NCBI RefSeq assembly: GCF_013282575.1 | Contig: NZ_JAAAYE010000019.1 | Span: forward strand, 1-64,000 | Source of the DNA: Paraburkholderia sp. NMBU_R16 | GTDB lineage: Bacteria > Pseudomonadota > Gammaproteobacteria > Burkholderiales > Burkholderiaceae | Direction: 5' to 3' | DNA: 64,000 nt | Shown here: positions 1 to 64,000 of the stretch, in pieces | Position numbering within the stretch: the stretch's first letter is position 1 | Layout: each line of letters opens with the position of its first letter | The notes under the pieces: model-generated | Databases searched by the model: none | The model's input: the letters and a program-made list of their open reading frames with translations, nothing else | Told to the model about the DNA's origin: nothing | Made by a program: the position numbers and the translations under genes

Positions 1-302
1 TGCCGCATTCTGCCGCAACCAGCCATACCTCAGCTTGTCGATTCAGAGCGCCTCAAGGGTTCGCTGCGCCGGGCTTACGCCCGCCCTTGACCCGCTAACA
101 TCACCCACTCGGAATTCAAAAGAGGCAGCAATCACGATAATCGTCGTAGTGATATCGATATCGGCGCATCGACTAAGCCGAGGGCACGTAATGCAGCAAG
201 AATGGCGGAAATCAGCGGGCCGCATTTTAATGCCGCATATGAGAAAGGATTGATGGGCGTATCGTGCCAGCCCGTTTCAACGTCATCGAAGGATGCAAGC
301 TC
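1..302. other. Non-coding stretch upstream of the GST gene
   Basis: No convincing gene is seen in this stretch. The short open frames have no Shine-Dalgarno sequence and no recognisable motif. The last 20 bases carry an AAGGA-like ribosome binding site for the following glutathione S-transferase. Confidence 0.4.
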
Positions 303-914
303 ATGAAACTCTACTTCGCTCCCCATACGTGCTCGCTGTCTCCGCACATCGTCCTGCGTGAACTCGGCCTGCCGTTCGAACTGGTCCGTGTGAACAACAA
401 GACCAAACAGACCTCGGAGGGCCGCAGCTTCCTGGAGGTCAACCCGAAGGGTTATGTCGCCGCGCTCGAGCTCGACAACGGCGAGGTGCTGACCGAAGGA
501 CCGGCCATCCTCCAGTACCTGGCCGACCTGAAGCCCGAAGCGAATCTCGCGCCGGCGAACGGCACCTGGGAACGGGTGCGGCTCCAGGAAATGCTGAATT
601 TCATCACCTCAGAAATCCACGCCGGTTGCAGCCCGCTGTTTAGCAGCGATATTCCCGACAGCGTGAAAAACATCATCAAGGAAAAGTTATACAAGCGCCT
701 GTATAACCTCGACGCCACGCTCTCGCACAAGGACTACCTACTCGGCGAATTCGGCGTGGCGGACGCCTACCTGTATACGGTGCTGACGTGGCTGCCGCAC
801 TTCTCGATGGACATCAAGCGCTGGCCGGCGCTTGCACGCTTCATGGACCGCATCGGCGCACGCGCCACGGTCAAGGCCGCGCTCGCCGCAGAAGATGCCA
901 CGCCCGCCGTGTAA
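303..914 (+). CDS. Glutathione S-transferase, beta class (GstA-like)
   Basis: Cytosolic glutathione S-transferase of 203 residues, the usual length. The N-terminal thioredoxin-like domain (about 1-80) starts MKLYFAPHTCSLSPH, with Cys10 in the beta-class position. The NPKGYVAAL stretch and TEGPAILQYLADL follow, as in the glutathione site of E. coli GstA. The helical C-terminal domain has a TSEIHAG segment matching the conserved His of beta-class enzymes. The ATG at 303 was chosen because it starts the domain exactly and has AAGGA about 10 bases upstream; a longer frame from 264 adds residues unlike the family. It probably conjugates or reduces electrophiles; the substrate cannot be read from sequence. 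Confidence 0.93.
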   Translation: MKLYFAPHTCSLSPHIVLRELGLPFELVRVNNKTKQTSEGRSFLEVNPKGYVAALELDNGEVLTEGPAILQYLADLKPEANLAPANGTWERVRLQEMLNFITSEIHAGCSPLFSSDIPDSVKNIIKEKLYKRLYNLDATLSHKDYLLGEFGVADAYLYTVLTWLPHFSMDIKRWPALARFMDRIGARATVKAALAAEDATPAV

Positions 915-922
915 AACTCCCC

Positions 923-948
923 GAAGGAAGGACGGTGTCCGTTCCTTC
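923..948 (+). terminator. Hairpin after GST gene
   Basis: Eight bases after the stop codon, GAAGGAA-GGAC pairs with GTCC-G-TTCCTTC (one bulged base) around a three-base loop. There is no clear U-tract, so termination is only probable. The remaining bases to 1293 (about 345) hold no gene that I can support. Confidence 0.4.
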
Positions 949-1293
949 TCAGCCAGGGGCGTTCGACAGCGCAGTCTCGTACCAATGAACGCGCGCTGAA
1001 TGTCCGTTGCGGGATGCGACCAGCGTCCGCTCCGGCGCGTGTGCCGCCGATCGCGGACAGGTAGAGGGCGGCCAATTGCGAACGCTGGCCGAAGGCGCCA
1101 GGATTTGGCACCGCTTCCCAGGTTTACTACGACGGCACAGTGACTACACTTGGTATGGGTCGCGAAAATCAGCTGCGCGGCCTTCTCCGTTACTTCCACA
1201 CACTCCACGCTGTCGGAAAGAGTAGTTACACGCTGCACCCATTGTTCGTCGGCATGCTCGTCCCGCTGGTCCATCAAACAGGAGAACGCAATC

Positions 1294-1584
1294 ATGCAAA
1301 CTGTTATCAGGAGATTTTCCGGAAAGGGCGCGAAGGAGTTGTTCGATCTGCTCGAGAAGCACAAGACCGACGTCGAAGAACTAATGCGTTCCGTCGAAGG
1401 CTTTGTCGGCTACACCCTCGCACGCAGCGGCGATGGCGGATTTTCGGTGACGGTATGCGAGAACAAGGCGGGCATTGACGAAAGCGTACAAAAAGCCAAG
1501 GACTGGATCGCGAAAAACGCCGGGAGCACGGGCGTGAGCGCACCGGAGATATCGGAGGGATCAGTCCTCATTCACCTGACGTAA
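1294..1584 (+). CDS. Small hypothetical protein (96 aa)
   Basis: A 96-residue soluble protein of unknown function. It starts MQTVIRRFSGKGAKELFDLL and contains GFVGYTLARSGDGGFSVTVCENK followed by a helix (DESVQKAKDWIAKNAG). The alternating pattern resembles small ferredoxin-like alpha/beta (dimeric barrel type) proteins that sense or modify small molecules, but this is a guess from secondary structure. The ATG at 1294 has GGAGAA about eight bases upstream, better than longer in-frame starts from 1150. It stands alone between the GST gene and a convergent phosphoesterase gene. Confidence 0.7.
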   Translation: MQTVIRRFSGKGAKELFDLLEKHKTDVEELMRSVEGFVGYTLARSGDGGFSVTVCENKAGIDESVQKAKDWIAKNAGSTGVSAPEISEGSVLIHLT

Positions 1585-1666
1585 CTTTGGCTTGCGACTG
1601 GCCACGCGCAATACCGACGAGGCTGCTCGCGAGCCGTACCCAAGCCGTACAAGCGCTTCGTACAAT

Positions 1667-3124
1667 TTACCCACCACTAGGAAAACCTAACGCGGTCGCC
1701 TTCGCCCGCAACTCCGCAAAGCGTCCCCCGGGTGGTGCGACCGCTGTCTCCGATGCCGAAGTGGGAGCGGTCTGCTGACTATGATCGACTCCGCCGAGCC
1801 CCGGTACGATGCCTGCCGTCGAGCACGCGACGCCGAATGTGCCCTGCGTGACCGCAATGGCAGGCGAGTCCGTTCGCGCGGCGTCGGTGAAGTCGAGCGC
1901 ATAAGCCATGTTGAAGGTGTTCGGGTCGGTTGCACGCACACCCAATGGGTCGAGACCGAAACGCCATGCGATCAGTTGATGAATCGAGCTGGGATCCAAC
2001 GGATAGCGCGATACGTTGTTCGCGCGCACGCGCGGCCCCAACAGCATGCACGGCACGCGGAACCCCAGCCGGCCATCGTTGCCGACGCTCTTTTCCGCCG
2101 TCGACACCGGCTTGACGGGCGGCACCACGTGCTCCATGAAGCCGCCCCATTCGTCATACACGAGAATCATCAGGGTCTTGCTCCATAGCGGCCCGGTGCG
2201 CAGCGCCTCATAGATCTGGCCGAGCAGCACCTGCCCATTGCGCACGTCGGCATGGGGGTGATCGTCGTTGGATGTCCCCTGCGCTTCCCCCGAGAAGCTC
2301 GGATCCACCATGCAGAACGACGGCAGGTTGCCAGACGCCGCATCCGACAGGAAATCCGAGAACAACTTCGAGCGGCCGACATAGCGTGTGCCGTACAGCG
2401 CAGTGATCGGCACGTCGTGGAAATAGTATGTCGACGAGACGTTCTTTGCGTCGAGCCGATCCCAGATGGTCGGCAACGTCGACGTTCCAGTGCTGTCGTC
2501 GAGACGATCGGTCTCGCCGCTATGCAGATAGAGACGGTTCGGAAACGTGGCCGACAACACCCCGGTCATGAAGTAGTCGCACACTGTGTATTGCGTAACG
2601 GCTCCCCGATAAAAATCGAGATCGGCTTGGCCGAAGTAGCCAATGGGCAGCAGGTCGCCGCGCATGAGACTCGTGCCGGGCGTCAGAAGGAAGCCGTTCA
2701 TCGCGCCGTTGGCCAATTGGACGCGTCCGCCTTCGTACGTATGGTTCGGATCGGAGAACGAGCATGCCTGGAATCCGTACGCCGGGTTCGACGTCAACGC
2801 GAACGACGATTGCAGCTGACCGAACGCATCGGGGAATTGACGAATCTGCTGGTGCTCGGCGTTCGGTACCCAGCCGAACATGTGATCGAACGAGCGATTC
2901 TCCATCGTGACCAGAACGATGTGATCGACGCCCGACGTCGCCGGGTCTGGCAATGCAGGCCGCGGAAGATTCGCGCGATCGGGCGGAATGCCGCTCGTCG
3001 CACCGGTGCTGCCGGACGACCCGCCCCCTCCGCCGCAAGCCGACAACGCGACGGTGCCCGCGAGCGCGGCGACAATCTTGCGGCGAATGGGATCGGGTGT
3101 ATTCGAAGGTTGATGATCGTCCAT
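1667..3124 (-). CDS. Secreted phosphoesterase (phospholipase C / acid phosphatase family)
   Basis: A 485-residue phosphoesterase-family protein (PF04185: AcpA and non-haemolytic phospholipase C relatives). The N terminus has a twin-arginine-like RRK and then ALSAC, a lipobox with Cys30, followed by a Gly/Ser linker. It should be exported, probably by Tat, and anchored as a lipoprotein. The family signature ENRSFDH lies at residues 75-81 (metal/catalytic region), with DEWGG and GFRVPCMLLGPRVR motifs further on. The start at 3124 has GGAG upstream; a longer frame to 3226 would bury the signal. The gene is alone and converges with the 96-aa gene. Expected reaction is hydrolysis of phosphate mono- or diesters outside the cytoplasm; substrate unknown. 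Confidence 0.9.
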   Translation of the reverse strand: MDDHQPSNTPDPIRRKIVAALAGTVALSACGGGGGSSGSTGATSGIPPDRANLPRPALPDPATSGVDHIVLVTMENRSFDHMFGWVPNAEHQQIRQFPDAFGQLQSSFALTSNPAYGFQACSFSDPNHTYEGGRVQLANGAMNGFLLTPGTSLMRGDLLPIGYFGQADLDFYRGAVTQYTVCDYFMTGVLSATFPNRLYLHSGETDRLDDSTGTSTLPTIWDRLDAKNVSSTYYFHDVPITALYGTRYVGRSKLFSDFLSDAASGNLPSFCMVDPSFSGEAQGTSNDDHPHADVRNGQVLLGQIYEALRTGPLWSKTLMILVYDEWGGFMEHVVPPVKPVSTAEKSVGNDGRLGFRVPCMLLGPRVRANNVSRYPLDPSSIHQLIAWRFGLDPLGVRATDPNTFNMAYALDFTDAARTDSPAIAVTQGTFGVACSTAGIVPGLGGVDHSQQTAPTSASETAVAPPGGRFAELRAKATALGFPSGG

Positions 3125-3292
3125 GGCCTTATCTCCGTTATTGTCAAGACCGACCGGGTCGCCGACGCTTGCTGGGTAGCACTTCACGTACCCGCATCTG
3201 ACCCAAGCGCTCGTGCTGCAGCGCAACGCGCGCCCTGGACAATGGCTGCTGAAGTTGACTGTGATGGGCGGCCGGTATGAGCTAACGCAAGA

Positions 3293-6130
3293 TCAAGGGA
3301 CTTCCCTTCTTGCCACATAATGCTCGACGAAGCGGAGGATCGCCTTCGACCGGTAATCCCTCGCCAACCGGCAAAGGTGGTCGGCGAAAGGACGATAGCG
3401 CTCATCGAGCTCACTCAGGTGTGTGGCGTGTTGCACGATGGCACGCATGTCGCCCATTCGCGCCAGGTGGTGCAGCGCTTCGATCTCCTCCCGCGGCGGT
3501 ACGACCAAAGTCCCCACGGAGGGCTCGGTGGCGCGTACAGCCGTTCGACCCGCGCCGACGGTCTGCGTCTCCGGCATCTCGTCGTTCCACTCGATGTTCA
3601 ACAGAGCCGCAATCTGTGACAAGAGCTCACTGAAATCGATCGGTTTCGACAGAAAGGCGTTTGCACCGGCAGCCAAGCTGTTTTTAGCGTGCCCCCCCGA
3701 CGCGCCGGCGGAGACGGCAACGATGGGCAGATTCCCGAACGCCGGCATTTCGCGCAGCCGCCGCGTGGCTTCGAGTCCGTCCATCCCCGGCATGACGACG
3801 TCCATCAGGATGAGCTCCGGCCGGTGGGCTTTGGCCTTCTCGATCGCTTCCAGTCCATCGTCGGCCTCGACGGTGTCGAATCCCAGCTGGCCGAGCAGAT
3901 CGACCACCAGAGAACGGTTTGCCGCTACATCATCCACTACGAGAATGGTCCTGCGTGGCCCCTTATAGCCCGTCACCGTCCATTCAGGCGCAGCGACAGG
4001 TGGCTGAGGCGCCACCACCGGGACGTTCAGCTCGAACGAAAAAGTGCTCCCAACGCCGCGGCGACTATCGACGTGGATTTCGCCCCCCATCAAGCGCACC
4101 AGCTGCCGGCTGATCGCCAGGCCGAGCCCTGTGCCTCCGAACCGGTGCTGAGCATCGCTCACCTGTTCGAATGGCCGGAAGATCGCCTCCAGACGCACTT
4201 CGTCTATGCCAATGCCGGTGTCCTCGACTTCGAACCGCAGCCGTGCGGGCGGCAGGCAACTGACGCGTAGGCGCACGGTTCCCTCTTCGGTGAATTTGAT
4301 TGCGTTGGAGAGCAAGTTGAGCAGCACCTGGCGCAGCCGCTTTTCGTCGACCCGCACGCCCGCGGGCAGATCGGGGGCCATCTCGCACGCGAAGCCCAGG
4401 CCCTTTTCCGTTGCCTTCACCTGAATCGTCTCGGCGATGAAGTCGATGAACCCATCGAGCCGAATGTCGGACGGATTGAGTTCCGCCCTTCCGGCTTCGA
4501 TTTTGGCCATATCCAGGAGGTCGTTGATGATCGCAAGCAGGTGTTCGCCGCTGTGCTGGATCACCGCGACCCGCTCCATCTGGCGTTGACCGAGGCTCTT
4601 ATCGCGCTTGAGGATCTGCGCGTAGCCTAAGATTCCGTTCAACGGCGTGCGCAACTCGTGGCTCATGTGCGCGAGAAAGCCGCTCTTGGCCTGGTTGGCT
4701 GCGTCGGCGCGTTCCTTGGCGATGGCCAGTTCGGCCGTTCGCTCGCGGATCATATCTTCGAGGTGCTCGCGATAGCGGCGCAGTTCCCCTTCGGCACGCC
4801 TTTGCTCTGTGATGTCACGTGAGATGCCGAGCAGAAACTGCGGCTCGCCGCGCGCGTCGAGGATCGGGATCTTCATGGTATGCACCAGACGCAGCCCGTG
4901 ACGCGTGTGGGCCGGCTCCTCCGGCACATCGACCATCTGCTGTGACTCCAGTACCTCACGATCCTTCAGCGCGAAGAAAGCTGCCTCCTCCGCCGGAAAC
5001 AGATCATGGACAGACTTGCCGATGAGTTCCTCTCGCCGATACCCGAGCAGTTGCTCTCCAGCCTTGTTGAATCGCACGAAGCGCAGCGTCGCTGCATCCT
5101 TGACGAAGATCACGTCGGGAATATTCTCGATGATGCTGTCAAGAAAATGTTCGCTTGCTCGCGCAGCCTCTTCGGCATGCTGCCGTTCGATGATCTCGGC
5201 CGCCTGGCCTGCTAGCGCCTTGCTGAGTTCGGCAGTGCGCTGTGCGACGCGCGCTTCGAGTTCTGCATTGAGATTCTTCAGCGCATCCTCGGCCTGCCTG
5301 CGCTGTCGCCGGTCTTCGAGGAACTGCTCGACGGCGCGCGCCATATCCGCAATCTCATCGCCGCCGTAAACGGGCACACCGGCTCGCGCACCGTCGACAT
5401 CGCCGTGGCGCAGAAAGTGGCTGACCCGACGCAGCCGTTCCACGACGTGGCGACCGAGGAATGTCCGGGCAATCAGCCAGGCAAGCAGCAGGCTCACCGC
5501 AACTTCGCCACCCACCCACTTGCGCGTGCGGTCCAGGTCTGCAGCCAGATCTTCAACCGCTTTCCGGTAATCGCGCGTGAAATACTCGGACTGCTCGTGC
5601 GCCGCCGTGGCCATGGCGTCGGCCTGGCGGCGCAGATCGTCATCGAGGCTGGCCAATGACGCCCCGGGCCGCGGCGCGGCCCCCGGCGCGACTGCGGCGA
5701 CCAACGCCGTCTCGCGGACCTGCGCCTCGATGTTGACCGTATTGCGGAAGCGCTGACTCGATCGATGGAGCGCCAGCGCGTCGACACCGACGTTCTCGCT
5801 CGTGGGCGCGGTCGCGGAGGCCAGGCGGTCCACCAGGCGGTCGAAGGATGCCAACTGCTCCATGACATGCCGATGTGTCTCGCGTACGGAGCCCACGGCA
5901 TCGTCATTGGACAACTCCAATGCGAGGCGTTCGATCATCAGCGTGCGCTGTGCCAGGTCCTGTGCATCTTCCTGGCGAGCCAGCCGCTGTTCCGCCAACT
6001 GGCGAATGGCGTAAACCGAACCGGCCAGCGAGTAGATGGTCGTGGCACCGACCGCCACCACCAGGGTGGCGAGGCAAGAAACCACGAGCGTGAACTGCGC
6101 GGAGAGTGACCGTGGGAGCTGAAGTTTCAC
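3293..6130 (-). CDS. Hybrid sensor histidine kinase (HAMP-PAS-HisKA-HATPase-REC)
   Basis: Inner-membrane hybrid kinase of 945 residues. A first membrane helix lies at about 14-36, a helical periplasmic domain at about 40-200, and a second helix at about 207-226. HAMP and coiled coil follow (230-325), then PAS (328-445), HisKA with SHELRTP and phospho-acceptor His491, HATPase_c (N-box NLLSNAIKF near 605-613, DTGIGI 637-642, [10 protein letters not shown] 665-674) and a receiver with LILMD (Asp777) and Lys829. A helical tail of about 90 residues ends the protein. The GTG start at 6130 overlaps the stop of the upstream binding-protein gene (GTGA), so the two are translationally coupled. The layout resembles TorT-TorS, where a periplasmic binding protein signals to a hybrid kinase. 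No response regulator gene is adjacent. Confidence 0.93.
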
Positions 6131-7260
6131 GGGCGTTGCCAGATGCGGCGATAGACGTCGCGATAGCCGTTGTTGGGGTCGTAGAGCAGACGATCGCCGC
6201 CGTCCGCTGCGACGTTGTCCGCCGTCACGAGATGCACCGGAAACACGTATCCGGTGACGCGCTGCCCGGCGAAGAGCCGGTTCAACTCGTCGACCAATTG
6301 CCAGCCGTGCAAATTCACGGGTTCTGCCACGGTGCCCGTCTGGAAGCTGCCCGTTCGGATACGCAGGAAGGCGGACTCGCTGCCGTCGCCGGCCGACAGC
6401 ATGGCCATGGCGGTGCTCGGCATTTCAGCCTGGGTCAGCACCGGGGCGGCGTAGTCGAAGTAGATGTCGTTGACGGCGAGCGCATATGTCCAGCGCTTGC
6501 CATACCGCTCGAGCAACGCGCGTGTCGTGCCCGCCATCAATTCCTGGCTGCGCGCAATCGCCACGTCGCGCACTTCGAGCAAGCTGCAACCGCTGCACGC
6601 GCGCACGACGGCGGCCATTTCATTTGCCTTGCTTTGCGCGATTTGAAAATTGGAGTCCGTGAAGATGACGACTCCCGCATGCCCGCCGGACTGAACGATG
6701 GCCGCCAGCGCGGTCACGCGCGCGACCTCGAGCGGATCCGTCGTTACGTTCATCGCCACGGGCGTGCCGGACACCGGTCCGGCCTGGGCCGCGACATGCC
6801 AGCCGACGATTGGAATCTTCCGCTCGGCAAACGGCCGCAACCCGGGCAACAGGGCGCGTGCGTCGCCACCGACGATGATGAGTCCGTCCGGACGATTGAC
6901 CAGCGCACTTGCAAGCGTCTTCAGCCGCTGATCCGGCATGCCGGCGGAGTCGAATATCTGCACACGCCAGCCGATGACCTTGGCCGCCTCCAGCACACCG
7001 TCGATCACGCCGACGATGCCGCCGTTGCGCAAATCCTCGGCGACGACGGCGACCCGTTTCCCAGGTTGCGCCCGCGGCCCGGTGCGCGGCCCGTTCCAAG
7101 GTGCGGCCGGCTGCGCCGCGGCATCGACGACGCGTTTCGCCGCGGCCAGGTAGTTCTCTCCCGCGACGGACGTCCCTGGTGTGGAGGCAGCCGGCGTACC
7201 TTGCGCCGCAGCAACCGACAGCATGCATGCGCATACCCATGCTACGAGCCAGCCCCTCAT
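6127..7260 (-). CDS. Periplasmic sugar-binding-like protein partnered with the hybrid kinase
   Basis: A 377-residue type I periplasmic binding protein of the ribose/LacI-like class. It has a signal peptide (MRGWLVAWVCACMLSVAAAQ) and the typical start of the first lobe, KRVAVVAEDLRNGGIVGVIDGV, then RPDGLIIVGGD and KIPIVGWHV. The ATG at 7260 follows GGGGAGAA. No ABC permease or ATPase is nearby. Instead its stop codon overlaps the start of the hybrid kinase, so it probably acts as a ligand receptor for that kinase, as TorT does for TorS. The ligand is unknown. The 230-bp region upstream, to the divergent-tail esterase gene, should hold the promoter, but I saw no strong elements. Confidence 0.85.
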   Translation of the reverse strand: MRGWLVAWVCACMLSVAAAQGTPAASTPGTSVAGENYLAAAKRVVDAAAQPAAPWNGPRTGPRAQPGKRVAVVAEDLRNGGIVGVIDGVLEAAKVIGWRVQIFDSAGMPDQRLKTLASALVNRPDGLIIVGGDARALLPGLRPFAERKIPIVGWHVAAQAGPVSGTPVAMNVTTDPLEVARVTALAAIVQSGGHAGVVIFTDSNFQIAQSKANEMAAVVRACSGCSLLEVRDVAIARSQELMAGTTRALLERYGKRWTYALAVNDIYFDYAAPVLTQAEMPSTAMAMLSAGDGSESAFLRIRTGSFQTGTVAEPVNLHGWQLVDELNRLFAGQRVTGYVFPVHLVTADNVAADGGDRLLYDPNNGYRDVYRRIWQRP

Positions 7261-7490
7261 CGTTCTCCCCAAAGCCCCGACGCGATTCACCGACCGCGTT
7301 CGCGACGTACCGAAATGCCGCGCAGGGCGACCCTGCGAATCAGATACTACACCGCGCTCGCCGCGTGCCATCGGATTATGAGTGCGCCGCCTCGCACGAG
7401 AGTCGCGACCGCTGGCCGGTTTCGATTTAATACAACCGTCGCGCTATTTATGAAGACGGCTATTGCGGAGAACCACGCAATCGAGATGCG

Positions 7491-8627
7491 TTATTCAAGG
7501 TGCCGTGGATGCGCGAGAAAGAATCGCACCATCTCCGCGCTGGCATCGGGGCCAGTGGCATCCGTGTACGTCCCGCGGACGCTGCCGCCAGCCCACGCAT
7601 GCGGTGCACCGTGGATGATCCAATACTCCGCATCGATGCCGTTGGCAGCCGTCAGGCGCCGCCGCGTGCATGCACGCCCTGGGCGATCCAGTCGCTCAGT
7701 GACGGGGGACGTGCTAGCGCTGAATGCCCGCACGAGCTCGCTGCCGTTGGAGGGATGAACTGTCGTGTCGGCGTCGCCATGAAAGACGATCAACGGTCGC
7801 TTCGGCACTGTCGCCCCATCGTGACCGTCGGCGCCCTGCCCACGCCGTGCCCCTACGGCGCCCTTCATCGCGGCAAGCGCCGACGGCACGTCGTGAGCGC
7901 AGCGATACGGCAGACCCGAGTGGATTCCCGCCGCGGCATACAGTTCCGGATAAGTGTGAATCATCACCGCGGCCATGGCGCCGCCTGCCGACAGACCGGC
8001 GACATACACACGAGCCGGATCGACGCTGTGATTGGCTATCACGTCACGCGTGATTCCCGCGATCAACGAAGGTTCGCCCCGCTCCCGCTGCTGGTGGCCC
8101 GGCTTGAACCAGTTCCAGCAGCCGGACGGATTCGCCCGCTTCGACTGAATCGGATATGCAACGAGGCAGTCGTGACGCTCGGCGAACGTGTTCATCCGGG
8201 TGCCTGCCGCGAAATCGTCTGCGTCTTGCGTGCAGCCATGCAACATCACGATCAGCGGCAATGGCGCCCCTCGGTACCCGCTGGGCACGTAGAGCTTGTA
8301 GTCCCGCTGCCCGGCGTCGTTGACGTACGCGAGCGCACTGAAATGCCCACGGTCCTCCACATCGGCCTGCCTGGCGACATGCGGGCGAACGAACGCCTCC
8401 GTTGCTCTCGCGCGTGCGGATTGGCTCCCGTCGAGCGCGTCGACGCGAAGCCGCCCGAGTGCGTGATGCGCGTCGACAGGTGGCTCCGGCGCCGCGCGCT
8501 CGGCGCTGCCATCGCGCCCGCGCAGCGCGCGTTGAATCGCCGCGGTAGCTTCAAGCGGCCCTGCGGTACGCAGCAGGTGCATCGCCTCTTGCATCGACGA
8601 AAGGAAATCTTCATTCATCTTCATCAT
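7491..8627 (-). CDS. PHB depolymerase-family esterase
   Basis: A 378-residue alpha/beta hydrolase of the esterase PHB depolymerase family (LpqC-like, PF10503). HGCTQ at 130-134 forms the oxyanion region, GLSAGGAM holds nucleophile Ser213, FHGDADTTV holds Asp286 and GAPHAW holds His343, completing a catalytic triad. There is no signal peptide; the N terminus (MMKMNEDFLSSMQEAMHLL) is amphipathic, as in several Burkholderia homologues. Likely activity is hydrolysis of short polyesters or acyl esters, perhaps in granule or oligomer turnover. Three in-frame ATG codons lie within nine bases; only a weak GGACA precedes them, so the first is chosen by convention. Confidence 0.88.
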   Translation of the reverse strand: MMKMNEDFLSSMQEAMHLLRTAGPLEATAAIQRALRGRDGSAERAAPEPPVDAHHALGRLRVDALDGSQSARARATEAFVRPHVARQADVEDRGHFSALAYVNDAGQRDYKLYVPSGYRGAPLPLIVMLHGCTQDADDFAAGTRMNTFAERHDCLVAYPIQSKRANPSGCWNWFKPGHQQRERGEPSLIAGITRDVIANHSVDPARVYVAGLSAGGAMAAVMIHTYPELYAAAGIHSGLPYRCAHDVPSALAAMKGAVGARRGQGADGHDGATVPKRPLIVFHGDADTTVHPSNGSELVRAFSASTSPVTERLDRPGRACTRRRLTAANGIDAEYWIIHGAPHAWAGGSVRGTYTDATGPDASAEMVRFFLAHPRHLE

Positions 8628-8662
8628 CGTTGTCCGTATGGTGGCTCGAGCAGCGGGACGGG

Positions 8663-9100
8663 TTAGCTGATCCTTCCTGCTAACGCTGCCTTGACCGAGG
8701 GCGAAGCGTGGAATGCGCCCAGCACCACGACCGACGCGATCGTGGCAAGCGCGAGTTCAGGCGTAACATCGGATGCAATGCTGGCCAGCCCCAGCACATG
8801 AATGTTGAGGCGCTGCTTGGCCGCCCGCGCCGACTCCAGGTCCTCCTTCGAAAAGTGCTGTAGACCCAGTACCAGCGCCCGGCGCGTAACCGTTTCATTC
8901 ACGGTCTGGGCGTGGACTGCCAACTGGTTACGGATCGCCGTTCGAATCAGATCCGTGCGGTTCGAGTAAAAGCCTTCTTCGACCAGCAGGTCGATCTGGC
9001 CGAGGTCGACGGGGCCCAGATTGATGGTGATCTTTTCCGTCTCGCCACCCTTCGGACGGGGCGGCACCGGGAGTGCAGGGGGGGTTTTGTTCGCTCTCAT
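8663..9100 (-). CDS. Ribbon-helix-helix transcriptional regulator
   Basis: A 145-residue protein with a CopG/Arc-type ribbon-helix-helix core: EKITINLGPVDLGQIDLLVEEG (strand and helix 1), then YSNRTDLIRTAIRNQL (helix 2), the usual DNA-contact and dimer unit. The C-terminal half is a helical extension containing a hydrophobic VTPELALATIASVVVLGAF segment of unknown role. Start at 9100 was preferred because GGTGATC, complementary to the 16S tail, lies nine bases upstream; an ATG at 9118 is an alternative, only about five bases from the predicted transcript start. It is divergent from the small secreted protein gene, and its promoter carries a four-part symmetric operator, suggesting autorepression. 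Confidence 0.82.
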   Translation of the reverse strand: MRANKTPPALPVPPRPKGGETEKITINLGPVDLGQIDLLVEEGFYSNRTDLIRTAIRNQLAVHAQTVNETVTRRALVLGLQHFSKEDLESARAAKQRLNIHVLGLASIASDVTPELALATIASVVVLGAFHASPSVKAALAGRIS

Positions 9101-9103
9101 TCT

Positions 9104-9141
9104 CCATCCGATCACCATCCAATGGGATGGTTATAGGATGG
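9104..9141. promoter_or_regulatory. Four-part symmetric operator for the RHH regulator
   Basis: CCATCC occurs at 9104-9109 and 9115-9120, and its complement GGATGG at 9125-9130 and 9136-9141. Both pairs have 11-bp spacing, and all four boxes are symmetric about 9122.5; the outer boxes extend to CTCCATCC/GGATGGAG. This is the geometry expected for two RHH dimers binding side by side on one face of DNA. The array overlaps the -10 and the transcript start of the RHH gene. Confidence 0.75.
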
Positions 9142-9158
9142 AGGGGCCGCCGTGTCAA
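9130..9158 (-). promoter_or_regulatory. Sigma-70 promoter of the RHH gene
   Basis: On the minus strand TTGACA (9158-9153) is separated by exactly 17 bp from TATAAC (9135-9130), a near-consensus promoter. Transcription should begin near 9123, inside the symmetric operator. Confidence 0.75.
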
Positions 9159-9432
9159 CCCCGGAAAGGAGACGCAGGATGAAATCGGTGCTCATGATTG
9201 TCTTCATCGCTACTTTTAGCGCGGCTGCGATCGCCGCCACTTCCATGGGATCCTACTCAAGCAGCGGCAGCGATCAGCAGGACGCTTGCCGTTCCGCAAT
9301 CGCTGCGGCGGAGCAGGACAGGGTCAATTGGCTATCGAAGGGATGGACCTTCGCAGGGACCTCGAGCTGCACCTGCTCCGGAAGTGGAACAAGCTGGACT
9401 TGCTCAGTCAACGCGACGTATTTCCGCCGATA
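9154..9432 (+). repeat. Left copy of a 279-bp direct repeat flanking the sulfonate island
   Basis: This segment is nearly identical to 39470-39747 in the same orientation (about 15 differences by eye, one of them a single-base deletion in the right copy). Homology begins at GTCAACC and stops at GCCGATA in both. It contains the whole 9179-9433 gene except its final bases. Confidence 0.9.
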
Positions 9433-9433
9433 G
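9179..9433 (+). CDS. Small secreted Cys-containing protein
   Basis: An 84-residue protein with a clear signal peptide (MKSVLMIVFIATFSAAAIAA), predicted cleavage after AIA, and a mature part of about 64 residues. The mature part has four Cys (DAC, SSC, TC and WTC) and many Ser/Gly/Thr, so a disulfide-bonded periplasmic or secreted polypeptide is likely. AGGAG lies eight bases before the ATG. Function unknown. A second, frameshifted copy lies at about 39.5 kb. It is divergent from the RHH regulator gene and could be controlled through the shared 78-bp region. Confidence 0.75.
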   Translation: MKSVLMIVFIATFSAAAIAATSMGSYSSSGSDQQDACRSAIAAAEQDRVNWLSKGWTFAGTSSCTCSGSGTSWTCSVNATYFRR

Positions 9434-9537
9434 CGAGTCACACACCCGATTCGAGTTCATGGCATGGGTTCTGCTCTTCAGCCCGCCATAGGCGATCGAT
9501 TCGTCATACAGCCTCACGCCCCCGTGACGAGGCAATC

Positions 9538-9663
9538 GTGAAATATCTGTTGATTGTCGTGCTAAGCAGCCCGGTGCTGCTGGCCTATCATTTGAAGCCG
9601 GAAGAGATGCAGGAGGCGGCGCTGCAAGCGCCGCACTTCGTGCTGCATCGTCTCGCGCCTTGA
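9538..9663 (+). CDS. Possible small membrane/exported peptide (41 aa)
   Basis: A GTG-started frame of 41 codons, beginning VKYLLIVVLSSPVLLAYHLK, has a hydrophobic N-terminal helix and a short charged tail (PEEMQEAALQAPHFVLHRLAP). ACGAGG precedes the GTG at a workable distance. It could be a small membrane peptide. No homology can be claimed. The rest of 9434-9800 shows no other gene. Confidence 0.3.
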   Translation: MKYLLIVVLSSPVLLAYHLKPEEMQEAALQAPHFVLHRLAP

Positions 9664-9800
9664 TCGGCACACGCACGCCGTGAAAGCCACCGATGTTTGA
9701 CCGGATCGCCTGGACAGCGTCGTTCTCAGTATGATCTCGTGCATCACGCGATCAACACGCGCATCATCATTGACGATCCCGAACGACGCCAGGAGAGAGC

Positions 9801-11333
9801 ATGCCGAGCCGCACCCCGACAGCCATGTGGGCCCAGCAATTTCAACGGTCGTCGGGATCGAAGAAGAGCCTGCAGGATCAGATCCGTCAGATGCTCGTAG
9901 CCGCCATCCTCGATGGGCAGCTTGCGCCCGAGGTGGCATTGCCGTCGAGCCGCGAGCTGGCCGATCAGCTTGGCGTCGCACGCAACACCGTTGTACTCGC
10001 GTATCAGATGCTGGTCGAAGAAGGCTATCTGATCTCTCGCGAACGCAGCGGACATTTCGTCAACCCCGATATGCTGCACGGCTTGCCGCGTTTCGGCACG
10101 GCACCCGTGAATGCGTACGCCGCGAGCGACGACGAAGCGGTCGGTCGCCCGAACTGGCGGCAACGCATCGTTCATCCGCCGTCGAGCCAACGCAATATCG
10201 TCAAGCCTGCGAACTGGCAGCATTACGAATATCCCTTCATCTACGGGCAATTCGATCAATCGTTGTTTCCAACCAACGATTGGCGCGAATGCTGCATGAA
10301 GGCGCTGTCGATCATGGAGATTCGAAACTGGGCGCCCGATCTGATCGAACGCGACGACGAATCGCTGATCCAGCAAATTCGCACGCGCGTGCTGCCGCGG
10401 CGCGGCGTGTTCGCGGCGCCCGACGAAATCATCATTACCAATGGCTGTCAGCAGGCGTTGTATCTGATCGCCGATCTGCTCACCGGCAAAGACACGACGG
10501 TCGGCTTTGAAAATCCCGGCTATCCCGACGCGCGCAACATCTTCGAAAATCGCCACGCTCGCCTCGTCCCGCTCGGCATCGACGAGCACGGCATCGCGCC
10601 GGAAGCGCTCGACGAGTCACTCGCGCGCTGCGATTACGTCTATGTCACGCCGAGCCATCAGTGTCCGACGACAGCCACCATGCCGATCGAGCGGCGTCGA
10701 ACGCTACTGGCGATGGCGCAGCAGCATGACTTCGTGATCGTCGAAGACGACTACGAGAGCGAGAACACGTTCTCCGGCACGCCTCACCCCGCGCTGAAAA
10801 GTCTCGACACCGCCGATCGCGTGATCTATGTCGGCAGCCTTTCAAAGACGTTCGCACCGGGCCTGAGGCTGGGCTATGTCGTCGGCCCGCGGGAATTGAT
10901 ACGCGAATTGCGCGCGCTGCGGCGCCTGATGGTGAGGCATCCGGTGGGCTACGTGCAACGCGCATTCGCGACGTTTCTCGCACTGGGCCACCACGACGCG
11001 TTGTTACGGCGTCTCGCGCATGCATATCGGGAACGATCGCAGGCGCTGATGGCCGCGCTCGATGCACATCTGCCGCAACTGCGCTATGTGCCGATCACCG
11101 GCGGCGCTTCGTCGTGGGTCGAGGGACCCACATGGCTCGATGCCGAGCGCCTGGCCGCCGACGCGCAAGCCGTCGGCGTGCTCATCGAGCCAGGCAGCGT
11201 CTTCTTCATGAACGACGATACGGACGCACGTCGCCACTTCCGCATGGGCTTTTCCGCCATTGCGCTCGAACGGATCGAGCCCGGCGTCAGCGCGCTCGCG
11301 CAATGCGTGCGTGCCCAGCAACCGGCGGTTTGA
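9801..11333 (+). CDS. tauR: MocR-family (GntR/aminotransferase) regulator, probable TauR
   Basis: A 510-residue MocR-type regulator. A GntR winged helix is at about 20-88 (ALPSSRELADQLGVARNTVVLAYQML), joined to a fold-type I aminotransferase domain from about 150. In SLSKTFAPGLRLGYVVGP, Lys349 should bind PLP, and NPGYPDAR and EDDY are present. TauR of Rhodobacter capsulatus, the taurine activator of tpa and xsc, belongs to this family, and this gene borders a taurine/sulfonate island, so TauR is the best guess; PdxR or GabR relatives remain possible. GGAGAGAGC precedes the ATG. Its candidate DNA targets are the GGACCAG-N16-GGACCAG repeats at 19.6, 23.7 and 30.3 kb. Confidence 0.82.
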   Translation: MPSRTPTAMWAQQFQRSSGSKKSLQDQIRQMLVAAILDGQLAPEVALPSSRELADQLGVARNTVVLAYQMLVEEGYLISRERSGHFVNPDMLHGLPRFGTAPVNAYAASDDEAVGRPNWRQRIVHPPSSQRNIVKPANWQHYEYPFIYGQFDQSLFPTNDWRECCMKALSIMEIRNWAPDLIERDDESLIQQIRTRVLPRRGVFAAPDEIIITNGCQQALYLIADLLTGKDTTVGFENPGYPDARNIFENRHARLVPLGIDEHGIAPEALDESLARCDYVYVTPSHQCPTTATMPIERRRTLLAMAQQHDFVIVEDDYESENTFSGTPHPALKSLDTADRVIYVGSLSKTFAPGLRLGYVVGPRELIRELRALRRLMVRHPVGYVQRAFATFLALGHHDALLRRLAHAYRERSQALMAALDAHLPQLRYVPITGGASSWVEGPTWLDAERLAADAQAVGVLIEPGSVFFMNDDTDARRHFRMGFSAIALERIEPGVSALAQCVRAQQPAV

Positions 11334-11383
11334 GTTCGAGGGGGCCGTCGACACACCGCGTCGACGCCCGCGTCAATCCAACG

Positions 11384-12331
11384 TTACGACGCGCGCTGAT
11401 AGTAGATGTTCTGCGGGTGTCGTGCATCGGCGAAGAAGAACCAACGCTCGGCCACGAGCCCCGCATACTGGATCACGAACGCAGCGCCCAACGCAATGGC
11501 CGCGGCGAGCGATCGCGGCGCAAGCGCGCCCGCTCCCGTCAGCACGAACGGCACCGCGAACGCAGCGGCGATGAACACGACTTTGACGACGCGTAACGTG
11601 TCGACCGTTTGGCCGTGAAAGAACTCGCGCGTGTTGAATGCGCTCGCCGTGAAGCCGCGCGACTTTTGCTCGACCTTGCTGTTGCGGATGCCCGTTGCGC
11701 TTTGCACCGTCGACTTCGGCTTGAGCCGCGCGTTGCGCGCGAGCGACGCCAGGCGCGTGGCGCAGGCGGCGAAGGTCAGGACGCAGGCCCCGGAAGCAAG
11801 CGTGCCCACCAGCATCGGCGCCCACCAGGCCGCGCAAGCCGTGGCCAGCGTGCAGCCCGAGGCGCAGCCGAGCAGCGTAAAATTGACGAGCGTGAACGGG
11901 CTGGCCCATTCCTGCAGAAACCGCAAGCACGCATAGATCATCGCCGTGCAGACGAACAGGGCGAGGCTCGTCGTCGCGCCGCCCAGGCCGATGGCGAGCG
12001 TGCCGCCCCAACCTACCCAATGCGCGAAACCGTACGCCGACGCGAATATCAGAAACACAGGCAACGCGATGCATTCACGCGACAGCCACGACGTACGCCA
12101 CATCGCGACCGCGCGCCATGCACGCTCGGGATGCCCGAGGTGGAAGAACGATGCGAACAGCCCCAATACGCCGAGCACCACGGCGATCGCAGCGCCGACC
12201 ACGTAGAACGCCGAAGGCACGCTCGCGCCCGTGATGCGCGTGCTGGCTTCGATTGCCACGAGCGTGAGCATGAGCCCCTGCGCGGCTCCGCATAGCGTCG
12301 TGAGAAAGATGACCGAGAAAGCGGGCCTCAT
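11384..12331 (-). CDS. soeC: SoeC/DmsC-like membrane anchor of molybdoenzyme
   Basis: A 315-residue integral membrane protein of the DmsC anchor family (PF04976), with about eight hydrophobic helices. The motif FHLGHPERAWRAVAMWRTSW between helices 2 and 3 is typical of this family, including SoeC of sulfite dehydrogenases. It would anchor the A and B subunits on the cytoplasmic side and pass electrons from sulfite to quinone. It is last in soeA-soeB-soeC, 132 bp after soeB, with GGAG before the ATG. The sulfite role is inferred from the Xsc/taurine surroundings; by sequence alone DmsC is equally possible. Confidence 0.83.
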   Translation of the reverse strand: MRPAFSVIFLTTLCGAAQGLMLTLVAIEASTRITGASVPSAFYVVGAAIAVVLGVLGLFASFFHLGHPERAWRAVAMWRTSWLSRECIALPVFLIFASAYGFAHWVGWGGTLAIGLGGATTSLALFVCTAMIYACLRFLQEWASPFTLVNFTLLGCASGCTLATACAAWWAPMLVGTLASGACVLTFAACATRLASLARNARLKPKSTVQSATGIRNSKVEQKSRGFTASAFNTREFFHGQTVDTLRVVKVVFIAAAFAVPFVLTGAGALAPRSLAAAIALGAAFVIQYAGLVAERWFFFADARHPQNIYYQRAS

Positions 12332-12463
12332 AAGGTACTCCGTCGATATTGATGACTATTCGTTGATGAAGTTGCCGCCTGACGCTCCGATGACCAATCG
12401 CACGAAGGCGCGAAGGCGCGCGGCCGACATCGCAACCCTTGCTGCCGCGCGCCGATGCGCAAA

Positions 12464-13207
12464 TCAACGCTGAGCAGCCAACGCAGCCAGATCGATCTTG
12501 CCGCGTTCGAACTGCGCTTCGAGCGAAGCATCGCGCGATGCACCGTCACTCCCGCATCCACCGCTTGCGCAACCGCACGCGGATTCAGTCTTCACACGCG
12601 GCAGATAGTGGTTCGAGGGTTTCGTGTCCCATTCCGGCATCAATTGATAGCCGCCGCGTTCGCGAATTGCCTGCGACACCTCCGACTGCGGATCGTGAAT
12701 ATCGCCGAAGAGTCGCGCCGACGTGGGGCACGCCAACACGCAGGCCGGCTTGCGATCGCGCTCAGGCAGCGCCTCGTTGTCGATGCGGTCGGCGCAGAGC
12801 GTGCATTTGGTCATCTCCTTGCGCCCTTCGTCGAGTTCGCGCGCGCCATAAGGGCACGCCCACGCGCAGTACTTGCAGCCGATGCACTTGTCGTAATCGA
12901 CGAGCACGATGCCATCCGATTTGCGCTTGTAGCTCGCGCCGGTCGGACACACCGGGACGCAAGGCGGATCTTCGCAATGCAGGCACGACTTCGGAAAATG
13001 AATCGTGTCCGTCATCGGGAATACGCCCGCTTCGTAGGTCTGCACGCGGTTGAAAAACGTCCCTGACGGATCGTCGTCGTAAGGGCGCATGTCAGTGAGA
13101 CTGCCCGCCTCGCCCGACGTGTTCCACTCCTTGCAACTTGTCACGCACGCGTGACAACCCACACAGACATTGAGATCGATGACAAGGGCCATCTGAGTCA
13201 TAGTCAT
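12464..13207 (-). CDS. soeB: SoeB/DmsB-like four-cluster ferredoxin subunit
   Basis: A 247-residue electron-transfer subunit with four cysteine groups for [4Fe-4S] clusters: CVGCHACVTSC near the N terminus, CLHCEDPPCVPVCPTGA, CIGCKYCAWACPYGA, and CTLC joined with PACVLACPTSARLFGD. It has no signal peptide, consistent with the cytoplasmic Soe complex. Its ATG overlaps the soeA stop codon (ATGA), so translation is coupled. It should carry electrons from the molybdenum subunit to the membrane anchor. The C terminus has a short Cys/Gly-rich stretch (SACGCASGGCGSDG) of unknown use. Confidence 0.9.
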   Translation of the reverse strand: MTMTQMALVIDLNVCVGCHACVTSCKEWNTSGEAGSLTDMRPYDDDPSGTFFNRVQTYEAGVFPMTDTIHFPKSCLHCEDPPCVPVCPTGASYKRKSDGIVLVDYDKCIGCKYCAWACPYGARELDEGRKEMTKCTLCADRIDNEALPERDRKPACVLACPTSARLFGDIHDPQSEVSQAIRERGGYQLMPEWDTKPSNHYLPRVKTESACGCASGGCGSDGASRDASLEAQFERGKIDLAALAAQR

Positions 13208-16155
13208 TCCCCTTGTTTGAGCGTCGGGTCGGTCGGCGAGGCAGCCGTACCCGCGCGCCGCAATCGCGCGGCGAATTCGCCCTTGCCCGCGAAATACGCC
13301 TGCACGCGCTGAAAGACATTCGTCGAACCGGGCAGCGGCCGCATCGGTTCGAATTGCGGCAGCGTGGTGGCCGCATCGGCTTCGGCCCGATAGATCCGCA
13401 CCCGCACGTCGTACCAGCCCGCCTGCCCCGTGATCGGGTCGGAGTTCGACATCCGCTCGCCGGCGCGCATGTCGCCCGGCAGTTCATCGGTGATCACGTG
13501 GTTCAGCAGGAAGCCTCGCTGCGATTCGCCGGCATTGGCCGCCAGATTCCACGCGCCGGCCGCCTTGCCGATCGCGTTCCAGGTCCACACCGTGCCCGGT
13601 TCGACGGCCTCGCTGTAGCGCGCGCGGCAACGCACCTTGCCCCACGGCGATTCGACATAGATCCACCCGCCATCCTCGATCCCATCCTTGGCGGCCGTCA
13701 CCGGATTGACGAACAAATGGTTCTCGCCATGAATCTGCCGCAGCCAGGCATTCTGCGAATCCCACGAGTGATACATCGCCATCGGCCGCTGAGTGATGGC
13801 CGCGAGCGGGTAATGGTCGAGATCGGTCGCACCGTTTTCGAGCGGCGGGTACCAGAACGGCAGCGGATCGAAGTAACGTGCAATGCGCTCGCGCAGATGC
13901 TCGGGCGGTTGCCGCCCTTTCGTCTTGCCCTGCGCCGCAAGCCGGAACGTCTGCAGCGCCTCGGAATAAAGCTGGATGACGATCGGCACACCGTATTTGC
14001 GCATGCCGTTATCGACGGCCCATTGCATGTAGGGACCGTTGCAGTTGCGCATATATTGCAGTGATTCGGGCAACCGATGGTGATAGAAGCAGTTGTTCTT
14101 CGCATACTGCTCCCACTGTTTCGGATTCGGCTCCCCTGTGACAGCCTTCGTGCCGTCCTTGCCGCGCCAGCCGATCAAAAAGCCTGTGCCCGAATCGGGC
14201 GACGTTTGGAAGTTGACGACGAACTCGGGATAGTCGCGGAACTTGCGCTTACCGTCCGCCGTCGTGAACGCGGGAAACTTCAGGCGGCTCGCCAGTTCGA
14301 TCAAGACCTCCTGAAACGGCTTACATTCTCCCGTGGGCGGCACGACGGGCACCCGCACCGAATCCACTGGCCCGTCGAACTCGGAGATCGGGCGATCGAG
14401 CACCGACATCACATCGTGACGCTCGAGGTAGGTCGTGTCGGGCAAGATCAAATCGGCAAATGCGGTCATCTCCGATTCGAACGCGTCGCAAACAACGAGG
14501 AAGGGAATCTTGTACTCGCCGTCCTCGCGTTTATCGACGAGCATCTTGCGCGCCTGTCCCGGATTCATCGACGAATTCCACGCCATATTCGCCATGAAGA
14601 TCAGCAGCGTATCGATCGGATAAGGATCGCCGCGCCATGCGTTTGTGATGACCGAATGCATGAGCCCATGGACGGCGAGCGGATACTCCCACGAGAAGGC
14701 TTTATCGATGCGCGCGGGCGAGCCGTCCTCGTGCACGAACAGGTCGGCTGGCGCCGCAGGCCAGCCGAGCGGGCCTGTCGCAAGCGGCGTGTTGGGTTTG
14801 ATCGATGCCGGATCGCTCGGCGGCTTTGCCGACGGCGGTGCCGCACGGGGGTACGGCGCTTTGTGGCGAAAGCCACCGGGCCGATCGATCGTGCCGAGCA
14901 ACGACATCAAAACGGCCATCGCACGTATCGTCTGAAAGCCGTTCGAATGCGCCGCGAGTCCGCGCATCGCATGAAACGCGATCGGCGCACCTTCGACCGA
15001 CTCGTGCGTCATGCCCCATGAGTCGGTCCATTGCACGGGCATCACGATGCGCTGCTCGCGTGCGACTGTCGCCATCTCGCGGGCGATGCGCGAGATCGTC
15101 TCCGCGGCGATGCCGGTGATCGAAGCGGCCCATTGCGGCGTGCAGTGCGCCACCTGCTCGCGCAACAGCGTGAACGACGGCGCGACGGGGGTGCCGTCGT
15201 CAAGCGTATAGCGCCCGTCGAGCGCGGGCTGCGCGCCTTCCGTGTGGTGCAGCACCGCGCGGTTCGAGCGCGTGTCCCACCAGAGATGGTTCTGCGGATA
15301 GAGCGCATTGACTTCGGGTGCATCCGCGTCGCGCACGAACAGCCCGAACGTATCGCGGTCCTCGCGAAGATCGACGAGTTCGGCCGCATTCGTGAATCGC
15401 TCGACGAACGCCTCGTCGTACGCATTCTGCTCGATCAGTTCACGAATCAACGCCATGAACAATGCGCCGTCGGTACCGGGGCGAATGGCGATCCATTCGT
15501 CGGCGATCGCCGCATAACCGGTGCGCACGGGATTGATCGCGATGAAGCGCCCGCCTGCCCGTTTGAATTTCGACAAGGCGATCTTGAGCGGATTGGAGTG
15601 ATGGTCTTCAGCCGTTCCGATCATGAAGAACAACTTCGCATGATCGAGATCGGGGCCGCCGAACTCCCAAAACGACCCGCCGATCGTATAGATCATGCCG
15701 GCCGCCATATTGGCCGAGCAAAAACCCCCATGCGCCGCATAGTTCGGCGTGCCGAACTGCTTCGCGAACAGGCCCGTCAACGCCTGCATCTGATCGCGGC
15801 CCGTGAACAGCGCGAATTTCTTCGGATCGGTCGCCCGCAAATGCGCAAGCCGCTTTTCGAGCAGGTCGAACGCGACATCCCACGAGATCGGCTCGAATCG
15901 GGCCTCGCCGCGCTCGGTGCCGGCCTGGCGCAACAGCGGCCGGGTCAGTCGCGCAGGCGAATACTGCTTCATGATGCCCGACGAGCCTTTTGCGCAAATG
16001 ACGCCCTGATTCAACGGATGCTCGGGGTTGCCGTCGATGTAACGCACTTCACCATCGCGCATATGCACGCGAATGCCGCAGCGGCAGGCGCACATATAAC
16101 AGGTGGTCGTCTTGATCTCGAGTTTCTCGTTCTGCGTGCGGGCGTGATGGTCCAT
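13204..16155 (-). CDS. soeA: Molybdopterin oxidoreductase, probable sulfite dehydrogenase subunit SoeA
   Basis: A 983-residue molybdopterin-guanine-dinucleotide enzyme of the DMSO reductase family. The N terminus has the [4Fe-4S] motif Cys19-x2-Cys22-x3-Cys26 with Cys54, and a GGFCSAN segment offers a possible Cys ligand to Mo. There is no Tat signal, unlike periplasmic DmsA or TorA; cytoplasmic location is known for SoeA of Allochromatium and of sulfonate-degrading roseobacters. Its length, the following SoeB and SoeC genes, and the nearby xsc make sulfite oxidation (sulfite + H2O to sulfate + 2 e-) the most likely role, removing sulfite released by Xsc. GAGGAAG precedes the ATG. Assimilatory nitrate reductase- or DmsA-like functions are less likely alternatives. 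Confidence 0.87.
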   Translation of the reverse strand: MDHHARTQNEKLEIKTTTCYMCACRCGIRVHMRDGEVRYIDGNPEHPLNQGVICAKGSSGIMKQYSPARLTRPLLRQAGTERGEARFEPISWDVAFDLLEKRLAHLRATDPKKFALFTGRDQMQALTGLFAKQFGTPNYAAHGGFCSANMAAGMIYTIGGSFWEFGGPDLDHAKLFFMIGTAEDHHSNPLKIALSKFKRAGGRFIAINPVRTGYAAIADEWIAIRPGTDGALFMALIRELIEQNAYDEAFVERFTNAAELVDLREDRDTFGLFVRDADAPEVNALYPQNHLWWDTRSNRAVLHHTEGAQPALDGRYTLDDGTPVAPSFTLLREQVAHCTPQWAASITGIAAETISRIAREMATVAREQRIVMPVQWTDSWGMTHESVEGAPIAFHAMRGLAAHSNGFQTIRAMAVLMSLLGTIDRPGGFRHKAPYPRAAPPSAKPPSDPASIKPNTPLATGPLGWPAAPADLFVHEDGSPARIDKAFSWEYPLAVHGLMHSVITNAWRGDPYPIDTLLIFMANMAWNSSMNPGQARKMLVDKREDGEYKIPFLVVCDAFESEMTAFADLILPDTTYLERHDVMSVLDRPISEFDGPVDSVRVPVVPPTGECKPFQEVLIELASRLKFPAFTTADGKRKFRDYPEFVVNFQTSPDSGTGFLIGWRGKDGTKAVTGEPNPKQWEQYAKNNCFYHHRLPESLQYMRNCNGPYMQWAVDNGMRKYGVPIVIQLYSEALQTFRLAAQGKTKGRQPPEHLRERIARYFDPLPFWYPPLENGATDLDHYPLAAITQRPMAMYHSWDSQNAWLRQIHGENHLFVNPVTAAKDGIEDGGWIYVESPWGKVRCRARYSEAVEPGTVWTWNAIGKAAGAWNLAANAGESQRGFLLNHVITDELPGDMRAGERMSNSDPITGQAGWYDVRVRIYRAEADAATTLPQFEPMRPLPGSTNVFQRVQAYFAGKGEFAARLRRAGTAASPTDPTLKQGE

Positions 16156-16270
16156 CGTGCTTCCTCGTTCGCGGCTGGCGGCGCCCCAACCTCGACGCGC
16201 ATGCGCCGCCCGTTGAAGTCTCTATGGTATGAGGCGGCGCCGTTCCCTAAAAATCGTATTCGATGACCGA

Positions 16271-16293
16271 AACTATCGGCTGCAGCGATAGTT
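16271..16293 (-). terminator. Hairpin at the end of the permease gene
   Basis: AACTATCG and CGATAGTT form a perfect 8-bp stem around a 7-base loop, starting at the permease stop codon. A weak T-rich tail (AGTTTC) follows on the minus strand, so it may terminate the permease transcript before soeA. Confidence 0.45.
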
Positions 16294-17720
16294 CAACGCG
16301 GCGGATAGGAGACGAGTTCGTGTTCGTCGACGACCCGCGCACGGCGACGGCCGATGAACAGCGTATAAGCGGCCAGCAGCAATCCGAGGCTCGCGACGCC
16401 AAGCCAGAGCGGCTTACGCTGGTCGGGGATGAACGCCATGGCAACCAGAATGCCGATCATGCCGGCGATCGAAAGCCACGTCAGATACGGGAAGCCCCAC
16501 ATCTTGACGCGCAGATTGTTGGCGGCCTTGGGGTCGAGACGGCTGCGCAGCCGCAATTGCGAGAATGCGATCAGCACATAAACGAAGATGGCCACTGTGC
16601 CGTACGAATTGACGAGGAATGCGAACACCGTATCGGGCGATATATACGACATCACCACCGATACATACCCGAACAGCGTGCCGAGCAGGATGGCACGCAC
16701 CGGCACGCCGCGTTTATTGACCTTGGCGAGCGAGGCCGGCGCATCGCCGTTGCGCGTCAATGCGAACAGCATGCGCGATGCTGCATAAAGGCCGGAGTTC
16801 AGCGCAGACAATACGGCCGTCAAAACGATTGCATTCATGATGTGCGCTGCAGCAGGCAGGCCCATGACCTGCAATGCGCTGACATACGGTGTCGCCATCC
16901 GCGTCGAATTCCACGGCACGAGCGCTACGACGAGCGCCACCGACCCGACATAAAAGACGAGTACGCGCGTGATCACCGAGTTGGTCGCTTTCGCCACGGC
17001 ACGGGCGGGCTCGTGCGCCTCGGCAGCCGCGATCGTCACGATTTCCGCGCCGAAGTAGAAGCCGGTCGCGGCCACCGCACCGCTCAATACAGGGCCGATG
17101 CCGAGCGGCATGAAGCCGCCATGCCCGAGCAACGTCGGCAACACGGCGCTCGTGTGCAACGCAGCAGGCCAGAGGCCGAGCACGTAGAGACCGCCGAGGA
17201 ACAGAAACACGATAATGGCGCCGACCTTGATCGACGCGAACCAGAACTCGAATTCCCCGTAGCTCGCGACCGATATCAGGTTGGTCGCGGTGAGCACGAC
17301 CAACAGCACGAGACTGATGAGCCACGCCGGCACATCCGGTAGCCAGAACTGTACGAGCTTGGCCCCGGCCACCGCTTCCAGCGCTACGACGATGACCCAG
17401 AAGTACCAATACATCCAGCCCGTCACAAATCCTGCGAGCCGGCCGGGACCGCGCCGACTGGTAAATGCAAGGCGTGCGTACTCGTAAAACGAACCCACGG
17501 CTGGCATCGCACATGCCATTTCGCCCAGCATTCGCATGACGAGCACCACGAGCGCGCCGGTGATCAGGAATGACAGGATCGCAGCGGGGCCCGTCTGCTG
17601 AATCACGACGCCGCTGCCCACGAAGAGCCCCGCGCCTATCACGCCGCCAAGCGCGATCATCGTCATATGACGTTGCTTGAGCCCACATTTCAGATTGCTT
17701 CCGTCCATCGAAGGTTGCAT
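16293..17720 (-). CDS. Amino acid permease (APC superfamily, GabP/AAT type)
   Basis: A 475-residue inner-membrane permease with about 12 helices. The family opening KCGLKQRHMTMIALGGVIGAGLF is at residues 10-32 and GEMACAMPAVGSFYEYAR in helix 3. The nearest families carry GABA, alanine, proline or aromatic amino acids by proton symport. Placement between soeA and the TauY-like flavoprotein, on the same strand, suggests uptake of taurine or another amino compound used with the pathway, but substrate is not evident from sequence. The start at 17720 has GGAGAAGAC immediately upstream; the longer frame to 17810 lacks this. Confidence 0.88.
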   Translation of the reverse strand: MQPSMDGSNLKCGLKQRHMTMIALGGVIGAGLFVGSGVVIQQTGPAAILSFLITGALVVLVMRMLGEMACAMPAVGSFYEYARLAFTSRRGPGRLAGFVTGWMYWYFWVIVVALEAVAGAKLVQFWLPDVPAWLISLVLLVVLTATNLISVASYGEFEFWFASIKVGAIIVFLFLGGLYVLGLWPAALHTSAVLPTLLGHGGFMPLGIGPVLSGAVAATGFYFGAEIVTIAAAEAHEPARAVAKATNSVITRVLVFYVGSVALVVALVPWNSTRMATPYVSALQVMGLPAAAHIMNAIVLTAVLSALNSGLYAASRMLFALTRNGDAPASLAKVNKRGVPVRAILLGTLFGYVSVVMSYISPDTVFAFLVNSYGTVAIFVYVLIAFSQLRLRSRLDPKAANNLRVKMWGFPYLTWLSIAGMIGILVAMAFIPDQRKPLWLGVASLGLLLAAYTLFIGRRRARVVDEHELVSYPPR

Positions 17721-17883
17721 GTCTTCTCCATATCGTATTGATTTGAACCCGGCCCATGCGAAGGCGGCGGATCGCGATGGCAGCGCGATCGATGATAGGC
17801 GCGCAGGCACACTTGTTCATGCCATGCATGCCGCCGCATGGATTGGTCTACGAGCTTGTTGGTAGTGTGATTCGTGTCGGCAC

Positions 17884-17908
17884 GCCCGGCTTTTTTCATT
17901 CGCCGGGC
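17884..17908. terminator. GC-rich hairpin between FAD oxidoreductase and permease genes
   Basis: GCCCGGC and GCCGGGC form a 7-bp stem around an 11-base loop containing a T6 run. It lies just after the flavoprotein stop codon on the minus strand. There is no U-tract after the stem, so it is only a possible terminator or 3'-end stabiliser. Confidence 0.35.
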
Positions 17909-17945
17909 GCGCGCAAGGGAGTGGGCGCGCAACCGCGCACCGGGT

Positions 17946-19361
17946 TCAGGGCCGTTCGTCGCGCCTGAAGTACTGGGCATACAACATCCGTTGCCCGAGC
18001 CGGCGAAATGGTGCGAACAGGTGCCCAGGCAGCGGGCTCGTAAAGATCGGCAGCGTCAGATGCGCGCCTCTGCCCGCGATGCGTTCCGCGAGTCGGCGTC
18101 CGGCCTGCTGTGAGTACGACACGCCGTTGCCGCCGTATCCGAGCGCGTAATACACCGACTGCTTAGGATCGGGCTGACAGATGCGCGGCATCATGTCGTG
18201 GCTCACATCCACCCACCCCCACCACGAGTAATCGATGTCGACCCCGCGCAGCGCCGGAAACTTGCGGGCCATCCCTTCCTTGAGCAGATCCAGATGACGC
18301 GGGTTGGGCGCGTCGTGACCGGTAATTGCGCTGCGACTGCCGATCTGCAGGCGGCGGTCGGGCAGAAAGCGATAGTAAAAGCGCAGCGTACGCGTATCGG
18401 TCAACACCTGCGTCGTGCGGAAGTTGCACGCAGCGATCTCTGCGTCCGTCAGCACCCGCGTGACCATCGAATTCGACAGGATCGGCATCACCTTGCTGCG
18501 CAGCGACGGATGCAACGTCTGCGCCGTATAGGCGCCTGTCGCGATGCCTACCGAGCGGGCGCGAACGATGCCGCCCGGCGTATGCAGATGATGCACGCCG
18601 CCAATCGTCTCCCAACCGATCACGGGGCTGCTCGTATGGACCTTCGCCCCCGCCGCCCGTGCAAGCCGCAGGTAGCCGAATGCGAGCTTGAGCGCATGAA
18701 TGCCGATGCCTTCGGGCTCGTGCAGCGCGCCGGCCGCCTCGTGATCGTCGAGAAACTCACGCCGAAACGTCTTGGCGCTGATCAGCTCCGAGGGATAGCC
18801 GAATACGTCCTTCCATACTTTCGCTTCGGCTGCGAGCTGTTCCATGATCCGCGGACGGTGCGCGATCAGGAAGTGGCCGCCCGGTTGCGGATCGCAATCG
18901 ATCTCGTCGAGGAACGACTTGAAGTGGTTGAAGCCTTCGAGGATTTCCTCGTGCATCTTTAACGCGACATCCTTGCCCCAGCGCTCGATCCACTGCGAGC
19001 GCGACAGCCGTCCCGATGCGTTTTGCGCCTGGCCGCCGTTGCGGCTGCTGCAGCCCCAACTCGTCTTGTTCGCTTCGAGCACGACCGCTTTGATGCCGTG
19101 CTCGCGTGCGAGGCAAAGCGCCGTCGCAAGCCCCGTGTAGCCGCCGCCGATGATCGCCACGTCGACGTCGATATCGCGCGTGATCGGGCCGTCGTCGGCC
19201 GGTGCCGGGCCGGCTGTCGCCACCCAGTACGTCGGCGCATAGTCCTTGCCGTGACCGGGACCCGGCGAGACGAGTGGATCGTACGTCGGATCGTAGCGTC
19301 GATCCGTCGTCGTCTGCCCGGCAAAGCCGCCCGCCGTCCGTTCGACTGAGCTGTATTCCAT
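17946..19361 (-). CDS. FAD-dependent amine oxidoreductase, TauY-like
   Basis: A 471-residue flavoprotein of the DAO family (PuuB/TauY-like). The dinucleotide-binding motif IIGGGYTGLATAL sits at about 70-82, after a long N-terminal extension. SSRNGGQ follows the first lobe, and YALGYGGNGVSYSQQAGRRLAE near the C terminus closes the FAD site. In sulfonate clusters, TauY is the large subunit of taurine dehydrogenase, which deaminates taurine to sulfoacetaldehyde. No TauX-like small subunit and no Tpa aminotransferase are in the window, so this gene is the only candidate for that step; gamma-glutamylputrescine oxidase-like activity is the main alternative. AGGAG precedes the ATG. A 23-bp-spaced direct repeat (19603-19632) lies upstream. 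Confidence 0.82.
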   Translation of the reverse strand: MEYSSVERTAGGFAGQTTTDRRYDPTYDPLVSPGPGHGKDYAPTYWVATAGPAPADDGPITRDIDVDVAIIGGGYTGLATALCLAREHGIKAVVLEANKTSWGCSSRNGGQAQNASGRLSRSQWIERWGKDVALKMHEEILEGFNHFKSFLDEIDCDPQPGGHFLIAHRPRIMEQLAAEAKVWKDVFGYPSELISAKTFRREFLDDHEAAGALHEPEGIGIHALKLAFGYLRLARAAGAKVHTSSPVIGWETIGGVHHLHTPGGIVRARSVGIATGAYTAQTLHPSLRSKVMPILSNSMVTRVLTDAEIAACNFRTTQVLTDTRTLRFYYRFLPDRRLQIGSRSAITGHDAPNPRHLDLLKEGMARKFPALRGVDIDYSWWGWVDVSHDMMPRICQPDPKQSVYYALGYGGNGVSYSQQAGRRLAERIAGRGAHLTLPIFTSPLPGHLFAPFRRLGQRMLYAQYFRRDERP

Positions 19362-19602
19362 GCTAAGGACTCCTAGTGATTGACGGAGGCTGCGCACGCT
19401 TTTACGTGCAGCACGGCGGCATTGCCCGACTTCAGCGTTGCACGGGCGGCCAGACGGTAGGGCCTCACCGCATCGGCAGGCGCTGCGGCGTATCCGTCGG
19501 CCATGCCTTCCTCCTGATCGGTCTCTTTTGTGTTTCGCGCAAACCTGGCTGGCCCTGCGCGATCTGTGAAGAAAGTCTAGTCAGGTCAATTTCGGCTCGG
19601 TA

Positions 19603-19632
19603 GGACCAGAGACAGCCATTCGCTTGGACCAG
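19603..19632 (-). promoter_or_regulatory. Direct repeat GGACCAG-N16-GGACCAG upstream of TauY-like gene
   Basis: Two exact GGACCAG heptamers at 19603-19609 and 19626-19632 have a 23-bp period. On the minus strand the site lies just upstream of a possible promoter (weak -35 TACCGA at 19602-19597, 17 bp, -10 TAGACT at 19579-19574). The distance from -10 to site equals that at 30.3 kb. MocR regulators bind such direct repeats, and the reported R. capsulatus TauR repeats contain CTGGAC. Confidence 0.6.
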
Positions 19633-19656
19633 GATGACAGTCGCCGCTGCGTCCGT

Positions 19657-19691
19657 GGCATCGGCATCGGCATCGGCATCGGCATCGGCAT
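19657..19691. repeat. GGCATC hexanucleotide repeat
   Basis: Five full GGCATC units plus a partial sixth lie in tandem in the region between the flavoprotein and IclR genes. The number of copies could vary by slippage. Nothing coding is supported here. Confidence 0.85.
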
Positions 19692-19785
19692 AAACGAGCA
19701 TAGGCAGACGGCGCTTCCTGGATCACGCTATGAAACTGGTACGAAATGGTTCATTTTCGAGAGTCGCCAGCAGGACGGATGACGC

Positions 19786-20601
19786 ATGGCCGCCAATAAC
19801 GATCGAACGCCCGACGCCGCACCCACCGACGAGGCCCGCGTGCTGCGGGCGCTCGCGGTGCTCGAAACACTCGCTTCCGCCGGGCAGCCGTACACGCTGT
19901 CCCAGCTGTCGGCGCGTCTGCACATTCCGAAAGCCACGCTGTTGCGCATGATCGAGTCGCTCGAGCAACGCGGCTATGTGCTTCACATGCCCGACTCGCG
20001 CGGCTACGATCGCGCCATCGCGCTCGGCCCTCGCGCCGCGCAGTTCGCATTGGCAGCGCTGGCGAACAATACGTTTACGCGCGGCTGCCGGTCGGTGTTA
20101 CGCGCACTCGTGGAAGTGCTCGGCGAAACCTGCAATCTGACGGCGCTCGACAACGACTCTGTGCTCTATATCGAGCGCGTCGAAACGAATGAACCGTTGC
20201 GGCTTGAAATGCGGCCCGGCATGCGTGTGCCGTTGCATTGCACGGCCAGCGGCAAACTGTTTCTATCGCAGATGACGCCGCTCGAACGCAATGCGATGCT
20301 CACGCGCATGACGCTCAAGAAGATGACGTATCGAACCCTCATCGACGCAAACGCGCTCGCAACCGAACTCGATCGGCTCGGCACGCGGGGCGTCGGAATC
20401 GACAACGAGGAATTCGTGCGCGGCATGGTCGCGGTGGCGGTGCCGATCAAGGATCCCGCTGCGGGCCATACGCTTGCCGCGTTGGCCGTGCATGCGCCCA
20501 CGGCACGCGCAACGCTCGACGATCTGCTCAAAGCGGTGCCGCAGATGAAACTTGCCGCGAGCCGCCTCGCGCCGCTTCTGCATTTGAACGAAAGCGCATG
20601 A
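19786..20601 (+). CDS. IclR-family transcriptional regulator
   Basis: A 271-residue IclR regulator. The N-terminal winged helix is at about 15-75 (ALAVLETLASAGQPYTLSQL, then LHIPKATLLRMIESLEQRGYV). The effector domain has the family features GETCNLTALDNDSVLYIERV, PLHCTASGKLFLSQ and GVGIDNEEFVRGMVAVAVPI. It is divergent from the TauY-like gene and convergent with tauB, so it probably controls part of the sulfonate genes. A possible target is the GAAA/TTTC-type palindrome upstream of xsc (24333). IseR of isethionate clusters is also IclR type, so an isethionate role is possible. The ATG follows AGGACGG. Confidence 0.88.
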   Translation: MAANNDRTPDAAPTDEARVLRALAVLETLASAGQPYTLSQLSARLHIPKATLLRMIESLEQRGYVLHMPDSRGYDRAIALGPRAAQFALAALANNTFTRGCRSVLRALVEVLGETCNLTALDNDSVLYIERVETNEPLRLEMRPGMRVPLHCTASGKLFLSQMTPLERNAMLTRMTLKKMTYRTLIDANALATELDRLGTRGVGIDNEEFVRGMVAVAVPIKDPAAGHTLAALAVHAPTARATLDDLLKAVPQMKLAASRLAPLLHLNESA

Positions 20602-20613
20602 CAAATACAGCGA

Positions 20614-20646
20614 GGACGCGCATCGCATCCGGTGCAAAGCGCGTCC
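20614..20646. terminator. Inverted repeat between convergent iclR and tauB genes
   Basis: GGACGCGC and GCGCGTCC, perfect 8-bp arms separated by 17 bases, lie in the 96-bp convergent gap. It could act as a bidirectional terminator, though no U-tract is present. Confidence 0.3.
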
Positions 20647-20697
20647 AGCGTCTACCGCCCGTCCAATGCTCGACCCATCCGTGCACGCCAGGCGCGC

Positions 20698-21435
20698 CTA
20701 ATGCGCGAGAATGTCCATCGCCCGCTTCTTCAATTCGAGGAAGTGCGGATCGAACGCGACCTCGGGCGTACGCGGGCGCGTCAGTTCGATCGGCACATCG
20801 AGCGCCACGCGGCCAGGCCGGGCCGAAAGGACCACGAGGCGCGTACCGAGGAAGACGGCCTCATCGATGTCGTGCGTGATGAACACGATCGTGCATTGCA
20901 ACTGATCCCAGAGCGCGGTCAGGAACGTCTGCATCGCGCTGCGCGTTTGCGCATCCAGCGCGCCGAACGGCTCGTCCATCAATAGCACCTTGGGTCGCAT
21001 GACAAGCGCACGTGCGATCGCGACGCGCTGCTGCATCCCGCCCGAAAGCTCATAGGGCTTGTGCCGCGCGAACGCCTCGAGTCCGATCGTATGCAGAATC
21101 TCCGCCGACGCGCGGTGGCGCTCCGCCTTCGGCACCGAGTGCAGCGAAAGGCCGAACTCGATGTTCTCCTCGACGCTGAGCCACGGAAAGAGCCCCGCCT
21201 GCTGAAAGACGACGACTCGGTCCGCACCGGGTTCGTTCTTCACTTCGCCATCGACGAAGATATTGCCGCTCGAAGGCGACGTCAGCCCCGCCAGCAGATG
21301 CAGCAAGGTGGTCTTGCCGCATCCCGATGCGCCGAGCACGGTGACGAATTCACCGCCTTGGAACTGGAGGTTGATGTTCTCGAGCGCGGAAGTCGCGCCG
21401 AACGTCTTATACAGGGAATCGATGACGATGTTCAA
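20698..21435 (-). CDS. tauB: Taurine/sulfonate ABC transporter ATP-binding protein
   Basis: A 245-residue ABC ATPase of the nitrate/sulfonate/taurine group. Walker A is GASGCGKTT, the Q-loop is FQQAGLFPW, the signature is LSGGMQQR, Walker B is [12 protein letters not shown] and the switch His is in FITHDIDEA. It is the last gene of tauC-tauA-tauB, 32 bp after tauA. It powers import of a sulfonate such as taurine through the TauC permease. Assignment to taurine rests on the gene neighbourhood; SsuB-like alkanesulfonate transport is the alternative. Confidence 0.9.
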
Positions 21436-21467
21436 GTTCGTCTCCTACGCGACTGGCTCAATCAAGC

Positions 21468-22487
21468 TCAATGGGCAAGCGATTGCGAATACTGCGGCGC
21501 AACGTTCGCCTCGAAACTGCTCGGCACGGATTGGATGCGACCGATCTTATTGAGGACCTTGGCCGTATTGACCAACGTCTCGTACGTCGCCGATTTCGTC
21601 ACGCCCGCCCCCGACCCCATGACCTTCGGTGTCGTCTGGTCCGCACCCGAGAACAACTCGTACCCCGCCAGTTCGCTTTGCGCGACCGGCACCGTTACAC
21701 CCGTTTGGCGCGCCATTTCAGCGATCGCGCGATCGCGATTCGATTGCGTGACCTGATAGCCTTCGTCGAGCGCCGCGACGAAGCCGCGCACGAGCTCGGG
21801 ATGCGCTTTGGCCCACTCGGCGTTGGCGATGCAGACGTTGTAGCTCGACGCGCCGCGCGGCAGATCGCCGTCGGTTTTGATCGCCTTGCCGCCGGCTGTG
21901 CGCAGTGCGCTGAATACAGGATCCCAGACGATCGCGGCATCGATCGCACCCGTGACCCACGACGTGCGCATCTGCGGCGGCGCCATGTTGATCTGCGTCA
22001 CCGACGAGTACGGCACATGCGCCTCGGCCAGGAACGTCGCCAATTCGAACGAAGCCTGCGAGCCGGCGACGATCGCGATCTTTTTGCCCTGCAGGCCCGC
22101 TACATCGTGAATTCCGCTTTCCGGCTTGACCACGATGCCGGCCGCGTTCGTATAGCGCTCCTGGTTGTAGACGATCGTCATCGGCAGGCCTTGCGCGATG
22201 GCCGTGACGAGCGGCGGCACACCGATGCCGCACATGAACGTCAGGCTGTTCGATGCGAGCGCGCTCATGGCCGCCGGGCCGGAGCTGAACATTTTGTATT
22301 GGACGTCGGCATTCATGTGACGTTCGAACATATGCTCGGCCATCGACACCATATACGGGTCTGCGCCGTTGTCCTCATAGCCGATGATCACTTGCGGCTT
22401 GCTCTGGGCGTGGGACACGCCGGCAACCAGCGCGCTCATGACCAGCAGCGCAGCGGCTGCGCCTTGAATCGCGGTTTTGGTTTTCAT
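21468..22487 (-). CDS. tauA: Taurine/sulfonate ABC transporter substrate-binding protein
   Basis: A 339-residue periplasmic binding protein with a signal peptide ending AGVSHAQ. The mature part has the NMT1/TauA-like fold: VIIGYEDNGADPYMVSMAE, the VTAIAQGLPMTIV segment and GAIDAAIVWDPVFSAL. GAGGAGACG precedes the ATG. It lies between the permease and ATPase genes (order C-A-B, unlike E. coli tauABCD) and should deliver taurine or another short sulfonate to TauC. There is no TauD dioxygenase here, in line with use of the sulfonate as a carbon source via Xsc rather than only for sulfur. Confidence 0.9.
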   Translation of the reverse strand: MKTKTAIQGAAAALLVMSALVAGVSHAQSKPQVIIGYEDNGADPYMVSMAEHMFERHMNADVQYKMFSSGPAAMSALASNSLTFMCGIGVPPLVTAIAQGLPMTIVYNQERYTNAAGIVVKPESGIHDVAGLQGKKIAIVAGSQASFELATFLAEAHVPYSSVTQINMAPPQMRTSWVTGAIDAAIVWDPVFSALRTAGGKAIKTDGDLPRGASSYNVCIANAEWAKAHPELVRGFVAALDEGYQVTQSNRDRAIAEMARQTGVTVPVAQSELAGYELFSGADQTTPKVMGSGAGVTKSATYETLVNTAKVLNKIGRIQSVPSSFEANVAPQYSQSLAH

Positions 22488-22511
22488 GTTTCGTCTCCTC
22501 GATGGGTGGGT

Positions 22512-23336
22512 TCAGTCATGCCCGCGCCAGGGCACGATCCAATTCTCGAGTTGGCGTATCGCCAGCTCCATGGCATAGCCGATCACCCCGATGATGACGA
22601 TGCCCACAATCACGACGCCGACCTGCAACGCCTGCCCGGCGAACTGAACGAGCCAGCCAAGCCCGCTGCTTGCGGCGATCAGTTCGGCCGCGACCAGACA
22701 CGTCCAGGCCACGCCGATCCCGACGCGCATCGCCGTAAAAATCTCGGGCATCGCGGAAGGCAGAACGATCCGTCGGAAGATTTGCGCGTTGGTTGCACCG
22801 AGCGTGCGGGCAACCGAAATCCGCAGGGCCGGCGTGCTCTTGACCCCCGACATCGTGCCGATGATGATGACCGGGATCGTACCGACCAGAATCAGGATCG
22901 CCTTCGGCAACTCCCCGATGCCGAACCAGACGACGAGCAACGGAATATAGGCGAGCGGCGGCACTGGCCGCACGAACTGGAGCAGCGGGTCGATGATGTC
23001 GAAGATGAACTTGTTGCGCGACATCAGCAGCCCGACCGGCACGCCGATCGCGACCGCGCCGACAAAGCCGATGACGATCCGGAAGCAACTGATCAGAATG
23101 TCGCTGATCAGCGACTGTCCGCCATAGCCGTTACGCACGATGTCGACGAACGACTGCCAGACGGCAATGGGCGAAGGCAGCGCGAACGAAGGAAAGATGC
23201 CCGCCATCGAAACCGCCTGCCACAACAGAACGGCTATCGCCAAAACAGCGGCGGTCAATCCGTATGATCTTGCGGTCGAATTCATCAGGCACAGTTTGAG
23301 CCATGATTCGCCGGGGGGCCGGGCAGGTCGCTTCAT
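22512..23336 (-). CDS. tauC: Taurine/sulfonate ABC transporter permease
   Basis: An ABC permease of about 274 residues with six membrane helices. The EAA-loop region is VARTLGATNAQIFRRIVLPSAMPEIFTAMRVGIGVAW, the expected ATPase contact. The start is uncertain: 23336 (MKRPARPPGES) is used, as it gives a normal cytoplasmic tail, but 23285 and longer starts up to 23453 are open and none has a strong Shine-Dalgarno. Upstream are tandem 13-bp repeats, GCTGAT repeats and a GGACCAG-type direct repeat, so the operon promoter region is complex. It is first in tauC-tauA-tauB. Confidence 0.88.
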   Translation of the reverse strand: MKRPARPPGESWLKLCLMNSTARSYGLTAAVLAIAVLLWQAVSMAGIFPSFALPSPIAVWQSFVDIVRNGYGGQSLISDILISCFRIVIGFVGAVAIGVPVGLLMSRNKFIFDIIDPLLQFVRPVPPLAYIPLLVVWFGIGELPKAILILVGTIPVIIIGTMSGVKSTPALRISVARTLGATNAQIFRRIVLPSAMPEIFTAMRVGIGVAWTCLVAAELIAASSGLGWLVQFAGQALQVGVVIVGIVIIGVIGYAMELAIRQLENWIVPWRGHD

Positions 23337-23398
23337 CGTCTTGCCGTGCTCAGTTAGTGCTCTCGCTCTCACTGCTGTCTCCTGAAGTTGCAGATCCT

Positions 23399-23450
23399 GA
23401 CTTCTCGTCGCCGCTTCTCGCGACCGCTTCTCACCACCGCTTCTCGTCAC
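23399..23450. repeat. Four tandem 13-bp repeats upstream of tauC
   Basis: Units at 23399, 23412, 23425 and 23438 follow the consensus CGCTTCTCNNNAC (the first is the least exact). They lie just upstream of tauC and could be a regulator-binding array or simple slippage product. Confidence 0.7.
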
Positions 23451-23489
23451 CATTGAGCAGCCGTAATGAGCTCGCCGACTGTCAAAAGT

Positions 23490-23555
23490 GCTGATTGGCG
23501 CGCTGATAAGAGCGCCGATATGGCTGTAGATAAAAGCATGGTTAAAAGCGCTGAT
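23490..23555. promoter_or_regulatory. GCTGAT repeat array between tauC and the xsc operon
   Basis: GCTGAT occurs at 23490, 23502 and 23550, that is at 12-bp and 48-bp steps, in contexts resembling AAAAGYGCTGATWR. A related GCTGTAGAT lies at 23523. The region is AT-richer than its surroundings. It may be a binding array for one of the island regulators. The 539-bp gap from 23337 to 23875 contains no gene that I can support. Confidence 0.4.
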
Positions 23556-23665
23556 AAAAGTATAGTCAGCGCCAACACCTGCGACGGGTCTTGTCTTGAG
23601 CCATGGTTGGCAATGGCCGATTCGCCCGTTTAGTCAAGCATTGTCAATCATTAAAAGACCGGGTA

Positions 23666-23695
23666 GAGCCAGGCGAACAGATCCGATGGGTCCAG
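23666..23695 (-). promoter_or_regulatory. Degenerate GGACCAG-type direct repeat upstream of tauC
   Basis: GAGCCAG (23666-23672) and GGTCCAG (23689-23695) have the same 23-bp period and orientation as the sites at 19.6 and 30.3 kb, with one mismatch in each half. A CGGGTA sequence precedes it, as TCGGTA precedes the 19.6-kb site. It lies about 330 bp upstream of tauC and 181 bp upstream of the NTF2-like gene. Confidence 0.45.
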
Positions 23696-23875
23696 TGCGC
23701 CCGACGCTGCCGCCGTGCGTCCGCCCGTCTGCCTCGCGCGTCAGGCTGGACCAGTCGAAAGCGCAAGACTGGCGCTACCGGCCTATGCGAACCCCCATTA
23801 ACGTATTCCCTATCCAATGGGCCCGCCGTGCATGGAGGCGGTCTGCGGCTCGCCACCATCCTTCAGGAGACACCG

Positions 23876-24283
23876 ATGACTGAAACTTCGCTCGTCCCGT
23901 GCGCCGTCACGGCCGATACGCTCGCCGCGTTTTCCGACGCGTTCAACCGCCACGACGCCGACGCGCTGATGGGCTTCATGACCGAGGACTGCGTATTCGA
24001 CGCCGCCGCGGGGCCCGATGTCCATGGCACCCGCTTCGTCGGCCGGGATGCCGTACGGATGGCGTTCGAAGCCGTCTTCGCCGCCTTTCCCGACGCGCAC
24101 TGGGGGAGCGGGCGCCACTATGTCGTCGGCGATCGCGGCGTCTCCGAATGGGTGTTTTCGGGCACACACACGGACGGCTGGCGCATCGAGGCCGAGGGTT
24201 GCGACCTGTTCGAGTTTCGCGACGGACTGATCGCCGTCAAGCGAGCGTTCCGCAAAGAGCGGCCGAAGCAGAGCACGCGATAA
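23876..24283 (+). CDS. NTF2-like (SnoaL-type) protein ahead of xsc
   Basis: A 135-residue protein with an NTF2/SnoaL-like fold: helix DTLAAFSDAFNRHDADALMGFMTEDCVFD, then GTRFVGRDAVRMAFEAVFAAFPDAH and a strand-rich half ending in EFRDGLIAVKRAFRK. Such proteins are small cone-shaped enzymes or ligand binders. CAGGAGA precedes the ATG at 23876. The gene lies 172 bp ahead of xsc on the same strand, so it may be co-regulated; a role in handling sulfoacetaldehyde or another intermediate is a guess only. Confidence 0.8.
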   Translation: MTETSLVPCAVTADTLAAFSDAFNRHDADALMGFMTEDCVFDAAAGPDVHGTRFVGRDAVRMAFEAVFAAFPDAHWGSGRHYVVGDRGVSEWVFSGTHTDGWRIEAEGCDLFEFRDGLIAVKRAFRKERPKQSTR

Positions 24284-24332
24284 GCCACGAATGCGCGCTC
24301 GCGCACTGATGGCACCGCGCGGGCCCTTCTTT

Positions 24333-24349
24333 TGAAACGAATCATTTCA
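24333..24349. promoter_or_regulatory. Palindrome upstream of xsc (candidate IclR-type operator)
   Basis: TGAAACGAATCATTTCA is a 17-bp palindrome with one mismatched pair around the centre. The TGAAA...TTTCA arms resemble operators of IclR-family proteins such as KdgR and IclR. It lies just upstream of the predicted xsc promoter. Confidence 0.5.
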
Positions 24350-24385
24350 TTTCATTCCAATTTCGTCATCGCTCACCGGAATGGC

Positions 24386-24413
24386 TTGACCCGATACAGG
24401 CCTTGCATAGGAT
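24386..24413 (+). promoter_or_regulatory. Predicted xsc promoter
   Basis: TTGACC (24386-24391), a 16-bp spacer and TAGGAT (24408-24413) fit a sigma-70 promoter 43 bp ahead of the xsc ATG. Confidence 0.5.
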
Positions 24414-24455
24414 CGGAAATCATGCCTTTCGCCAAACGATGACCGGAGACACCCA

Positions 24456-26273
24456 ATGAGCGAACCCACCCGCCCCCAATCCACGACTGCCAACGGCCCG
24501 CAGGATATGACGCCTTCCGAGGCGTTCGTCGAAACGCTTGCTGCCAACGGCGTGACCGACATATTCGGCATCATGGGCTCTGCGTTCATGGACGCGATGG
24601 ACATCTTCGCGCCGGCCGGCATTCGCCTGATCCCTGTGGTCCACGAACAGGGCGCGGGCCATATGGCCGATGGCTACGCCCGCGTATCGGGCCGTCACGG
24701 CGTCGTGATCGGTCAGAACGGCCCCGGCATCAGCAACTGTGTGACCGCGATTGCCGCCGCCTATTGGGCGCACACCCCCGTCGTGATCGTCACGCCTGAA
24801 GCGGGGACGATGGGCATCGGGCTTGGCGGCTTCCAGGAAGCGAACCAACTGCCGATGTTCCAGGAGTTCACGAAGTATCAGGGGCACGTCACGCATCCGG
24901 CACGCATGGCCGAATTCACGGCACGCTGCTTCGATCGCGCGCAAGCCGAAATGGGACCGACGCAACTGAACATCCCGCGCGACTACTTCTACGGCAAGGT
25001 CAAAGTCGAGATTCCGCAACCGCGCAAACTCGACCGCGGCCCCGGCGGCGATCAAAGCCTCAATGAAGCGGCCGACCTCATCGCACAAGCGAAGTTTCCC
25101 GTGATCATCTCGGGCGGCGGCGTGGTCATGGCCGATGCCGTCGAAGAATGCAAGGCGCTCGCCGAACGTCTCGGTGCGCCTGTCGTCAACAGCTACCTGC
25201 ACAACGACTCGTTCCCGGCGAACCATCCGCTGTGGTGCGGCCCGCTCGGCTATCAAGGCTCAAAGGCCGCGATGAAACTGCTCTCGCGTGCCGATGTCGT
25301 GATTGCGCTCGGTTCGCGCCTCGGTCCGTTCGGCACGCTGCCGCAGCACGGCATGGATTATTGGCCGAAGGAAGCGAAGATCATCCAGATCGACGCCGAT
25401 CACAAAATGCTCGGCCTCGTGAAGAAGATTTCGGTTGGCATCTGCGGCGACGCAAAAGCGTCGGCCATTGCGCTGACGCAACGATTGGCCGATCGCAAGC
25501 TCGCGTGCGACGCCACGCGCAGCGAGCGGGCCGACCACATCGCCATCGAAAAAGCCGCGTGGGAAAAGGAACTGGACGCCTGGACGCACGAACTCGATCC
25601 GTACAGCCTCGACATGATCGAGGAACAAAAGCACGAGCGCACGTTCAACGGTGGCCAGTACCTGCATCCGCGCCAAGTGCTGCGCGAACTTGAAAAAGCG
25701 ATGCCCGAGGACGTGATGGTGTCCACCGACATCGGCAACATCAATTCGGTTGCGAACAGCTATCTGCGCTTTAACAAGCCGCGCAGCTTCTTCGCGGCGA
25801 TGAGTTGGGGCAATTGCGGCTACGCGTTCCCGACCATCATCGGTGCGAAGGTCGCGGCCCCGCATCGCCCGGCGGTTTCATACGCCGGCGACGGCGCCTG
25901 GGGCATGAGCCTCATGGAAACGATGACCTGTGTGCGGCACGGCATTCCAGTGACGGCCGTCGTCTTCCATAACCGGCAGTGGGGTGCGGAGAAAAAGAAC
26001 CAGGTCGACTTCTACAACCGCCGCTTCGTGGCAGGCGAGCTCGACAACCAGAGCTTCGCGGCGATCGCGCGTGCGATGGGCGCCGAAGGCATCGTCGTCG
26101 ATCAGCTCGAAGATGTCGGCCCCGCGCTCAAGCGTGCCATCGACATGCAGATGAACGAAGGCAAAACGACGATCATCGAAATCATGTGCACGCGCGAGCT
26201 GGGCGATCCGTTCCGTCGCGATGCGTTGGCCAAGCCTGTGCGGTTGCTCGACAAGTACAAGGATTACGTCTGA
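24456..26273 (+). CDS. xsc: Sulfoacetaldehyde acetyltransferase Xsc
   Basis: A 605-residue thiamine-diphosphate enzyme (EC 2.3.3.15) that converts sulfoacetaldehyde and phosphate to acetyl phosphate and sulfite. The PYR domain has Glu64 in VVHEQGAGHMADGYAR, the residue that activates the cofactor. The PP domain has GDGAWG at 478-483 followed by VVFHNRQWGAEKKNQ, the Mg/ThDP site typical of Xsc. Length and C-terminal sequence (LDKYKDYV) match the family closely. It is the meeting point of the taurine, isethionate and sulfoacetate routes encoded around it. Followed by pta, 152 bp downstream, on the same strand. Confidence 0.96.
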   Translation: MSEPTRPQSTTANGPQDMTPSEAFVETLAANGVTDIFGIMGSAFMDAMDIFAPAGIRLIPVVHEQGAGHMADGYARVSGRHGVVIGQNGPGISNCVTAIAAAYWAHTPVVIVTPEAGTMGIGLGGFQEANQLPMFQEFTKYQGHVTHPARMAEFTARCFDRAQAEMGPTQLNIPRDYFYGKVKVEIPQPRKLDRGPGGDQSLNEAADLIAQAKFPVIISGGGVVMADAVEECKALAERLGAPVVNSYLHNDSFPANHPLWCGPLGYQGSKAAMKLLSRADVVIALGSRLGPFGTLPQHGMDYWPKEAKIIQIDADHKMLGLVKKISVGICGDAKASAIALTQRLADRKLACDATRSERADHIAIEKAAWEKELDAWTHELDPYSLDMIEEQKHERTFNGGQYLHPRQVLRELEKAMPEDVMVSTDIGNINSVANSYLRFNKPRSFFAAMSWGNCGYAFPTIIGAKVAAPHRPAVSYAGDGAWGMSLMETMTCVRHGIPVTAVVFHNRQWGAEKKNQVDFYNRRFVAGELDNQSFAAIARAMGAEGIVVDQLEDVGPALKRAIDMQMNEGKTTIIEIMCTRELGDPFRRDALAKPVRLLDKYKDYV

Positions 26274-26425
26274 TCGTCATGGCGCTGCGCGCCCGCCTCG
26301 CGGGCGCCGCGCCTCGCACCCTGCAGCTTGCGGCCGGACCGGCGAATCGACGCGCCCGCTCGGCCGCTTTCTTCATTTGAACCGACATGCCTTCCTTCTT
26401 ACGCCTTCTTTCGAGTTGATCAACC

Positions 26426-27466
26426 ATGAAAGCCCTCAACCGCATCATCGAAGCCGCGCGCATGTCACCGATGCGCATCGTGCTCTGCGAAGCCGAAGAT
26501 CCGCGCGTGCTGGCGGCCGCCGTGCGCGCGAGCCGCGAGGGTATCGCACGCATCATGCTCGTCGGCGCGCCCGATGCGATCCGTGCCGTGGCCGAACGCG
26601 AGTCGCTGTCGCTCGATGACATCGCGCTCGTCGATCCGGCCACATCGGAGTGGCGCGCGCGCTTCGTGAGCGAGCTCGTTGCACTGCGCTCTGCCAAAGG
26701 CATGACGGAAGCGCTCGCACAGACCGAAGTGCTCAAACCGCTCGTGTTCGCCGCATTGATGGTGCGCTGCGGCTATGCGGACGGATCGGTCGCAGGCGCC
26801 GTCCATACGACCGCCGACGTCGTTCGCACAGCGATCCAATTGATCGGCGTCGAGCCTTCGTTCAAGCTCGTCTCGAGCTTCTTTCTGATGATGTTGTGCG
26901 AGCCGTTTCACCGTTATAAAGGCGGACTGATTTTTTCCGACTGCGCGCTCGTCGTCGATCCCGACGCCGGGCAACTGGCCGAGATCGCCCTGGCCGCCGC
27001 CGACAGCGCACGCAGCCTGTTGATGGAGGACCCGCGCGTGGCAATGCTGTCTTTTTCGACGAGCGGCAGTGCGCATCATGCGCATGTCGACAAGGTCGTC
27101 GAAGCGACACAGCGCGTGAAAGCATTGCGCCCCGGTCTCGCCATCGACGGTGACGTGCAGTTGGACGCGGCGATCGTCGCCGAAATCGCCGAACGCAAGG
27201 TTGAACATTCACAGGTCGGCGGGCACGCGAACGTACTCGTTTTCCCGAACCTCGACGCCGGCAATATCGGCTACAAGCTCGCGGAACGGATCGGCGGGGC
27301 GAAGGCGATCGGCCCCCTGCTGCAAGGCCTGCACTTCCCCGCCAACGATCTGTCGCGCGGCTGCAGCAGCGAAGACGTTTTCTATGTGATCGCGGTGACC
27401 GCCGTGCAGGCACAAGCCGCGCATGAGCGGGACGCCCATCATTCGACCAAGCCTCACGCGGCATGA
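26426..27466 (+). CDS. pta: Phosphate acetyltransferase Pta (sulfonate type)
   Basis: A 346-residue phosphotransacetylase (PF01515) converting acetyl phosphate made by Xsc to acetyl-CoA. The motifs SVAGAVHTTADVVRTAIQLIG and KVEHSQVGGHANVLVFPNLDAGNIGYKLAERIGGAKAIGPLLQG are characteristic; the short single-domain form is the one usually linked to xsc. The Shine-Dalgarno is weak. It is convergent with the cobT-like gene, with only 16 bp between the stop codons. Confidence 0.94.
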   Translation: MKALNRIIEAARMSPMRIVLCEAEDPRVLAAAVRASREGIARIMLVGAPDAIRAVAERESLSLDDIALVDPATSEWRARFVSELVALRSAKGMTEALAQTEVLKPLVFAALMVRCGYADGSVAGAVHTTADVVRTAIQLIGVEPSFKLVSSFFLMMLCEPFHRYKGGLIFSDCALVVDPDAGQLAEIALAAADSARSLLMEDPRVAMLSFSTSGSAHHAHVDKVVEATQRVKALRPGLAIDGDVQLDAAIVAEIAERKVEHSQVGGHANVLVFPNLDAGNIGYKLAERIGGAKAIGPLLQGLHFPANDLSRGCSSEDVFYVIAVTAVQAQAAHERDAHHSTKPHAA

Positions 27467-27482
27467 AGCCTAGGGTGCAACG

Positions 27483-29210
27483 CTAACCGCGCCGCTGCCC
27501 GATCCACTGCGCAAGATCGAGCAGCCGCTTCGTATCGAGCGGCGCTGCGGGATCGACCGTCGTGCAGTGCCGATAGAACGTGCTCAAATCGCAGCCCATG
27601 CCGAGTCCCAGGATTTCGACGTCGCGCACTGATTCGTGTCGAAGCAGCACATCCTTCAAATGGTCGTCGAGATATGAAGGCCCATTGGCTTGCGACGTAG
27701 CGGCGTCCATCGGACTGCCATCTGAAATGACGACAAGAATGCGCCGGCTCACCGCACGTGCGGCCAGCCGCCGGCAGCTCCAATCGATCGCTTCGCCATC
27801 CACCCCTTCTCGAAACAGATCGGCCTTGAATAATGCGGCGATATCGGTGCGTGCGCGCCGCCAACCGACGTCGGCCGCCTTGAATACCATGTGGCAGGTT
27901 TCGTTCAGCCGCCCCGGATGCGGCGGCCGCCCCTTTCCGAGCCATTGCATCCGTGCGCGGCCGCCGTTCCAGGCGAGCGTCGTAAAGCCCTGTATCTCGG
28001 TCGTCAGCCCCGCGTGTTCACTGGCCCGAACGAGGCTGTCGACCAGGACCGCAACGGTGTCGACATGCGCCTTCATCGACGCCGAACAATCGATCAGAAA
28101 GCCGATCGCGCAATCGCCGCGCGGCCTCACGCGCTCCTGCACAAACACGCGGCGCTCAGCCGGCGAGCTGACGATCTGCGCAAGACGCCGGCCGTCGATG
28201 CGCCCCGCTTCCTCGCCGAACGACCACCCGTCGCGCTGCGGCGCGCTCAGCGCAACCTCCAGGGCACGCGCGACTCGTGCGATATTGAATCCGCACCGGG
28301 CGATGCGTTCGTCGAGCCGCTCACGGTATTCGCGCAACAGCGGCTGACGCACGAGCGCACCTGCAGACACCTCGCGGTCGAACTGCGTCGTATAGGCGTG
28401 GTAACGCTGCACGGACAAATTCGCAACACGCGTGCCCTGAGCAGCGTTCCCGGCTTCGAACGCTTCATCCGTACCTTCGAAGTCGACCCATAGCGAAAAC
28501 GACGTCAACGCATCGTCGGCGTCGCGGCCATCGGCGGCAGCGTCGGCCAGCGACATTGCGCCGGCTTGTTCGAGCTTCGACGTCACGCGATGCGCCAATT
28601 CGCGCGCATGCTGCGCATAGCCGCGTTGATCGAAGCGATTGCGGCGCAATCCCGTCAAACAAACGCCGATCGTCGGCACGATGCCGGCACGTGTGGCCTC
28701 GATGAGGTCTTCGGTCTCTTCCAGCACGCGCGAGCCGGTCACGCGCGACCATACGACCTGAAGCACCGTATAGATCAGAATGCCGAGCTGACTGTCGACC
28801 AAGCCCGCGCGATGGTAGGCACGCGACCACCCTTCGAAGCGATTGCGCAGATTCGCGGCGAGACCGGACATGCCGGGCGGCGCCAACGATTCGCATCGGA
28901 TCTGCTCGAACATCTCGAACAACCAGCGCTCGACGTACGCATCGGGTGAGAGCTGCCGATGCAGTGCGGCGTCCGAATGCACGAGCCGCATGGCGGCGCA
29001 GTCGGCCGCGCCGCGCAACGACGCGAAGTCGTCTTGCTGCGCATCGCTGCGCAGATGCGGAGCAAAGAGCGGCAACGGCCGCACCTGGCGGCATAAACGG
29101 CCGGCGCGGTAATGCAAGGCGGCATCGCCCGTGTACGCCCGCACGACGGCCGCGCACAGCCGTTCGCGGCCTACGGCCGTCGCCGCCGAGTCATGCAACG
29201 GCTTCATCAT
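27483..29210 (-). CDS. CobT-like cobaltochelatase subunit (VWA protein)
   Basis: A 575-residue protein similar to CobT. The C-terminal von Willebrand A domain has the MIDAS motif DCSAS (Asp374, Ser376, Ser378) and a CobT-like segment ISDGSPMDAAT with SYLDDHLKDVLL. True CobT works with CobS and CobN to insert cobalt in aerobic cobalamin synthesis; no cobN or other cob gene is present here. Its ATG overlaps the stop of the CobS-like gene (ATGA), so the two act as an AAA+/VWA pair. By analogy with CbbQ/CbbO or NorQ/NorD it could activate or load metal into an enzyme of the island; this is inference. The upstream GGACCAG repeat links it to the taurine genes. Confidence 0.85.
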   Translation of the reverse strand: MMKPLHDSAATAVGRERLCAAVVRAYTGDAALHYRAGRLCRQVRPLPLFAPHLRSDAQQDDFASLRGAADCAAMRLVHSDAALHRQLSPDAYVERWLFEMFEQIRCESLAPPGMSGLAANLRNRFEGWSRAYHRAGLVDSQLGILIYTVLQVVWSRVTGSRVLEETEDLIEATRAGIVPTIGVCLTGLRRNRFDQRGYAQHARELAHRVTSKLEQAGAMSLADAAADGRDADDALTSFSLWVDFEGTDEAFEAGNAAQGTRVANLSVQRYHAYTTQFDREVSAGALVRQPLLREYRERLDERIARCGFNIARVARALEVALSAPQRDGWSFGEEAGRIDGRRLAQIVSSPAERRVFVQERVRPRGDCAIGFLIDCSASMKAHVDTVAVLVDSLVRASEHAGLTTEIQGFTTLAWNGGRARMQWLGKGRPPHPGRLNETCHMVFKAADVGWRRARTDIAALFKADLFREGVDGEAIDWSCRRLAARAVSRRILVVISDGSPMDAATSQANGPSYLDDHLKDVLLRHESVRDVEILGLGMGCDLSTFYRHCTTVDPAAPLDTKRLLDLAQWIGQRRG

Positions 29211-30223
29211 CGCGAAGCGAGCGGTACGCCGCTGTCAGCAGGCCCTTCGACCTCTGCGCTCGCCGCCTCATCGCCCAGCGCGACGCCGAAGCAGCGCTGG
29301 TAATACTCGCTCACGATCGGCCATTCCGCTTCGTCGCATTTGTTCAGGAACGTCAACCGAAAGGCGAGCTCGGGGTCGCGAAAGATCTGACAGTTCTCCG
29401 CCCAATCGATCACGGTGCGCGGCGACATCAGCGTGGAAAGATCGCCCGTCGCGAAGCCCCTGCGCGTCAGTGCAGCCATCGCAACCATCGATTCGACGAG
29501 CGCGCGGCCCGCATCGTCGGCAAGTTCCGGCACGCGGGCGAGCACGATCCCGGCTTCCTCTTCGCGCGGCAGATAGCTCAATGTAGCCACGACATTCCAG
29601 CGGTCCATCTGCGCGTGATTCAACATCTGCGTGCCGTGGTAAAGACCATTCAGATTACCGAGGCCGACCGTATTCGATGTCGCGAACAGCCTGAAGCAGG
29701 GATGCGGGCGTATGACACGACTCTGGTCGAGCAGCGTCAAACTGCCGTCTCGTTCCAGAATGCGCTGAATTACGAACATCACGTCGGGACGGCCCGCGTC
29801 GTATTCGTCGAAGATCAACGCGACGGGACGCTGCAACGCCCACGGTACGATGCCCTCCTGAAATTCCGTGATTTGCCGCTCGTCGCGCACGACGATCGCG
29901 TCCTTGCCGACGAGGTCGAGGCGGCTGATATGTCCGTCGAGATTGACGCGCACGCAGGGCCAGTTCAGGCGCGCAGCGACCTGCTCGATATGCGTCGACT
30001 TGCCGGTCCCGTGCAGGCCTTGCACCATCACGCGGCGGTTATAGCTGAAACCGGCCAGGATCGCGAGCGTGACTTGTGCATTGAAGCGATACGCCGTATC
30101 GATCTCGGGAACATGATCGTCGCGCTCATCGAACATGGGCACCATCAGGCCCGAATCGATGCCGAAGCATTCGCGCACCGACACGATGCGATCCGGCGTT
30201 CTTTGCATCCCATCCATCGTCAC
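29207..30223 (-). CDS. CobS-like AAA+ ATPase
   Basis: A 338-residue AAA+ ATPase close to CobS. Walker A is GLHGTGKST (69-77), Walker B ALIFDEYD (Asp139, Glu140), and the CobS-typical stretches RLNWPCVRVNLDGHISRLD, GRPDVMFVIQRILE and GLYHGTQ are all present. The GTG at 30223 is chosen because AGGAG lies six bases before it; the ATG two codons later would have 12-base spacing. It is translationally coupled to the CobT-like gene. A promoter and activator-type repeat lie directly upstream. Real cobaltochelatase function would need CobN from elsewhere in the genome; a dedicated enzyme-activation role in sulfonate use is the alternative. Confidence 0.88.
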   Translation of the reverse strand: MTMDGMQRTPDRIVSVRECFGIDSGLMVPMFDERDDHVPEIDTAYRFNAQVTLAILAGFSYNRRVMVQGLHGTGKSTHIEQVAARLNWPCVRVNLDGHISRLDLVGKDAIVVRDERQITEFQEGIVPWALQRPVALIFDEYDAGRPDVMFVIQRILERDGSLTLLDQSRVIRPHPCFRLFATSNTVGLGNLNGLYHGTQMLNHAQMDRWNVVATLSYLPREEEAGIVLARVPELADDAGRALVESMVAMAALTRRGFATGDLSTLMSPRTVIDWAENCQIFRDPELAFRLTFLNKCDEAEWPIVSEYYQRCFGVALGDEAASAEVEGPADSGVPLASR

Positions 30224-30282
30224 AGCTTTCTCCTTTGAAACTGGCTCGCCGCCACGGCGGTCCACTCCCGATCCTGATCGCG

Positions 30283-30310
30283 ATCGTAGCCTCGTATCAG
30301 GGAGCGCCAA
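30283..30310 (-). promoter_or_regulatory. Predicted promoter of the cobST-like operon
   Basis: On the minus strand TTGGCG (30310-30305), a 16-bp spacer and TACGAT (30288-30283) form a plausible sigma-70 promoter 60 bp ahead of the GTG. The direct repeat at 30312-30341 begins one base upstream of the -35, the normal place for an activator. Confidence 0.5.
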
Positions 30311-30311
30311 A

Positions 30312-30341
30312 GAACCAGTAGCGACATTTCGGTTGGACCAG
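30312..30341 (-). promoter_or_regulatory. Direct repeat GAACCAG-N16-GGACCAG upstream of cobST-like operon
   Basis: GAACCAG (30312-30318) and GGACCAG (30335-30341) share the 23-bp period and orientation of the 19.6-kb site. The site-to--10 distance (29 bp) is the same at both loci. The rest of the 332-bp gap to iseJ shows no gene. Confidence 0.6.
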
Positions 30342-30555
30342 CGGTGCGGTTGCCGTGTCATCGTAGCCGGATTGCCCAGGCGACTCCATGGATAAGGGCG
30401 TTTTTGAGCCGAAATCGACACATTCCGTTTCAGTTTGGCACCCGAAACACGTCATGAGCTTGCGAAGCCCTTCGTCATCCGCGACATTGAATCCATCGAG
30501 CGGGATGCAACGCGGTTTCCCGAAATATCTTTCGGATCGCCAGGAGACGTTTTTC

Positions 30556-32193
30556 ATGGAACACGAAGTCGACTATGTCATCGTGGGCGCGGGGTCGGCA
30601 GGATGCGTATTGGCCAACCGCCTGAGCGTCGATGCGCGCGACTCGGTCGTCCTGCTGGAAGCCGGCGGCGCGGACACGAATCCGTGGATTCACGTGCCCG
30701 TCGGCTATTTCAAGACCATGCACGATCCCGAACTCGATTGGTGCTACCGCACCGAGCCCGATCCGAACGTCGCCGGCCGCCGCATCGATTGGCCGCGCGG
30801 CAAAGTGCTCGGCGGCTCGAGTTCGTTGAACGGCTTGCTCTATGTGCGCGGGCAGCGCGAAGACTACGATCGTTGGGCTGCGCTCGGCAACCGCGGCTGG
30901 CGCTATGCCGATGTCCTGCCCTACTTCAAGAAATCCGAAGACCAGGAGCGCGGGGCCGATGCTTACCACGGCGTTGGCGGACCGTTGAAAGTCTCCGACC
31001 TGCGGCTGCGACGGCCCATCGCCGATCACTTCATCGCGGCGGCACAGGAAATCGGCATCCCCCCCAACGCCGATTACAACGGCGCGAGCCAGGAGGGCGT
31101 CGGCTACTACCAGCAGACCGCCTACAAGGGCCTTCGGTGGAGTACGGCAAAGGGTTTTCTGAAACCGGCCCGCAAGCGCCCCAATCTGCAGGTCGTCACG
31201 CGCGCGCAGGTGTGCCGCATCCTGTTCGAAGGCACAACGGCGATCGGCGTCGAATACATCCGGGGCGGCGAGCGCAAGATCGTGCGAGCACGCGCCGAGG
31301 TCATCCTCGCGTCGGGCGCCATCGGCTCGCCCCAGATCCTGCAACATTCGGGCATCGGCCCCGCGCCTTTGCTGCAACGCGTCGGCGTTCCCGTGCGCCT
31401 GGACCTGCCCGGCGTAGGGCGCAATCTGCAAGACCATCTGCAGGTCCGGCTCGTGTTCCGCACACGCGAGCGCACGCTCAACGACGAAGTCAATCACCCG
31501 TTGCGCAAAGCATGGATCGGCATGCAATACGCGCTGTGGCGCACGGGGCCGCTCACGCTGGCCGCAAGCCAGGTGGCCATCTTCACGCGCTCGCGCCCCG
31601 ACGTCGATCGTCCCGACATCCAATTCCATATGCAGCCGCTCAGCGCCGACAAGCCCGGCAAAGGCGCTCATCGGTTTTCCGCGTTCACGTCGTCGGTCTG
31701 CCAGTTGCGCCCCTTCAGCCGGGGCTACATCGAGATTCTTTCGGCAGACCCGTTGCAATATCCGGCTATTCATGCCAATTACCTGTCCGACGAGCGCGAT
31801 CACCCGGTCGTGATCGGCGGCATACGCGTGGCACGCCGCATCGCCGCGGCACCCTCGCTCGCCGCACGCATCGTCTCGGAGTTCACGCCCGGCTTGGAGT
31901 ACCAAAGCGACGCCGAATTGCTCGAGGCGGCGCGGCAGTACAGTCAATCGATTTATCACCCGGCAGGTACCTGCAAAATGGGCAACGACGCGCTAGCCGT
32001 CGTCGACGAGCGTTTGCGCGTGCGCGGTATCGCACGGCTGCGCGTCGTCGATGCGTCGATCATGCCGGAGCTCGTGTCGGGCAACACGAATGCTCCGGTC
32101 ATCATGATTGCCGAGAAAGCCGCGGATATGATTCTCGAAGACCGGCGCGCGCCCCCCGTAGCGGCACACGAGCCTGTCGCAGCCGGGGCTTGA
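30556..32193 (+). CDS. iseJ: GMC-family flavoprotein, probable isethionate dehydrogenase IseJ
   Basis: A 545-residue GMC oxidoreductase. The FAD motif IVGAGSAGCVLANRLS is at about 9-24; GGSSSLNGLLYVRGQREDYDRW and SGAIGSPQILQHSGIGP are the two GMC signatures. YHPAGTCKMG and GNTNAPVIMIAEKAA complete the C-terminal active-site region. Choline and alcohol dehydrogenases are the broad family. In Cupriavidus necator the membrane-bound, cytochrome-c-linked isethionate dehydrogenase IseJ is of this type, and the gene sits between xsc/pta and the sau genes, so oxidation of isethionate to sulfoacetaldehyde is the best prediction. AGGAG precedes the ATG at 30556. It is convergent with sauU. Confidence 0.84.
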   Translation: MEHEVDYVIVGAGSAGCVLANRLSVDARDSVVLLEAGGADTNPWIHVPVGYFKTMHDPELDWCYRTEPDPNVAGRRIDWPRGKVLGGSSSLNGLLYVRGQREDYDRWAALGNRGWRYADVLPYFKKSEDQERGADAYHGVGGPLKVSDLRLRRPIADHFIAAAQEIGIPPNADYNGASQEGVGYYQQTAYKGLRWSTAKGFLKPARKRPNLQVVTRAQVCRILFEGTTAIGVEYIRGGERKIVRARAEVILASGAIGSPQILQHSGIGPAPLLQRVGVPVRLDLPGVGRNLQDHLQVRLVFRTRERTLNDEVNHPLRKAWIGMQYALWRTGPLTLAASQVAIFTRSRPDVDRPDIQFHMQPLSADKPGKGAHRFSAFTSSVCQLRPFSRGYIEILSADPLQYPAIHANYLSDERDHPVVIGGIRVARRIAAAPSLAARIVSEFTPGLEYQSDAELLEAARQYSQSIYHPAGTCKMGNDALAVVDERLRVRGIARLRVVDASIMPELVSGNTNAPVIMIAEKAADMILEDRRAPPVAAHEPVAAGA

Positions 32194-32219
32194 GCCCCGG
32201 CCCGATACGACCCGGTGCT

Positions 32220-33602
32220 TCAACGGCGCCAACGCAGCGGCCGCCGCAACGTGTGACGCTCCAATCGCACGGCCGGCATCGCATCGAGAAAGGCGAACGC
32301 CCCGCTCGCCTCCGCACTTTCGTTGCGCTCGCGCGCTTCGTCGGCTTCGACCGTGCGGTCTGTGTCGATAAACAAGGCGGCCACCAGACCCAGGGCCAAT
32401 AAGCCGGCTGACATCATGAACGGCGCGTTGTAGCTGCCCGTATGTTCGATGAGGTAACCGAAAGCAACCGGCGAGATCATGCCCGCGACGCCGAACCCCG
32501 TGTTCATCATCCCGCCCGCCGTGCCCGCATATTTGCCCGCGATATCGAGCGGCAGCGTCCACAGCACCGGGTTGGTGATTTCGAGGAAGAAGAACGATCC
32601 GCTCAGCAACCATACAGCGGTCAAAGGATCGGCCACCGAAATCATCGGCAGCAGGAACGCGAGCGAACCGCCCAGTCCGACGACGAGCACCGAGCAGCGC
32701 GCGAAGCGCAGACGCCCTGTCACCTTGTAGATGCGATCGGAGACCACGCCGCCCAACGTGTCGCCCACCACGCCGGCAAGCAACGGCAGCGCTGTGAAGA
32801 GTGCGAGATGTTTGAGGTCGAAGCCACGCGATTCCTTCAGATATGAAGGCAGCCAGGTCAGATACACCCACAACAGCCAGCCGTAACAAAAGTCGACGAA
32901 CGTGACGAGCCACATCCGGTGGATCAGCTTGCGCCAGGGCGTCCGTGCACGCTTCGCGCGCTCGCAATCGCCGGTTCGATAGCCGATCTCGGCCGTTTCC
33001 TCAGGCGTGATGCGGCGATTCTGCTCGGGGGTGTTCGTAAACACGAACAGATAAAGGACGGTCCATGCGAGGCTCGCGACGCCGAGCAGGATAAACGCGT
33101 CACGCCAGCCACCGGCCACCACCACGGCGAGCACGAGCGGGGGCGTGACCGCGCCGCCCAGGCGTGCAAAGCTATGCGTGATGCCTTGCGCGAAGCCGCG
33201 TTCGCCGACGGGCATCCAATACGTGAATGCGCGCGTCGCGGTGGGGAATGCGCCGCCTTCGCCAATCCCAAGCACGAAGCGCAGCGCGACGAGCATGGCC
33301 ACGCTGCCGGCGAAACCGGTAGCGAGCGTCGCGGCGCCCCAGATCAACGAGAGCACCGTCAGCACGATTTTCGGTCCGAATTTATCCGACAGGCAGCCGC
33401 CGATGATCTGCATCGCTGCATAAGGATAAGCGAACGCAGAGAACACGAGGCCGAGCTGCACGGTTGTCAGCCCCATCTCATGGCGAATCAGCGGCCCTGC
33501 GACTGCAATGTTGACGCGATCGATGTACGAGATGAAATACATGAGGCACATGACCGCCAGGATGATATGGCGCGTCTTCACGCGCTGCGCACGCTGTTTC
33601 AT
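32220..33602 (-). CDS. sauU: MFS transporter, probable sulfoacetate importer SauU
   Basis: A 460-residue MFS transporter (ACS family) with about 12 helices. It opens HIILAVMCLMYFISYIDRVNIAVAGPLI, has GGCLSDKFGPK in the loop between helices 2 and 3, and FVLGIGEGGAFPTATRAFTYWMP as in tartrate/hexuronate-type carriers. The order sauS-sauT-sauU matches the sulfoacetate operon of Cupriavidus necator H16, where SauU is the presumed sulfoacetate transporter. AGGAG precedes the ATG. IseU-type isethionate transporters are close alternatives because iseJ is convergent with it. Confidence 0.86.
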   Translation of the reverse strand: MKQRAQRVKTRHIILAVMCLMYFISYIDRVNIAVAGPLIRHEMGLTTVQLGLVFSAFAYPYAAMQIIGGCLSDKFGPKIVLTVLSLIWGAATLATGFAGSVAMLVALRFVLGIGEGGAFPTATRAFTYWMPVGERGFAQGITHSFARLGGAVTPPLVLAVVVAGGWRDAFILLGVASLAWTVLYLFVFTNTPEQNRRITPEETAEIGYRTGDCERAKRARTPWRKLIHRMWLVTFVDFCYGWLLWVYLTWLPSYLKESRGFDLKHLALFTALPLLAGVVGDTLGGVVSDRIYKVTGRLRFARCSVLVVGLGGSLAFLLPMISVADPLTAVWLLSGSFFFLEITNPVLWTLPLDIAGKYAGTAGGMMNTGFGVAGMISPVAFGYLIEHTGSYNAPFMMSAGLLALGLVAALFIDTDRTVEADEARERNESAEASGAFAFLDAMPAVRLERHTLRRPLRWRR

Positions 33603-33680
33603 ACGGTTGTCTCCTACTGTCTCTTGTTCGAGATTTCGATGTCTGAAGCGAATCGCACTGCGGGCTCAGAGCCCCCTTTG

Positions 33681-35297
33681 CTAATCGGGCGCCGGCGCGA
33701 GCAACTTCAGGCGCTGCACCTTGCCCGACGGGCCGCGCGGCAAATCGCTGACGAACCGGATCTCCTTGGGCGTCTTGTAGCGGCCCAACTCGCGCAGACA
33801 ATGCGTGCGCAATTCATGCGCATCGGGCGCTCCGTGCCAATGCGTCTCGCGCGGCACCACGAACGCCACGATCTCTTGCCCATACATCGAATCGGGCACG
33901 CCGACAGCCGCGGCATCGAGCACGCCGGGATGGCGCAACAGCGCCTCGTCGATCTCACGGGGCGCGATGTTCTCGCCGCCTTTGATGATCAGTTCCTTCG
34001 CGCGGCCGTTGATAAAGAAGTAGCCGTCCTCGTCCCGATAGCCGAGGTCGCCCGTGCGCAACCAGCCGTCGGCCGTAAAGGCTTTCGCGGTTTCTTCGGG
34101 GCGCTTGTAGTACCCCTGCATCACCTGCTCGCCGCGCAACACGATCTCGCCCGACTCGTTCGGGCCGCACTCGCGCCCCTCACGATCGATCACCTTCGCC
34201 TGCACTCCCGAGGGTAGCCCGATGCTGCCGATGCGCCGCAGCGCCGGATCGTAACGATTGCTGAATATCGGCGCGGCCGTCTCCGTCATCCCCATCGTCT
34301 CGATGATGCCGATGCCGAAACGCGCCTCGAACGCGCGATGATGGTCGCCCGGCAACGCAGCCGATGCGGTGCGGCAAAAGCGAAGCGCGGACAGATCGAA
34401 TCCGGTCGGCTCGTCGCCGCCCAGCAGGTAGGCGACGATCGTCGGCACGACGTTGATCCAGGTGCAACCGAAACGCGCCACGTCGCGCCAGAACGTGCGC
34501 GCAGAAAACCGCGGCGTCATCACGACTGACCCGCCGTGATAGAGCGGCGCGAGCAGCGTCACGACGAGGCCGTTGATGTGATAAAGCGGCAACGATGCGA
34601 GCACGCGATCGTCGGCACCGAGCCGATGCTCGACGCTGATATTGCGCGCATTCGCCAGCAGGTTGCGATGGCTGAGCAAGACCCCTTTCGGGGCGCCCGT
34701 CGTTCCCGACGTATACATCAGCAATGCGAGGTCGTCCGGCCACAGGGTGTGCCCGGCCGTGCAATCGTCGTTCGCCGCGGCGGGCTCCGCTCCCCCTGAT
34801 TGCGCGAGCGCGAGTTCGAGCTGCGGCAGCGCAGGCAGATCGATCGCTTCTGGCGCCGTATGCACGAGCGCGATGTTACGCGGGTGCGCCTGCTCGCCGA
34901 GCGCCGCGCATGCAGCCGAGACCGCATCATGCGTCTCATCGCAGACAAAAATCATGCGCGTGTCCGAATGCTCGACGATATAGCGAAGTTGCGACGGTTG
35001 GCACAGCAGGTTCAACGGATGAACGACGAGCCCGCTGTACATGGCGCCGAGCAGCAGCGTGGCCGTCTGCACCCCGTTGCCCATGAACACCGAGACAATA
35101 TCGCCGGGCTTCAGCCCCGCCCGCCGGAATCGCGCTTCGAGTTTGCGGCACTTCTCCTGCAACATTGCAAATGTGATCGCCGCACCGGCTTCGGTCTGTT
35201 CCTCGTCGTGCGCCGGCGCTGCCAACAGAAACAGTTTGTCGGGATACTGCGTGGCGCGCGCATCGATCAATGCGCGCAGCGTCGTAGGCGTGTTCAT
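33681..35297 (-). CDS. sauT: Sulfoacetate-CoA ligase SauT (acyl-CoA synthetase family)
   Basis: A 538-residue adenylate-forming ligase. TSGTTGAPKG is at 196-205, GMTETAAP follows, GWLRTGDLGYRDEDGYFFINGRAKELI is the A7-A8 region and PSGKVQRL holds the C-terminal catalytic Lys. In the known pathway SauT makes sulfoacetyl-CoA from sulfoacetate, CoA and ATP with release of AMP. The ATG at 35297 overlaps the sauS stop (ATGA), which fixes the start; a longer open frame to 35891 runs antisense-free through sauS in another frame and is not real. SauS immediately upstream reduces the product, supporting this role over a general fatty acid ligase. Confidence 0.88.
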   Translation of the reverse strand: MNTPTTLRALIDARATQYPDKLFLLAAPAHDEEQTEAGAAITFAMLQEKCRKLEARFRRAGLKPGDIVSVFMGNGVQTATLLLGAMYSGLVVHPLNLLCQPSQLRYIVEHSDTRMIFVCDETHDAVSAACAALGEQAHPRNIALVHTAPEAIDLPALPQLELALAQSGGAEPAAANDDCTAGHTLWPDDLALLMYTSGTTGAPKGVLLSHRNLLANARNISVEHRLGADDRVLASLPLYHINGLVVTLLAPLYHGGSVVMTPRFSARTFWRDVARFGCTWINVVPTIVAYLLGGDEPTGFDLSALRFCRTASAALPGDHHRAFEARFGIGIIETMGMTETAAPIFSNRYDPALRRIGSIGLPSGVQAKVIDREGRECGPNESGEIVLRGEQVMQGYYKRPEETAKAFTADGWLRTGDLGYRDEDGYFFINGRAKELIIKGGENIAPREIDEALLRHPGVLDAAAVGVPDSMYGQEIVAFVVPRETHWHGAPDAHELRTHCLRELGRYKTPKEIRFVSDLPRGPSGKVQRLKLLAPAPD

Positions 35298-36739
35298 CGG
35301 CCGACCCTCGCGAAGTAGTCGCCGAGCAGCGTGTCCGGATCGGGCATGCGCTCTTCGATCGGATAAGCGACGCGCGTTACATTGAGGTAGTAATGGAAAT
35401 CGAGGTTGCCCGAAAAATTGTTGCGTCCCCAAGTACCGCAGCCCATCGACAACGAGAACGGCAGGCCGTTGTCGAAGTTGCCGCCCGTTGCAAGGCAGTG
35501 CGCCTGGTTGACGATGACGCGCGCCACGGGCAACCGTTCGCCCAACTCCACGGCGAAATCGGCGTTTGCCGTATGCAATCCGACCGAATGGCCGGCGCCC
35601 ATATAGGCATAGATGTGTTGCACGATGCGCGCGGCATCGGCGAAATCGCTCGCGCGATAGACAGCCAGCACAGGTGAGAGCTTTTCGCCGGAGAACGGGT
35701 GTTCCGGCCCGAAGCCGTCCTCTTCCACCATCAGGAATTTCGGTTCGCGCGCGGCCAGTTCGTCGAGTCCCGCCAGCTGCGCGATCTGCTGTGCCGATTT
35801 CGCGGTGCAGCGCTCGGAGAGCTTTCCGTCGCGCCACATCGCCGCCTGCAGGCGTGCCTTCTGCCCCGCGTCGAGCAATACGCCTTTGCATCGCCGCAAC
35901 TGTTCGAGCATCGCGTCATACACTGCGTCGTCGATCACGATGCTGTTTTCCGACGAGCAGCTCGTCGCGTTGTCAAACGTTTTCGATCGCGCGATCTTGC
36001 GCGCGGCCTCGGCCAAGTCCGCAGACCGTTCGACGATCGAGGCCACATTGCCCGCGCCGACGCCGAAAGCAGGCGTGCCGCTCGTATAGGCCATGCGCAC
36101 GTTCGCCTGCGAGCCCGTCGCGACGACAAGATCGGCCGCCCGCATCAACTCGGCGCTCGCGAGCTTGCTGACAGGCTCGGGCAGCATCTGCACGAGAGCC
36201 GGATCGATGCCGGCCCGTTCAAACTGCTGATGAATGAACCCGATCAGCAACGCGCACGATGAGTAACCCTTGGGCGACGGCGCCACGATCACGGCATTGC
36301 CGCATTTGAGCGCATTGATGATCTTGTTAGCGGGCGTGGCGGCAGGGTTCGTCGAAGGCGTGATCGCCGCGACAACGCCTACGGCCCGTGCGATCTCGAC
36401 GATGCCGCGCTCGGGATCGCGCGAAATGACGCCGCAGGTGCGTTGCCCGTGCAGATCGCGCAGCAAGCCCAGCGTCTTGCGGTAGTTCTTCCCAATCTTG
36501 TCTCCGATATTGCCGAGCCCGGTGTCTTGCACCGCACGTTCGGCGAGCTGGCGATTGCGATCGGGCTCCATGATGGCCCAGGCGGCCGCGGCCGCCGCAG
36601 TATCGAGCGTCGATTGCCCCGCGACCTCGAATGCGCGCTGCGCCTCGCGTGCGCGAGCAACGAGCGCGGCGACGCGCTCCTTCACAGCTTCGTCTGCCGG
36701 CGCGGCTACGATTTCGGCGACTGTCGCCCTCACGTTCAT
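35294..36739 (-). CDS. sauS: Sulfoacetaldehyde dehydrogenase (acylating) SauS
   Basis: A 481-residue CoA-acylating aldehyde dehydrogenase. NATSCSSENSIVIDD contains catalytic Cys261. ITPSTNPAATPANKIINALKCGNAVI and the VATGSQANVR / GVGAGNVAS segments are typical of acylating enzymes such as the acetaldehyde dehydrogenase domain of AdhE. In the SauS reaction, sulfoacetyl-CoA is reduced with NADPH to sulfoacetaldehyde for Xsc. GGAG precedes the ATG at 36739. First gene of sauSTU, divergent from sauR, with the C. necator arrangement. An 11-bp-armed palindrome in the shared promoter region is the likely SauR operator. Confidence 0.92.
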   Translation of the reverse strand: MNVRATVAEIVAAPADEAVKERVAALVARAREAQRAFEVAGQSTLDTAAAAAAWAIMEPDRNRQLAERAVQDTGLGNIGDKIGKNYRKTLGLLRDLHGQRTCGVISRDPERGIVEIARAVGVVAAITPSTNPAATPANKIINALKCGNAVIVAPSPKGYSSCALLIGFIHQQFERAGIDPALVQMLPEPVSKLASAELMRAADLVVATGSQANVRMAYTSGTPAFGVGAGNVASIVERSADLAEAARKIARSKTFDNATSCSSENSIVIDDAVYDAMLEQLRRCKGVLLDAGQKARLQAAMWRDGKLSERCTAKSAQQIAQLAGLDELAAREPKFLMVEEDGFGPEHPFSGEKLSPVLAVYRASDFADAARIVQHIYAYMGAGHSVGLHTANADFAVELGERLPVARVIVNQAHCLATGGNFDNGLPFSLSMGCGTWGRNNFSGNLDFHYYLNVTRVAYPIEERMPDPDTLLGDYFARVGR

Positions 36740-36762
36740 AGATGCACTCCGTTGCGAAAAGA

Positions 36763-36780
36763 ATTGGCGGTACAGCCAAT
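36763..36780. promoter_or_regulatory. Small inverted repeat in sauS leader
   Basis: ATTGGC and GCCAAT, perfect 6-bp arms with a six-base spacer, lie about 24 bp upstream of the sauS start codon. It may be part of the leader or a second operator. Confidence 0.3.
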
Positions 36781-36859
36781 CTAGGCGAGCGCTTCTCGAG
36801 CCGGGTCCCGTTTCCCGCACATTTCCCGACAGCGTTGGCAGGTTCAACGAAAAGTGCGC

Positions 36860-36887
36860 ATTTCGGGACTTACCCGAGTCCCGAAAT
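36860..36887. promoter_or_regulatory. Palindromic operator between sauS and sauR
   Basis: ATTTCGGGACT (36860-36870) and AGTCCCGAAAT (36877-36887) form a perfect 11-bp inverted repeat around TACCCG. It lies midway between the divergent sauS and sauR genes, as expected for an IclR-type operator. Similar half sites occur upstream of the MHS transporter (39171-39179, ATTTCGGGA; 39264-39272, TTCCGAAAT). Confidence 0.75.
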
Positions 36888-36944
36888 CCGCCCGAATCGA
36901 TACACAATGAGGACTACAGCGGGTGGTAGAACCGGGGAGAGGCG

Positions 36945-37709
36945 ATGTCGGCGTCGAATCAGTCGAATGCGGCGGCAGTCCGAGCGTTTCGCGTGCTGGA
37001 AACGTTGGCGGCGGCTGGCCGCCCGCTATCGATGATGGAGCTCGCGAGCACGCTCGATTTACCGAAGCAGACGATGCACCGCATCCTCGTGCAGTTGAGC
37101 GACGCGTGGCTGATTACGCGCGGCGCCGGCGACAAGCGCTACGAATGTTCGCCGCGCGTGCGGATGCTGGCCGTCAACGTGCTCATGCATGCGGGCCCCG
37201 CTGCGGCGCGTCATGTCTTGCTCGAACAGCTCGTCGAAAAAATCGGCGAGACCTGTAATCTGACCATGCTGTCGGGCAACGACGTCATCTATCTCGATCG
37301 CGTCGAAACGGAATGGCCGCTGCGCGTGCATTTGCAGCCAGGGTCGCATGTTCCGCTGCACTGCTCGGCCAGCGGCAAGCTTCTGATCAGCTTTTTGCCG
37401 AAAGATCGACGCGACCGCGTGATCGAAACGCTGCCGCTGCGTCCCTATTCCGAGCGCACCATCACGAACCGCGAGACGCTACGCAAGGAACTCGCGATCA
37501 CGCGTCGCCGTCGATTGGCCATCAACAATCAGGAACACCTGCAAGGGCTGATCGCGATCGCGGTGCCGGTCATGCTGGACCGCAATCGCGCCTGCGCGGC
37601 GATTGCGGTCCAGGCGCCCGTGGGACGATTGACGCTCGAAGACCTGCTGCGATTCGAGCCGGACCTGCGGCACGCGGCCGAAGAGACGGCTAAAACGTTT
37701 AGTGCGTGA
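36945..37709 (+). CDS. sauR: IclR-family regulator SauR
   Basis: A 254-residue IclR regulator. The winged helix is at about 8-65 (AFRVLETLAAAGRPLSMMEL, LDLPKQTMHRILVQL). The effector domain has GETCNLTMLSGNDVIYLDRV and PLHCSASGKLLISFLP. It is divergent from sauSTU exactly as sauR is in Cupriavidus necator, so it should control sulfoacetate use. GGGGAGAGGCG precedes the ATG. It resembles the other IclR protein of the island (19786) in layout but differs in the recognition helix. The perfect palindrome at 36860-36887 is its probable binding site. Confidence 0.9.
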   Translation: MSASNQSNAAAVRAFRVLETLAAAGRPLSMMELASTLDLPKQTMHRILVQLSDAWLITRGAGDKRYECSPRVRMLAVNVLMHAGPAAARHVLLEQLVEKIGETCNLTMLSGNDVIYLDRVETEWPLRVHLQPGSHVPLHCSASGKLLISFLPKDRRDRVIETLPLRPYSERTITNRETLRKELAITRRRRLAINNQEHLQGLIAIAVPVMLDRNRACAAIAVQAPVGRLTLEDLLRFEPDLRHAAEETAKTFSA

Positions 37710-37788
37710 AGTACGGATGCGCGGCAACCGCAGCATCGCTCGTTATGGCGGGCCGAGGTGTCGTCTTCTGCTTCCCATCACAGCGCGC

Positions 37789-39123
37789 TCAGGGTGCACT
37801 GACGGCGGGCCGTTCGCGAGGCGATACGCGTTGCCGCCCGCGCGCACGGTCCATCGCCCGCGCCGACCATGCGGAGACCAGTGCGGAAAACAGCACGTAG
37901 GCGCAGACGGTCCACCATTTGCCGCCACTCGTCTTCCATAGGGCGGTGGCGATGATCGGCGTGAGACCGCTCGCGAAAATTCCCGAGAATTGATAGACGA
38001 AAGAGATGCCTGTATAGCGGACACTCGCATCGAACAGATCCGCAAATAGCGCCGCCTCGGGGCCATATACCATCGCGTAGAAGATGCCGAACGGGATTAC
38101 GATCGCGAGCCAGATCAGCAGCGTATTGCCCGGGTGGCTTTCGATCAGCCAGAACGCCGGATAGACCGATATGCCGCACAGCAATGAGCCCCACTTGAAG
38201 ACACGTGCACGCCCGGCGCGGTCGGCGAGACTGCCGAACAACGGAATGAAGAAGCACATGACGAACGCGGCCATCATCACGCCGAGCAGCGCGTCCGTGC
38301 GATCCATCTTGATGTGTTGCGTCAGGTAACCGATCGAAAAGACAGCAAAGACATTGAAGAAGACGCCGTCGATATAGCGCGCTCCCATCCCGAGCAACAG
38401 TTCACGTCGATAATTGGCGAACATTTCGACGAACGGCAGCCGCACTGCGCAACGGCCGCGCTTGAGCGCGGCGAATTCGGGCGTTTCCATCACGTTCAGA
38501 CGAATGTAGAGCCCGATCAAGACGAGCACGAGCGAAGCGCCGAACGCGACGCGCCAGCCCCACGCGAAAAACGCCTGCTCCGAGAGCAGATGCGACACGG
38601 CCGCCACCATCCCCGACGCGAGACACAGGCCGATCGACAGCCCGACCTGCGGCAGGCTGGCGTACAGTCCGCGCCGATGCGGCGGCGCATACTCGTACGC
38701 CATCAGCACCGCGCCACCCCATTCGCCGCCGAGGCCGATGCCCTGGAGCACGCGCAACGACAACAGCAGGATCGGCGCCCAAATCCCGATCTGCGCGTAC
38801 GTCGGCACGAAGGCGACGCCCACGGTCGAGACGCCCATGATGAATAGCGACAGAATCAGTGCTGATTTACGGCCGATGCGATCGCCGAAGTGACCGAACA
38901 CAACCCCGCCGACAGGACGCGTCACGAACCCGACGGCGAACGTCGAATAAGCGAGCATGATTGAAACGAGCGGGTCGTTCGCCGGAAAGTAGAGCTTATT
39001 GAAGACAATGCCGGCCACTACGCCATACAGGAAGAAGTCGTACCATTCGACCGTCGCGCCAACGACACTGGCCAATGCGACGCGGCGAACCATGCGTGAA
39101 TCGATGTTTGGCTGGGATGACAT
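37789..39123 (-). CDS. MHS-family (MFS) transporter
   Basis: A 444-residue metabolite:proton symporter of the MHS family (KgtP/ProP/ShiA type) with about 12 helices. VVGATVEWYDFFLYGVVAGIVF, GGVVFGHFGDRIGRKSAL and GEWGGAVLMAYEYAPPHRRG are family motifs. It converges with sauR and reads toward it, so it has its own promoter; SauR-like half sites lie upstream. It may import a carboxylate or sulfonate such as isethionate or sulfoacetate; the substrate cannot be decided from sequence. The ATG at 39123 has GGAGGAGAG upstream. Confidence 0.88.
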   Translation of the reverse strand: MSSQPNIDSRMVRRVALASVVGATVEWYDFFLYGVVAGIVFNKLYFPANDPLVSIMLAYSTFAVGFVTRPVGGVVFGHFGDRIGRKSALILSLFIMGVSTVGVAFVPTYAQIGIWAPILLLSLRVLQGIGLGGEWGGAVLMAYEYAPPHRRGLYASLPQVGLSIGLCLASGMVAAVSHLLSEQAFFAWGWRVAFGASLVLVLIGLYIRLNVMETPEFAALKRGRCAVRLPFVEMFANYRRELLLGMGARYIDGVFFNVFAVFSIGYLTQHIKMDRTDALLGVMMAAFVMCFFIPLFGSLADRAGRARVFKWGSLLCGISVYPAFWLIESHPGNTLLIWLAIVIPFGIFYAMVYGPEAALFADLFDASVRYTGISFVYQFSGIFASGLTPIIATALWKTSGGKWWTVCAYVLFSALVSAWSARAMDRARGRQRVSPRERPAVSAP

Positions 39124-39469
39124 GAAACGGCTCTCCTCCAGTGAATACCCGTGCGCGCTTGCGATCGGGGATTTCGGGAGCCCCTGGCGTCTCCTCCGGG
39201 GCATATCGTGCCGTGCCGGGTTCCTCGGATCCGCCAGGACAGGGCACTTGTTTCTATTTACTGTTCCGAAATCGGTGCTTCAAGCGAATTTGGACGGCGA
39301 AAACCGTTCTGGGACAAAACGAAGAATTTCGTTTCAATTCCCCGCTGAAAAACGACGCCATCCGATCGAGCGTGCGGTGTCTGCGCCGACGCGCAACGCC
39401 CTTGAAACGATGGATCCGAAGCGCCTCCTCCAGCGTCGGGTGGCCGCCGATCTGCTTGGCGAGCAGCAG
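39124..39469. other. Non-coding gap at the right edge of the sulfonate island
   Basis: This 346-bp stretch holds the MHS transporter promoter region with the ATTTCGGGA and TTCCGAAAT half sites. A short open frame (about 27 codons, MDPKRLLQRR...) ends at the repeat. No gene is supported. Confidence 0.4.
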
Positions 39470-39747
39470 GTCAACCACGGAAAGGAGACTTAGGATGAAA
39501 TCGGTGGTGGGGATTGCCTTCATCGCACTTTTAGCGCGGCTGCGATCGCCGCCACGTCCATGGGATCCTACTCAAGCAACGGCAGCGATCAGCGGGACGC
39601 TTGCCGTTCCGCAATCGCTGCGGCGGAGCGGGACAGGGTCAATTGGCTATCGAAGGGATGGACCTTCGCAGGGACCTCGAGCTGCACCTTCTCCGGAAGT
39701 GGAACAAGCTGGACCTGCTCAGTCAACGCGACGTATTTCCGCCGATA
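39470..39747 (+). repeat. Right copy of the 279-bp direct repeat
   Basis: This is the partner of 9154-9432 in the same orientation. It is one base shorter: a T present at about 9213 in the left copy is missing near 39528. The two copies enclose all sulfonate genes. Confidence 0.9.
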
Positions 39748-39748
39748 A
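39495..39748 (+). pseudogene. Frameshifted copy of the small secreted protein gene
   Basis: This copy keeps the GGAAAGGAGA ribosome binding site and an ATG, but a one-base deletion (CGCACTTTT against CGCTACTTTT in the left copy) breaks the signal peptide after about 11 codons. The rest is readable only in the next frame, ending NATYFRR. One Cys of the mature part has become Phe (TFSGSG). It is therefore a decaying paralogue of 9179-9433. Confidence 0.85.
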
Positions 39749-39936
39749 ACGCAGAGCGAGCGCTCGCTGCAAGTCCCGACCTGGAGCGGTATGCGGGTGT
39801 TCGCGTTGCTTGGCCGCCTCCCCGATGACAGCCGGCCGGGTTCGGCCATGAACGGCCGGTCGACACCGTCGCGTAGATCGTCGACAATCAACACACTCGC
39901 GAACCGAGATTCGCTCCGCATCCGTCTAGGCACAAC

Positions 39937-40344
39937 ATGCGAAATGACCTAAACCGCGCAGCTTACTGGATTGCGTTCACCCTCGAACGCTGCCAGTTTC
40001 CGAATCGCGATGCGCTCGCGGCGCAATTCGCGAATGCTGAAATCGGCGAGCTTTGTCAATGCGGGTGCAACAGTTTCGCGCTATCAATGGCTGCGCCCGA
40101 CGGCGTGCCTAGAATATCTACGAGCGGACACGGTTACGGTCTGGTGTTTGAAGCTGACTTTCGGGACCTTAGCGAACCGGACGAGTCACGATCGCTTGAA
40201 ATTCTTTTGTTCGCCGATGATTCGGGTCATTTGAACTACGTTGAGATCGACTACTGCGGAAACGGACTACCAATCCCCGAGCGCATGAACCTCGAGTCGG
40301 CTCCCTATCACCTTTTCGAAGGTGACACGCTGATCCGCGCATAG
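39937..40344 (+). CDS. Hypothetical protein (135 aa)
   Basis: A soluble protein of 135 residues, not recognised. It has an N-terminal helix (DLNRAAYWIAFTLERC), a Cys-rich GELCQCGCNSF motif near residue 40 and a beta-rich C-terminal half with SRSLEILLFADDSGHLNYVEIDY. The acidic, single-domain form resembles immunity-type proteins, but this is only an impression. The base composition is less GC-rich than the sulfonate genes, fitting the accessory character of this region. Confidence 0.6.
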   Translation: MRNDLNRAAYWIAFTLERCQFPNRDALAAQFANAEIGELCQCGCNSFALSMAAPDGVPRISTSGHGYGLVFEADFRDLSEPDESRSLEILLFADDSGHLNYVEIDYCGNGLPIPERMNLESAPYHLFEGDTLIRA

Positions 40345-40589
40345 ATCACGGGCGTGTCCCTTCAACGTACGTTCGTCGCGGCATGCCGACACACCGATGA
40401 TGTCCGCTCCGGAGAGCGTCGAGCGGCCTGAACGGGCGACGCGTGCCGTCCACCCGTCCAGGCGCGCCGCGACGGCATCGTCGGGCGGTGGTCGGCCAGT
40501 TGCTGTCGGTCGCTGATGTCGCCTTTCGGGCAGTATGGTTAAGCTACGATCCTCGGCCTATTCAATGTTAGCGTCCGCAAGGAGGACCA

Positions 40590-41303
40590 ATGACGACCTT
40601 GAGCATCGCCAATCGAGACATGCTTTATTCGCTATCGTGGTACATGTCCGCAAGACAGACTGCGCTGCGCGCCGCGCTCTCGTTCCGCACGCAGCTCTCC
40701 GTCACTGATCAGATGGACATGAGAGTTCACTACTCTGGCTACTTTTTGAATCTTCTGGCAGCGACCGAACTCTTCCGCGAAACGACTACGCTGCAGCCAA
40801 ACGACTTTGAAGCGCAGTTGTATTCGCGCTTCGTGTTTGATGGATTCCAGGACGGAGAGGCGAACTACTCCTACATCCGTGAACTGCGCAATGCGGTTGT
40901 TCACCGCGGGCTGGACATCACGTCTGCTGCACACATCGACGGCAACTTCCCGATGATCCTTGCGGAGCCGAAAGTTCAAAACCAGAAGAGGACAAAGACC
41001 TTCGTCGCCTTCGACAAATACTTGCTGCATGTCATCGCAAAGTGCGAATCGGTCGTTGGCTCGGTGATGCTTGATTGTTTGAACGTCGCAGGCATCTTTG
41101 AAGCCACCATTGATACAGAGGCTGCCGTTGCCGAGTACCGTGAAGCCATTGAACAGTCGCACGCCATGCCAGAAGGCGTCAAGACAATGGCCCTAGCAAC
41201 GGAATTCAAGCCTGAATGGGCTGTGGCCGCCCACAGCTCCGCAATGACTAAGCTGCGAGGAGCGTTGGCACCGTGCAATGCCACCACGCCATCCGCGCCT
41301 TAG
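40590..41303 (+). CDS. HEPN-like hypothetical protein
   Basis: A 237-residue mostly helical protein. Residues 97-106 read IRELRNAVVH, an R-x4-H motif (Arg100, His105) like the catalytic signature of HEPN RNases. AAGGAGG precedes the ATG. No nucleotidyltransferase (MNT) antitoxin, CRISPR or restriction gene is adjacent, so if it is a HEPN nuclease it is an orphan. Its GC content is lower than its neighbours, suggesting transfer. Function is not established; the HEPN reading rests on one motif and the helical character. Confidence 0.6.
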   Translation: MTTLSIANRDMLYSLSWYMSARQTALRAALSFRTQLSVTDQMDMRVHYSGYFLNLLAATELFRETTTLQPNDFEAQLYSRFVFDGFQDGEANYSYIRELRNAVVHRGLDITSAAHIDGNFPMILAEPKVQNQKRTKTFVAFDKYLLHVIAKCESVVGSVMLDCLNVAGIFEATIDTEAAVAEYREAIEQSHAMPEGVKTMALATEFKPEWAVAAHSSAMTKLRGALAPCNATTPSAP

Positions 41304-41416
41304 AACCGTCGATGAGCTCGAGAATGCGGGTTTTGGCGGTCGGAGCGATCTCGACCGCGGCCTATGCAGGATGTCAGCTTTCGGGCGGCGAGATTCGTAG
41401 CCTGGATGTCGCAGAT

Positions 41417-41437
41417 GGGTCGGACTTCGTCCGACCC
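41417..41437. other. Hairpin upstream of the recombinase pseudogene
   Basis: GGGTCGGA and TCCGACCC form a perfect 8-bp stem around CTTCG. It lies after the HEPN-like gene and may be its terminator or part of the recombinase leader; no U-tract follows. Confidence 0.4.
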
Positions 41438-41452
41438 TGAGCGGCTCAGACT

Positions 41453-41479
41453 GATTCTCCTTCCGTCGAAAGGAGAATC
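41453..41479 (+). promoter_or_regulatory. Hairpin masking the recombinase Shine-Dalgarno
   Basis: GATTCTCCTT (41453-41462) pairs perfectly with AAGGAGAATC (41470-41479) across a seven-base loop. The 3' arm is the Shine-Dalgarno sequence of the recombinase, so the RNA would hide its own ribosome binding site. Confidence 0.65.
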
Positions 41480-41482
41480 GTC

Positions 41483-42106
41483 ATGGAAGCCATTGGTGTA
41501 GGCAGCGCGCGGCGCGTGCCATGGAACAAGGGAAAACTGACAGGCCAGAAGCCACCACTTAAGCTTAGAGAGATCTGGGCGATTCGTATCCGCTTACAGC
41601 TCGCCGGAAAGACGCGAGACCTGGCACTGTTCAACCTTGCGATCGACAGCAAGCTATGAGCGTGCGATCTCACGCGGTTGCGAGTCTCGGACATGTGCCT
41701 GGGCTCGCGCGTCGCGGCGCGGGCGACGATCATGCAGCAGAAGACGCAGCGGCCGGTGCAGTTCGAGATCACCGAGCAGACACGTACGAGCGTGGAGGCG
41801 TGGATGCAAGCCGCCGCGCTTTCGGGTGGCGACTATCTGTTTCCGAGTCGCATCCACGACTCACTGCACCTGTCGACCCGACAATACGCTCGACTCCATC
41901 GCTGGATAAGAGCGATCGGACTGGATGATGCAGCTTACGGAACGCATACGATGCGCCGGACCAAGGCTGCGCTGATTTACCGTCGCACGAAAAATCTGAG
42001 GGCAGTACAGTTACTGCTCGGACACACGAAGCTGGAGAGCACGGTTCGATACCTTGGAATTGAGGTCGATGATGCGCTCGAGATGGCTGAGCAAACCGAC
42101 GTGTGA
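41483..42106 (+). pseudogene. Tyrosine recombinase with in-frame stop
   Basis: The frame encodes a short (about 207-residue) tyrosine recombinase: an N-terminal part from the ATG at 41483, then TGA at 41657-41659 in place of an expected CGA (SKL-stop-ACDLTRLRVSDM), and then the catalytic domain. HxxR (THTMR) is at about 155-158, LLGHTKLESTVRYL follows with His181 and Tyr190 as candidates for the second His and the nucleophile. Unless the stop is read through, the protein is inactive. It lies about 1.7 kb outside the right repeat of the island. Confidence 0.85.
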
Positions 42107-42357
42107 GGGGACGTAGGCCGGACAGCGGCGGGTCGCTGCCCGGCCATGATGAGACGCTCGTCCGGCACATCGCCCGGACATTCATGCGGCGGCTCCGCGT
42201 CAGCAAACAGCCATTCGAGCGCCGAAGGCGGACGCCGCTTCACCGGGGTATCCGAACAAGTGAACGAGGGCTTCGCGTCAGCTCGTTATTCCTGCAATCC
42301 GATCCCAATTCTCCCTCGCGTGCTACGATGAAAAACCTCGGCGAGTGGAGGTAAGCA

Positions 42358-42597
42358 ATGGAGATGGACGAATTCCGGCCATATCGCGGTTACTTCTATC
42401 GGGTCTCTGCAAGTTTCGGGCAAGATGGTCAGTGGCGGGGCACGATTGATATTCTTCGGCGTCATTGGGACGGCGCCGCGGAGACAGTGATTTCGAAGAT
42501 GGACGTGCCTGGCAAGTTCCTCTCCGAGGAATTGGCCCTCGCGGCCTCGGATGCCTACTGCCACGTTATCATCGACGAGGCGAAATTTCAGGGGTAG
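42358..42597 (+). CDS. Small hypothetical protein (79 aa)
   Basis: A 79-residue protein starting MEMDEFRPYRGYFYRVSASF, with an antiparallel-strand-like N-terminal half and a C-terminal helix (EELALAASDAYCHVIIDEAKF). GGAGG precedes the ATG at normal distance. Not assigned; such short proteins are common in Burkholderia genomic islands. Confidence 0.6.
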   Translation: MEMDEFRPYRGYFYRVSASFGQDGQWRGTIDILRRHWDGAAETVISKMDVPGKFLSEELALAASDAYCHVIIDEAKFQG

Positions 42598-42903
42598 CTA
42601 GCTTCAAGACGCCCTCCTGAATTCGTTAGCCCAAGCGACCGATTCACGCCAAATTGCCTTGGCCCATCGATAAGCGTGCGGCCGCGGAAGCTCCCCTACT
42701 GACGAGTGTCACGCATACGGCGTGCCATAGAGGCGTGGCTAACTCCAGTAGAATCCTCGCGTACGCGTCCCGCCAGAGGGCGCCACCCACAAGCGCAAGC
42801 TGCGCAACGTCACGCTCGCCTATACTAGGCCAGGCGCCTGCGAGCCATTCTGCAAAATCTGTGCAGGCATGGTTCAGATCAATCGCTGCGCGACCTTCAC
42901 TGC
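42598..42903. other. Non-coding stretch before IS21-type end
   Basis: No supported gene. A 104-codon minus-strand frame (42958-42644) runs through here, but its first part is made of the insertion-sequence repeats. The remainder could be a fragment of a disrupted gene. Confidence 0.35.
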
Positions 42904-43018
42904 GTATTCCAGGCCAAAGCGAACGCGGATTCCAGAGCAAACCGAACGCGGTTTCCACGGAAAAACGAATGCTGATTCCACAGCAAACCGAACGCTCATT
43001 CCACGCGTAAGCGAACGG
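42904..43018. repeat. Five tandem 23-bp repeats of the IS21-type end
   Basis: Units begin at 42904, 42927, 42950, 42973 and 42996 with consensus NNATTCCANNNCAAACCGAACGC. Such multiple terminal repeats are known transposase-binding sites in IS21-family elements. Confidence 0.85.
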
Positions 43019-43084
43019 TAGGAAGGACGACGGCGACGCGGGATAACCATGGCACGCTGGACGATTTGGTCCGGGGTGCCGCGA

Positions 43085-43417
43085 ATGCCAAGAACAAGGT
43101 TATCCATGCGTCAGATAAAAGAGGCGCTGCGCCTGCGGTTTGTCTGCGAGCGTAGCCAAAGCGAAATCGCGCGCACGATCGGCGCGTCAAAGGCGACGGT
43201 CTGGGAGTATCTGGATCGAGCCAGACGGGCGCAACTGAGCTACGAACATGCGAGCGCGATGGACGACGCGGCGCTCGAGACACTGCTGTTTCCGCCGGCG
43301 CCGCCGTCGAACCGCGAGCGCCCGAAGCCCGACTGGCCGACGGTGCATCGCGAGTTGGGCAGGAAGGGCGTCACGCTCGATCTATTGTGGAACGAGTACA
43401 AGGCTCAGGAGCCAGAG
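43085..43417 (+). pseudogene. istA: IS21-family transposase IstA, N-terminal fragment
   Basis: The first 111 or so residues of IstA: MPRTRLSMRQIKEALRLRF, the helix-turn-helix SEIARTIGASKATVWEYLDRA, and LLWNEYKAQEPE. Homology ends there; the full protein is normally about 500 residues with a DDE domain, all lost. The frame runs on into the PEP synthase remnant in a different frame and is not functional. Confidence 0.85.
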
Positions 43418-44719
43418 GAGGGTCGGCCGGCAAAGTCTGCGTTATCGAAAGCCCGCGTGACATGGGACGTTTCGTCGACGGCGCCATCCTCGTTACCCAG
43501 ACAACGGACCCTGACTGGGTGCCCGTCATGAGGCGCGCCGCTGCCATCATCACCGACCAGGGCGGCCGCACCTCGCACGCCGCGATCGTCAGCCGCGAAC
43601 TCGGGCTCCCGGCCATCGTCGGGGCGGGCAATGGAACTCACCTGCTGCACGACGAGCAGGAAGTGACCGTGTCCTGTGCGGAAGGCCCAGAAGGATTCGT
43701 CTACGAAGGCATCGCCGATTTTGATGTCGAGGAGATCGATTTTGGCCGTATCCCGGCGACGCGCACCAAGGTCATGCTGAACCTCGCCAATCCGGCGGCG
43801 GCATTTCGGTGGTGGCGGATCCCGGCGGACGGCGTCGGGCTTGCACGAATGGAATTCGTAGTGAGCAACTATATAAAGGCTCATCCGATGGCCCTTGCAC
43901 GCTTCGAGGCGCTCAGGGACGAAGACGCAAAGCGGACCATTGAAGCGTTGACGGCGGGGTACGAAGACCGGACAGAGTATTTCGTCGATCGCCTCGCACG
44001 TGGATTAGGACGGATCGCCGCAGTCCAGTATCCGCACCCCGTAGTGGTTCGCATGAGCGACTTCAAGACCAACGAATACGCACATCTTATCGGTGGGGCG
44101 CAATGCGAGCCGAAGGAGGAGAACCCCATGCTTGGGTTCCGGGGGGCCTCACGGTACTACTCTTCCCGCTACCGGGAGGGATTCGCGCTCGAGTGCCAGG
44201 CCATTTGCCGCCTGCGCAACGAGATGGGCTTCAAGAATGTAGTCGTCATGATCCCGTTCTGTCGTTCACCAAACGAGGCGGACCGCGTGCTGGAGGTCAT
44301 GGCGGAAAACGGTATCCGGCGCGATGAAGCCGGCCTCGAGATCTACGTAATGTGCGAGATCCCGTCGAACGTGATTCTGGCGAAGGTTCGCGCAACGCTT
44401 CGACGGCTTTTCGATTGGAAGCAACGACCTGACGCAGTTGACGCTGGGCGTGGACCGCGACTCAGCGGATCTTGCGGAACTTTTCGATGAACAGGACGAT
44501 GCGGTCAAGTGGATGATCCAGAGCGTCATCACGGAGGCGCACAAGGCCGGCGCCGACGTCGGTTTGTGCGGGCAGGCGCCGAGCGATCACCCTGAGTTTG
44601 CCGCCTTCCTTGTCGGTTGCGGCATTGATTCGATATCGGTGAGTCCCGACAGCTTCATCGCGGTCAAGCGCCGCGTGGCTGACGCGGAGAAGGCCATGCC
44701 GAAGGCTCCGGCAACATAG
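43418..44719 (+). pseudogene. ppsA: PEP synthase remnant, N-terminally truncated and frameshifted
   Basis: This encodes the C-terminal half of phosphoenolpyruvate synthase. The phosphohistidine domain has GGRTSHAAIVSRELGLPAIVG and the PEP-binding barrel has MSDFKTNEYAHLIGG, ENPMLGFRGASRYYS and GLCGQAPSDHPEFAAFLV. The N-terminal ATP-binding half (about 390 residues) is missing at the IS21 junction. Near 44384 the frame shifts by one (FAQRFDGFSIGSNDLTQ is only readable in the next frame). Intact PpsA makes PEP from pyruvate and ATP; this copy cannot. Gain of low-oxygen-locus neighbours downstream is discussed in the findings. Confidence 0.88.
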
Positions 44720-44737
44720 ACGATGTGCTCTCGACAC

Positions 44738-45115
44738 TCAGCCGGAAATGAAACCTTCAATCTCCAAAGCCCAGATCAGGGTGCCCATGAAGCTGACGAA
44801 AGGCCCCCACAACCCAACCGCCGCCCTGGTTCGGCGATCCTCATGCACCCAATCCGGAACGGGCTCGCCAACCTGTCTATAGTGCTCCGGGTCAAGCCTG
44901 CTCAGCCCCGTTTCGCCCTCTATAATGTGGGTTCGGATGCCCTCTCGGATCACGCTGGCTCGCGACAGAAGCGTAATGCCGGCCGCCACGACCAGCGCAC
45001 CGCTACGGGAAAACCAAGTGAAGTCGTGGGCTGCGAGGCTGAGCGACAAGCCGCCAATGGCAACCAGTGTCGCAAGCCTTAGCATCGATTGGGTGTTCCC
45101 AAAAAAAGCGCGCAT
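44738..45115 (-). CDS. Hypothetical membrane protein (125 aa)
   Basis: A 125-residue protein with two N-terminal hydrophobic helices (LRLATLVAIGGLSLSLA and GALVVAAGITLLSRASVI), a hydrophilic middle with HIIEGETGLSRLDPEHYRQVG, and a C-terminal helix (GPFVSFMGTLIWALEIEGF). Not recognised. It follows the AI-2E-type transporter gene on the same strand after 35 bp, so the two may be co-transcribed from the FNR-box promoter at 46.4 kb. Confidence 0.65.
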   Translation of the reverse strand: MRAFFGNTQSMLRLATLVAIGGLSLSLAAHDFTWFSRSGALVVAAGITLLSRASVIREGIRTHIIEGETGLSRLDPEHYRQVGEPVPDWVHEDRRTRAAVGLWGPFVSFMGTLIWALEIEGFISG

Positions 45116-45150
45116 TTTGTTCCATCCTTCGTCCGACCCGGTCGCTGTCG

Positions 45151-46365
45151 TTACTCATGGGTAGCGGGGTCGTTCGCGGCGCAGGGCGCGTCAGGTGTGG
45201 CCGGTGCATTGTCCGCGCCACGAGCAACTTCCTGCGTGTCGACCCATGCGAGCATGAGGGCATAGGTGACGGCAAGCATCACCGGCCCGATAAACAGTCC
45301 GATCATACCGAAGGCAATCAGACCACCAAGCACGCCGGCAAGAACGAGGATCATCGGCAGCGCGATGGCGCGCCGGATCAGGATCGGGCGCAAAATGTTG
45401 TCAAGCGTCGCCACGCCGATGGACCAGACGAACAGCAGGATCGCCGCAACCCGTGCGTCATGCATGAACAGCCAGGCGACAGACGCCAATAACGGCAACA
45501 GCGGGCCGAGCTGAGCGAGGCAGGAAATGAACAAGATCGCTGTCAGGACGCCGGCATACGGGACGCTAGCGACCCACAGCCCGAGGCCGCCCAGCGCGGA
45601 TTGGGCCAGCGCCGTAACCACGACGCCCAGTGCGACCGCGCGAATCGCATGTTCGACGAGCCGCACCATCGCCGCGCCGTTCCCAGGTGCCACACGCCGT
45701 GCAACGCGGGCCGCGATGAGCCCGGCTGCTTCCCCCTTCGTGTAGAGAATGCCGCAAATGATGACTGTGAGCAGCAAATGAAGCACGAGTACGCCAATAG
45801 CGCTCGCGCGCTGGAGAAGCCACCCGGCAACGCGACTCGCATACGGCTGCAGCGTCGCCAGGACGCCGCCCGGTCCTGCGTCCGTGAGCATTTGCCACTC
45901 GTGTGTGGCACGCGCGCCGACGAGCGGCAGGCTACCGAGCCAGTTCGGCGGCGGTGGCAACGTGTAGTTCGGCAAACTCTTCGCGAGTGTCGAGATCTCG
46001 TCTGCGTGGGCCGCCAGAGTCGACACCGCGCTATAGATGGGAAGCACGATCACGACCATCAATGCCAGCAACATCACGACCACGGCCGGCCCGCGGTGAC
46101 CTCGCAGACGTCTCTGCACCGCGTCCAGGGCCGGCCAGGTCGCGACGACGATCATGGTGGCCCACACGAGCGCGAGCAGAAACGGACGAAGGATATAGAG
46201 GCTACCGCCGATCAGCAGCGATAGCGTTAAAACTCCCAGCACGATGCGGGCTAGGTCGACCGTCGGGCGGGCGTGCACGACCTGCCTGGCTCGGACAACT
46301 GTTACATGAGGGTGGCGGTTCAATTCGCGGCCTCCAATCTCTGCCCCGACTGTTCCAGCTTGCAT
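45151..46365 (-). CDS. AI-2E/PerM-family transporter
   Basis: A 404-residue membrane protein of the AI-2E/PerM (YdiK-like) family with about eight helices. ALVWATMIVVATWPALDAVQRRLRG near the N terminus and VWSIGVATLDNILRPILIRRAIALP with GLIAFGMIGLFIGPVMLAVTYAL near the C terminus are family hallmarks. Members act as exporters or antiporters; substrate unknown. AAGG precedes the ATG. An FNR-type box (46431-46444) with a -10-like CACAAT at the right distance lies upstream, so expression at low oxygen is predicted. Confidence 0.86.
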   Translation of the reverse strand: MQAGTVGAEIGGRELNRHPHVTVVRARQVVHARPTVDLARIVLGVLTLSLLIGGSLYILRPFLLALVWATMIVVATWPALDAVQRRLRGHRGPAVVVMLLALMVVIVLPIYSAVSTLAAHADEISTLAKSLPNYTLPPPPNWLGSLPLVGARATHEWQMLTDAGPGGVLATLQPYASRVAGWLLQRASAIGVLVLHLLLTVIICGILYTKGEAAGLIAARVARRVAPGNGAAMVRLVEHAIRAVALGVVVTALAQSALGGLGLWVASVPYAGVLTAILFISCLAQLGPLLPLLASVAWLFMHDARVAAILLFVWSIGVATLDNILRPILIRRAIALPMILVLAGVLGGLIAFGMIGLFIGPVMLAVTYALMLAWVDTQEVARGADNAPATPDAPCAANDPATHE

Positions 46366-46403
46366 GACCTTACGCGGCTCGCAAACGCCGCGCTTGAAGC
46401 TTG

Positions 46404-46444
46404 ATTGTGAGCGGCCGCGGCCCCGGCCGATTGACGAAAATCAA
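46404..46444 (-). promoter_or_regulatory. FNR/ANR box and -10 upstream of PerM-like gene
   Basis: TTGACGAAAATCAA (46431-46444) matches the FNR/ANR consensus TTGAT-N4-ATCAA at nine of ten positions. On the minus strand a -10-like CACAAT (46409-46404) places the start near 46397, about 41 bp from the box centre, the class II activator position. Confidence 0.6.
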
Positions 46445-46630
46445 CCTTGCCGGCCAGGTGAGAAATACATTGAATGGAAGTGCGTACGGTCGGCGTGCCG
46501 GCTTTGTCAGGTTGATGAGGATGTGGGCGGTAGAATGACCCCGGATCCCGCCTTGAACAATGGCCCTGGTTGCTTCGGTTGAACGATACTGCTGCTTGAA
46601 CTCGCTGGCGCGATTTCTAACGGAGGCACT

Positions 46631-47326
46631 ATGCGGCTGCGCCATCTTGAACTGCATCGTCTCGGATCCATGAACTGGTTGCGTGCCGCTGTATTGGGCG
46701 CCAATGATGGCATTGTGTCGACGGCAAGCCTCGTCGCCGGCGTCGCCTCTGCGCACACCCCTCATGGAAGCGTTGTGCTCACGGCCATAGCCGGCTTGGT
46801 GGCCGGTGCGATGTCGATGGCGACCGGGGAATATGTTTCTGTTTCCTCGCAAGCGGATACCGAAAAGGCCTCCCTCGCCCAGGAGCAGGCCGAACTCAAT
46901 GCCGACTTCCCGCGCGAACATCGAGAATTGACTGCAATCTATGTACGTCGCGGCCTGGATGTGCCGCTTGCCAAGCAGGTTGCCGAAAAGCTGATGGCGC
47001 ACGACGCACTAGGTGCGCATGCGCGTGATGAGTTGGGCATTTCGGAGGCGACGTCTGCCCGACCTCTTCAAGCCGCGCTGGCTTCTGCCTCCAGTTTTGC
47101 GGTTGGCGCCACGTTGCCGGCTATCGTTGCTGCGCTTGCGCCCGAATCGGTGCTGCTTCCAGCCATCGTCGTCTCGGCTCTCGTTTCGCTAGCCGCGCTA
47201 GGTGGTCTGGCCGCTAAAGCGGGCGGAGCGAAGGTTGGCCCAGGTGTCCTTCGCGTCGTGTTCTGGAGTGCTCTGGCAATGGGCGTATCCTCAGGCGTCG
47301 GCGCGTTGTTTGGTGCGGTCGTCTGA
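46631..47326 (+). CDS. VIT1/CCC1-family metal transporter
   Basis: A 231-residue membrane protein of the VIT1/CCC1 family (PF01988). Helix 1 GANDGIVSTASLVAGVASA and GLVAGAMSMATGEYVSVSSQADTEKASLAQE are diagnostic, with a cytoplasmic metal-binding helical insert before the last three helices. Members transport Fe2+ or Mn2+ across membranes. GGAGG precedes the ATG. It is divergent from the PerM-like gene. It could export or sequester iron under low oxygen, an inference from the neighbouring FNR box. Confidence 0.9.
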   Translation: MRLRHLELHRLGSMNWLRAAVLGANDGIVSTASLVAGVASAHTPHGSVVLTAIAGLVAGAMSMATGEYVSVSSQADTEKASLAQEQAELNADFPREHRELTAIYVRRGLDVPLAKQVAEKLMAHDALGAHARDELGISEATSARPLQAALASASSFAVGATLPAIVAALAPESVLLPAIVVSALVSLAALGGLAAKAGGAKVGPGVLRVVFWSALAMGVSSGVGALFGAVV

Positions 47327-47630
47327 AGCGCCGGACGCTCGCATTGCTTGTCGCCGGCCTGTCGCTATGGAAGAGCATCAGCATCATCACACGGGGGCGA
47401 TGCCGCTCTGAGTGTCGTGCTGTGTGCTTTTCGCTTCCCATAGCGAAGCAGCCAATTGCCATCACGCGTTGCCTTCACCAGGTCTTCCCTTCAATCGATC
47501 GTGGCACGACCGACGCCTTCGAAACGGCGTGAATGAATGGTTGAGATGGGGCGGTGTTGATGTACGTCAACGTGGGCCACTGGCGCCGGGGTAGCGTGAG
47601 TCGGAATACAAGCCTCGGAGGTAAGCGCAT
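47327..47630. other. Gap holding the promoter of the BCAM0308-like gene
   Basis: No gene is seen in this 304-bp stretch. It contains an FNR-type box at 47557-47570 and a GGAGGTAAGCGC ribosome binding site. Confidence 0.5.
47557..47570 (+). promoter_or_regulatory. FNR/ANR box upstream of the BCAM0308-like gene
   Basis: TTGATGTACGTCAA matches TTGAT-N4-ATCAA at nine of ten positions. A TAGCGT -10-like element at 47592-47597 fits a start near 47605, about 41 bp from the box centre. Confidence 0.65.
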
Positions 47631-48125
47631 ATGAAGCCCCAAACCAGGCCGTTTAAGGCCGGCAGCCAAGAAAAACTGTTCCCGGAACGGGGGTACGATG
47701 CGTACAAGTTGCAACACAAGTTGCGCGAACCCACAGTGTGTCCAACCTGCGGAGCGGTTTATCAGGAGGGCAGATGGCAATGGGGGCCGCGTCCGTCGGA
47801 CGCGGACGAGGTTGTCTGCTCAGCCTGTCATCGCATTGCCGATCGTGAACCTGCAGGATTCGTGTACATCGAGGGTGAGTTTGCGACGCAGCATCGAGAT
47901 GAACTGGTTCATCTTCTGCGTCATCACGAGGAGTATGCGCGCGCGGAGCATGCCATGGAGCGCATCATTGCGATCGAGGATGAGTCTGGCAAAACGATTG
48001 TGACGACGACCGGCGTTCATCTTGCCCGCGACCTGGGTTCGGCGCTCAAGGCAGCTTTCCAGGGAGCGCTGGAGCTTAAATACAGTAAGGATGAGAACTT
48101 GCTGCGCGCCTACTGGCAACGCTAA
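47631..48125 (+). CDS. BCAM0308-like zinc-ribbon-type protein
   Basis: A 164-residue soluble protein with two CxxC knuckles, CPTCGAVY near residue 37 and CSACHRIAD near residue 62, which should bind zinc. A helical segment HRDELVHLLRHHEEYARAEHAMERI follows, and then a beta-rich end. It resembles BCAM0308 of Burkholderia cenocepacia, a gene of the low-oxygen-activated locus. The FNR-type box upstream agrees. Function unknown; an RNA- or ribosome-related role has been suggested for NMD3-like zinc knuckles. Confidence 0.75.
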   Translation: MKPQTRPFKAGSQEKLFPERGYDAYKLQHKLREPTVCPTCGAVYQEGRWQWGPRPSDADEVVCSACHRIADREPAGFVYIEGEFATQHRDELVHLLRHHEEYARAEHAMERIIAIEDESGKTIVTTTGVHLARDLGSALKAAFQGALELKYSKDENLLRAYWQR

Positions 48126-48522
48126 GGGGGACAAGGTCATACTTGCCGGCTGCGTACTTGCACGAATGGCCGTTGTATCTTGAAATCCGCCCTTGATGTT
48201 CCGGCGGGTCGAGGGGCCGAAGTGGGTCGCCAGCACTCGCTGACGAATGGCTGCTTCCGGGACCCAGAACCTCGACGGCAGCTTTCCGGCGGCGTACTCG
48301 AAGTGGGGACCGTCGTGTCCCGACCCTTCTTTGTCGTTCCACTCAGGCAGCAGTAGCGACCGCTATCTAAAGCGGCCTCTGCCTGCCCGCGCGGGCGGCT
48401 TTTGCGCTCATGCAATGAGCCTAGCCCATCAGTCTCCTCGTCCACGCATCATCCATAGGTTGCTCGGGGCGAACAGCGTATGCAATTGCTGCGTGTTCTT
48501 CATCGGCCGCGATAGCGCACCT
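48126..48522. other. Gap after the BCAM0308-like gene
   Basis: No gene is supported in this 397-bp gap. The only feature noted is a GC-rich hairpin followed by TTTT at 48383-48404. Confidence 0.4.
48383..48404 (+). terminator. Possible rho-independent terminator
   Basis: GCCCGCGCGGGC and its flanks form a GC-rich stem followed by CTTTTG, on the plus strand, about 260 bp after the BCAM0308-like gene. Confidence 0.4.
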
Positions 48523-49155
48523 TCAGATGCCACCGTGCGCGGCGATAAACATGGCGACGGCCGACCGGCAATAGGATTCGATTTCGTTGTCGTCCTCTGC
48601 TCTGGCGTCATCGAAGCGTGCGATCAGCAGGAGATCGGCCCCTTTGAAAAGCGCGGCAAACAAGCGTGCGGACAGCAGAGCATCGGGTACGTTCAGCATC
48701 CCTTTCTCGTGCAACTGACGCAACACGGCCTCGATGTGGGCGATGACATGGGCAGGCCCGGCCTCGTAATGGAGCTTGCTTAACGCCTTTTGATTCGTCT
48801 TGTCGGCCAAAACCATGGCTTCGACACTGCGGACGTCCGGGCTCAACAGCGTGCGAAGCAGCGATGATCCCACCGCCATGAGCTGATCTTCGGCCGAACC
48901 GTCGGCGCCTTCAGAAAGGGCCTGCGGTGCAAACTGATCGCAGCGGGCCACCATGGCCGCGCTGAACAGCGCCTCTTTGTTCTCGAAGTGCCGATAGATG
49001 CTCAGCTTGGATATCTTCGCGCGCTGGGCGACCTTGTCCATGGTCGTCGCTTGAAAACCCAATTCCACAAAGAGTTCGCAGGCCGCGTCGACGATCGTTT
49101 GGCGAAGCGCCTCGTTGGCGGGCCGGCCGCGCCGGCCCCGGCTATTTTCGGTCAC
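48523..49155 (-). CDS. TetR-family transcriptional regulator
   Basis: A 210-residue TetR regulator. The N-terminal helix-turn-helix is TIVDAACELFVELGFQATTMDKVAQRAKISKLSIYRHFENKEALF, with the usual AcrR C-terminal ligand domain. It starts at a GTG. It is divergent from a thioredoxin-reductase-like gene over a 146-bp region with short inverted GTAC elements, so it probably represses that gene and itself. It forms a module with the flavoprotein and methyltransferase genes. Confidence 0.9.
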   Translation of the reverse strand: MTENSRGRRGRPANEALRQTIVDAACELFVELGFQATTMDKVAQRAKISKLSIYRHFENKEALFSAAMVARCDQFAPQALSEGADGSAEDQLMAVGSSLLRTLLSPDVRSVEAMVLADKTNQKALSKLHYEAGPAHVIAHIEAVLRQLHEKGMLNVPDALLSARLFAALFKGADLLLIARFDDARAEDDNEIESYCRSAVAMFIAAHGGI

Positions 49156-49169
49156 GACAATTCCAGTAC

Positions 49170-49198
49170 TTGACAGTATGTAAATTCGTTAATACGAT
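49170..49198 (+). promoter_or_regulatory. Promoter in the TetR/flavoprotein divergent region
   Basis: TTGACA (49170-49175), a 17-bp spacer and TACGAT (49193-49198) direct transcription toward the flavoprotein gene. CAGTAC/GTAC elements at 49165-49225 are candidate TetR operator parts. Confidence 0.6.
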
Positions 49199-49301
49199 AC
49201 CATGCAGTACCGTAATGTACAAGCCAAGGGCAGGTTTTAACCGGTTGTCCAGATCAGGTTTCCTCGGCCCACCCCTCATCCACAACACGGAGCCCATCAC
49301 C

Positions 49302-50195
49302 ATGAATGACGTCATCATCATCGGCGGCAGCTTTGCCGGCCTCGCCGCCGCCCTCCAGCTCGGCCGTGCCCGCCGCAAGGTCACCGTTCTCGATACGGGC
49401 CGGCCGCGCAACCGCTTTGCCGGCCACTCGCATGGCCTGCTCGGCCACGATCACAAGCCGCCGCTGGACATCCTGGTCGAGGCGCGGCAGCAACTGGCGC
49501 GCTATCCAACGATCAGCCTCGTCAATGCCCGGGCCGAGAGCGTGTCTGGCGCCATCGATGATTTCTCCGTCCTCACTGACGATCACGAAAGCCTAAGGGC
49601 GCGCCGCCTGATCCTGAGCTATGGCGTCGCCGACCAGATACCTGATGTTCCGGGCTTTGCCGAAAGCTGGGGCACGTCCATCGTGCCCTGTCCCTATTGC
49701 GACGGCTTTGAAGTCGCCGGCCAGCATTGGGGCCTCGTCTGGTCCAGCCCACAGTCGCACCAGTCTGCCAGGCTGTTCCGCGATTGGACTGACAAGTTGA
49801 CTGTCTTCGCCGATGGTCATGACATTGCGCCCGATATCCAGGCCGATCTGGCGCGCCGCAAGATACCTCTCGTGGATGGCAGGATCGCCGAGATCGCCCA
49901 TCAGAAGGGCCATATCACCACCGTCAATCTCGACACCGGCCGCAATGTCGCCGTTGACGTCCTGTTCGCCCATCCGCGCAACAAGCCGTCCGCAAGCCTG
50001 CATGAATCACTGGGCCTGGACACGGTCGATACGCCCACCGGCATCGTTCTCAAGGTCGACGAGCGCCGCCAAACTAGCATCCCTGGCATCTACGCCGCTG
50101 GCGACCTCGCCACGCCCTTCTTGCCCTCGGTCACCCAGGCATCCTCGCAGGGCGCGATGGCGGGTATCTTCGCCCAGCAGTCGATGGTGGTTTGA
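49302..50195 (+). CDS. Thioredoxin reductase-like NAD(P)/FAD oxidoreductase
   Basis: A 297-residue flavoprotein similar to thioredoxin reductase. The FAD motif is DVIIIGGSFAGLAAALQL, the redox-active pair is in PCPYCDGFE and GIYAAGDLATPF closes the second FAD site. The NADPH domain lacks a clear GxGxxA (it reads WSSPQSHQSA), as in ferredoxin/flavin-type or DTT-oxidase-like relatives. GGAG lies before the ATG. It is likely repressed by the divergent TetR protein and may act on small electrophiles with the methyltransferase that follows 95 bp downstream. Confidence 0.88.
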   Translation: MNDVIIIGGSFAGLAAALQLGRARRKVTVLDTGRPRNRFAGHSHGLLGHDHKPPLDILVEARQQLARYPTISLVNARAESVSGAIDDFSVLTDDHESLRARRLILSYGVADQIPDVPGFAESWGTSIVPCPYCDGFEVAGQHWGLVWSSPQSHQSARLFRDWTDKLTVFADGHDIAPDIQADLARRKIPLVDGRIAEIAHQKGHITTVNLDTGRNVAVDVLFAHPRNKPSASLHESLGLDTVDTPTGIVLKVDERRQTSIPGIYAAGDLATPFLPSVTQASSQGAMAGIFAQQSMVV

Positions 50196-50290
50196 GAGCA
50201 CAAATTCCTTTCTCCCGTTGCGTCGTCGCCTTCGAAAAGGTTGGCTAGATCGACGCGGCGAAAGGCGGACCGTCGAGTCAAGGAGATGAC

Positions 50291-51154
50291 ATGGCAAAGC
50301 AAAGTGTTGATCAGGTGGGTGACTGGAATGGTCAAAGCGGTGAGCGCTGGGTCGCCAACCAGGCCCGGCTCGACGCTCTGGTGGCGGTGTTCGGCCAGGC
50401 CGCGATAGATGCCGCCGCGCCCGCGACGGGCGAGCGCGCGCTGGACATCGGCTGCGGCGCGGGCGCATCGAGTCTGGCTCTGGCCGCCCGCGTCGGCGCG
50501 GGGGGCCAAGTGCTGGGCGTGGACATATCCGAACCGCTGATTGAGCGAGCGCGCGCGCTTGCGCAACACGATACGCCGGCCCTGTTTCAGGTGGCCGACG
50601 CCAGCAGCGCAGAGCTGCCCGAAGGCGAGTTCGACATCCTGTTCTCGCGTTTCGGCGTGATGTTCTTCGACGATCCGACAGCGGCGTTCGCCCACATGCG
50701 ACGCGCACTCCGGCCTGGCGGGCGGGTCGCTTTTGTCTGCTGGCGCGGCGCGGCCGAGAACGACTGGATGCGCCTGCCGGTGGGCGCGCTCAAGGACATT
50801 CTCCCGCCGAGCGCGCTGCCCGCTCCCGACGCGCCCGGCCCGTTTTCGTTCGGCGACCGAGCGCGCGTGGCGCGCATCCTGACGGCGGCCGGCTTCACCG
50901 ATATCGCTATCATGCCCTTCGACGCGTCCGTCCCATTCGGCGAGGGCGAAACGCGGGACGCTGCGATCGACGACGCGGTGAAGATGACGCTCGAGGTCGG
51001 TCCGCTGTCGCGTGTGCTCGCTGATCAGCCCGACGACATCCGCGCCCGCGCCTCGGCCGCAGTTCGTGCCGCCTTCGCAAGCCTCCCCGGTGAGCGGTCG
51101 GTGATGATCAACGGCGCGGCGTGGATCGTCATGGCACGCAATCCCGCAAGCTGA
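50291..51154 (+). CDS. SAM-dependent methyltransferase
   Basis: A 287-residue class I methyltransferase. Motif I is ALDIGCGAGASSLALA, GVDISEPLIERAR gives the acidic SAM-ribose contact, and FSRFGVMFFDDPTAAFAHMRRALRPGGRVAFVCW holds motifs II-III. AAGGAG precedes the ATG. UbiE-like small-molecule methylation is likely, but the substrate is unknown. It belongs with the TetR and flavoprotein genes. Confidence 0.88.
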   Translation: MAKQSVDQVGDWNGQSGERWVANQARLDALVAVFGQAAIDAAAPATGERALDIGCGAGASSLALAARVGAGGQVLGVDISEPLIERARALAQHDTPALFQVADASSAELPEGEFDILFSRFGVMFFDDPTAAFAHMRRALRPGGRVAFVCWRGAAENDWMRLPVGALKDILPPSALPAPDAPGPFSFGDRARVARILTAAGFTDIAIMPFDASVPFGEGETRDAAIDDAVKMTLEVGPLSRVLADQPDDIRARASAAVRAAFASLPGERSVMINGAAWIVMARNPAS

Positions 51155-51357
51155 CAGGCTACGTCGACCAATCTGTCAGAACCGGCAATTCCTCGTGTCT
51201 CGGGGAGGGTCTACCTTGAGCGCCGAACGGCCGGAACGCGGCGGCCCTGATTGGCCATTGAGGGCGAAAAGAGCAGCGGCTCTTGATGGCCGATTGCGAG
51301 AGATCGCGAACGGCTGCTTCCCAGAAGCAAAACACGAAGGCATTTCGGTTAAGCCAC

Positions 51358-51627
51358 ATGACTCATATCCGTGACCTTCCTCTCCGATGCCCTTGCTGCG
51401 GATTCAAGACGCTCGGCGAGCGTGGCGGCTATGAAATCTGCGCAGTCTGTTTCTGGGAAGACGACGGGCAGGACGATGATGACGCAGACGAAGTGCTCGG
51501 CGGGCCCAATGGCGATTTGAGCCTTACAGTGGGGCGAGCCAACTACCGAGCATTTGGCGCTTCTCGCAGACAGGACCTTCCGCACGTCCGACCACCATTA
51601 CCAAACGAGATGCCAGATGCGGTCTAA
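51358..51627 (+). CDS. CPCC-type cysteine-rich protein
   Basis: An 89-residue protein with LRCPCCGFKTL and YEICAVCFWEDDGQDDDD, the two Cys pairs of the CPCC family (PF14206), probably binding zinc. The acidic stretch after the second pair and GGPNGDLSLTVGRANYRAFGA are typical. The ATG at 51358 begins the domain; the Shine-Dalgarno is weak. Family members occur singly in bacterial genomes, sometimes beside toxin or immunity genes; function unknown. Confidence 0.75.
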   Translation: MTHIRDLPLRCPCCGFKTLGERGGYEICAVCFWEDDGQDDDDADEVLGGPNGDLSLTVGRANYRAFGASRRQDLPHVRPPLPNEMPDAV

Positions 51628-51980
51628 CCTCTCATTGCTCTAAAGTCGCGCAAAACTACATAAGAACCGCGTTAGCGTCCGCTGTCACAAGCTGCCAACG
51701 ACCGCTCAGGGTAGCGTTATGCCTTTTGCATGAGGCGCACGGCTGCGGCGATCACCGCGCTCGGTCGTCGGACGCAGAGCGGCCACCAGCGGTCGTTCGA
51801 TCAAGCTCTCAGACGGACATTCGAGCGTCGGCTCCGCACAGCTAACGGACTTCGATCGCCGAGTCGTCGTGCATGAAGGCTAGCCGCGAGACCATCAAAT
51901 GCGGCTCACCTCCCGGGACCGCAGAAGAATCTGCGCGGTGCAATGAACATCTCCGCGCCGCAGTTTCGGACAATCGTGGC
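51628..51980. other. Gap between CPCC gene and antitoxin gene
   Basis: No gene, repeat or clear promoter is seen in this 353-bp stretch; it looks like degenerate island sequence. Confidence 0.4.
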
Positions 51981-52343
51981 TCAGGCGGCTGCGAGCAGAT
52001 CGAACTCGGTATGGATCTTCTCGTACGGAACGTGGAGTTTGCCGTGTGGCGTGCGCTCAATCAGCCCCCAGTCGAGCAACACAGCGGCGTCTTCGTGAAC
52101 CCGCTTTACATCACGCTCCAGGCTGCGCGCGAGCGCGCGCAAGCTGACCTCGCCAAGGGCCTGTAGACGCTCGATCAATTCCCAGCGCTTCGGCGTCAGT
52201 ACCGTGAACAGAGCTTTGGGCGATTCAAACTCGAATGTATCCGTGTCAGACTTGCCTTCGTGCCAGACCTTGATAAAGCGCTCGCCCATCTCCGCGAGCG
52301 CGGTCGCCGTGTCCCGGCGAATGCGAATGGTGGCGGTTTTCAT
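51981..52343 (-). CDS. Antitoxin with winged HTH (TumA/COG4190-like)
   Basis: A 120-residue DNA-binding protein. The N-terminal part (RIRRDTATALAEMGERFIKVWHEGK) leads to a winged helix: LTPKRWELIERLQALGEVSLRALARSLERDVKRVHEDAAVLLDWGLIE. It is translated from an ATG overlapping the toxin gene stop (ATGA), with GGAGG before it. It should neutralise the upstream TumE-like protein and repress the operon through the palindrome at 52636-52659. The toxin-first order fits this family. Confidence 0.82.
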   Translation of the reverse strand: MKTATIRIRRDTATALAEMGERFIKVWHEGKSDTDTFEFESPKALFTVLTPKRWELIERLQALGEVSLRALARSLERDVKRVHEDAAVLLDWGLIERTPHGKLHVPYEKIHTEFDLLAAA

Positions 52344-52624
52344 GGTGCCCTCCTGCGAGTGACTTCCGCGATAAACTCTCGGATCAAGTCCTCTGGGGTG
52401 GTGAATCGATATGGCTCTTCGGCGCCGTCGACGTGCCGATGGTCGCCCTTGGGTCGCTCGTTGTCGTATCCGACGACACGATTGCCAGCATAGCCATAGA
52501 ACAGCCGATACTTGTAGCAATGCGAGCTCCCCTCGACCGGGGTCGGCACTTCCCAAATAACCATTTCAAGGATTGCGCCGTCATCGAAGGCCATCCGGTC
52601 GCGATGGATCAATCGTGCTTTCAT
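52340..52624 (-). CDS. TumE/DUF6516-like toxin
   Basis: A 94-residue basic protein of the DUF6516/TumE type: MKARLIHRDRMAFDDGAILEMVIWEVP, then YKYRLFYGYAGNRVVGYDNERPKGDHRHV and a C-terminal helix. The YDNERxKGDHRH segment is the conserved heart of the family and probably its active site. The gene order and overlap with the HTH gene support a toxin-antitoxin pair. No Shine-Dalgarno precedes the ATG at 52624, and the predicted transcript begins next to it. Confidence 0.8.
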   Translation of the reverse strand: MKARLIHRDRMAFDDGAILEMVIWEVPTPVEGSSHCYKYRLFYGYAGNRVVGYDNERPKGDHRHVDGAEEPYRFTTPEDLIREFIAEVTRRRAP

Positions 52625-52631
52625 GTTGGCA

Positions 52632-52660
52632 AGTATGACAACAGATTGGGCTGTTGTCAA
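52632..52660 (-). promoter_or_regulatory. Promoter and palindromic operator of the toxin-antitoxin operon
   Basis: On the minus strand TTGACA (52660-52655), a 17-bp spacer and CATACT (52637-52632) form a promoter whose start falls at about 52625, next to the toxin ATG. TGACAACAG (52636-52644) and CTGTTGTCA (52651-52659) are perfect 9-bp arms spanning the same bases, so binding would block RNA polymerase. Confidence 0.75.
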
Positions 52661-53053
52661 TTCCGCCAACAGGTGGCGCCAAACCTTTCCTGGTGCCAGC
52701 ACGGTTCGCCGCTGCCTTAAGAATCCCTCCGTCCGCAACTGTCCGTGCAAGGCGTAGCGACGTATGGCAGAGGGCGGGCATCAAACACCCCTCAAGACAA
52801 GCGGCGGGCGCCCCAGTCTCCGAGCGAATGACCGTTGGACTTTGAGACCAGCCGTTGCCGCCACGGCGGTCCAAATGGCGGCAACGGGTCGCAAGCCGAC
52901 GATCGCATTCGCGCGCGGCCGGGATAGTAGGCGCCTTACGTGAGGCAGCGCTGACCAAGAACGGACAGTCGACACTGAGGCAAGGCACCGCTGGCTGTCG
53001 GCCTTGAGCGCGGCATCGCTCGATCACGACGGTCGGCTGTCAACCTTCCCAGT
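52661..53053. other. Gap between toxin-antitoxin promoter and YdeI-like gene
   Basis: Nothing convincing is seen in this 393-bp stretch; short open frames lack ribosome binding sites and family motifs. Confidence 0.4.
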
Positions 53054-53623
53054 CTAGGAATGAATAGTTTCGCCGCGATTCAGCATGCTGATGAACTCTT
53101 CGATCTTGCGCGCCCGTGTTTCGGGCTTTTTGGCATTCTGTATCCGAAACAGGATGGCATAGCGGTTTCGGCCGTTCAGCGTCGCAAAAAACGCGCTGGC
53201 CTTGGGATTAGCATCCAGAGCGGCCTGCAGGTCGTCCGGCACCACCGAGTTGCTAGCGGACGTATACGCAGCCTCCCAGCGCCCGTCCTCTTTCGCCTTC
53301 TCGATTTCTCGCATGCCCGAAGGAAGCATTCTGCCTGCGGCGATCAGCGCTTCGGCGCGGACTTTGTTGAGCTTCGACCAGATACTTTTTGCGGAGCGTC
53401 GAGTGAAGCGTTGCAACCAGTACTCTTCACTTTCAGTCTTTTTTTGACCGTCGATCCAGCCATGACAAAGGGCGCTTTCCAGCGCCTGTTCGTAAGTCAC
53501 GGTCGGTTGTCGAGCGCCCTTTTTGGCAATGCGTAGCCATGCCCCGGCCGCGGCACCGCCGTTTTGCGTCAACCAGTTCTCCCATTCACTCTGGTCAAGG
53601 AATGTCAGACGAGGCTCAGTCAT
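53054..53623 (-). CDS. YdeI/OmdA-family protein
   Basis: A 189-residue protein of the YdeI/OmpD-associated family: EWENWLTQNGGAAAGAWLRIAKKG, then YEQALESALCHGWIDGQKK, WLQRFTRRSAKSIWSKLN and a C-terminal KPETRARKIEEFISML. Family members are soluble, sometimes annotated as bacteriocin-protection proteins, with no proven activity. The ATG at 53623 begins the domain. Single gene ahead of the sugar ABC operon end. Confidence 0.88.
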   Translation of the reverse strand: MTEPRLTFLDQSEWENWLTQNGGAAAGAWLRIAKKGARQPTVTYEQALESALCHGWIDGQKKTESEEYWLQRFTRRSAKSIWSKLNKVRAEALIAAGRMLPSGMREIEKAKEDGRWEAAYTSASNSVVPDDLQAALDANPKASAFFATLNGRNRYAILFRIQNAKKPETRARKIEEFISMLNRGETIHS

Positions 53624-53679
53624 ATAGCGATGCGAATGGTTCCCTATCGGCGGCGGAATTGAGGATGAAATGGGCCCGA

Positions 53680-54492
53680 TCACTGTACATCGGCGGCGCG
53701 CATCGCGCGGTATTCCCTTCTCACGATATCCATGAGCTCCGCCACCGAAGTCAGCGCGCTCTTTTGCTCGTACGTCACGCGGCCTCGCTGCATCAACATG
53801 ATGCGATCCGCTATATCGAGCGTCTGCGCATAGTTATGCATGATCATGATGATGGACAACCCTCCTTTTTCCTTCAGCCGCATCAGGAGGTCGATGATGA
53901 GCCCCGCCTCGCGCGCACCCATCGCGGCGAGCGGTTCGTCGAGTAACAGAATCTTCGCATTGGAATAGACGGCGCGCGCCACGGCAATGGCCTGACGCTG
54001 GCCGCCTGAAAGGCGTTCCACGGGCAAATCCACCGAAGGTACGTGCACCCCCACGTCGTCGAGACACTGCGCCGCGCGCTCGCGCATCTGCTTGTGATCG
54101 AGCAGCCTAAACGGTCCGCGCCGCACGATTTCGCGGTTCAGGAACATGTTGTGATAAATGCTCAGCGAATTCGCGAGCGCGAGATCCTGGTATACGCATT
54201 CGATACCGAGCGAACGCGCATGGTCGACGGAACGCAGCAGCGTCTCCTGACCGTCGATGTAAAGCGTGCCGCTCGTTTGTTGATGAAAGCCCGTCAGTAT
54301 TTTGACAAGCGTGGACTTGCCCGCGCCATTGTCGCCGAGTATGCCGAGAATTTCCCCGCCGCCGAGCGTGAGCGAAACGCCGTCGAGCGCAGTCACCGCA
54401 CCGAAACGTTTGACGAGGCTCTCGCCGTGCAGCGCGAGCGGCGCATCGGCGGCCGCGTTCGCGCCAGGCGAGGCGGTTTGCGATTCGTCCAT
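53680..54492 (-). CDS. Sugar ABC transporter ATPase, single-domain (FrcA-like)
   Basis: A 270-residue ABC ATPase with one nucleotide-binding domain. Walker A is GDNGAGKST, the Q-loop is VYQDLALA, the signature is LSGGQRQAIAVARAV and Walker B is ILLLDEPLAAMG. Ribose-type importers usually have a duplicated ATPase of about 500 residues; the single-domain form is like FrcA of the rhizobial fructose system, which works as a homodimer. Its ATG shares one base with the permease stop (TGATG). Confidence 0.9.
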   Translation of the reverse strand: MDESQTASPGANAAADAPLALHGESLVKRFGAVTALDGVSLTLGGGEILGILGDNGAGKSTLVKILTGFHQQTSGTLYIDGQETLLRSVDHARSLGIECVYQDLALANSLSIYHNMFLNREIVRRGPFRLLDHKQMRERAAQCLDDVGVHVPSVDLPVERLSGGQRQAIAVARAVYSNAKILLLDEPLAAMGAREAGLIIDLLMRLKEKGGLSIIMIMHNYAQTLDIADRIMLMQRGRVTYEQKSALTSVAELMDIVRREYRAMRAADVQ

Positions 54493-55502
54493 CAGCGCCC
54501 TCCCTTGCGGCGAATGCGTCCAACATGAATGTTGAAGATCATCGCCGCGAGAATCGCGGCGCCAAGAATGATGTTGAACGTGAAGGCGTTGATGCCGATC
54601 AGCGTGAACCCGTCGTTGAGAATGCCGAGCACAGCAGCACCGATGAGTCCGCCCACGATAGTGCCCGAGCCGCCCGTGAGCGGCGTGCCGCCGATCACGG
54701 CGGCAGCCACGGCAAGGAACATGATCTGGTTGCCGCCCGCCTGCGGATCGATCGAGGTAATGCGAAAAGCCTCGAGCATGCCGGTGAAGCCCGCCAGCAC
54801 CGCCGCGAGAACGAAGTTGCCGAGGCGCAGCCGGTTCACATGAATGCCAGCCTCGCTCGCGCCGAGTGCATTCGCGCCTGCAGCCTGCGTATGCAAACCC
54901 CAGCGCGTATGCCGCAACAACACGTGCATGGCGATAGCGATCGCCACGGTCCAGACGATCTCGCTGTAGCCCCATGCGCCCATGAACTCGGAGAACGTCG
55001 GCGATCCGGGTGCAGCGGCGGGCGTGCCGTGCGAAACGGTGAGTGTGATGCCGTTGATGAGAAACAGCGTGCCGAGCGTGGTGACGAACGAAGGCAACCG
55101 CAGCCAGACCGTGACCGCGCCGTTGACGAAGCCGACGAGCGCCGCAGCCACGAGCCCCGCGATCACCGCGAGCCACATCGGCGCACCGGCTTCGTTCGCA
55201 AACACCATCATGAACGGCGCGAAGGCGAACACCATGCCTGCCGATAGATCGATATCGCCGCCGATCATCAACATGATTTCGCCGAACGCGATAATCGCCA
55301 CCGGCGCGATGAACTGCGAAAGATTGACGAGGCTCGCGTTGGTGAGCAGGAAATCGTGGTTCGCAAATTCGAAATAGGCGGCCAGCAGCACGGCCACGAG
55401 CAGAATGCGCAGCTCAGCCGCCCATCGCGATACGAACGGAACGCCCGCGCGCCGTGCCGCGCGGGCCGCTTCGATCTGACTGGTTTCGTTCACTGTATTC
55501 AT
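54492..55502 (-). CDS. Sugar ABC transporter permease (RbsC/FrcC family)
   Basis: A 336-residue permease of the ribose/branched-chain superfamily with about nine helices. GEIMLMIGGDIDLSAGMVFAFAPFM, LRLPSFVTTLGTLFLINGITL and AVIGGTPLTGGSGTIVGGLIGAAVLGILNDGFTLIG are family signatures. The start shares a base with the binding-protein stop (TAATG). It carries a sugar or polyol inward; the substrate is unknown. Confidence 0.92.
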   Translation of the reverse strand: MNTVNETSQIEAARAARRAGVPFVSRWAAELRILLVAVLLAAYFEFANHDFLLTNASLVNLSQFIAPVAIIAFGEIMLMIGGDIDLSAGMVFAFAPFMMVFANEAGAPMWLAVIAGLVAAALVGFVNGAVTVWLRLPSFVTTLGTLFLINGITLTVSHGTPAAAPGSPTFSEFMGAWGYSEIVWTVAIAIAMHVLLRHTRWGLHTQAAGANALGASEAGIHVNRLRLGNFVLAAVLAGFTGMLEAFRITSIDPQAGGNQIMFLAVAAAVIGGTPLTGGSGTIVGGLIGAAVLGILNDGFTLIGINAFTFNIILGAAILAAMIFNIHVGRIRRKGGR

Positions 55503-56611
55503 TACGACCTGATGGCGCCCTTCATCGGAACGATCTGCGGCTTGGTAGTCTTGCCCTCATAGCGCGTCGAAGTATTCAGGTACGGCTCGACGGTGTCCTT
55601 CGTCACGAATTTGAGGCCGGTGTTGATGTCGGCCGGCCCCACCAACCCGCCCGACGCAAGGAATACGAAAGCCTCCATGACAGTATAGAAACCCTGTACG
55701 TAGGGCTGCTGATCGATGGTGAAATCGAGAAAGCCTTCGTGGATATGCTGGATCGTGGCCGGAAGCAAATCGAAGCCGCCGCCGTGCACGCCCTTCGATG
55801 GCAGGTTCGATTCCTTCATCACCTGTGCAACGCCCTGGGTACTGCCCGCGTCCACGGCGAACATGCCCTTCAGATCCTGGTGGCCCAGATAAAACGCCTT
55901 GATCTTCGAAAGCTCCTCGTTGACCGTCGCGCCCGTGGCCACGGTCTGGATGTCGATCTTCTTGCCGGACTTCATGATCGCCTCCTTGGCACCGTCCAGA
56001 CGCGGCTGGATATTGAGCTGCCCCGGTGTCGCGATGAAAAGTGCGACCATCCCACTGTCGATGAGACTCACGATGCGCTCGCCCATCTGATAGCCGGATA
56101 GATAGAGATCCTGCCCGATGTAGGCGAGGCGAGGATTCTTCTTGCCGCGCGGCGCGTCGGCGTTATACGCGAATACGGGAATCCCGGCATCGAGCGCGGC
56201 CTGGATAGGCTTGTCGAACGCTGTCGGATCGACGATCGGCACGGCGATCGCATCGGCCTTCGCCGCGATCGCCGAATTCACGGCGCGGACCATTTCGCCC
56301 GCATCCGAATTGGCCGAACCCGTCCACTGATAATCCATGTTGAGCAACGCGCAGGCGTCCTGAATGCCGTACTGCGTCGGCACGAAGAACGGGTTCGTGG
56401 TGACGTGATTGACGAACACGATCTTCCATCTCTTGTGCGACGGAAAAGCCGCCTCGGCAGCCTGCGCGGTGCCGATCAGCCCCCCCGCCCCGCCCAGTGC
56501 GCCCATCAGCGAAAGCGCCGCGCCCAACCCCGCCCCTTGCATCAGTCCGCGCCGCGCCGCGTTGAACCCTTCACCGCCGTGTTCCTGATCGTCATCCCGT
56601 TCGTGTGCCAT
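55502..56611 (-). CDS. Sugar ABC transporter substrate-binding protein (Tat-type signal)
   Basis: A 369-residue periplasmic binding protein of the ribose type. The N terminus contains ARRGLMQGAGLGAALSLMGALGG, a twin-arginine signal with a long hydrophobic stretch. The lobes have IVFVNHVTTNPFFVPTQYGIQDA, DAIAVPIVDPTAFDKPIQAALDAGIPVFAYNAD and GMFAVDAGSTQGVAQVM. GGAGGAAGAGA precedes the ATG. First gene of a three-gene operon (binding protein, permease, ATPase), divergent from the 2-oxoacid dehydrogenase operon; Tat export suggests it folds before export. Confidence 0.9.
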   Translation of the reverse strand: MAHERDDDQEHGGEGFNAARRGLMQGAGLGAALSLMGALGGAGGLIGTAQAAEAAFPSHKRWKIVFVNHVTTNPFFVPTQYGIQDACALLNMDYQWTGSANSDAGEMVRAVNSAIAAKADAIAVPIVDPTAFDKPIQAALDAGIPVFAYNADAPRGKKNPRLAYIGQDLYLSGYQMGERIVSLIDSGMVALFIATPGQLNIQPRLDGAKEAIMKSGKKIDIQTVATGATVNEELSKIKAFYLGHQDLKGMFAVDAGSTQGVAQVMKESNLPSKGVHGGGFDLLPATIQHIHEGFLDFTIDQQPYVQGFYTVMEAFVFLASGGLVGPADINTGLKFVTKDTVEPYLNTSTRYEGKTTKPQIVPMKGAIRS

Positions 56612-56967
56612 CTCTTCCTCCAGTTCTTTACTTCGTAGGTCGATACGATCGACGTCGAGCCGATCGCTTGCAGATGCTGGATGGCACCGGGAGCGCCGTT
56701 GGATTGAGCTGGACCGGGGCATGCACAACTGCAACCTCGGTCGGAGGCGTTCAATGATGCGCCGCGTGGTACCGGGAAAATGTTAGTGCAGCGCGGCTGC
56801 GCCTCCTAATCTTGCGTTCGGCCACATCGGCAGGTCACCTGTCCTTGTTTTCATCGGAAAACGTACTAACGTTCAAATGGCGGCCAAGAGCCGTCCATAC
56901 ATAAAAGGGAGACATACGCCCCCCGAGTGCTACCGAACCACGGCGGCACGGGCGAGGGGTACCGATC
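56612..56967. other. Divergent promoter region, sugar ABC / E1alpha
   Basis: No gene is seen in this 356-bp stretch. It holds a GTTTTC-ATCG-GAAAAC inverted repeat at 56847-56862 that may be an operator, a TACATA -10-like element near 56899, and a GAGGGG ribosome binding site for the E1alpha gene. Confidence 0.45.
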
Positions 56968-58062
56968 ATGAGTACTGCCGCCCGCTTTCAGGTCGAATAC
57001 ACCCGCTATCTCGACCCCGACGGTAACGCGACGCAACCGCTGCCCGCGTTTGCAAACGAAACGGCACTGCTCGTCGAACTATATCGCGCAATGACACTGA
57101 CGCGTTCGTTCGACAACAAAGCAGTTGCGCTGCAACGCACCGGCAAACTCGGCACGTTTGCCTCATCGCTCGGGCAAGAGGCCATCGGTGTCGGTGTGGC
57201 CGCGGCCATGCAGCACGACGATGCGCTGTTTCCTTCCTATCGCGATCACGCCGCACAATTACTGCGCGGCGTCACCATGACTGAAAGCCTGTTGTATTGG
57301 GGCGGCGACGAGCGCGGGAGCAATTTTGCCGCTGCGCGTCACGATTTTCCGAATTGCGTGCCGATCGGGACGCAGGTCTGTCATGCCGCAGGCGCGGCTT
57401 ACGCGTTCAAGTTGCAAAAAACGCAGCGCGCGGCGGTCACGGTCGTCGGCGACGGCGGCACGTCCAAAGGCGATTTTTACGAAGCGATGAACATGGCCGG
57501 CATCTGGCGGGCGCCGCTGGTCATCGTCGTCAATAACAATCGTTGGGCCATTTCAATGCCGTGCGAACGTCAGACGGCAGCCGGCACGCTCGCGCAAAAG
57601 GCCATTGCGGCAGGCATCGAGGGCCAACAGGTGGACGGCAACGATGTCATTGCCGTGCACGACGCGATGCGCCGCGCACTCGACAAAGCGCGGCGCGGCG
57701 AGGGCCCCACGCTCATCGAAGCGCTCAGCTACCGGCTCGGCGATCACACGACGGCCGACGATGCGACGCGCTATCGCGATCCGGAAACAGTCGCCCAACA
57801 ATGGGCGAGCGAGCCCATTGCACGTCTTCGTAAGTACCTCGTCCAGGTCGGTGTCTGGGACAAGACGCAGGAAGAAGCGCTTTCGCGGACCTGTCGAGAG
57901 CAAGTCGAGAGCGCGGTCGAAGCCTATCTCGCCGTGGCACCGCCGACCGTCTCGGCCATGTTCGAGCATTTGTATGCAACGCTGCCGCGTGCGCTCGACG
58001 AGCAATTGGACACGGCACTGCGATTCGCGAACGGCGAGAGCGCGGAGGACGACCATGCCTGA
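56968..58062 (+). CDS. pdhA: 2-oxoacid (pyruvate-type) dehydrogenase E1 alpha subunit
   Basis: A 364-residue thiamine-diphosphate E1 alpha subunit. GDGGTSKGDFYEAMNMAGIWRAPLVIVVNNNRWAIS holds the ThDP/Mg motif, and YRLGDHTTADDATRYR the phosphorylation-loop region. It decarboxylates a 2-oxoacid and reduces E2-lipoyl. Pyruvate, branched-chain 2-oxoacids and acetoin are possible substrates. Its stop overlaps the E1 beta start by eight bases. Confidence 0.9.
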   Translation: MSTAARFQVEYTRYLDPDGNATQPLPAFANETALLVELYRAMTLTRSFDNKAVALQRTGKLGTFASSLGQEAIGVGVAAAMQHDDALFPSYRDHAAQLLRGVTMTESLLYWGGDERGSNFAAARHDFPNCVPIGTQVCHAAGAAYAFKLQKTQRAAVTVVGDGGTSKGDFYEAMNMAGIWRAPLVIVVNNNRWAISMPCERQTAAGTLAQKAIAAGIEGQQVDGNDVIAVHDAMRRALDKARRGEGPTLIEALSYRLGDHTTADDATRYRDPETVAQQWASEPIARLRKYLVQVGVWDKTQEEALSRTCREQVESAVEAYLAVAPPTVSAMFEHLYATLPRALDEQLDTALRFANGESAEDDHA

Positions 58063-59038
58063 GTTGAATCTCGTCGAAGCCGTCAATCGCGCCCTCGCCT
58101 ATGAGCTGGAGCACGATCCATCGGTTGTATTGCTCGGCGAGGATATCGGCGCCAATGGCGGCGTATTTCGCGCCACGCTCGGATTGCAGGCGCGTTTCGG
58201 CACCGAACGGATCGTCGATACACCGCTCGCCGAAACGGCGCTTGCGGGCACGGCGATCGGCATGGCCGCGATGGGCTTGCGTCCTGTCGTCGAGATTCAA
58301 TTCAGCGGGTTCATTTATCCGGCGATCGACCACATACTCAACCATGCCGCGCGATTGCGTCATCGCACACGCGCAAGGCTCATGTGTCCGCTCGTGATCC
58401 GCTCGCCTTGCGGGGCGGGCATTCATGCACCCGAGCATCATTCGGAGAGTCCCGAGGCGCTGTTCGCGCATATGCCGGGGCTACGGGTCGTCATGCCCTC
58501 CTCGCCCGAACGCGCCTACGGTTTGCTGCTGGCCGCCATACGCGATCCGGACCCCGTCGTCTTTCTCGAACCGACCCGGCTCTATCGGCTCTACAAGCAA
58601 CCGGTCGAAGACGACGGTACCGCTGCGCCGCTCGACACCTGCTTCACGTTGCGCGAAGGTACCGACGTGACGCTCGTCAGTTGGGGCGCCATGCTCCATG
58701 AAGTGCAAACGTCCGCCGACGCCCTCGCCGCCGAGGGCATCGAAGCGGAGATCATCGATGTCGCGACGCTGAAGCCGCTCGACATGGAAACCATCGTGGC
58801 CTCCGTCGCGAAGACGGGGCGCTGCGTCATCGTTCATGAGGCGCCCCGCACATGCGGGCTCGGCGCCGAAATCGCCGCGAATCTCGCGGAGCGCGGGCTC
58901 TATTCGCTGCTCGCGCCGATCGAGCGTGTCACCGGCTACGACGTGGTCGTTCCGCTCTTTCGGCTCGAGGCCCAATACATGCCGAGCGTCGCGCGCATCG
59001 TGAGCGCGGTCCGAAAAACGCTCGAGGCATCCACATGA
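58055..59038 (+). CDS. pdhB: 2-oxoacid dehydrogenase E1 beta subunit
   Basis: A 327-residue E1 beta subunit. VVLLGEDIGANGGVFRATLGL, FGTERIVDTPLAETALAGTAIGMA and the PVVEIQFSGFIYPAIDHI stretch form the ThDP dimer face. The ATG at 58055 lies inside the E1 alpha stop region and GGAGG precedes it. The stop overlaps the E2 start (ATGA). Confidence 0.92.
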   Translation: MPELNLVEAVNRALAYELEHDPSVVLLGEDIGANGGVFRATLGLQARFGTERIVDTPLAETALAGTAIGMAAMGLRPVVEIQFSGFIYPAIDHILNHAARLRHRTRARLMCPLVIRSPCGAGIHAPEHHSESPEALFAHMPGLRVVMPSSPERAYGLLLAAIRDPDPVVFLEPTRLYRLYKQPVEDDGTAAPLDTCFTLREGTDVTLVSWGAMLHEVQTSADALAAEGIEAEIIDVATLKPLDMETIVASVAKTGRCVIVHEAPRTCGLGAEIAANLAERGLYSLLAPIERVTGYDVVVPLFRLEAQYMPSVARIVSAVRKTLEAST

Positions 59039-60195
59039 AAGTCTTCAAGCTCCCCGACCTCGGCGAAGGCCTGCAAGAAGCCGAGATCATCGAATGGCGT
59101 GTCCACGAGGGCGACGAAGTAAAGGTCGATCAACCGCTTCTCGCGGTCGAAACGGCCAAGGCGATCGTCGATATTCCTTCGCCCCAAGCGGGCCGGGTCG
59201 CGAAGCTGTTCGGCAAGAAAGGCGACATCATGCACCTGGGTGCACCGCTCGTCGCGTTCGAGGGAGCGAACGACGATACGGGCACGGTGGTCGGCCAGAT
59301 GCCGCAGATGCAACCGACGCAGCCTTCGATTCCTTCCGCACGTCCCGCACCCGCAGGACACATTGCGCGCGAGGTGTCCATGCGCGGTGTCGTCGCGCCC
59401 GGCGCGGGCGCCCGGGCTCCCTCGATCAAGGCGACGCCAGCCGTACGTGCCTTGGCCCGCACGCTCGACATCGATTTGGCGATGGTCACGCCGTCGGGCC
59501 CCGATGGCGTCGTGACCTCGGCGGACGTGCAGCGCACGGCCAAACTGCTCGTCGAACTGGGACCGCCCGAGGAGTTGCGCGGGGTGCGCCGCGCGATGGC
59601 GCAAAACATGGCGCGCGCCCAAAGCGAGGTGGCCGCGGCTACCGTCATCGACGATGCCGATATCGATGCCTGGCCGCCCGGTACCGATGTCACGATCCGG
59701 CTCATTCGCGCGCTCGTGGCCGGATGCCGCGCGGAGCCGGGACTCAACGCGTGGTTCGACGGCCGCGCGGCGCGCCGCCATGTGCTTGCGCATATCGATG
59801 TCGGCATCGCGGTCGATCTTCCGGACGGCCTCTTCGTGCCCGTGCTGCGCGACGTGGCACATCGCGATGCCGCCGACTTGCGCGCAGGTCTCGATCGCAT
59901 GCGCGCCGATGTTCAAGCGCGCAAAATCCCGCCCGAGGAATTGCGCGGCGCAACCATCACACTGTCCAATTTCGGCATGATCGCCGGCAAATACGCCGCG
60001 CCGATCGTCGTGCCGCCAACCGTGGCAATCCTCGGTGCGGGCCGGATTCACGACGGCATCGTGGCGGAAAACCGCCAGGCTGTCGTGCATCGGATCTTGC
60101 CGCTAAGCCTGACGTTCGATCACCGCGTGGTGACGGGCGGCGAAGCGGCACGGTTTCTCGCGGCGGCAATCGCCGATCTACGGGCTCTCGACTGA
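59035..60195 (+). CDS. pdhC: Dihydrolipoamide acyltransferase (E2)
   Basis: A 386-residue E2 subunit with one lipoyl domain (Lys42 in VETAKAIVDIP), a linker, a peripheral subunit-binding domain (about 134-167, ATPAVRALARTLDIDL) and a catalytic domain whose LTFDHRVVTGGEA holds His363. Transfers the acyl group from lipoyl to CoA. It is somewhat short, with a single lipoyl domain. No E3 (lipoamide dehydrogenase) gene follows; E3 must be supplied from elsewhere. A strong hairpin ends the operon 64 bp later. Confidence 0.92.
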   Translation: MKVFKLPDLGEGLQEAEIIEWRVHEGDEVKVDQPLLAVETAKAIVDIPSPQAGRVAKLFGKKGDIMHLGAPLVAFEGANDDTGTVVGQMPQMQPTQPSIPSARPAPAGHIAREVSMRGVVAPGAGARAPSIKATPAVRALARTLDIDLAMVTPSGPDGVVTSADVQRTAKLLVELGPPEELRGVRRAMAQNMARAQSEVAAATVIDDADIDAWPPGTDVTIRLIRALVAGCRAEPGLNAWFDGRAARRHVLAHIDVGIAVDLPDGLFVPVLRDVAHRDAADLRAGLDRMRADVQARKIPPEELRGATITLSNFGMIAGKYAAPIVVPPTVAILGAGRIHDGIVAENRQAVVHRILPLSLTFDHRVVTGGEAARFLAAAIADLRALD

Positions 60196-60258
60196 CGACT
60201 GACGCAGCGGCCATTCGACACGCCGTCTAGGCCGAATTTGCCGCATCCATCGCAAAAA

Positions 60259-60282
60259 GCGGCAGGGTTTGCTCCCTGCCGC
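60259..60282 (+). terminator. Terminator of the dehydrogenase operon
   Basis: GCGGCAGGG and CCCTGCCGC form a perfect 9-bp stem with a six-base loop, followed by CTTAT and preceded by AAAAA, 64 bp after the E2 stop. Confidence 0.6.
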
Positions 60283-60384
60283 CTTATGGGGATTGGGCGC
60301 CGGGCCGGCACAAGTCTTGCAGAGATAAATCTATGCGGCCTGCATTTCCCCGCATTCTTTTCAATTCGCTCGTGCGAGGTCGAT

Positions 60385-60540
60385 ATGTTAGGAACCATTT
60401 TGCTCGTCGTGCTGATTCTCCTTCTGATCGGCGCTTTTCCTGCCTGGCCGTATAGCCGCGGCTGGGGCTATGCACCTACCGGTGGTCTGGGCCTGTTGCT
60501 CGTCATCGTGATCCTGCTCGTGGTGTTCGGCCAGATATAG
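60385..60540 (+). CDS. DUF3309 small membrane protein
   Basis: A 51-residue hydrophobic protein: MLGTILLVVLILLLIGAFP, the central AWPYSRGWGYAPTGG and GLLLVIVILLVVFGQI. This is the DUF3309 layout, two membrane helices joined by a Tyr/Trp/Gly loop. GAGG precedes the ATG. It is often found singly in proteobacteria; function unknown. Confidence 0.85.
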   Translation: MLGTILLVVLILLLIGAFPAWPYSRGWGYAPTGGLGLLLVIVILLVVFGQI

Positions 60541-60675
60541 CGCTTCAAGCCTGGTTTTTTATTCGCTGACTCGCGTGCCGCGGCATCCGATCCGCCCGCG
60601 GCACGCTCAATGCAAAGAGGTGCGCGAAAGACCATTGCGTCTTGCAATCAAACCATCGCTGGAAGGCATGGAGCC

Positions 60676-61758
60676 ATGCGGATCGCCCAAATCGCCACGC
60701 TGTACGAAAGTGTCCCGCCGAACGGATACGGAGGTATCGAACGGGTCGTGTCCTGGCTGACTGAAGCGCTCGTCGAGCGCGGCCACGAGGTCACGCTGTT
60801 CGCAAGCGGCGATTCGATCACGCGGGCGCGGCTCATCGCCGGTTCGCCGGTCGCGCTCAGGTGCATCGAAGATACGGCGGACCCGCAAGCGTTTCACTTC
60901 GCGATGCTCGAACGCGTCGTTCGGATGTCATCCGAATTCGACATCGCCCATTTCCATACCGATTATCAAGGTTTCCCTTTTGCGCGCAGGCTTGCCTGCC
61001 CACACTTGACCACGCTGCATTGGCGGCTCGACATACCCGGGCTCGAACCGCTTTATCGAGCGTTCGCCGATCTACCGCTCGTATCGATTTCCAACGCGCA
61101 GCGCTCGCCCTTACCTTGGGCCGGCTGGACCGGTACCGTCTATCACGGGTTGCCGGCGAATCGATTGACGCCTTCATTCGAGGCTCACGATTACCTCGCT
61201 TTCCTCGGCCGCATCGCACCGGCCAAGCGCCCCGATCTGGCCATCGAAATCGCGGAGCGCGCGGGCATACCGCTGAAGATCGCCGCGAAGATCGACAACG
61301 GCGATCGCTGGTACTACGACGGCAGCATCGCGCAGCTCTTTCAAGATCCGCTGATCGAATATTGCGGCGAACTCGGCGATGAGCAAAAGCACGCGTTGCT
61401 GTGCCATGCCCGTGCCCTGCTGTTTCCGATCGATTGGCCCGAACCGTTCGGGCTCGTGCTCATCGAGGCACTGGCATGCGGTACGCCCGTCATCGCATTC
61501 GGACATGGGTCCGTGCCCGAAATCATCGAGGACGGCGTCAACGGATTCATCGTCGGCAATGTCGATGAGGCCGTGGCCGCGGTGGCTCGGCTTCACGAAA
61601 TCGACAGGCGGGCCTGCCGCGCCACGTTCGATGCTCGCTTCACGGTGGAGCGAATGACGGACGAATATGTCGCCCTCTATACGAAGTTATTGAGCGCGTC
61701 GAATCAACCGAACCTTGGCGATGTGTACCAGCGCTCCGGCGCGCCCGCGAATCAATGA
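60676..61758 (+). CDS. Glycosyltransferase family 4
   Basis: A 360-residue GT-B glycosyltransferase. The N-terminal domain starts MRIAQIATLYESVPPNGYGGIERVVSWLTEALVERGHEV; the C-terminal domain has YLAFLGRIAPAKRPDLAIEIAERAG and the donor-binding EPFGLVLIEALACGTPVIAFGHGSVPEII (EX7E). It probably transfers a hexose from a nucleotide sugar. Start at 60676 follows GGAG. The next gene begins 10 bp after its stop, so the two form an operon, perhaps making and dephosphorylating a small glycoside. Confidence 0.9.
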   Translation: MRIAQIATLYESVPPNGYGGIERVVSWLTEALVERGHEVTLFASGDSITRARLIAGSPVALRCIEDTADPQAFHFAMLERVVRMSSEFDIAHFHTDYQGFPFARRLACPHLTTLHWRLDIPGLEPLYRAFADLPLVSISNAQRSPLPWAGWTGTVYHGLPANRLTPSFEAHDYLAFLGRIAPAKRPDLAIEIAERAGIPLKIAAKIDNGDRWYYDGSIAQLFQDPLIEYCGELGDEQKHALLCHARALLFPIDWPEPFGLVLIEALACGTPVIAFGHGSVPEIIEDGVNGFIVGNVDEAVAAVARLHEIDRRACRATFDARFTVERMTDEYVALYTKLLSASNQPNLGDVYQRSGAPANQ

Positions 61759-61768
61759 GGAGAATGAA

Positions 61769-63529
61769 ATGCACTTCGTTGCGCTCGCAACCGACTACGA
61801 CAACACGCTCGCCACGGACGGCAGGGTCGCCGAACGCACCTGGTCGGTGCTGGAGAAACTGCGGCAATCGGGTCGGCAGTTGCTGCTCGTGAGCGGACGC
61901 GAGCTCGACGATCTCAAGACGATTTGCCCACGCCTCGATCTCTTTGCGCGTGTCGTCGCCGAGAATGGCGGGGTGCTTTACCAGCCCGATGGCGGCGAGA
62001 AGCGGCTGCTTGCGCCACCGCCGCCCGATGCATTCGTCGCCGCGTTGAAGCAACGCGGCCTGCGCGATTTCAGCGTCAGCGAAACGCTCGTCGCGATGAT
62101 GAAGCCGAACGAGCAGATCGCACTCGCGGCGATTCGCGATCTCGGGCTCGACTTGCATGTCGTCTTCAACGGCGACGCCGTGATGATTCTTGCACCCGGC
62201 ATCACCAAGGCAACCGGCCTGATGGCCGCCCTCGATGAACTGGGCCTTTCACCTTTGAACGTCGTCGGCGTGGGCGACGCGGAAAACGATCACCCCTTGA
62301 TCGATGCGTGCGGGTTTTCGGTGGCCGTCGGGAATGCCCTGCCCGCGCTCAAAGCCCATGCGAGCATGGTCACGCAGGCTGCCAATGGCCAGGGCGTCGA
62401 AGAGCTGGCCCGCGCATTGATCGACGACGATCTGAGTTCGCGCATATCCAACGTCGAACGCTGCCGGGTGCTGCTCGGCCATCGTCTCGACGACGAGGCG
62501 CGCCCGCCGGTTCACCTCGGCGCCTACGGCACGATTGCACTGCTGGCCGGGCCCTCGGGCGGCGGCAAATCGACGGTGACCGCCGCCGTGCTCGAACGGC
62601 TCGCGGACGCCGGATACCAGGCCTGCATTCTCGATCCGGAGGGCGACCATTGCAGCGAAGGCAACCTCGTCGCGCTGGGCGATCCACATACCGTCCCATC
62701 GATCGATAACGCATTGCAGCTGCTCGAGCGGCCTGAACAAAGCGTCGCCGTCAATCTGCTGCGCGTGCCGCTGCCCGAGCGGCCGCAGTTTTGCGCGAAC
62801 TTGTTGCTGCGGTTGCAAGCGCTGCGTGTGCGGACCGGGCGGCCGCACTGGCTCGTGTTCGAAGAGGCGCATCAGCTCTTTCCGGCGGGCTGGGACCCCG
62901 CGGACGCGTCGCTACCGATCGTCCTCGAGACCGCGCTGGCCGTTACGGTCCATCCGGACCAGGTGGCTCGTCCATTCCTGCGGCAAGTCAACACGATGAT
63001 CGCCACGGGCGCCAAGCCCGTTGCAACGATGAATGCGTTCGCCGAGGCGGCCGGCGTTGCACCGTCGTCGCTCGCGCTACCCTCGGATGCGCTGGAGCGG
63101 GGACAAGTACTTGTCTGGGAACCGATGCGGCAAGCCGCTCGACCCTGCCTGGTGCAAGTCGAGCCCGGTTCGACGCAGCGCCGGCGGCATCATCGCAAGT
63201 ATGCGGAAGGCTTGTTGATCCCTGAGCGCAGCTTTTATTTCCGCGGTCCCGAAGGCAAGCTCAACCTGCGTGCGCACAACCTCGTGCTGTTTCTCGAGAT
63301 GGCGGATGGCGTGGACGAGGACACTTGGCGCTTTCATCTCGAACGCGGCGATTATTCGCACTGGTTCGGGGAAGTGATCGGCGACGACGAACTCGCGCAG
63401 GAAGCCAAGGCGGTCGAACAAGAAACATCGCTCTCGCCCGACGAGAGCCGCGAGCGCATCCGGGCCGCTGTCGAAAAACGGTATACGCAGCCGGCCAATC
63501 CGTCGTTACCGCCGCTGCGGGCATCGTGA
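61769..63529 (+). CDS. HAD-IIB phosphatase fused to HerA-like ATPase
   Basis: A 586-residue two-domain protein. Residues 1-220 are a HAD phosphatase of the Cof/IIB type: DYDNT (Asp9, Asp11) at the nucleophile motif, SGRELDDLK, and GVGDAENDHPLIDACGFSVAVGNALPALK as motif IV. From about 245 a P-loop ATPase follows with GPSGGGKST (Lys267), LDPEGDH and LVFEEAHQL (Glu365-Glu366), like HerA/DUF87 proteins. The fusion suggests a phosphatase whose substrate access or assembly uses ATP. GAGGAG precedes the ATG at 61769; translationally close to the GT4 gene. Confidence 0.85.
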   Translation: MHFVALATDYDNTLATDGRVAERTWSVLEKLRQSGRQLLLVSGRELDDLKTICPRLDLFARVVAENGGVLYQPDGGEKRLLAPPPPDAFVAALKQRGLRDFSVSETLVAMMKPNEQIALAAIRDLGLDLHVVFNGDAVMILAPGITKATGLMAALDELGLSPLNVVGVGDAENDHPLIDACGFSVAVGNALPALKAHASMVTQAANGQGVEELARALIDDDLSSRISNVERCRVLLGHRLDDEARPPVHLGAYGTIALLAGPSGGGKSTVTAAVLERLADAGYQACILDPEGDHCSEGNLVALGDPHTVPSIDNALQLLERPEQSVAVNLLRVPLPERPQFCANLLLRLQALRVRTGRPHWLVFEEAHQLFPAGWDPADASLPIVLETALAVTVHPDQVARPFLRQVNTMIATGAKPVATMNAFAEAAGVAPSSLALPSDALERGQVLVWEPMRQAARPCLVQVEPGSTQRRRHHRKYAEGLLIPERSFYFRGPEGKLNLRAHNLVLFLEMADGVDEDTWRFHLERGDYSHWFGEVIGDDELAQEAKAVEQETSLSPDESRERIRAAVEKRYTQPANPSLPPLRAS

Positions 63530-63568
63530 CATGCGGTTGCGGCGCTATTGGACTACGCGACTACGCGA

Positions 63569-64000
63569 CTATTCGACCATCTGCCAATGCGTCGCATCCG
63601 CGCCCGAGCGCCTGGCCAGTTCGGCGAAGGCAGAGACTTTCGCATCCTGGTCGAACGGTTCGCGCCATCGCACGAGCAAGCGCTCTTCGAACTGTTCGTC
63701 GCCGCGCCGCCAAGCCGCGCCGCGCCGCGTGACCGAGCAACCGAGAGCGGCCAACTCGTGAGCGAGCCGCGATGGGCATTCGCTGCCCGCCCCGTACTCG
63801 ACGGTGAGCCACGCGCTCTTGCGGCGGTGCATGCGCTGCTCGACATAGTGCAGTCCCCATAGAACGGCCAGGCCCAATACGAGCGCGCTGGCTGCCAGTC
63901 GATATTGCCCGCCGCCGATACATAACCCGACGATCGTGACGAACCACAACGTGGCCGCGGTCGTCACTCCGGTGACGAGCCCATCCTTGCGCATCACCGC
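63569..64000 (-). CDS. MgtC/SapB-family protein, 3' part
   Basis: The C-terminal part of an MgtC/SapB-like membrane protein that begins beyond the window. RKDGLVTGVTTAATLWFVTIVGLCIGGGQYRLA matches the conserved helix of the family (GLTTAATLW). A cytoplasmic ACT-like tail follows (LTVEYGAGSECPSRLAHELAALGCSV). The reading frame is open through the window edge, so this is incomplete. Members are linked to Mg2+ limitation and virulence, mostly by regulating other proteins. Confidence 0.78.
   Translation of the reverse strand, partial: AVMRKDGLVTGVTTAATLWFVTIVGLCIGGGQYRLAASALVLGLAVLWGLHYVEQRMHRRKSAWLTVEYGAGSECPSRLAHELAALGCSVTRRGAAWRRGDEQFEERLLVRWREPFDQDAKVSAFAELARRSGADATHWQMVE

Follow-up and report, generated by a model that had tools for sequence, protein, structure and literature searches.

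Gene sets for the use of taurine and other organosulfonates (tauR, tauABC, xsc, pta, soeABC) are known from bacteria such as Ruegeria pomeroyi DSS-3, and an excerpt of the reannotation of that genome names a taurine regulator, tauABC, pta and soeABC (PMC4334477). The stretch of DNA analysed here (the window, 64,000 nucleotides) comes from the draft genome of a Trinickia species (G000; 6.28 Mb in 562 contigs) and holds a similar parts list, as far as that excerpt goes; unlike the R. pomeroyi set, its genes share a single 30-kb block with additional transporters, IclR regulators and a CobS/CobT-like pair. With direct-repeat-flanked genomic islands the block shares an apparently foreign origin, repeats at both junctions, relics of mobile elements nearby and a patchy presence; unlike them, it has no identified integrase acting at the repeats and no tRNA gene on its contig, an entire small gene is repeated in place of a short att site, and relatives keep the block as a conserved gene neighbourhood. 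Like a composite transposon, it has long direct repeats on either side of passenger genes, but here no transposase is recognisable in the repeat, of which the genome has no further copies.

We consider it likely that the block was acquired from a donor resembling Trinickia soli (G002) into a new, mosaic accessory neighbourhood, with the repeats involved. The kind of event is already known and no new mechanism is needed; what is new is this instance, with unusually clean donor and breakpoints, so that in one natural case it can be told from which lineage a transferred 30-kb catabolic block came, which genome received it and where both breakpoints lie. Among the literature matches listed, no paper on the block in Trinickia was found by title or start of abstract. 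The case suggests that sulfonate genes pass between Trinickia species as a single module, which is relevant to the spread of taurine use in Burkholderiaceae.

The repeat pair and the genes between its copies

The two repeat copies (279 and 278 bp, both on the + strand) are 94.6% identical, their alignment holding 14 mismatches and one 1-base gap, in agreement with the sequence-only reading, which had counted about 15 differences in a 279-bp same-orientation repeat. It had also taken the segment for a small secreted-protein gene, which holds for the intact left copy (84 aa), but the right copy is a frameshifted relic. The features are as follows.

9154..9432, + strand, left repeat copy, small secreted-protein gene, intact (coding sequence 9179-9433, 84 aa, ATG at 9179, ribosome-binding site inside the repeat)
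9433..9457, no strand, left junction between repeat and block, 25 bp
9458..39350, no strand, block very probably transferred, continuously collinear with T. soli G002:C6:147373-177318 in a single 30-kb alignment at 89.8% identity
9801..11333, + strand, MocR/PdxR-type regulator (family search), putatively TauR-like from its position
11384..12331, - strand, DmsC-type membrane anchor, putatively SoeC-like
12464..13207, - strand, 4Fe-4S subunit, putatively SoeB-like
13204..16155, - strand, molybdopterin oxidoreductase, putatively SoeA-like
16293..17810, - strand, amino-acid permease of the GABA permease group
17946..19397, - strand, FAD-dependent (DAO) oxidoreductase
19786..20601, + strand, IclR-family regulator
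20698..23453, - strand, taurine/aliphatic-sulfonate-type ABC transporter, below curated cut-offs (ATPase 20698-21435, binding protein 21468-22487, permease 22512-23453)
23603..24283, + strand, SnoaL-like protein
24456..26273, + strand, xsc, sulfoacetaldehyde acetyltransferase, exceeding both curated cut-offs
26426..27466, + strand, pta, phosphate acetyltransferase, exceeding the TIGR00651 and PRK09653 cut-offs
27483..30421, - strand, CobT-like and CobS-like pair, below equivalog cut-offs
32220..33602, - strand, MFS transporter
33681..35891, - strand, AMP-binding acyl-CoA ligase-like protein
36945..37709, + strand, IclR-family regulator
37789..39204, - strand, MFS metabolite:H+ symporter-like protein
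39351..39469, no strand, right junction between block and repeat, 119 bp, outside the T. soli match
39470..39747, + strand, right repeat copy, relic of the same small gene (1-base deletion, 14 substitutions, early frameshift, cysteine codon lost)

Both enzymes that define an Xsc-type C2-sulfonate degradation cluster, sulfoacetaldehyde acetyltransferase and phosphate acetyltransferase, are encoded in the block, while the soe and tau names follow family and neighbourhood only. Judged from gene families, the pathway would probably lead from taurine via sulfoacetaldehyde to acetyl phosphate and sulfite, and so serve the use of taurine or related C2 sulfonates. No transposase or integrase is found among the in-block genes identified. 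The earlier statement that all sulfonate genes lie between the copies was borne out, none being recognised outside them in the subset of window ORFs given to family searches.

The start of the left-copy product, signal-peptide-like by eye, fits a small secreted protein; family searches with the 84-aa sequence returned neither a family match nor a recognisable transposase. Significant similarity between the copies covers the ribosome-binding site and the gene and extends no further, and in the 6.28-Mb genome the two copies are the only matches to the repeat (right copy E 7.9e-122). Of the 11 coding substitutions between them, 2, 6 and 3 are at codon positions 1, 2 and 3, a spread to be expected for a copy not under selection. 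Since the copies have diverged by 5%, less than the 10% that separate the block from T. soli, the pair need not be older than the insertion. The longest identical run is 59 bp, within a 221-bp part, and block loss by homologous recombination between the copies is possible in principle.

The repeat was sought in the DNA of 60 relatives and the proteins of the 10 Trinickia relatives forming the close comparison set (all of them other species than the source), and more widely in 398 family genomes and 399 order genomes (G000 counted in both), plasmids, phages and viral contigs. Neither copy was found in any of the 10 at DNA or protein level, including the two without xsc, so that the sulfonate-free relative with a single copy, which the sequence-only reading had envisaged, did not appear among them. 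In the family search seven genomes besides G000 gave a match at E <= 0.01, the sole credible one being a 37%-identical protein in G092; five of the other six matches lie in stretches that carry stops or resemble chance, and the sixth (L174) was set aside on its 36% identity and one stop, judged from the family search alone. None of 81 xsc-neighbour loci gave a match longer than 200 bp outside the block.

Collinearity and ancestry of the block

Cut into 1-kb bins, the block is 86-95% identical to T. soli throughout, and no T. soli match is seen in the neighbouring bins shown (8001 and 40001-42000). This similarity stops short of the left copy by 25 bp and of the right one by 119 bp, and the repeats therefore mark the junctions, giving the block the defined boundaries and flanking repeats of a genomic island. 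A minus-strand reading frame at the right junction (39341-39478) had no match in the plasmid collection. The organosulfonate block occurs in eight of the ten relatives in largely the same gene order, and partly in other genera; the seven xsc-bearing relatives besides T. soli keep the order at mostly 75-85% identity per piece, with gaps in some, and no Xsc match at E <= 1e-150 was obtained in G009, the closest relative by core genes, or in G007. None of the eight has a direct repeat at the block ends comparable to the 279/278-bp pair, and no relative examined carries the block with the flanks of G000, so that at this site it is absent from close relatives. The earlier label of an island is thus apt for a foreign segment but finds no support in the sense of a mobile or locally assembled unit, given the conserved neighbourhood in the eight relatives, their lack of comparable end repeats and the lack of a transposase or integrase among the identified in-block genes. 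When the window flanks were used to search the ten relatives, all other species, for an empty site, matches were scattered over separate contigs, the two flanks were never seen side by side, and the site itself did not turn up. Likewise, 7.5 kb of the right-hand neighbourhood in T. soli revealed no vacated ancestral site in G000, finding the block end and weak matches only (67-71%, one of 84% over ~40 bp).

The full background for ancestry consisted of two core loci (~30 kb); a third control region, C22, proved accessory and was therefore left out. T. soli is 91.0% identical to G000 at the rpo locus (12.3-12.5 kb; ten relatives 90.2-91.1%) and 85.9% at the nuo locus (17.4-19.4 kb; ten relatives 85.5-87.1%), and BLAST identities at these loci gave the same picture. 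Over the block (24.6-27.8 kb), T. soli reaches 90.8% and the other seven relatives 80.6-82.2%. Random stretches of G000 and T. soli showed little overlap: the sampling yielded 18 further matches of at least 400 bp, some probably paralogous, 17 of them 69-84% identical and one, 1.2 kb long, 95% identical. The latter, presumably an EF-Tu copy, is the single one above 91% among all 19 matches of at least 400 bp.

The core tree unites G000 with G009 (SH-aLRT 97) and G002 with G005 and G008 (100), whereas the block tree unites G000 with G002 (100), nested with G005 and G008 (100), and this nesting gives the direction from donor to G000. In AU tests, which used quick trees and groups picked once the core and block trees were known, G000+G002 was rejected for the core (delta lnL 818, p 3e-76); rejected for the block were G002+G005+G008 without G000 (p 0.009), G000+G006 (p 9e-76) and the core group G001+G003+G010 (p 6e-5). 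Block and core trees conflict further over G004+G010 and G003+G006, and G000 is therefore not the only genome affected by block exchange, or by rate effects. Measured against the two core loci, the ancestry of the block differs from that of the core genome, as is expected of an island; vertical descent is rejected by the trees, which indicate a donor from the T. soli lineage.

Routes by which the block may have entered

We regard horizontal transfer of the block as one piece as very probable, and the earlier suggestion of an insertion survives in this form, as an entry apparently in one piece with its ends at the repeats, according to the T. soli alignment, the trees and the AU tests. The analysis shows that the block is collinear, that its identity to T. 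soli is uniformly in excess, that the trees disagree, that G009 lacks xsc and that both synteny breaks coincide with the repeats; that the repeats took part in the insertion we infer. Because no single-copy genome, empty site or repeat-bearing donor was found among the ten relatives, the evidence that the repeat had a part in the insertion is circumstantial. The source species would have gained the conserved Burkholderiaceae organosulfonate block from a T. soli-like donor, apparently in one event, in which a circular or circularised donor segment with the block and one repeat copy may have entered a resident copy by single-crossover (Campbell-type) homologous recombination, leaving a direct repeat at either end. 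The redundant right copy would then have degenerated as a pseudogene, with the left one kept intact. Given transfer, this Campbell route is our first choice, held tentatively and at somewhat less than an even chance.

The small genes might instead be a pre-existing diverged pair, between which illegitimate recombination placed the donor block, without the repeats as drivers. Similarity limited to ribosome-binding site and gene, as for a gene duplicate, copies already 5% apart and differing sequences next to them all suit such a pair, but a separate earlier duplication would be required, none of the ten relatives has one or two copies, and the 25- and 119-bp spacers show no resemblance by eye, which is not what a simple tandem unit plus spacer would give; we consider it unlikely, if still to be reckoned with. 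It is more doubtful that the insertion itself duplicated 279 bp of target, by break repair or replicative duplication, with identical copies diverging later: the copies do diverge less than the block does from T. soli and the right one is decaying, but no transposase is among the identified block genes, and target duplications of ~279 bp are not usual for known transposases, a length that counts against this origin.

Least probable of all is vertical inheritance with rearrangement of the flanks alone, which the collinearity of the block in eight of ten relatives, with gaps in some, would favour, but which the block identity to T. soli, the AU tests and the absence of xsc from G009, nearest by core genes, contradict. 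Hardly better placed is an assembly artefact in which a contaminant segment resembling T. soli was joined at the repeat. Misjoins typically occur at repeats and the assembly is a 562-contig draft, but with 15 differences between the copies each junction has a version of its own, contamination of G000 is estimated at 0.35%, and only one of the 19 matches (1.2 kb) exceeds 91%. It is a long shot, less remote than either of these, that the rare small secreted-protein gene acts as a portable homology cassette, copies of which on the donor segment and in the recipient would allow homologous recombination to carry an ordinary 30-kb catabolic block from one species to another with neither transposase nor integrase.

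Right flank and other repeats in the window

The right flank is a mosaic and holds several plasmid or IS remnants, including the following.

41415..42146, + strand, tyrosine recombinase relic outside the block, with an in-frame stop, of a family common on plasmids
42901..43416, + strand, IS21-family end and istA remnant, outside the block

The recombinase relic had been placed just outside the right copy; the relic is real, but at about 41.48-42.11 kb it lies 1.7 kb beyond that copy and does not immediately adjoin it. A role for it found no backing, its family being common on plasmids and the patchwork flank also holding the IS21 remnant. No tRNA gene is present on the contig and no transfer genes were seen among the ORFs examined; the intact integrase or transfer genes and tRNA site of an integrase-driven island or ICE are thus missing, as are the flanking insertion sequences with transposase of a composite transposon. 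Besides the 279/278-bp pair, the window repeat listing, at the settings used, contained no direct repeats other than a tandem array of 23 bp at 42902 and a single 31-nt pair, which by its appearance is due to chance.

Gene content and conservation of the sulfonate block

The window belongs to contig C19 (101,930 bp) of a draft assembly (6.28 Mb, 562 contigs), and its genome is a member of the genus Trinickia. The following features are referred to:

9154-9432 (+), left copy of the repeat
9458-39350, 30-kb organosulfonate gene block, collinear with T. soli GP25-8
39470-39747 (+), right copy of the repeat
~41.48-42.11 kb, tyrosine recombinase relic with an in-frame stop

Gene families assigned to the block include MocR-type and IclR regulators, a permease, a taurine-type ABC transporter, MFS transporters, an FAD oxidoreductase, a CobS/CobT-like pair and an acyl-CoA ligase, while xsc and pta score above curated cut-offs. 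The three-subunit molybdopterin enzyme is read as SoeABC-like, and family searches gave no match for the ORF region at ~30.4-32.4 kb. Taken with the neighbourhood, these families suggest a taurine/organosulfonate pathway; the R. pomeroyi reannotation names a taurine regulator, tauABC, pta and soeABC (PMC4334477). A reading frame of ~41 codons (9538-9663) lies just within the left end of the block, with a similar one in T. soli.

The gene xsc was found in eight of the 10 Trinickia relatives (E <= 1e-150), all with the same block gene order, and so the sequence-only notion of the “island” as a local unit is not supported. The match is incomplete in places, with a gap at ~16.3-17.9 kb in relatives G003 and G004 and an end at ~37.7 kb in G004 and G006 (T. 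symbiotica JPY-345). The CobS/CobT-like pair (27483-30421), which follows xsc-pta, is matched in order in 8/8 xsc-bearing relatives. A further 81 xsc loci, drawn from many genera, all showed partial similarity to the block; they include overlapping loci and four from the genomes of T. soli, Trinickia sp. Y13, T. symbiotica and G008, a MAG filed as Paraburkholderia. Outside 9400-39500, none of them matches the window over >200 bp.

Probable origin of the block by transfer

T. soli aligns to the block in a single 30-kb stretch at 89.8% identity (86-95% in each 1-kb bin), and at 24.6-27.8 kb it is 90.8% identical, against 80.6-82.2% for the other seven relatives. At the core loci, the 10 relatives are 90.2-91.1% (rpo) and 85.5-87.1% (nuo) identical to the window’s genome, with T. 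soli near the top (91.0%) and mid-range (85.9%), respectively. In the core tree this genome pairs with G009, which is without xsc, and T. soli groups with Y13 and the MAG, whereas in the block tree this genome pairs with T. soli, adjoining Y13 and the MAG. Alternative groupings were rejected by AU tests, which used quick trees and groups picked with the tree results already in view. Because G007 and G009 lack the block, the core test was run on the other nine of the 11 genomes. The tree conflict and AU tests, together with the excess T. soli identity, thus point to the T. soli lineage as donor and this genome as recipient, which supports the proposed insertion as to the block’s origin. The block-tree pairings G003 with G006 and G004 with G010 also disagree with the core tree, and hence the block may have been repeatedly exchanged within Trinickia.

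The repeat copies and the ends of the block

The two 279-bp copies are present as described (279/278 bp aligned, 94.6% identity, 14 mismatches and one gap) and are the sole two matches genome-wide. Their similarity spans approximately a ribosome-binding site and coding sequence, which is an open gene of 84 aa in the left copy and is frameshifted, with a cysteine codon lost, in the right. The 11 coding substitutions fall 2/6/3 on codon positions 1/2/3, a pattern suggesting that one or both copies are not under purifying selection. Searches of Pfam, NCBIfam and PHROGs returned no match to the 84-aa protein.

T. soli similarity starts 25 bp past the left copy and stops 119 bp short of the right, placing the block’s breakpoints at the repeats. 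Three routes would yield direct repeats at both ends: a circular donor segment would integrate at a resident copy, the block would be inserted between a pre-existing pair, or the repeat would be duplicated upon insertion. Given transfer, we tentatively prefer circular-segment integration, at somewhat short of an even chance. No direct repeat comparable to the 279-bp pair was seen at the block ends of the eight xsc-bearing relatives, the only ones there being 28 bp (T. soli) and 76 bp at 76% identity (G010), and the search of the 10 relatives turned up neither a single-copy nor an empty-site genome that would distinguish the three routes. Of the proposed repeat-bracketed insertion, the foreign origin of the block is supported, and the repeats are candidates for a role in it. 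Deletion of the block by recombination between the copies would be possible given identical runs of up to 59 bp (in a 221-bp part), and is less favoured by their 5% divergence.

Flanking sequence

Outside the copies, comparison with the fetched block surroundings of the eight relatives (pieces >150 bp) gave no match beyond two weak ones (65% and 70%), both in G004. On the left, a 2.5-kb piece matches non-block contigs in eight relatives, in G010 on a replicon other than the block’s. The right flank is a patchwork. It holds the recombinase relic, whose type is often found on plasmids and whose first suggested role in insertion is not supported; an IS21 remnant, which matches part of a Burkholderia savannae plasmid at 93.8% identity; and segments that align at 83-95% identity with sequence elsewhere, on other contigs or at other positions, in T. 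soli, Y13, T. symbiotica, the MAG and G009. Directly after the IS21 remnant, the C-terminal part of a PEP-utilising enzyme (43387-44490) looks like a truncated extra copy, given a related stretch, 79% identical, on contig C22 of the same genome. An oxidoreductase/methyltransferase segment (48321-51292) is 94.7% identical to Y13 contig C10, above the core-locus background of ~86-91%, and is thus a probable further transfer.

At the IS21-family end are 23-bp tandem repeats (42902-43016), and contigs C53, C70 and C128 of this genome carry similar sequence at their ends or close to them, where it probably causes assembly breaks. An RHH_8-family regulator (8663-9118) adjoins the left copy, and ATCC/GGAT-rich inverted motifs seen by eye upstream of it (9095-9140) are possibly its operator.
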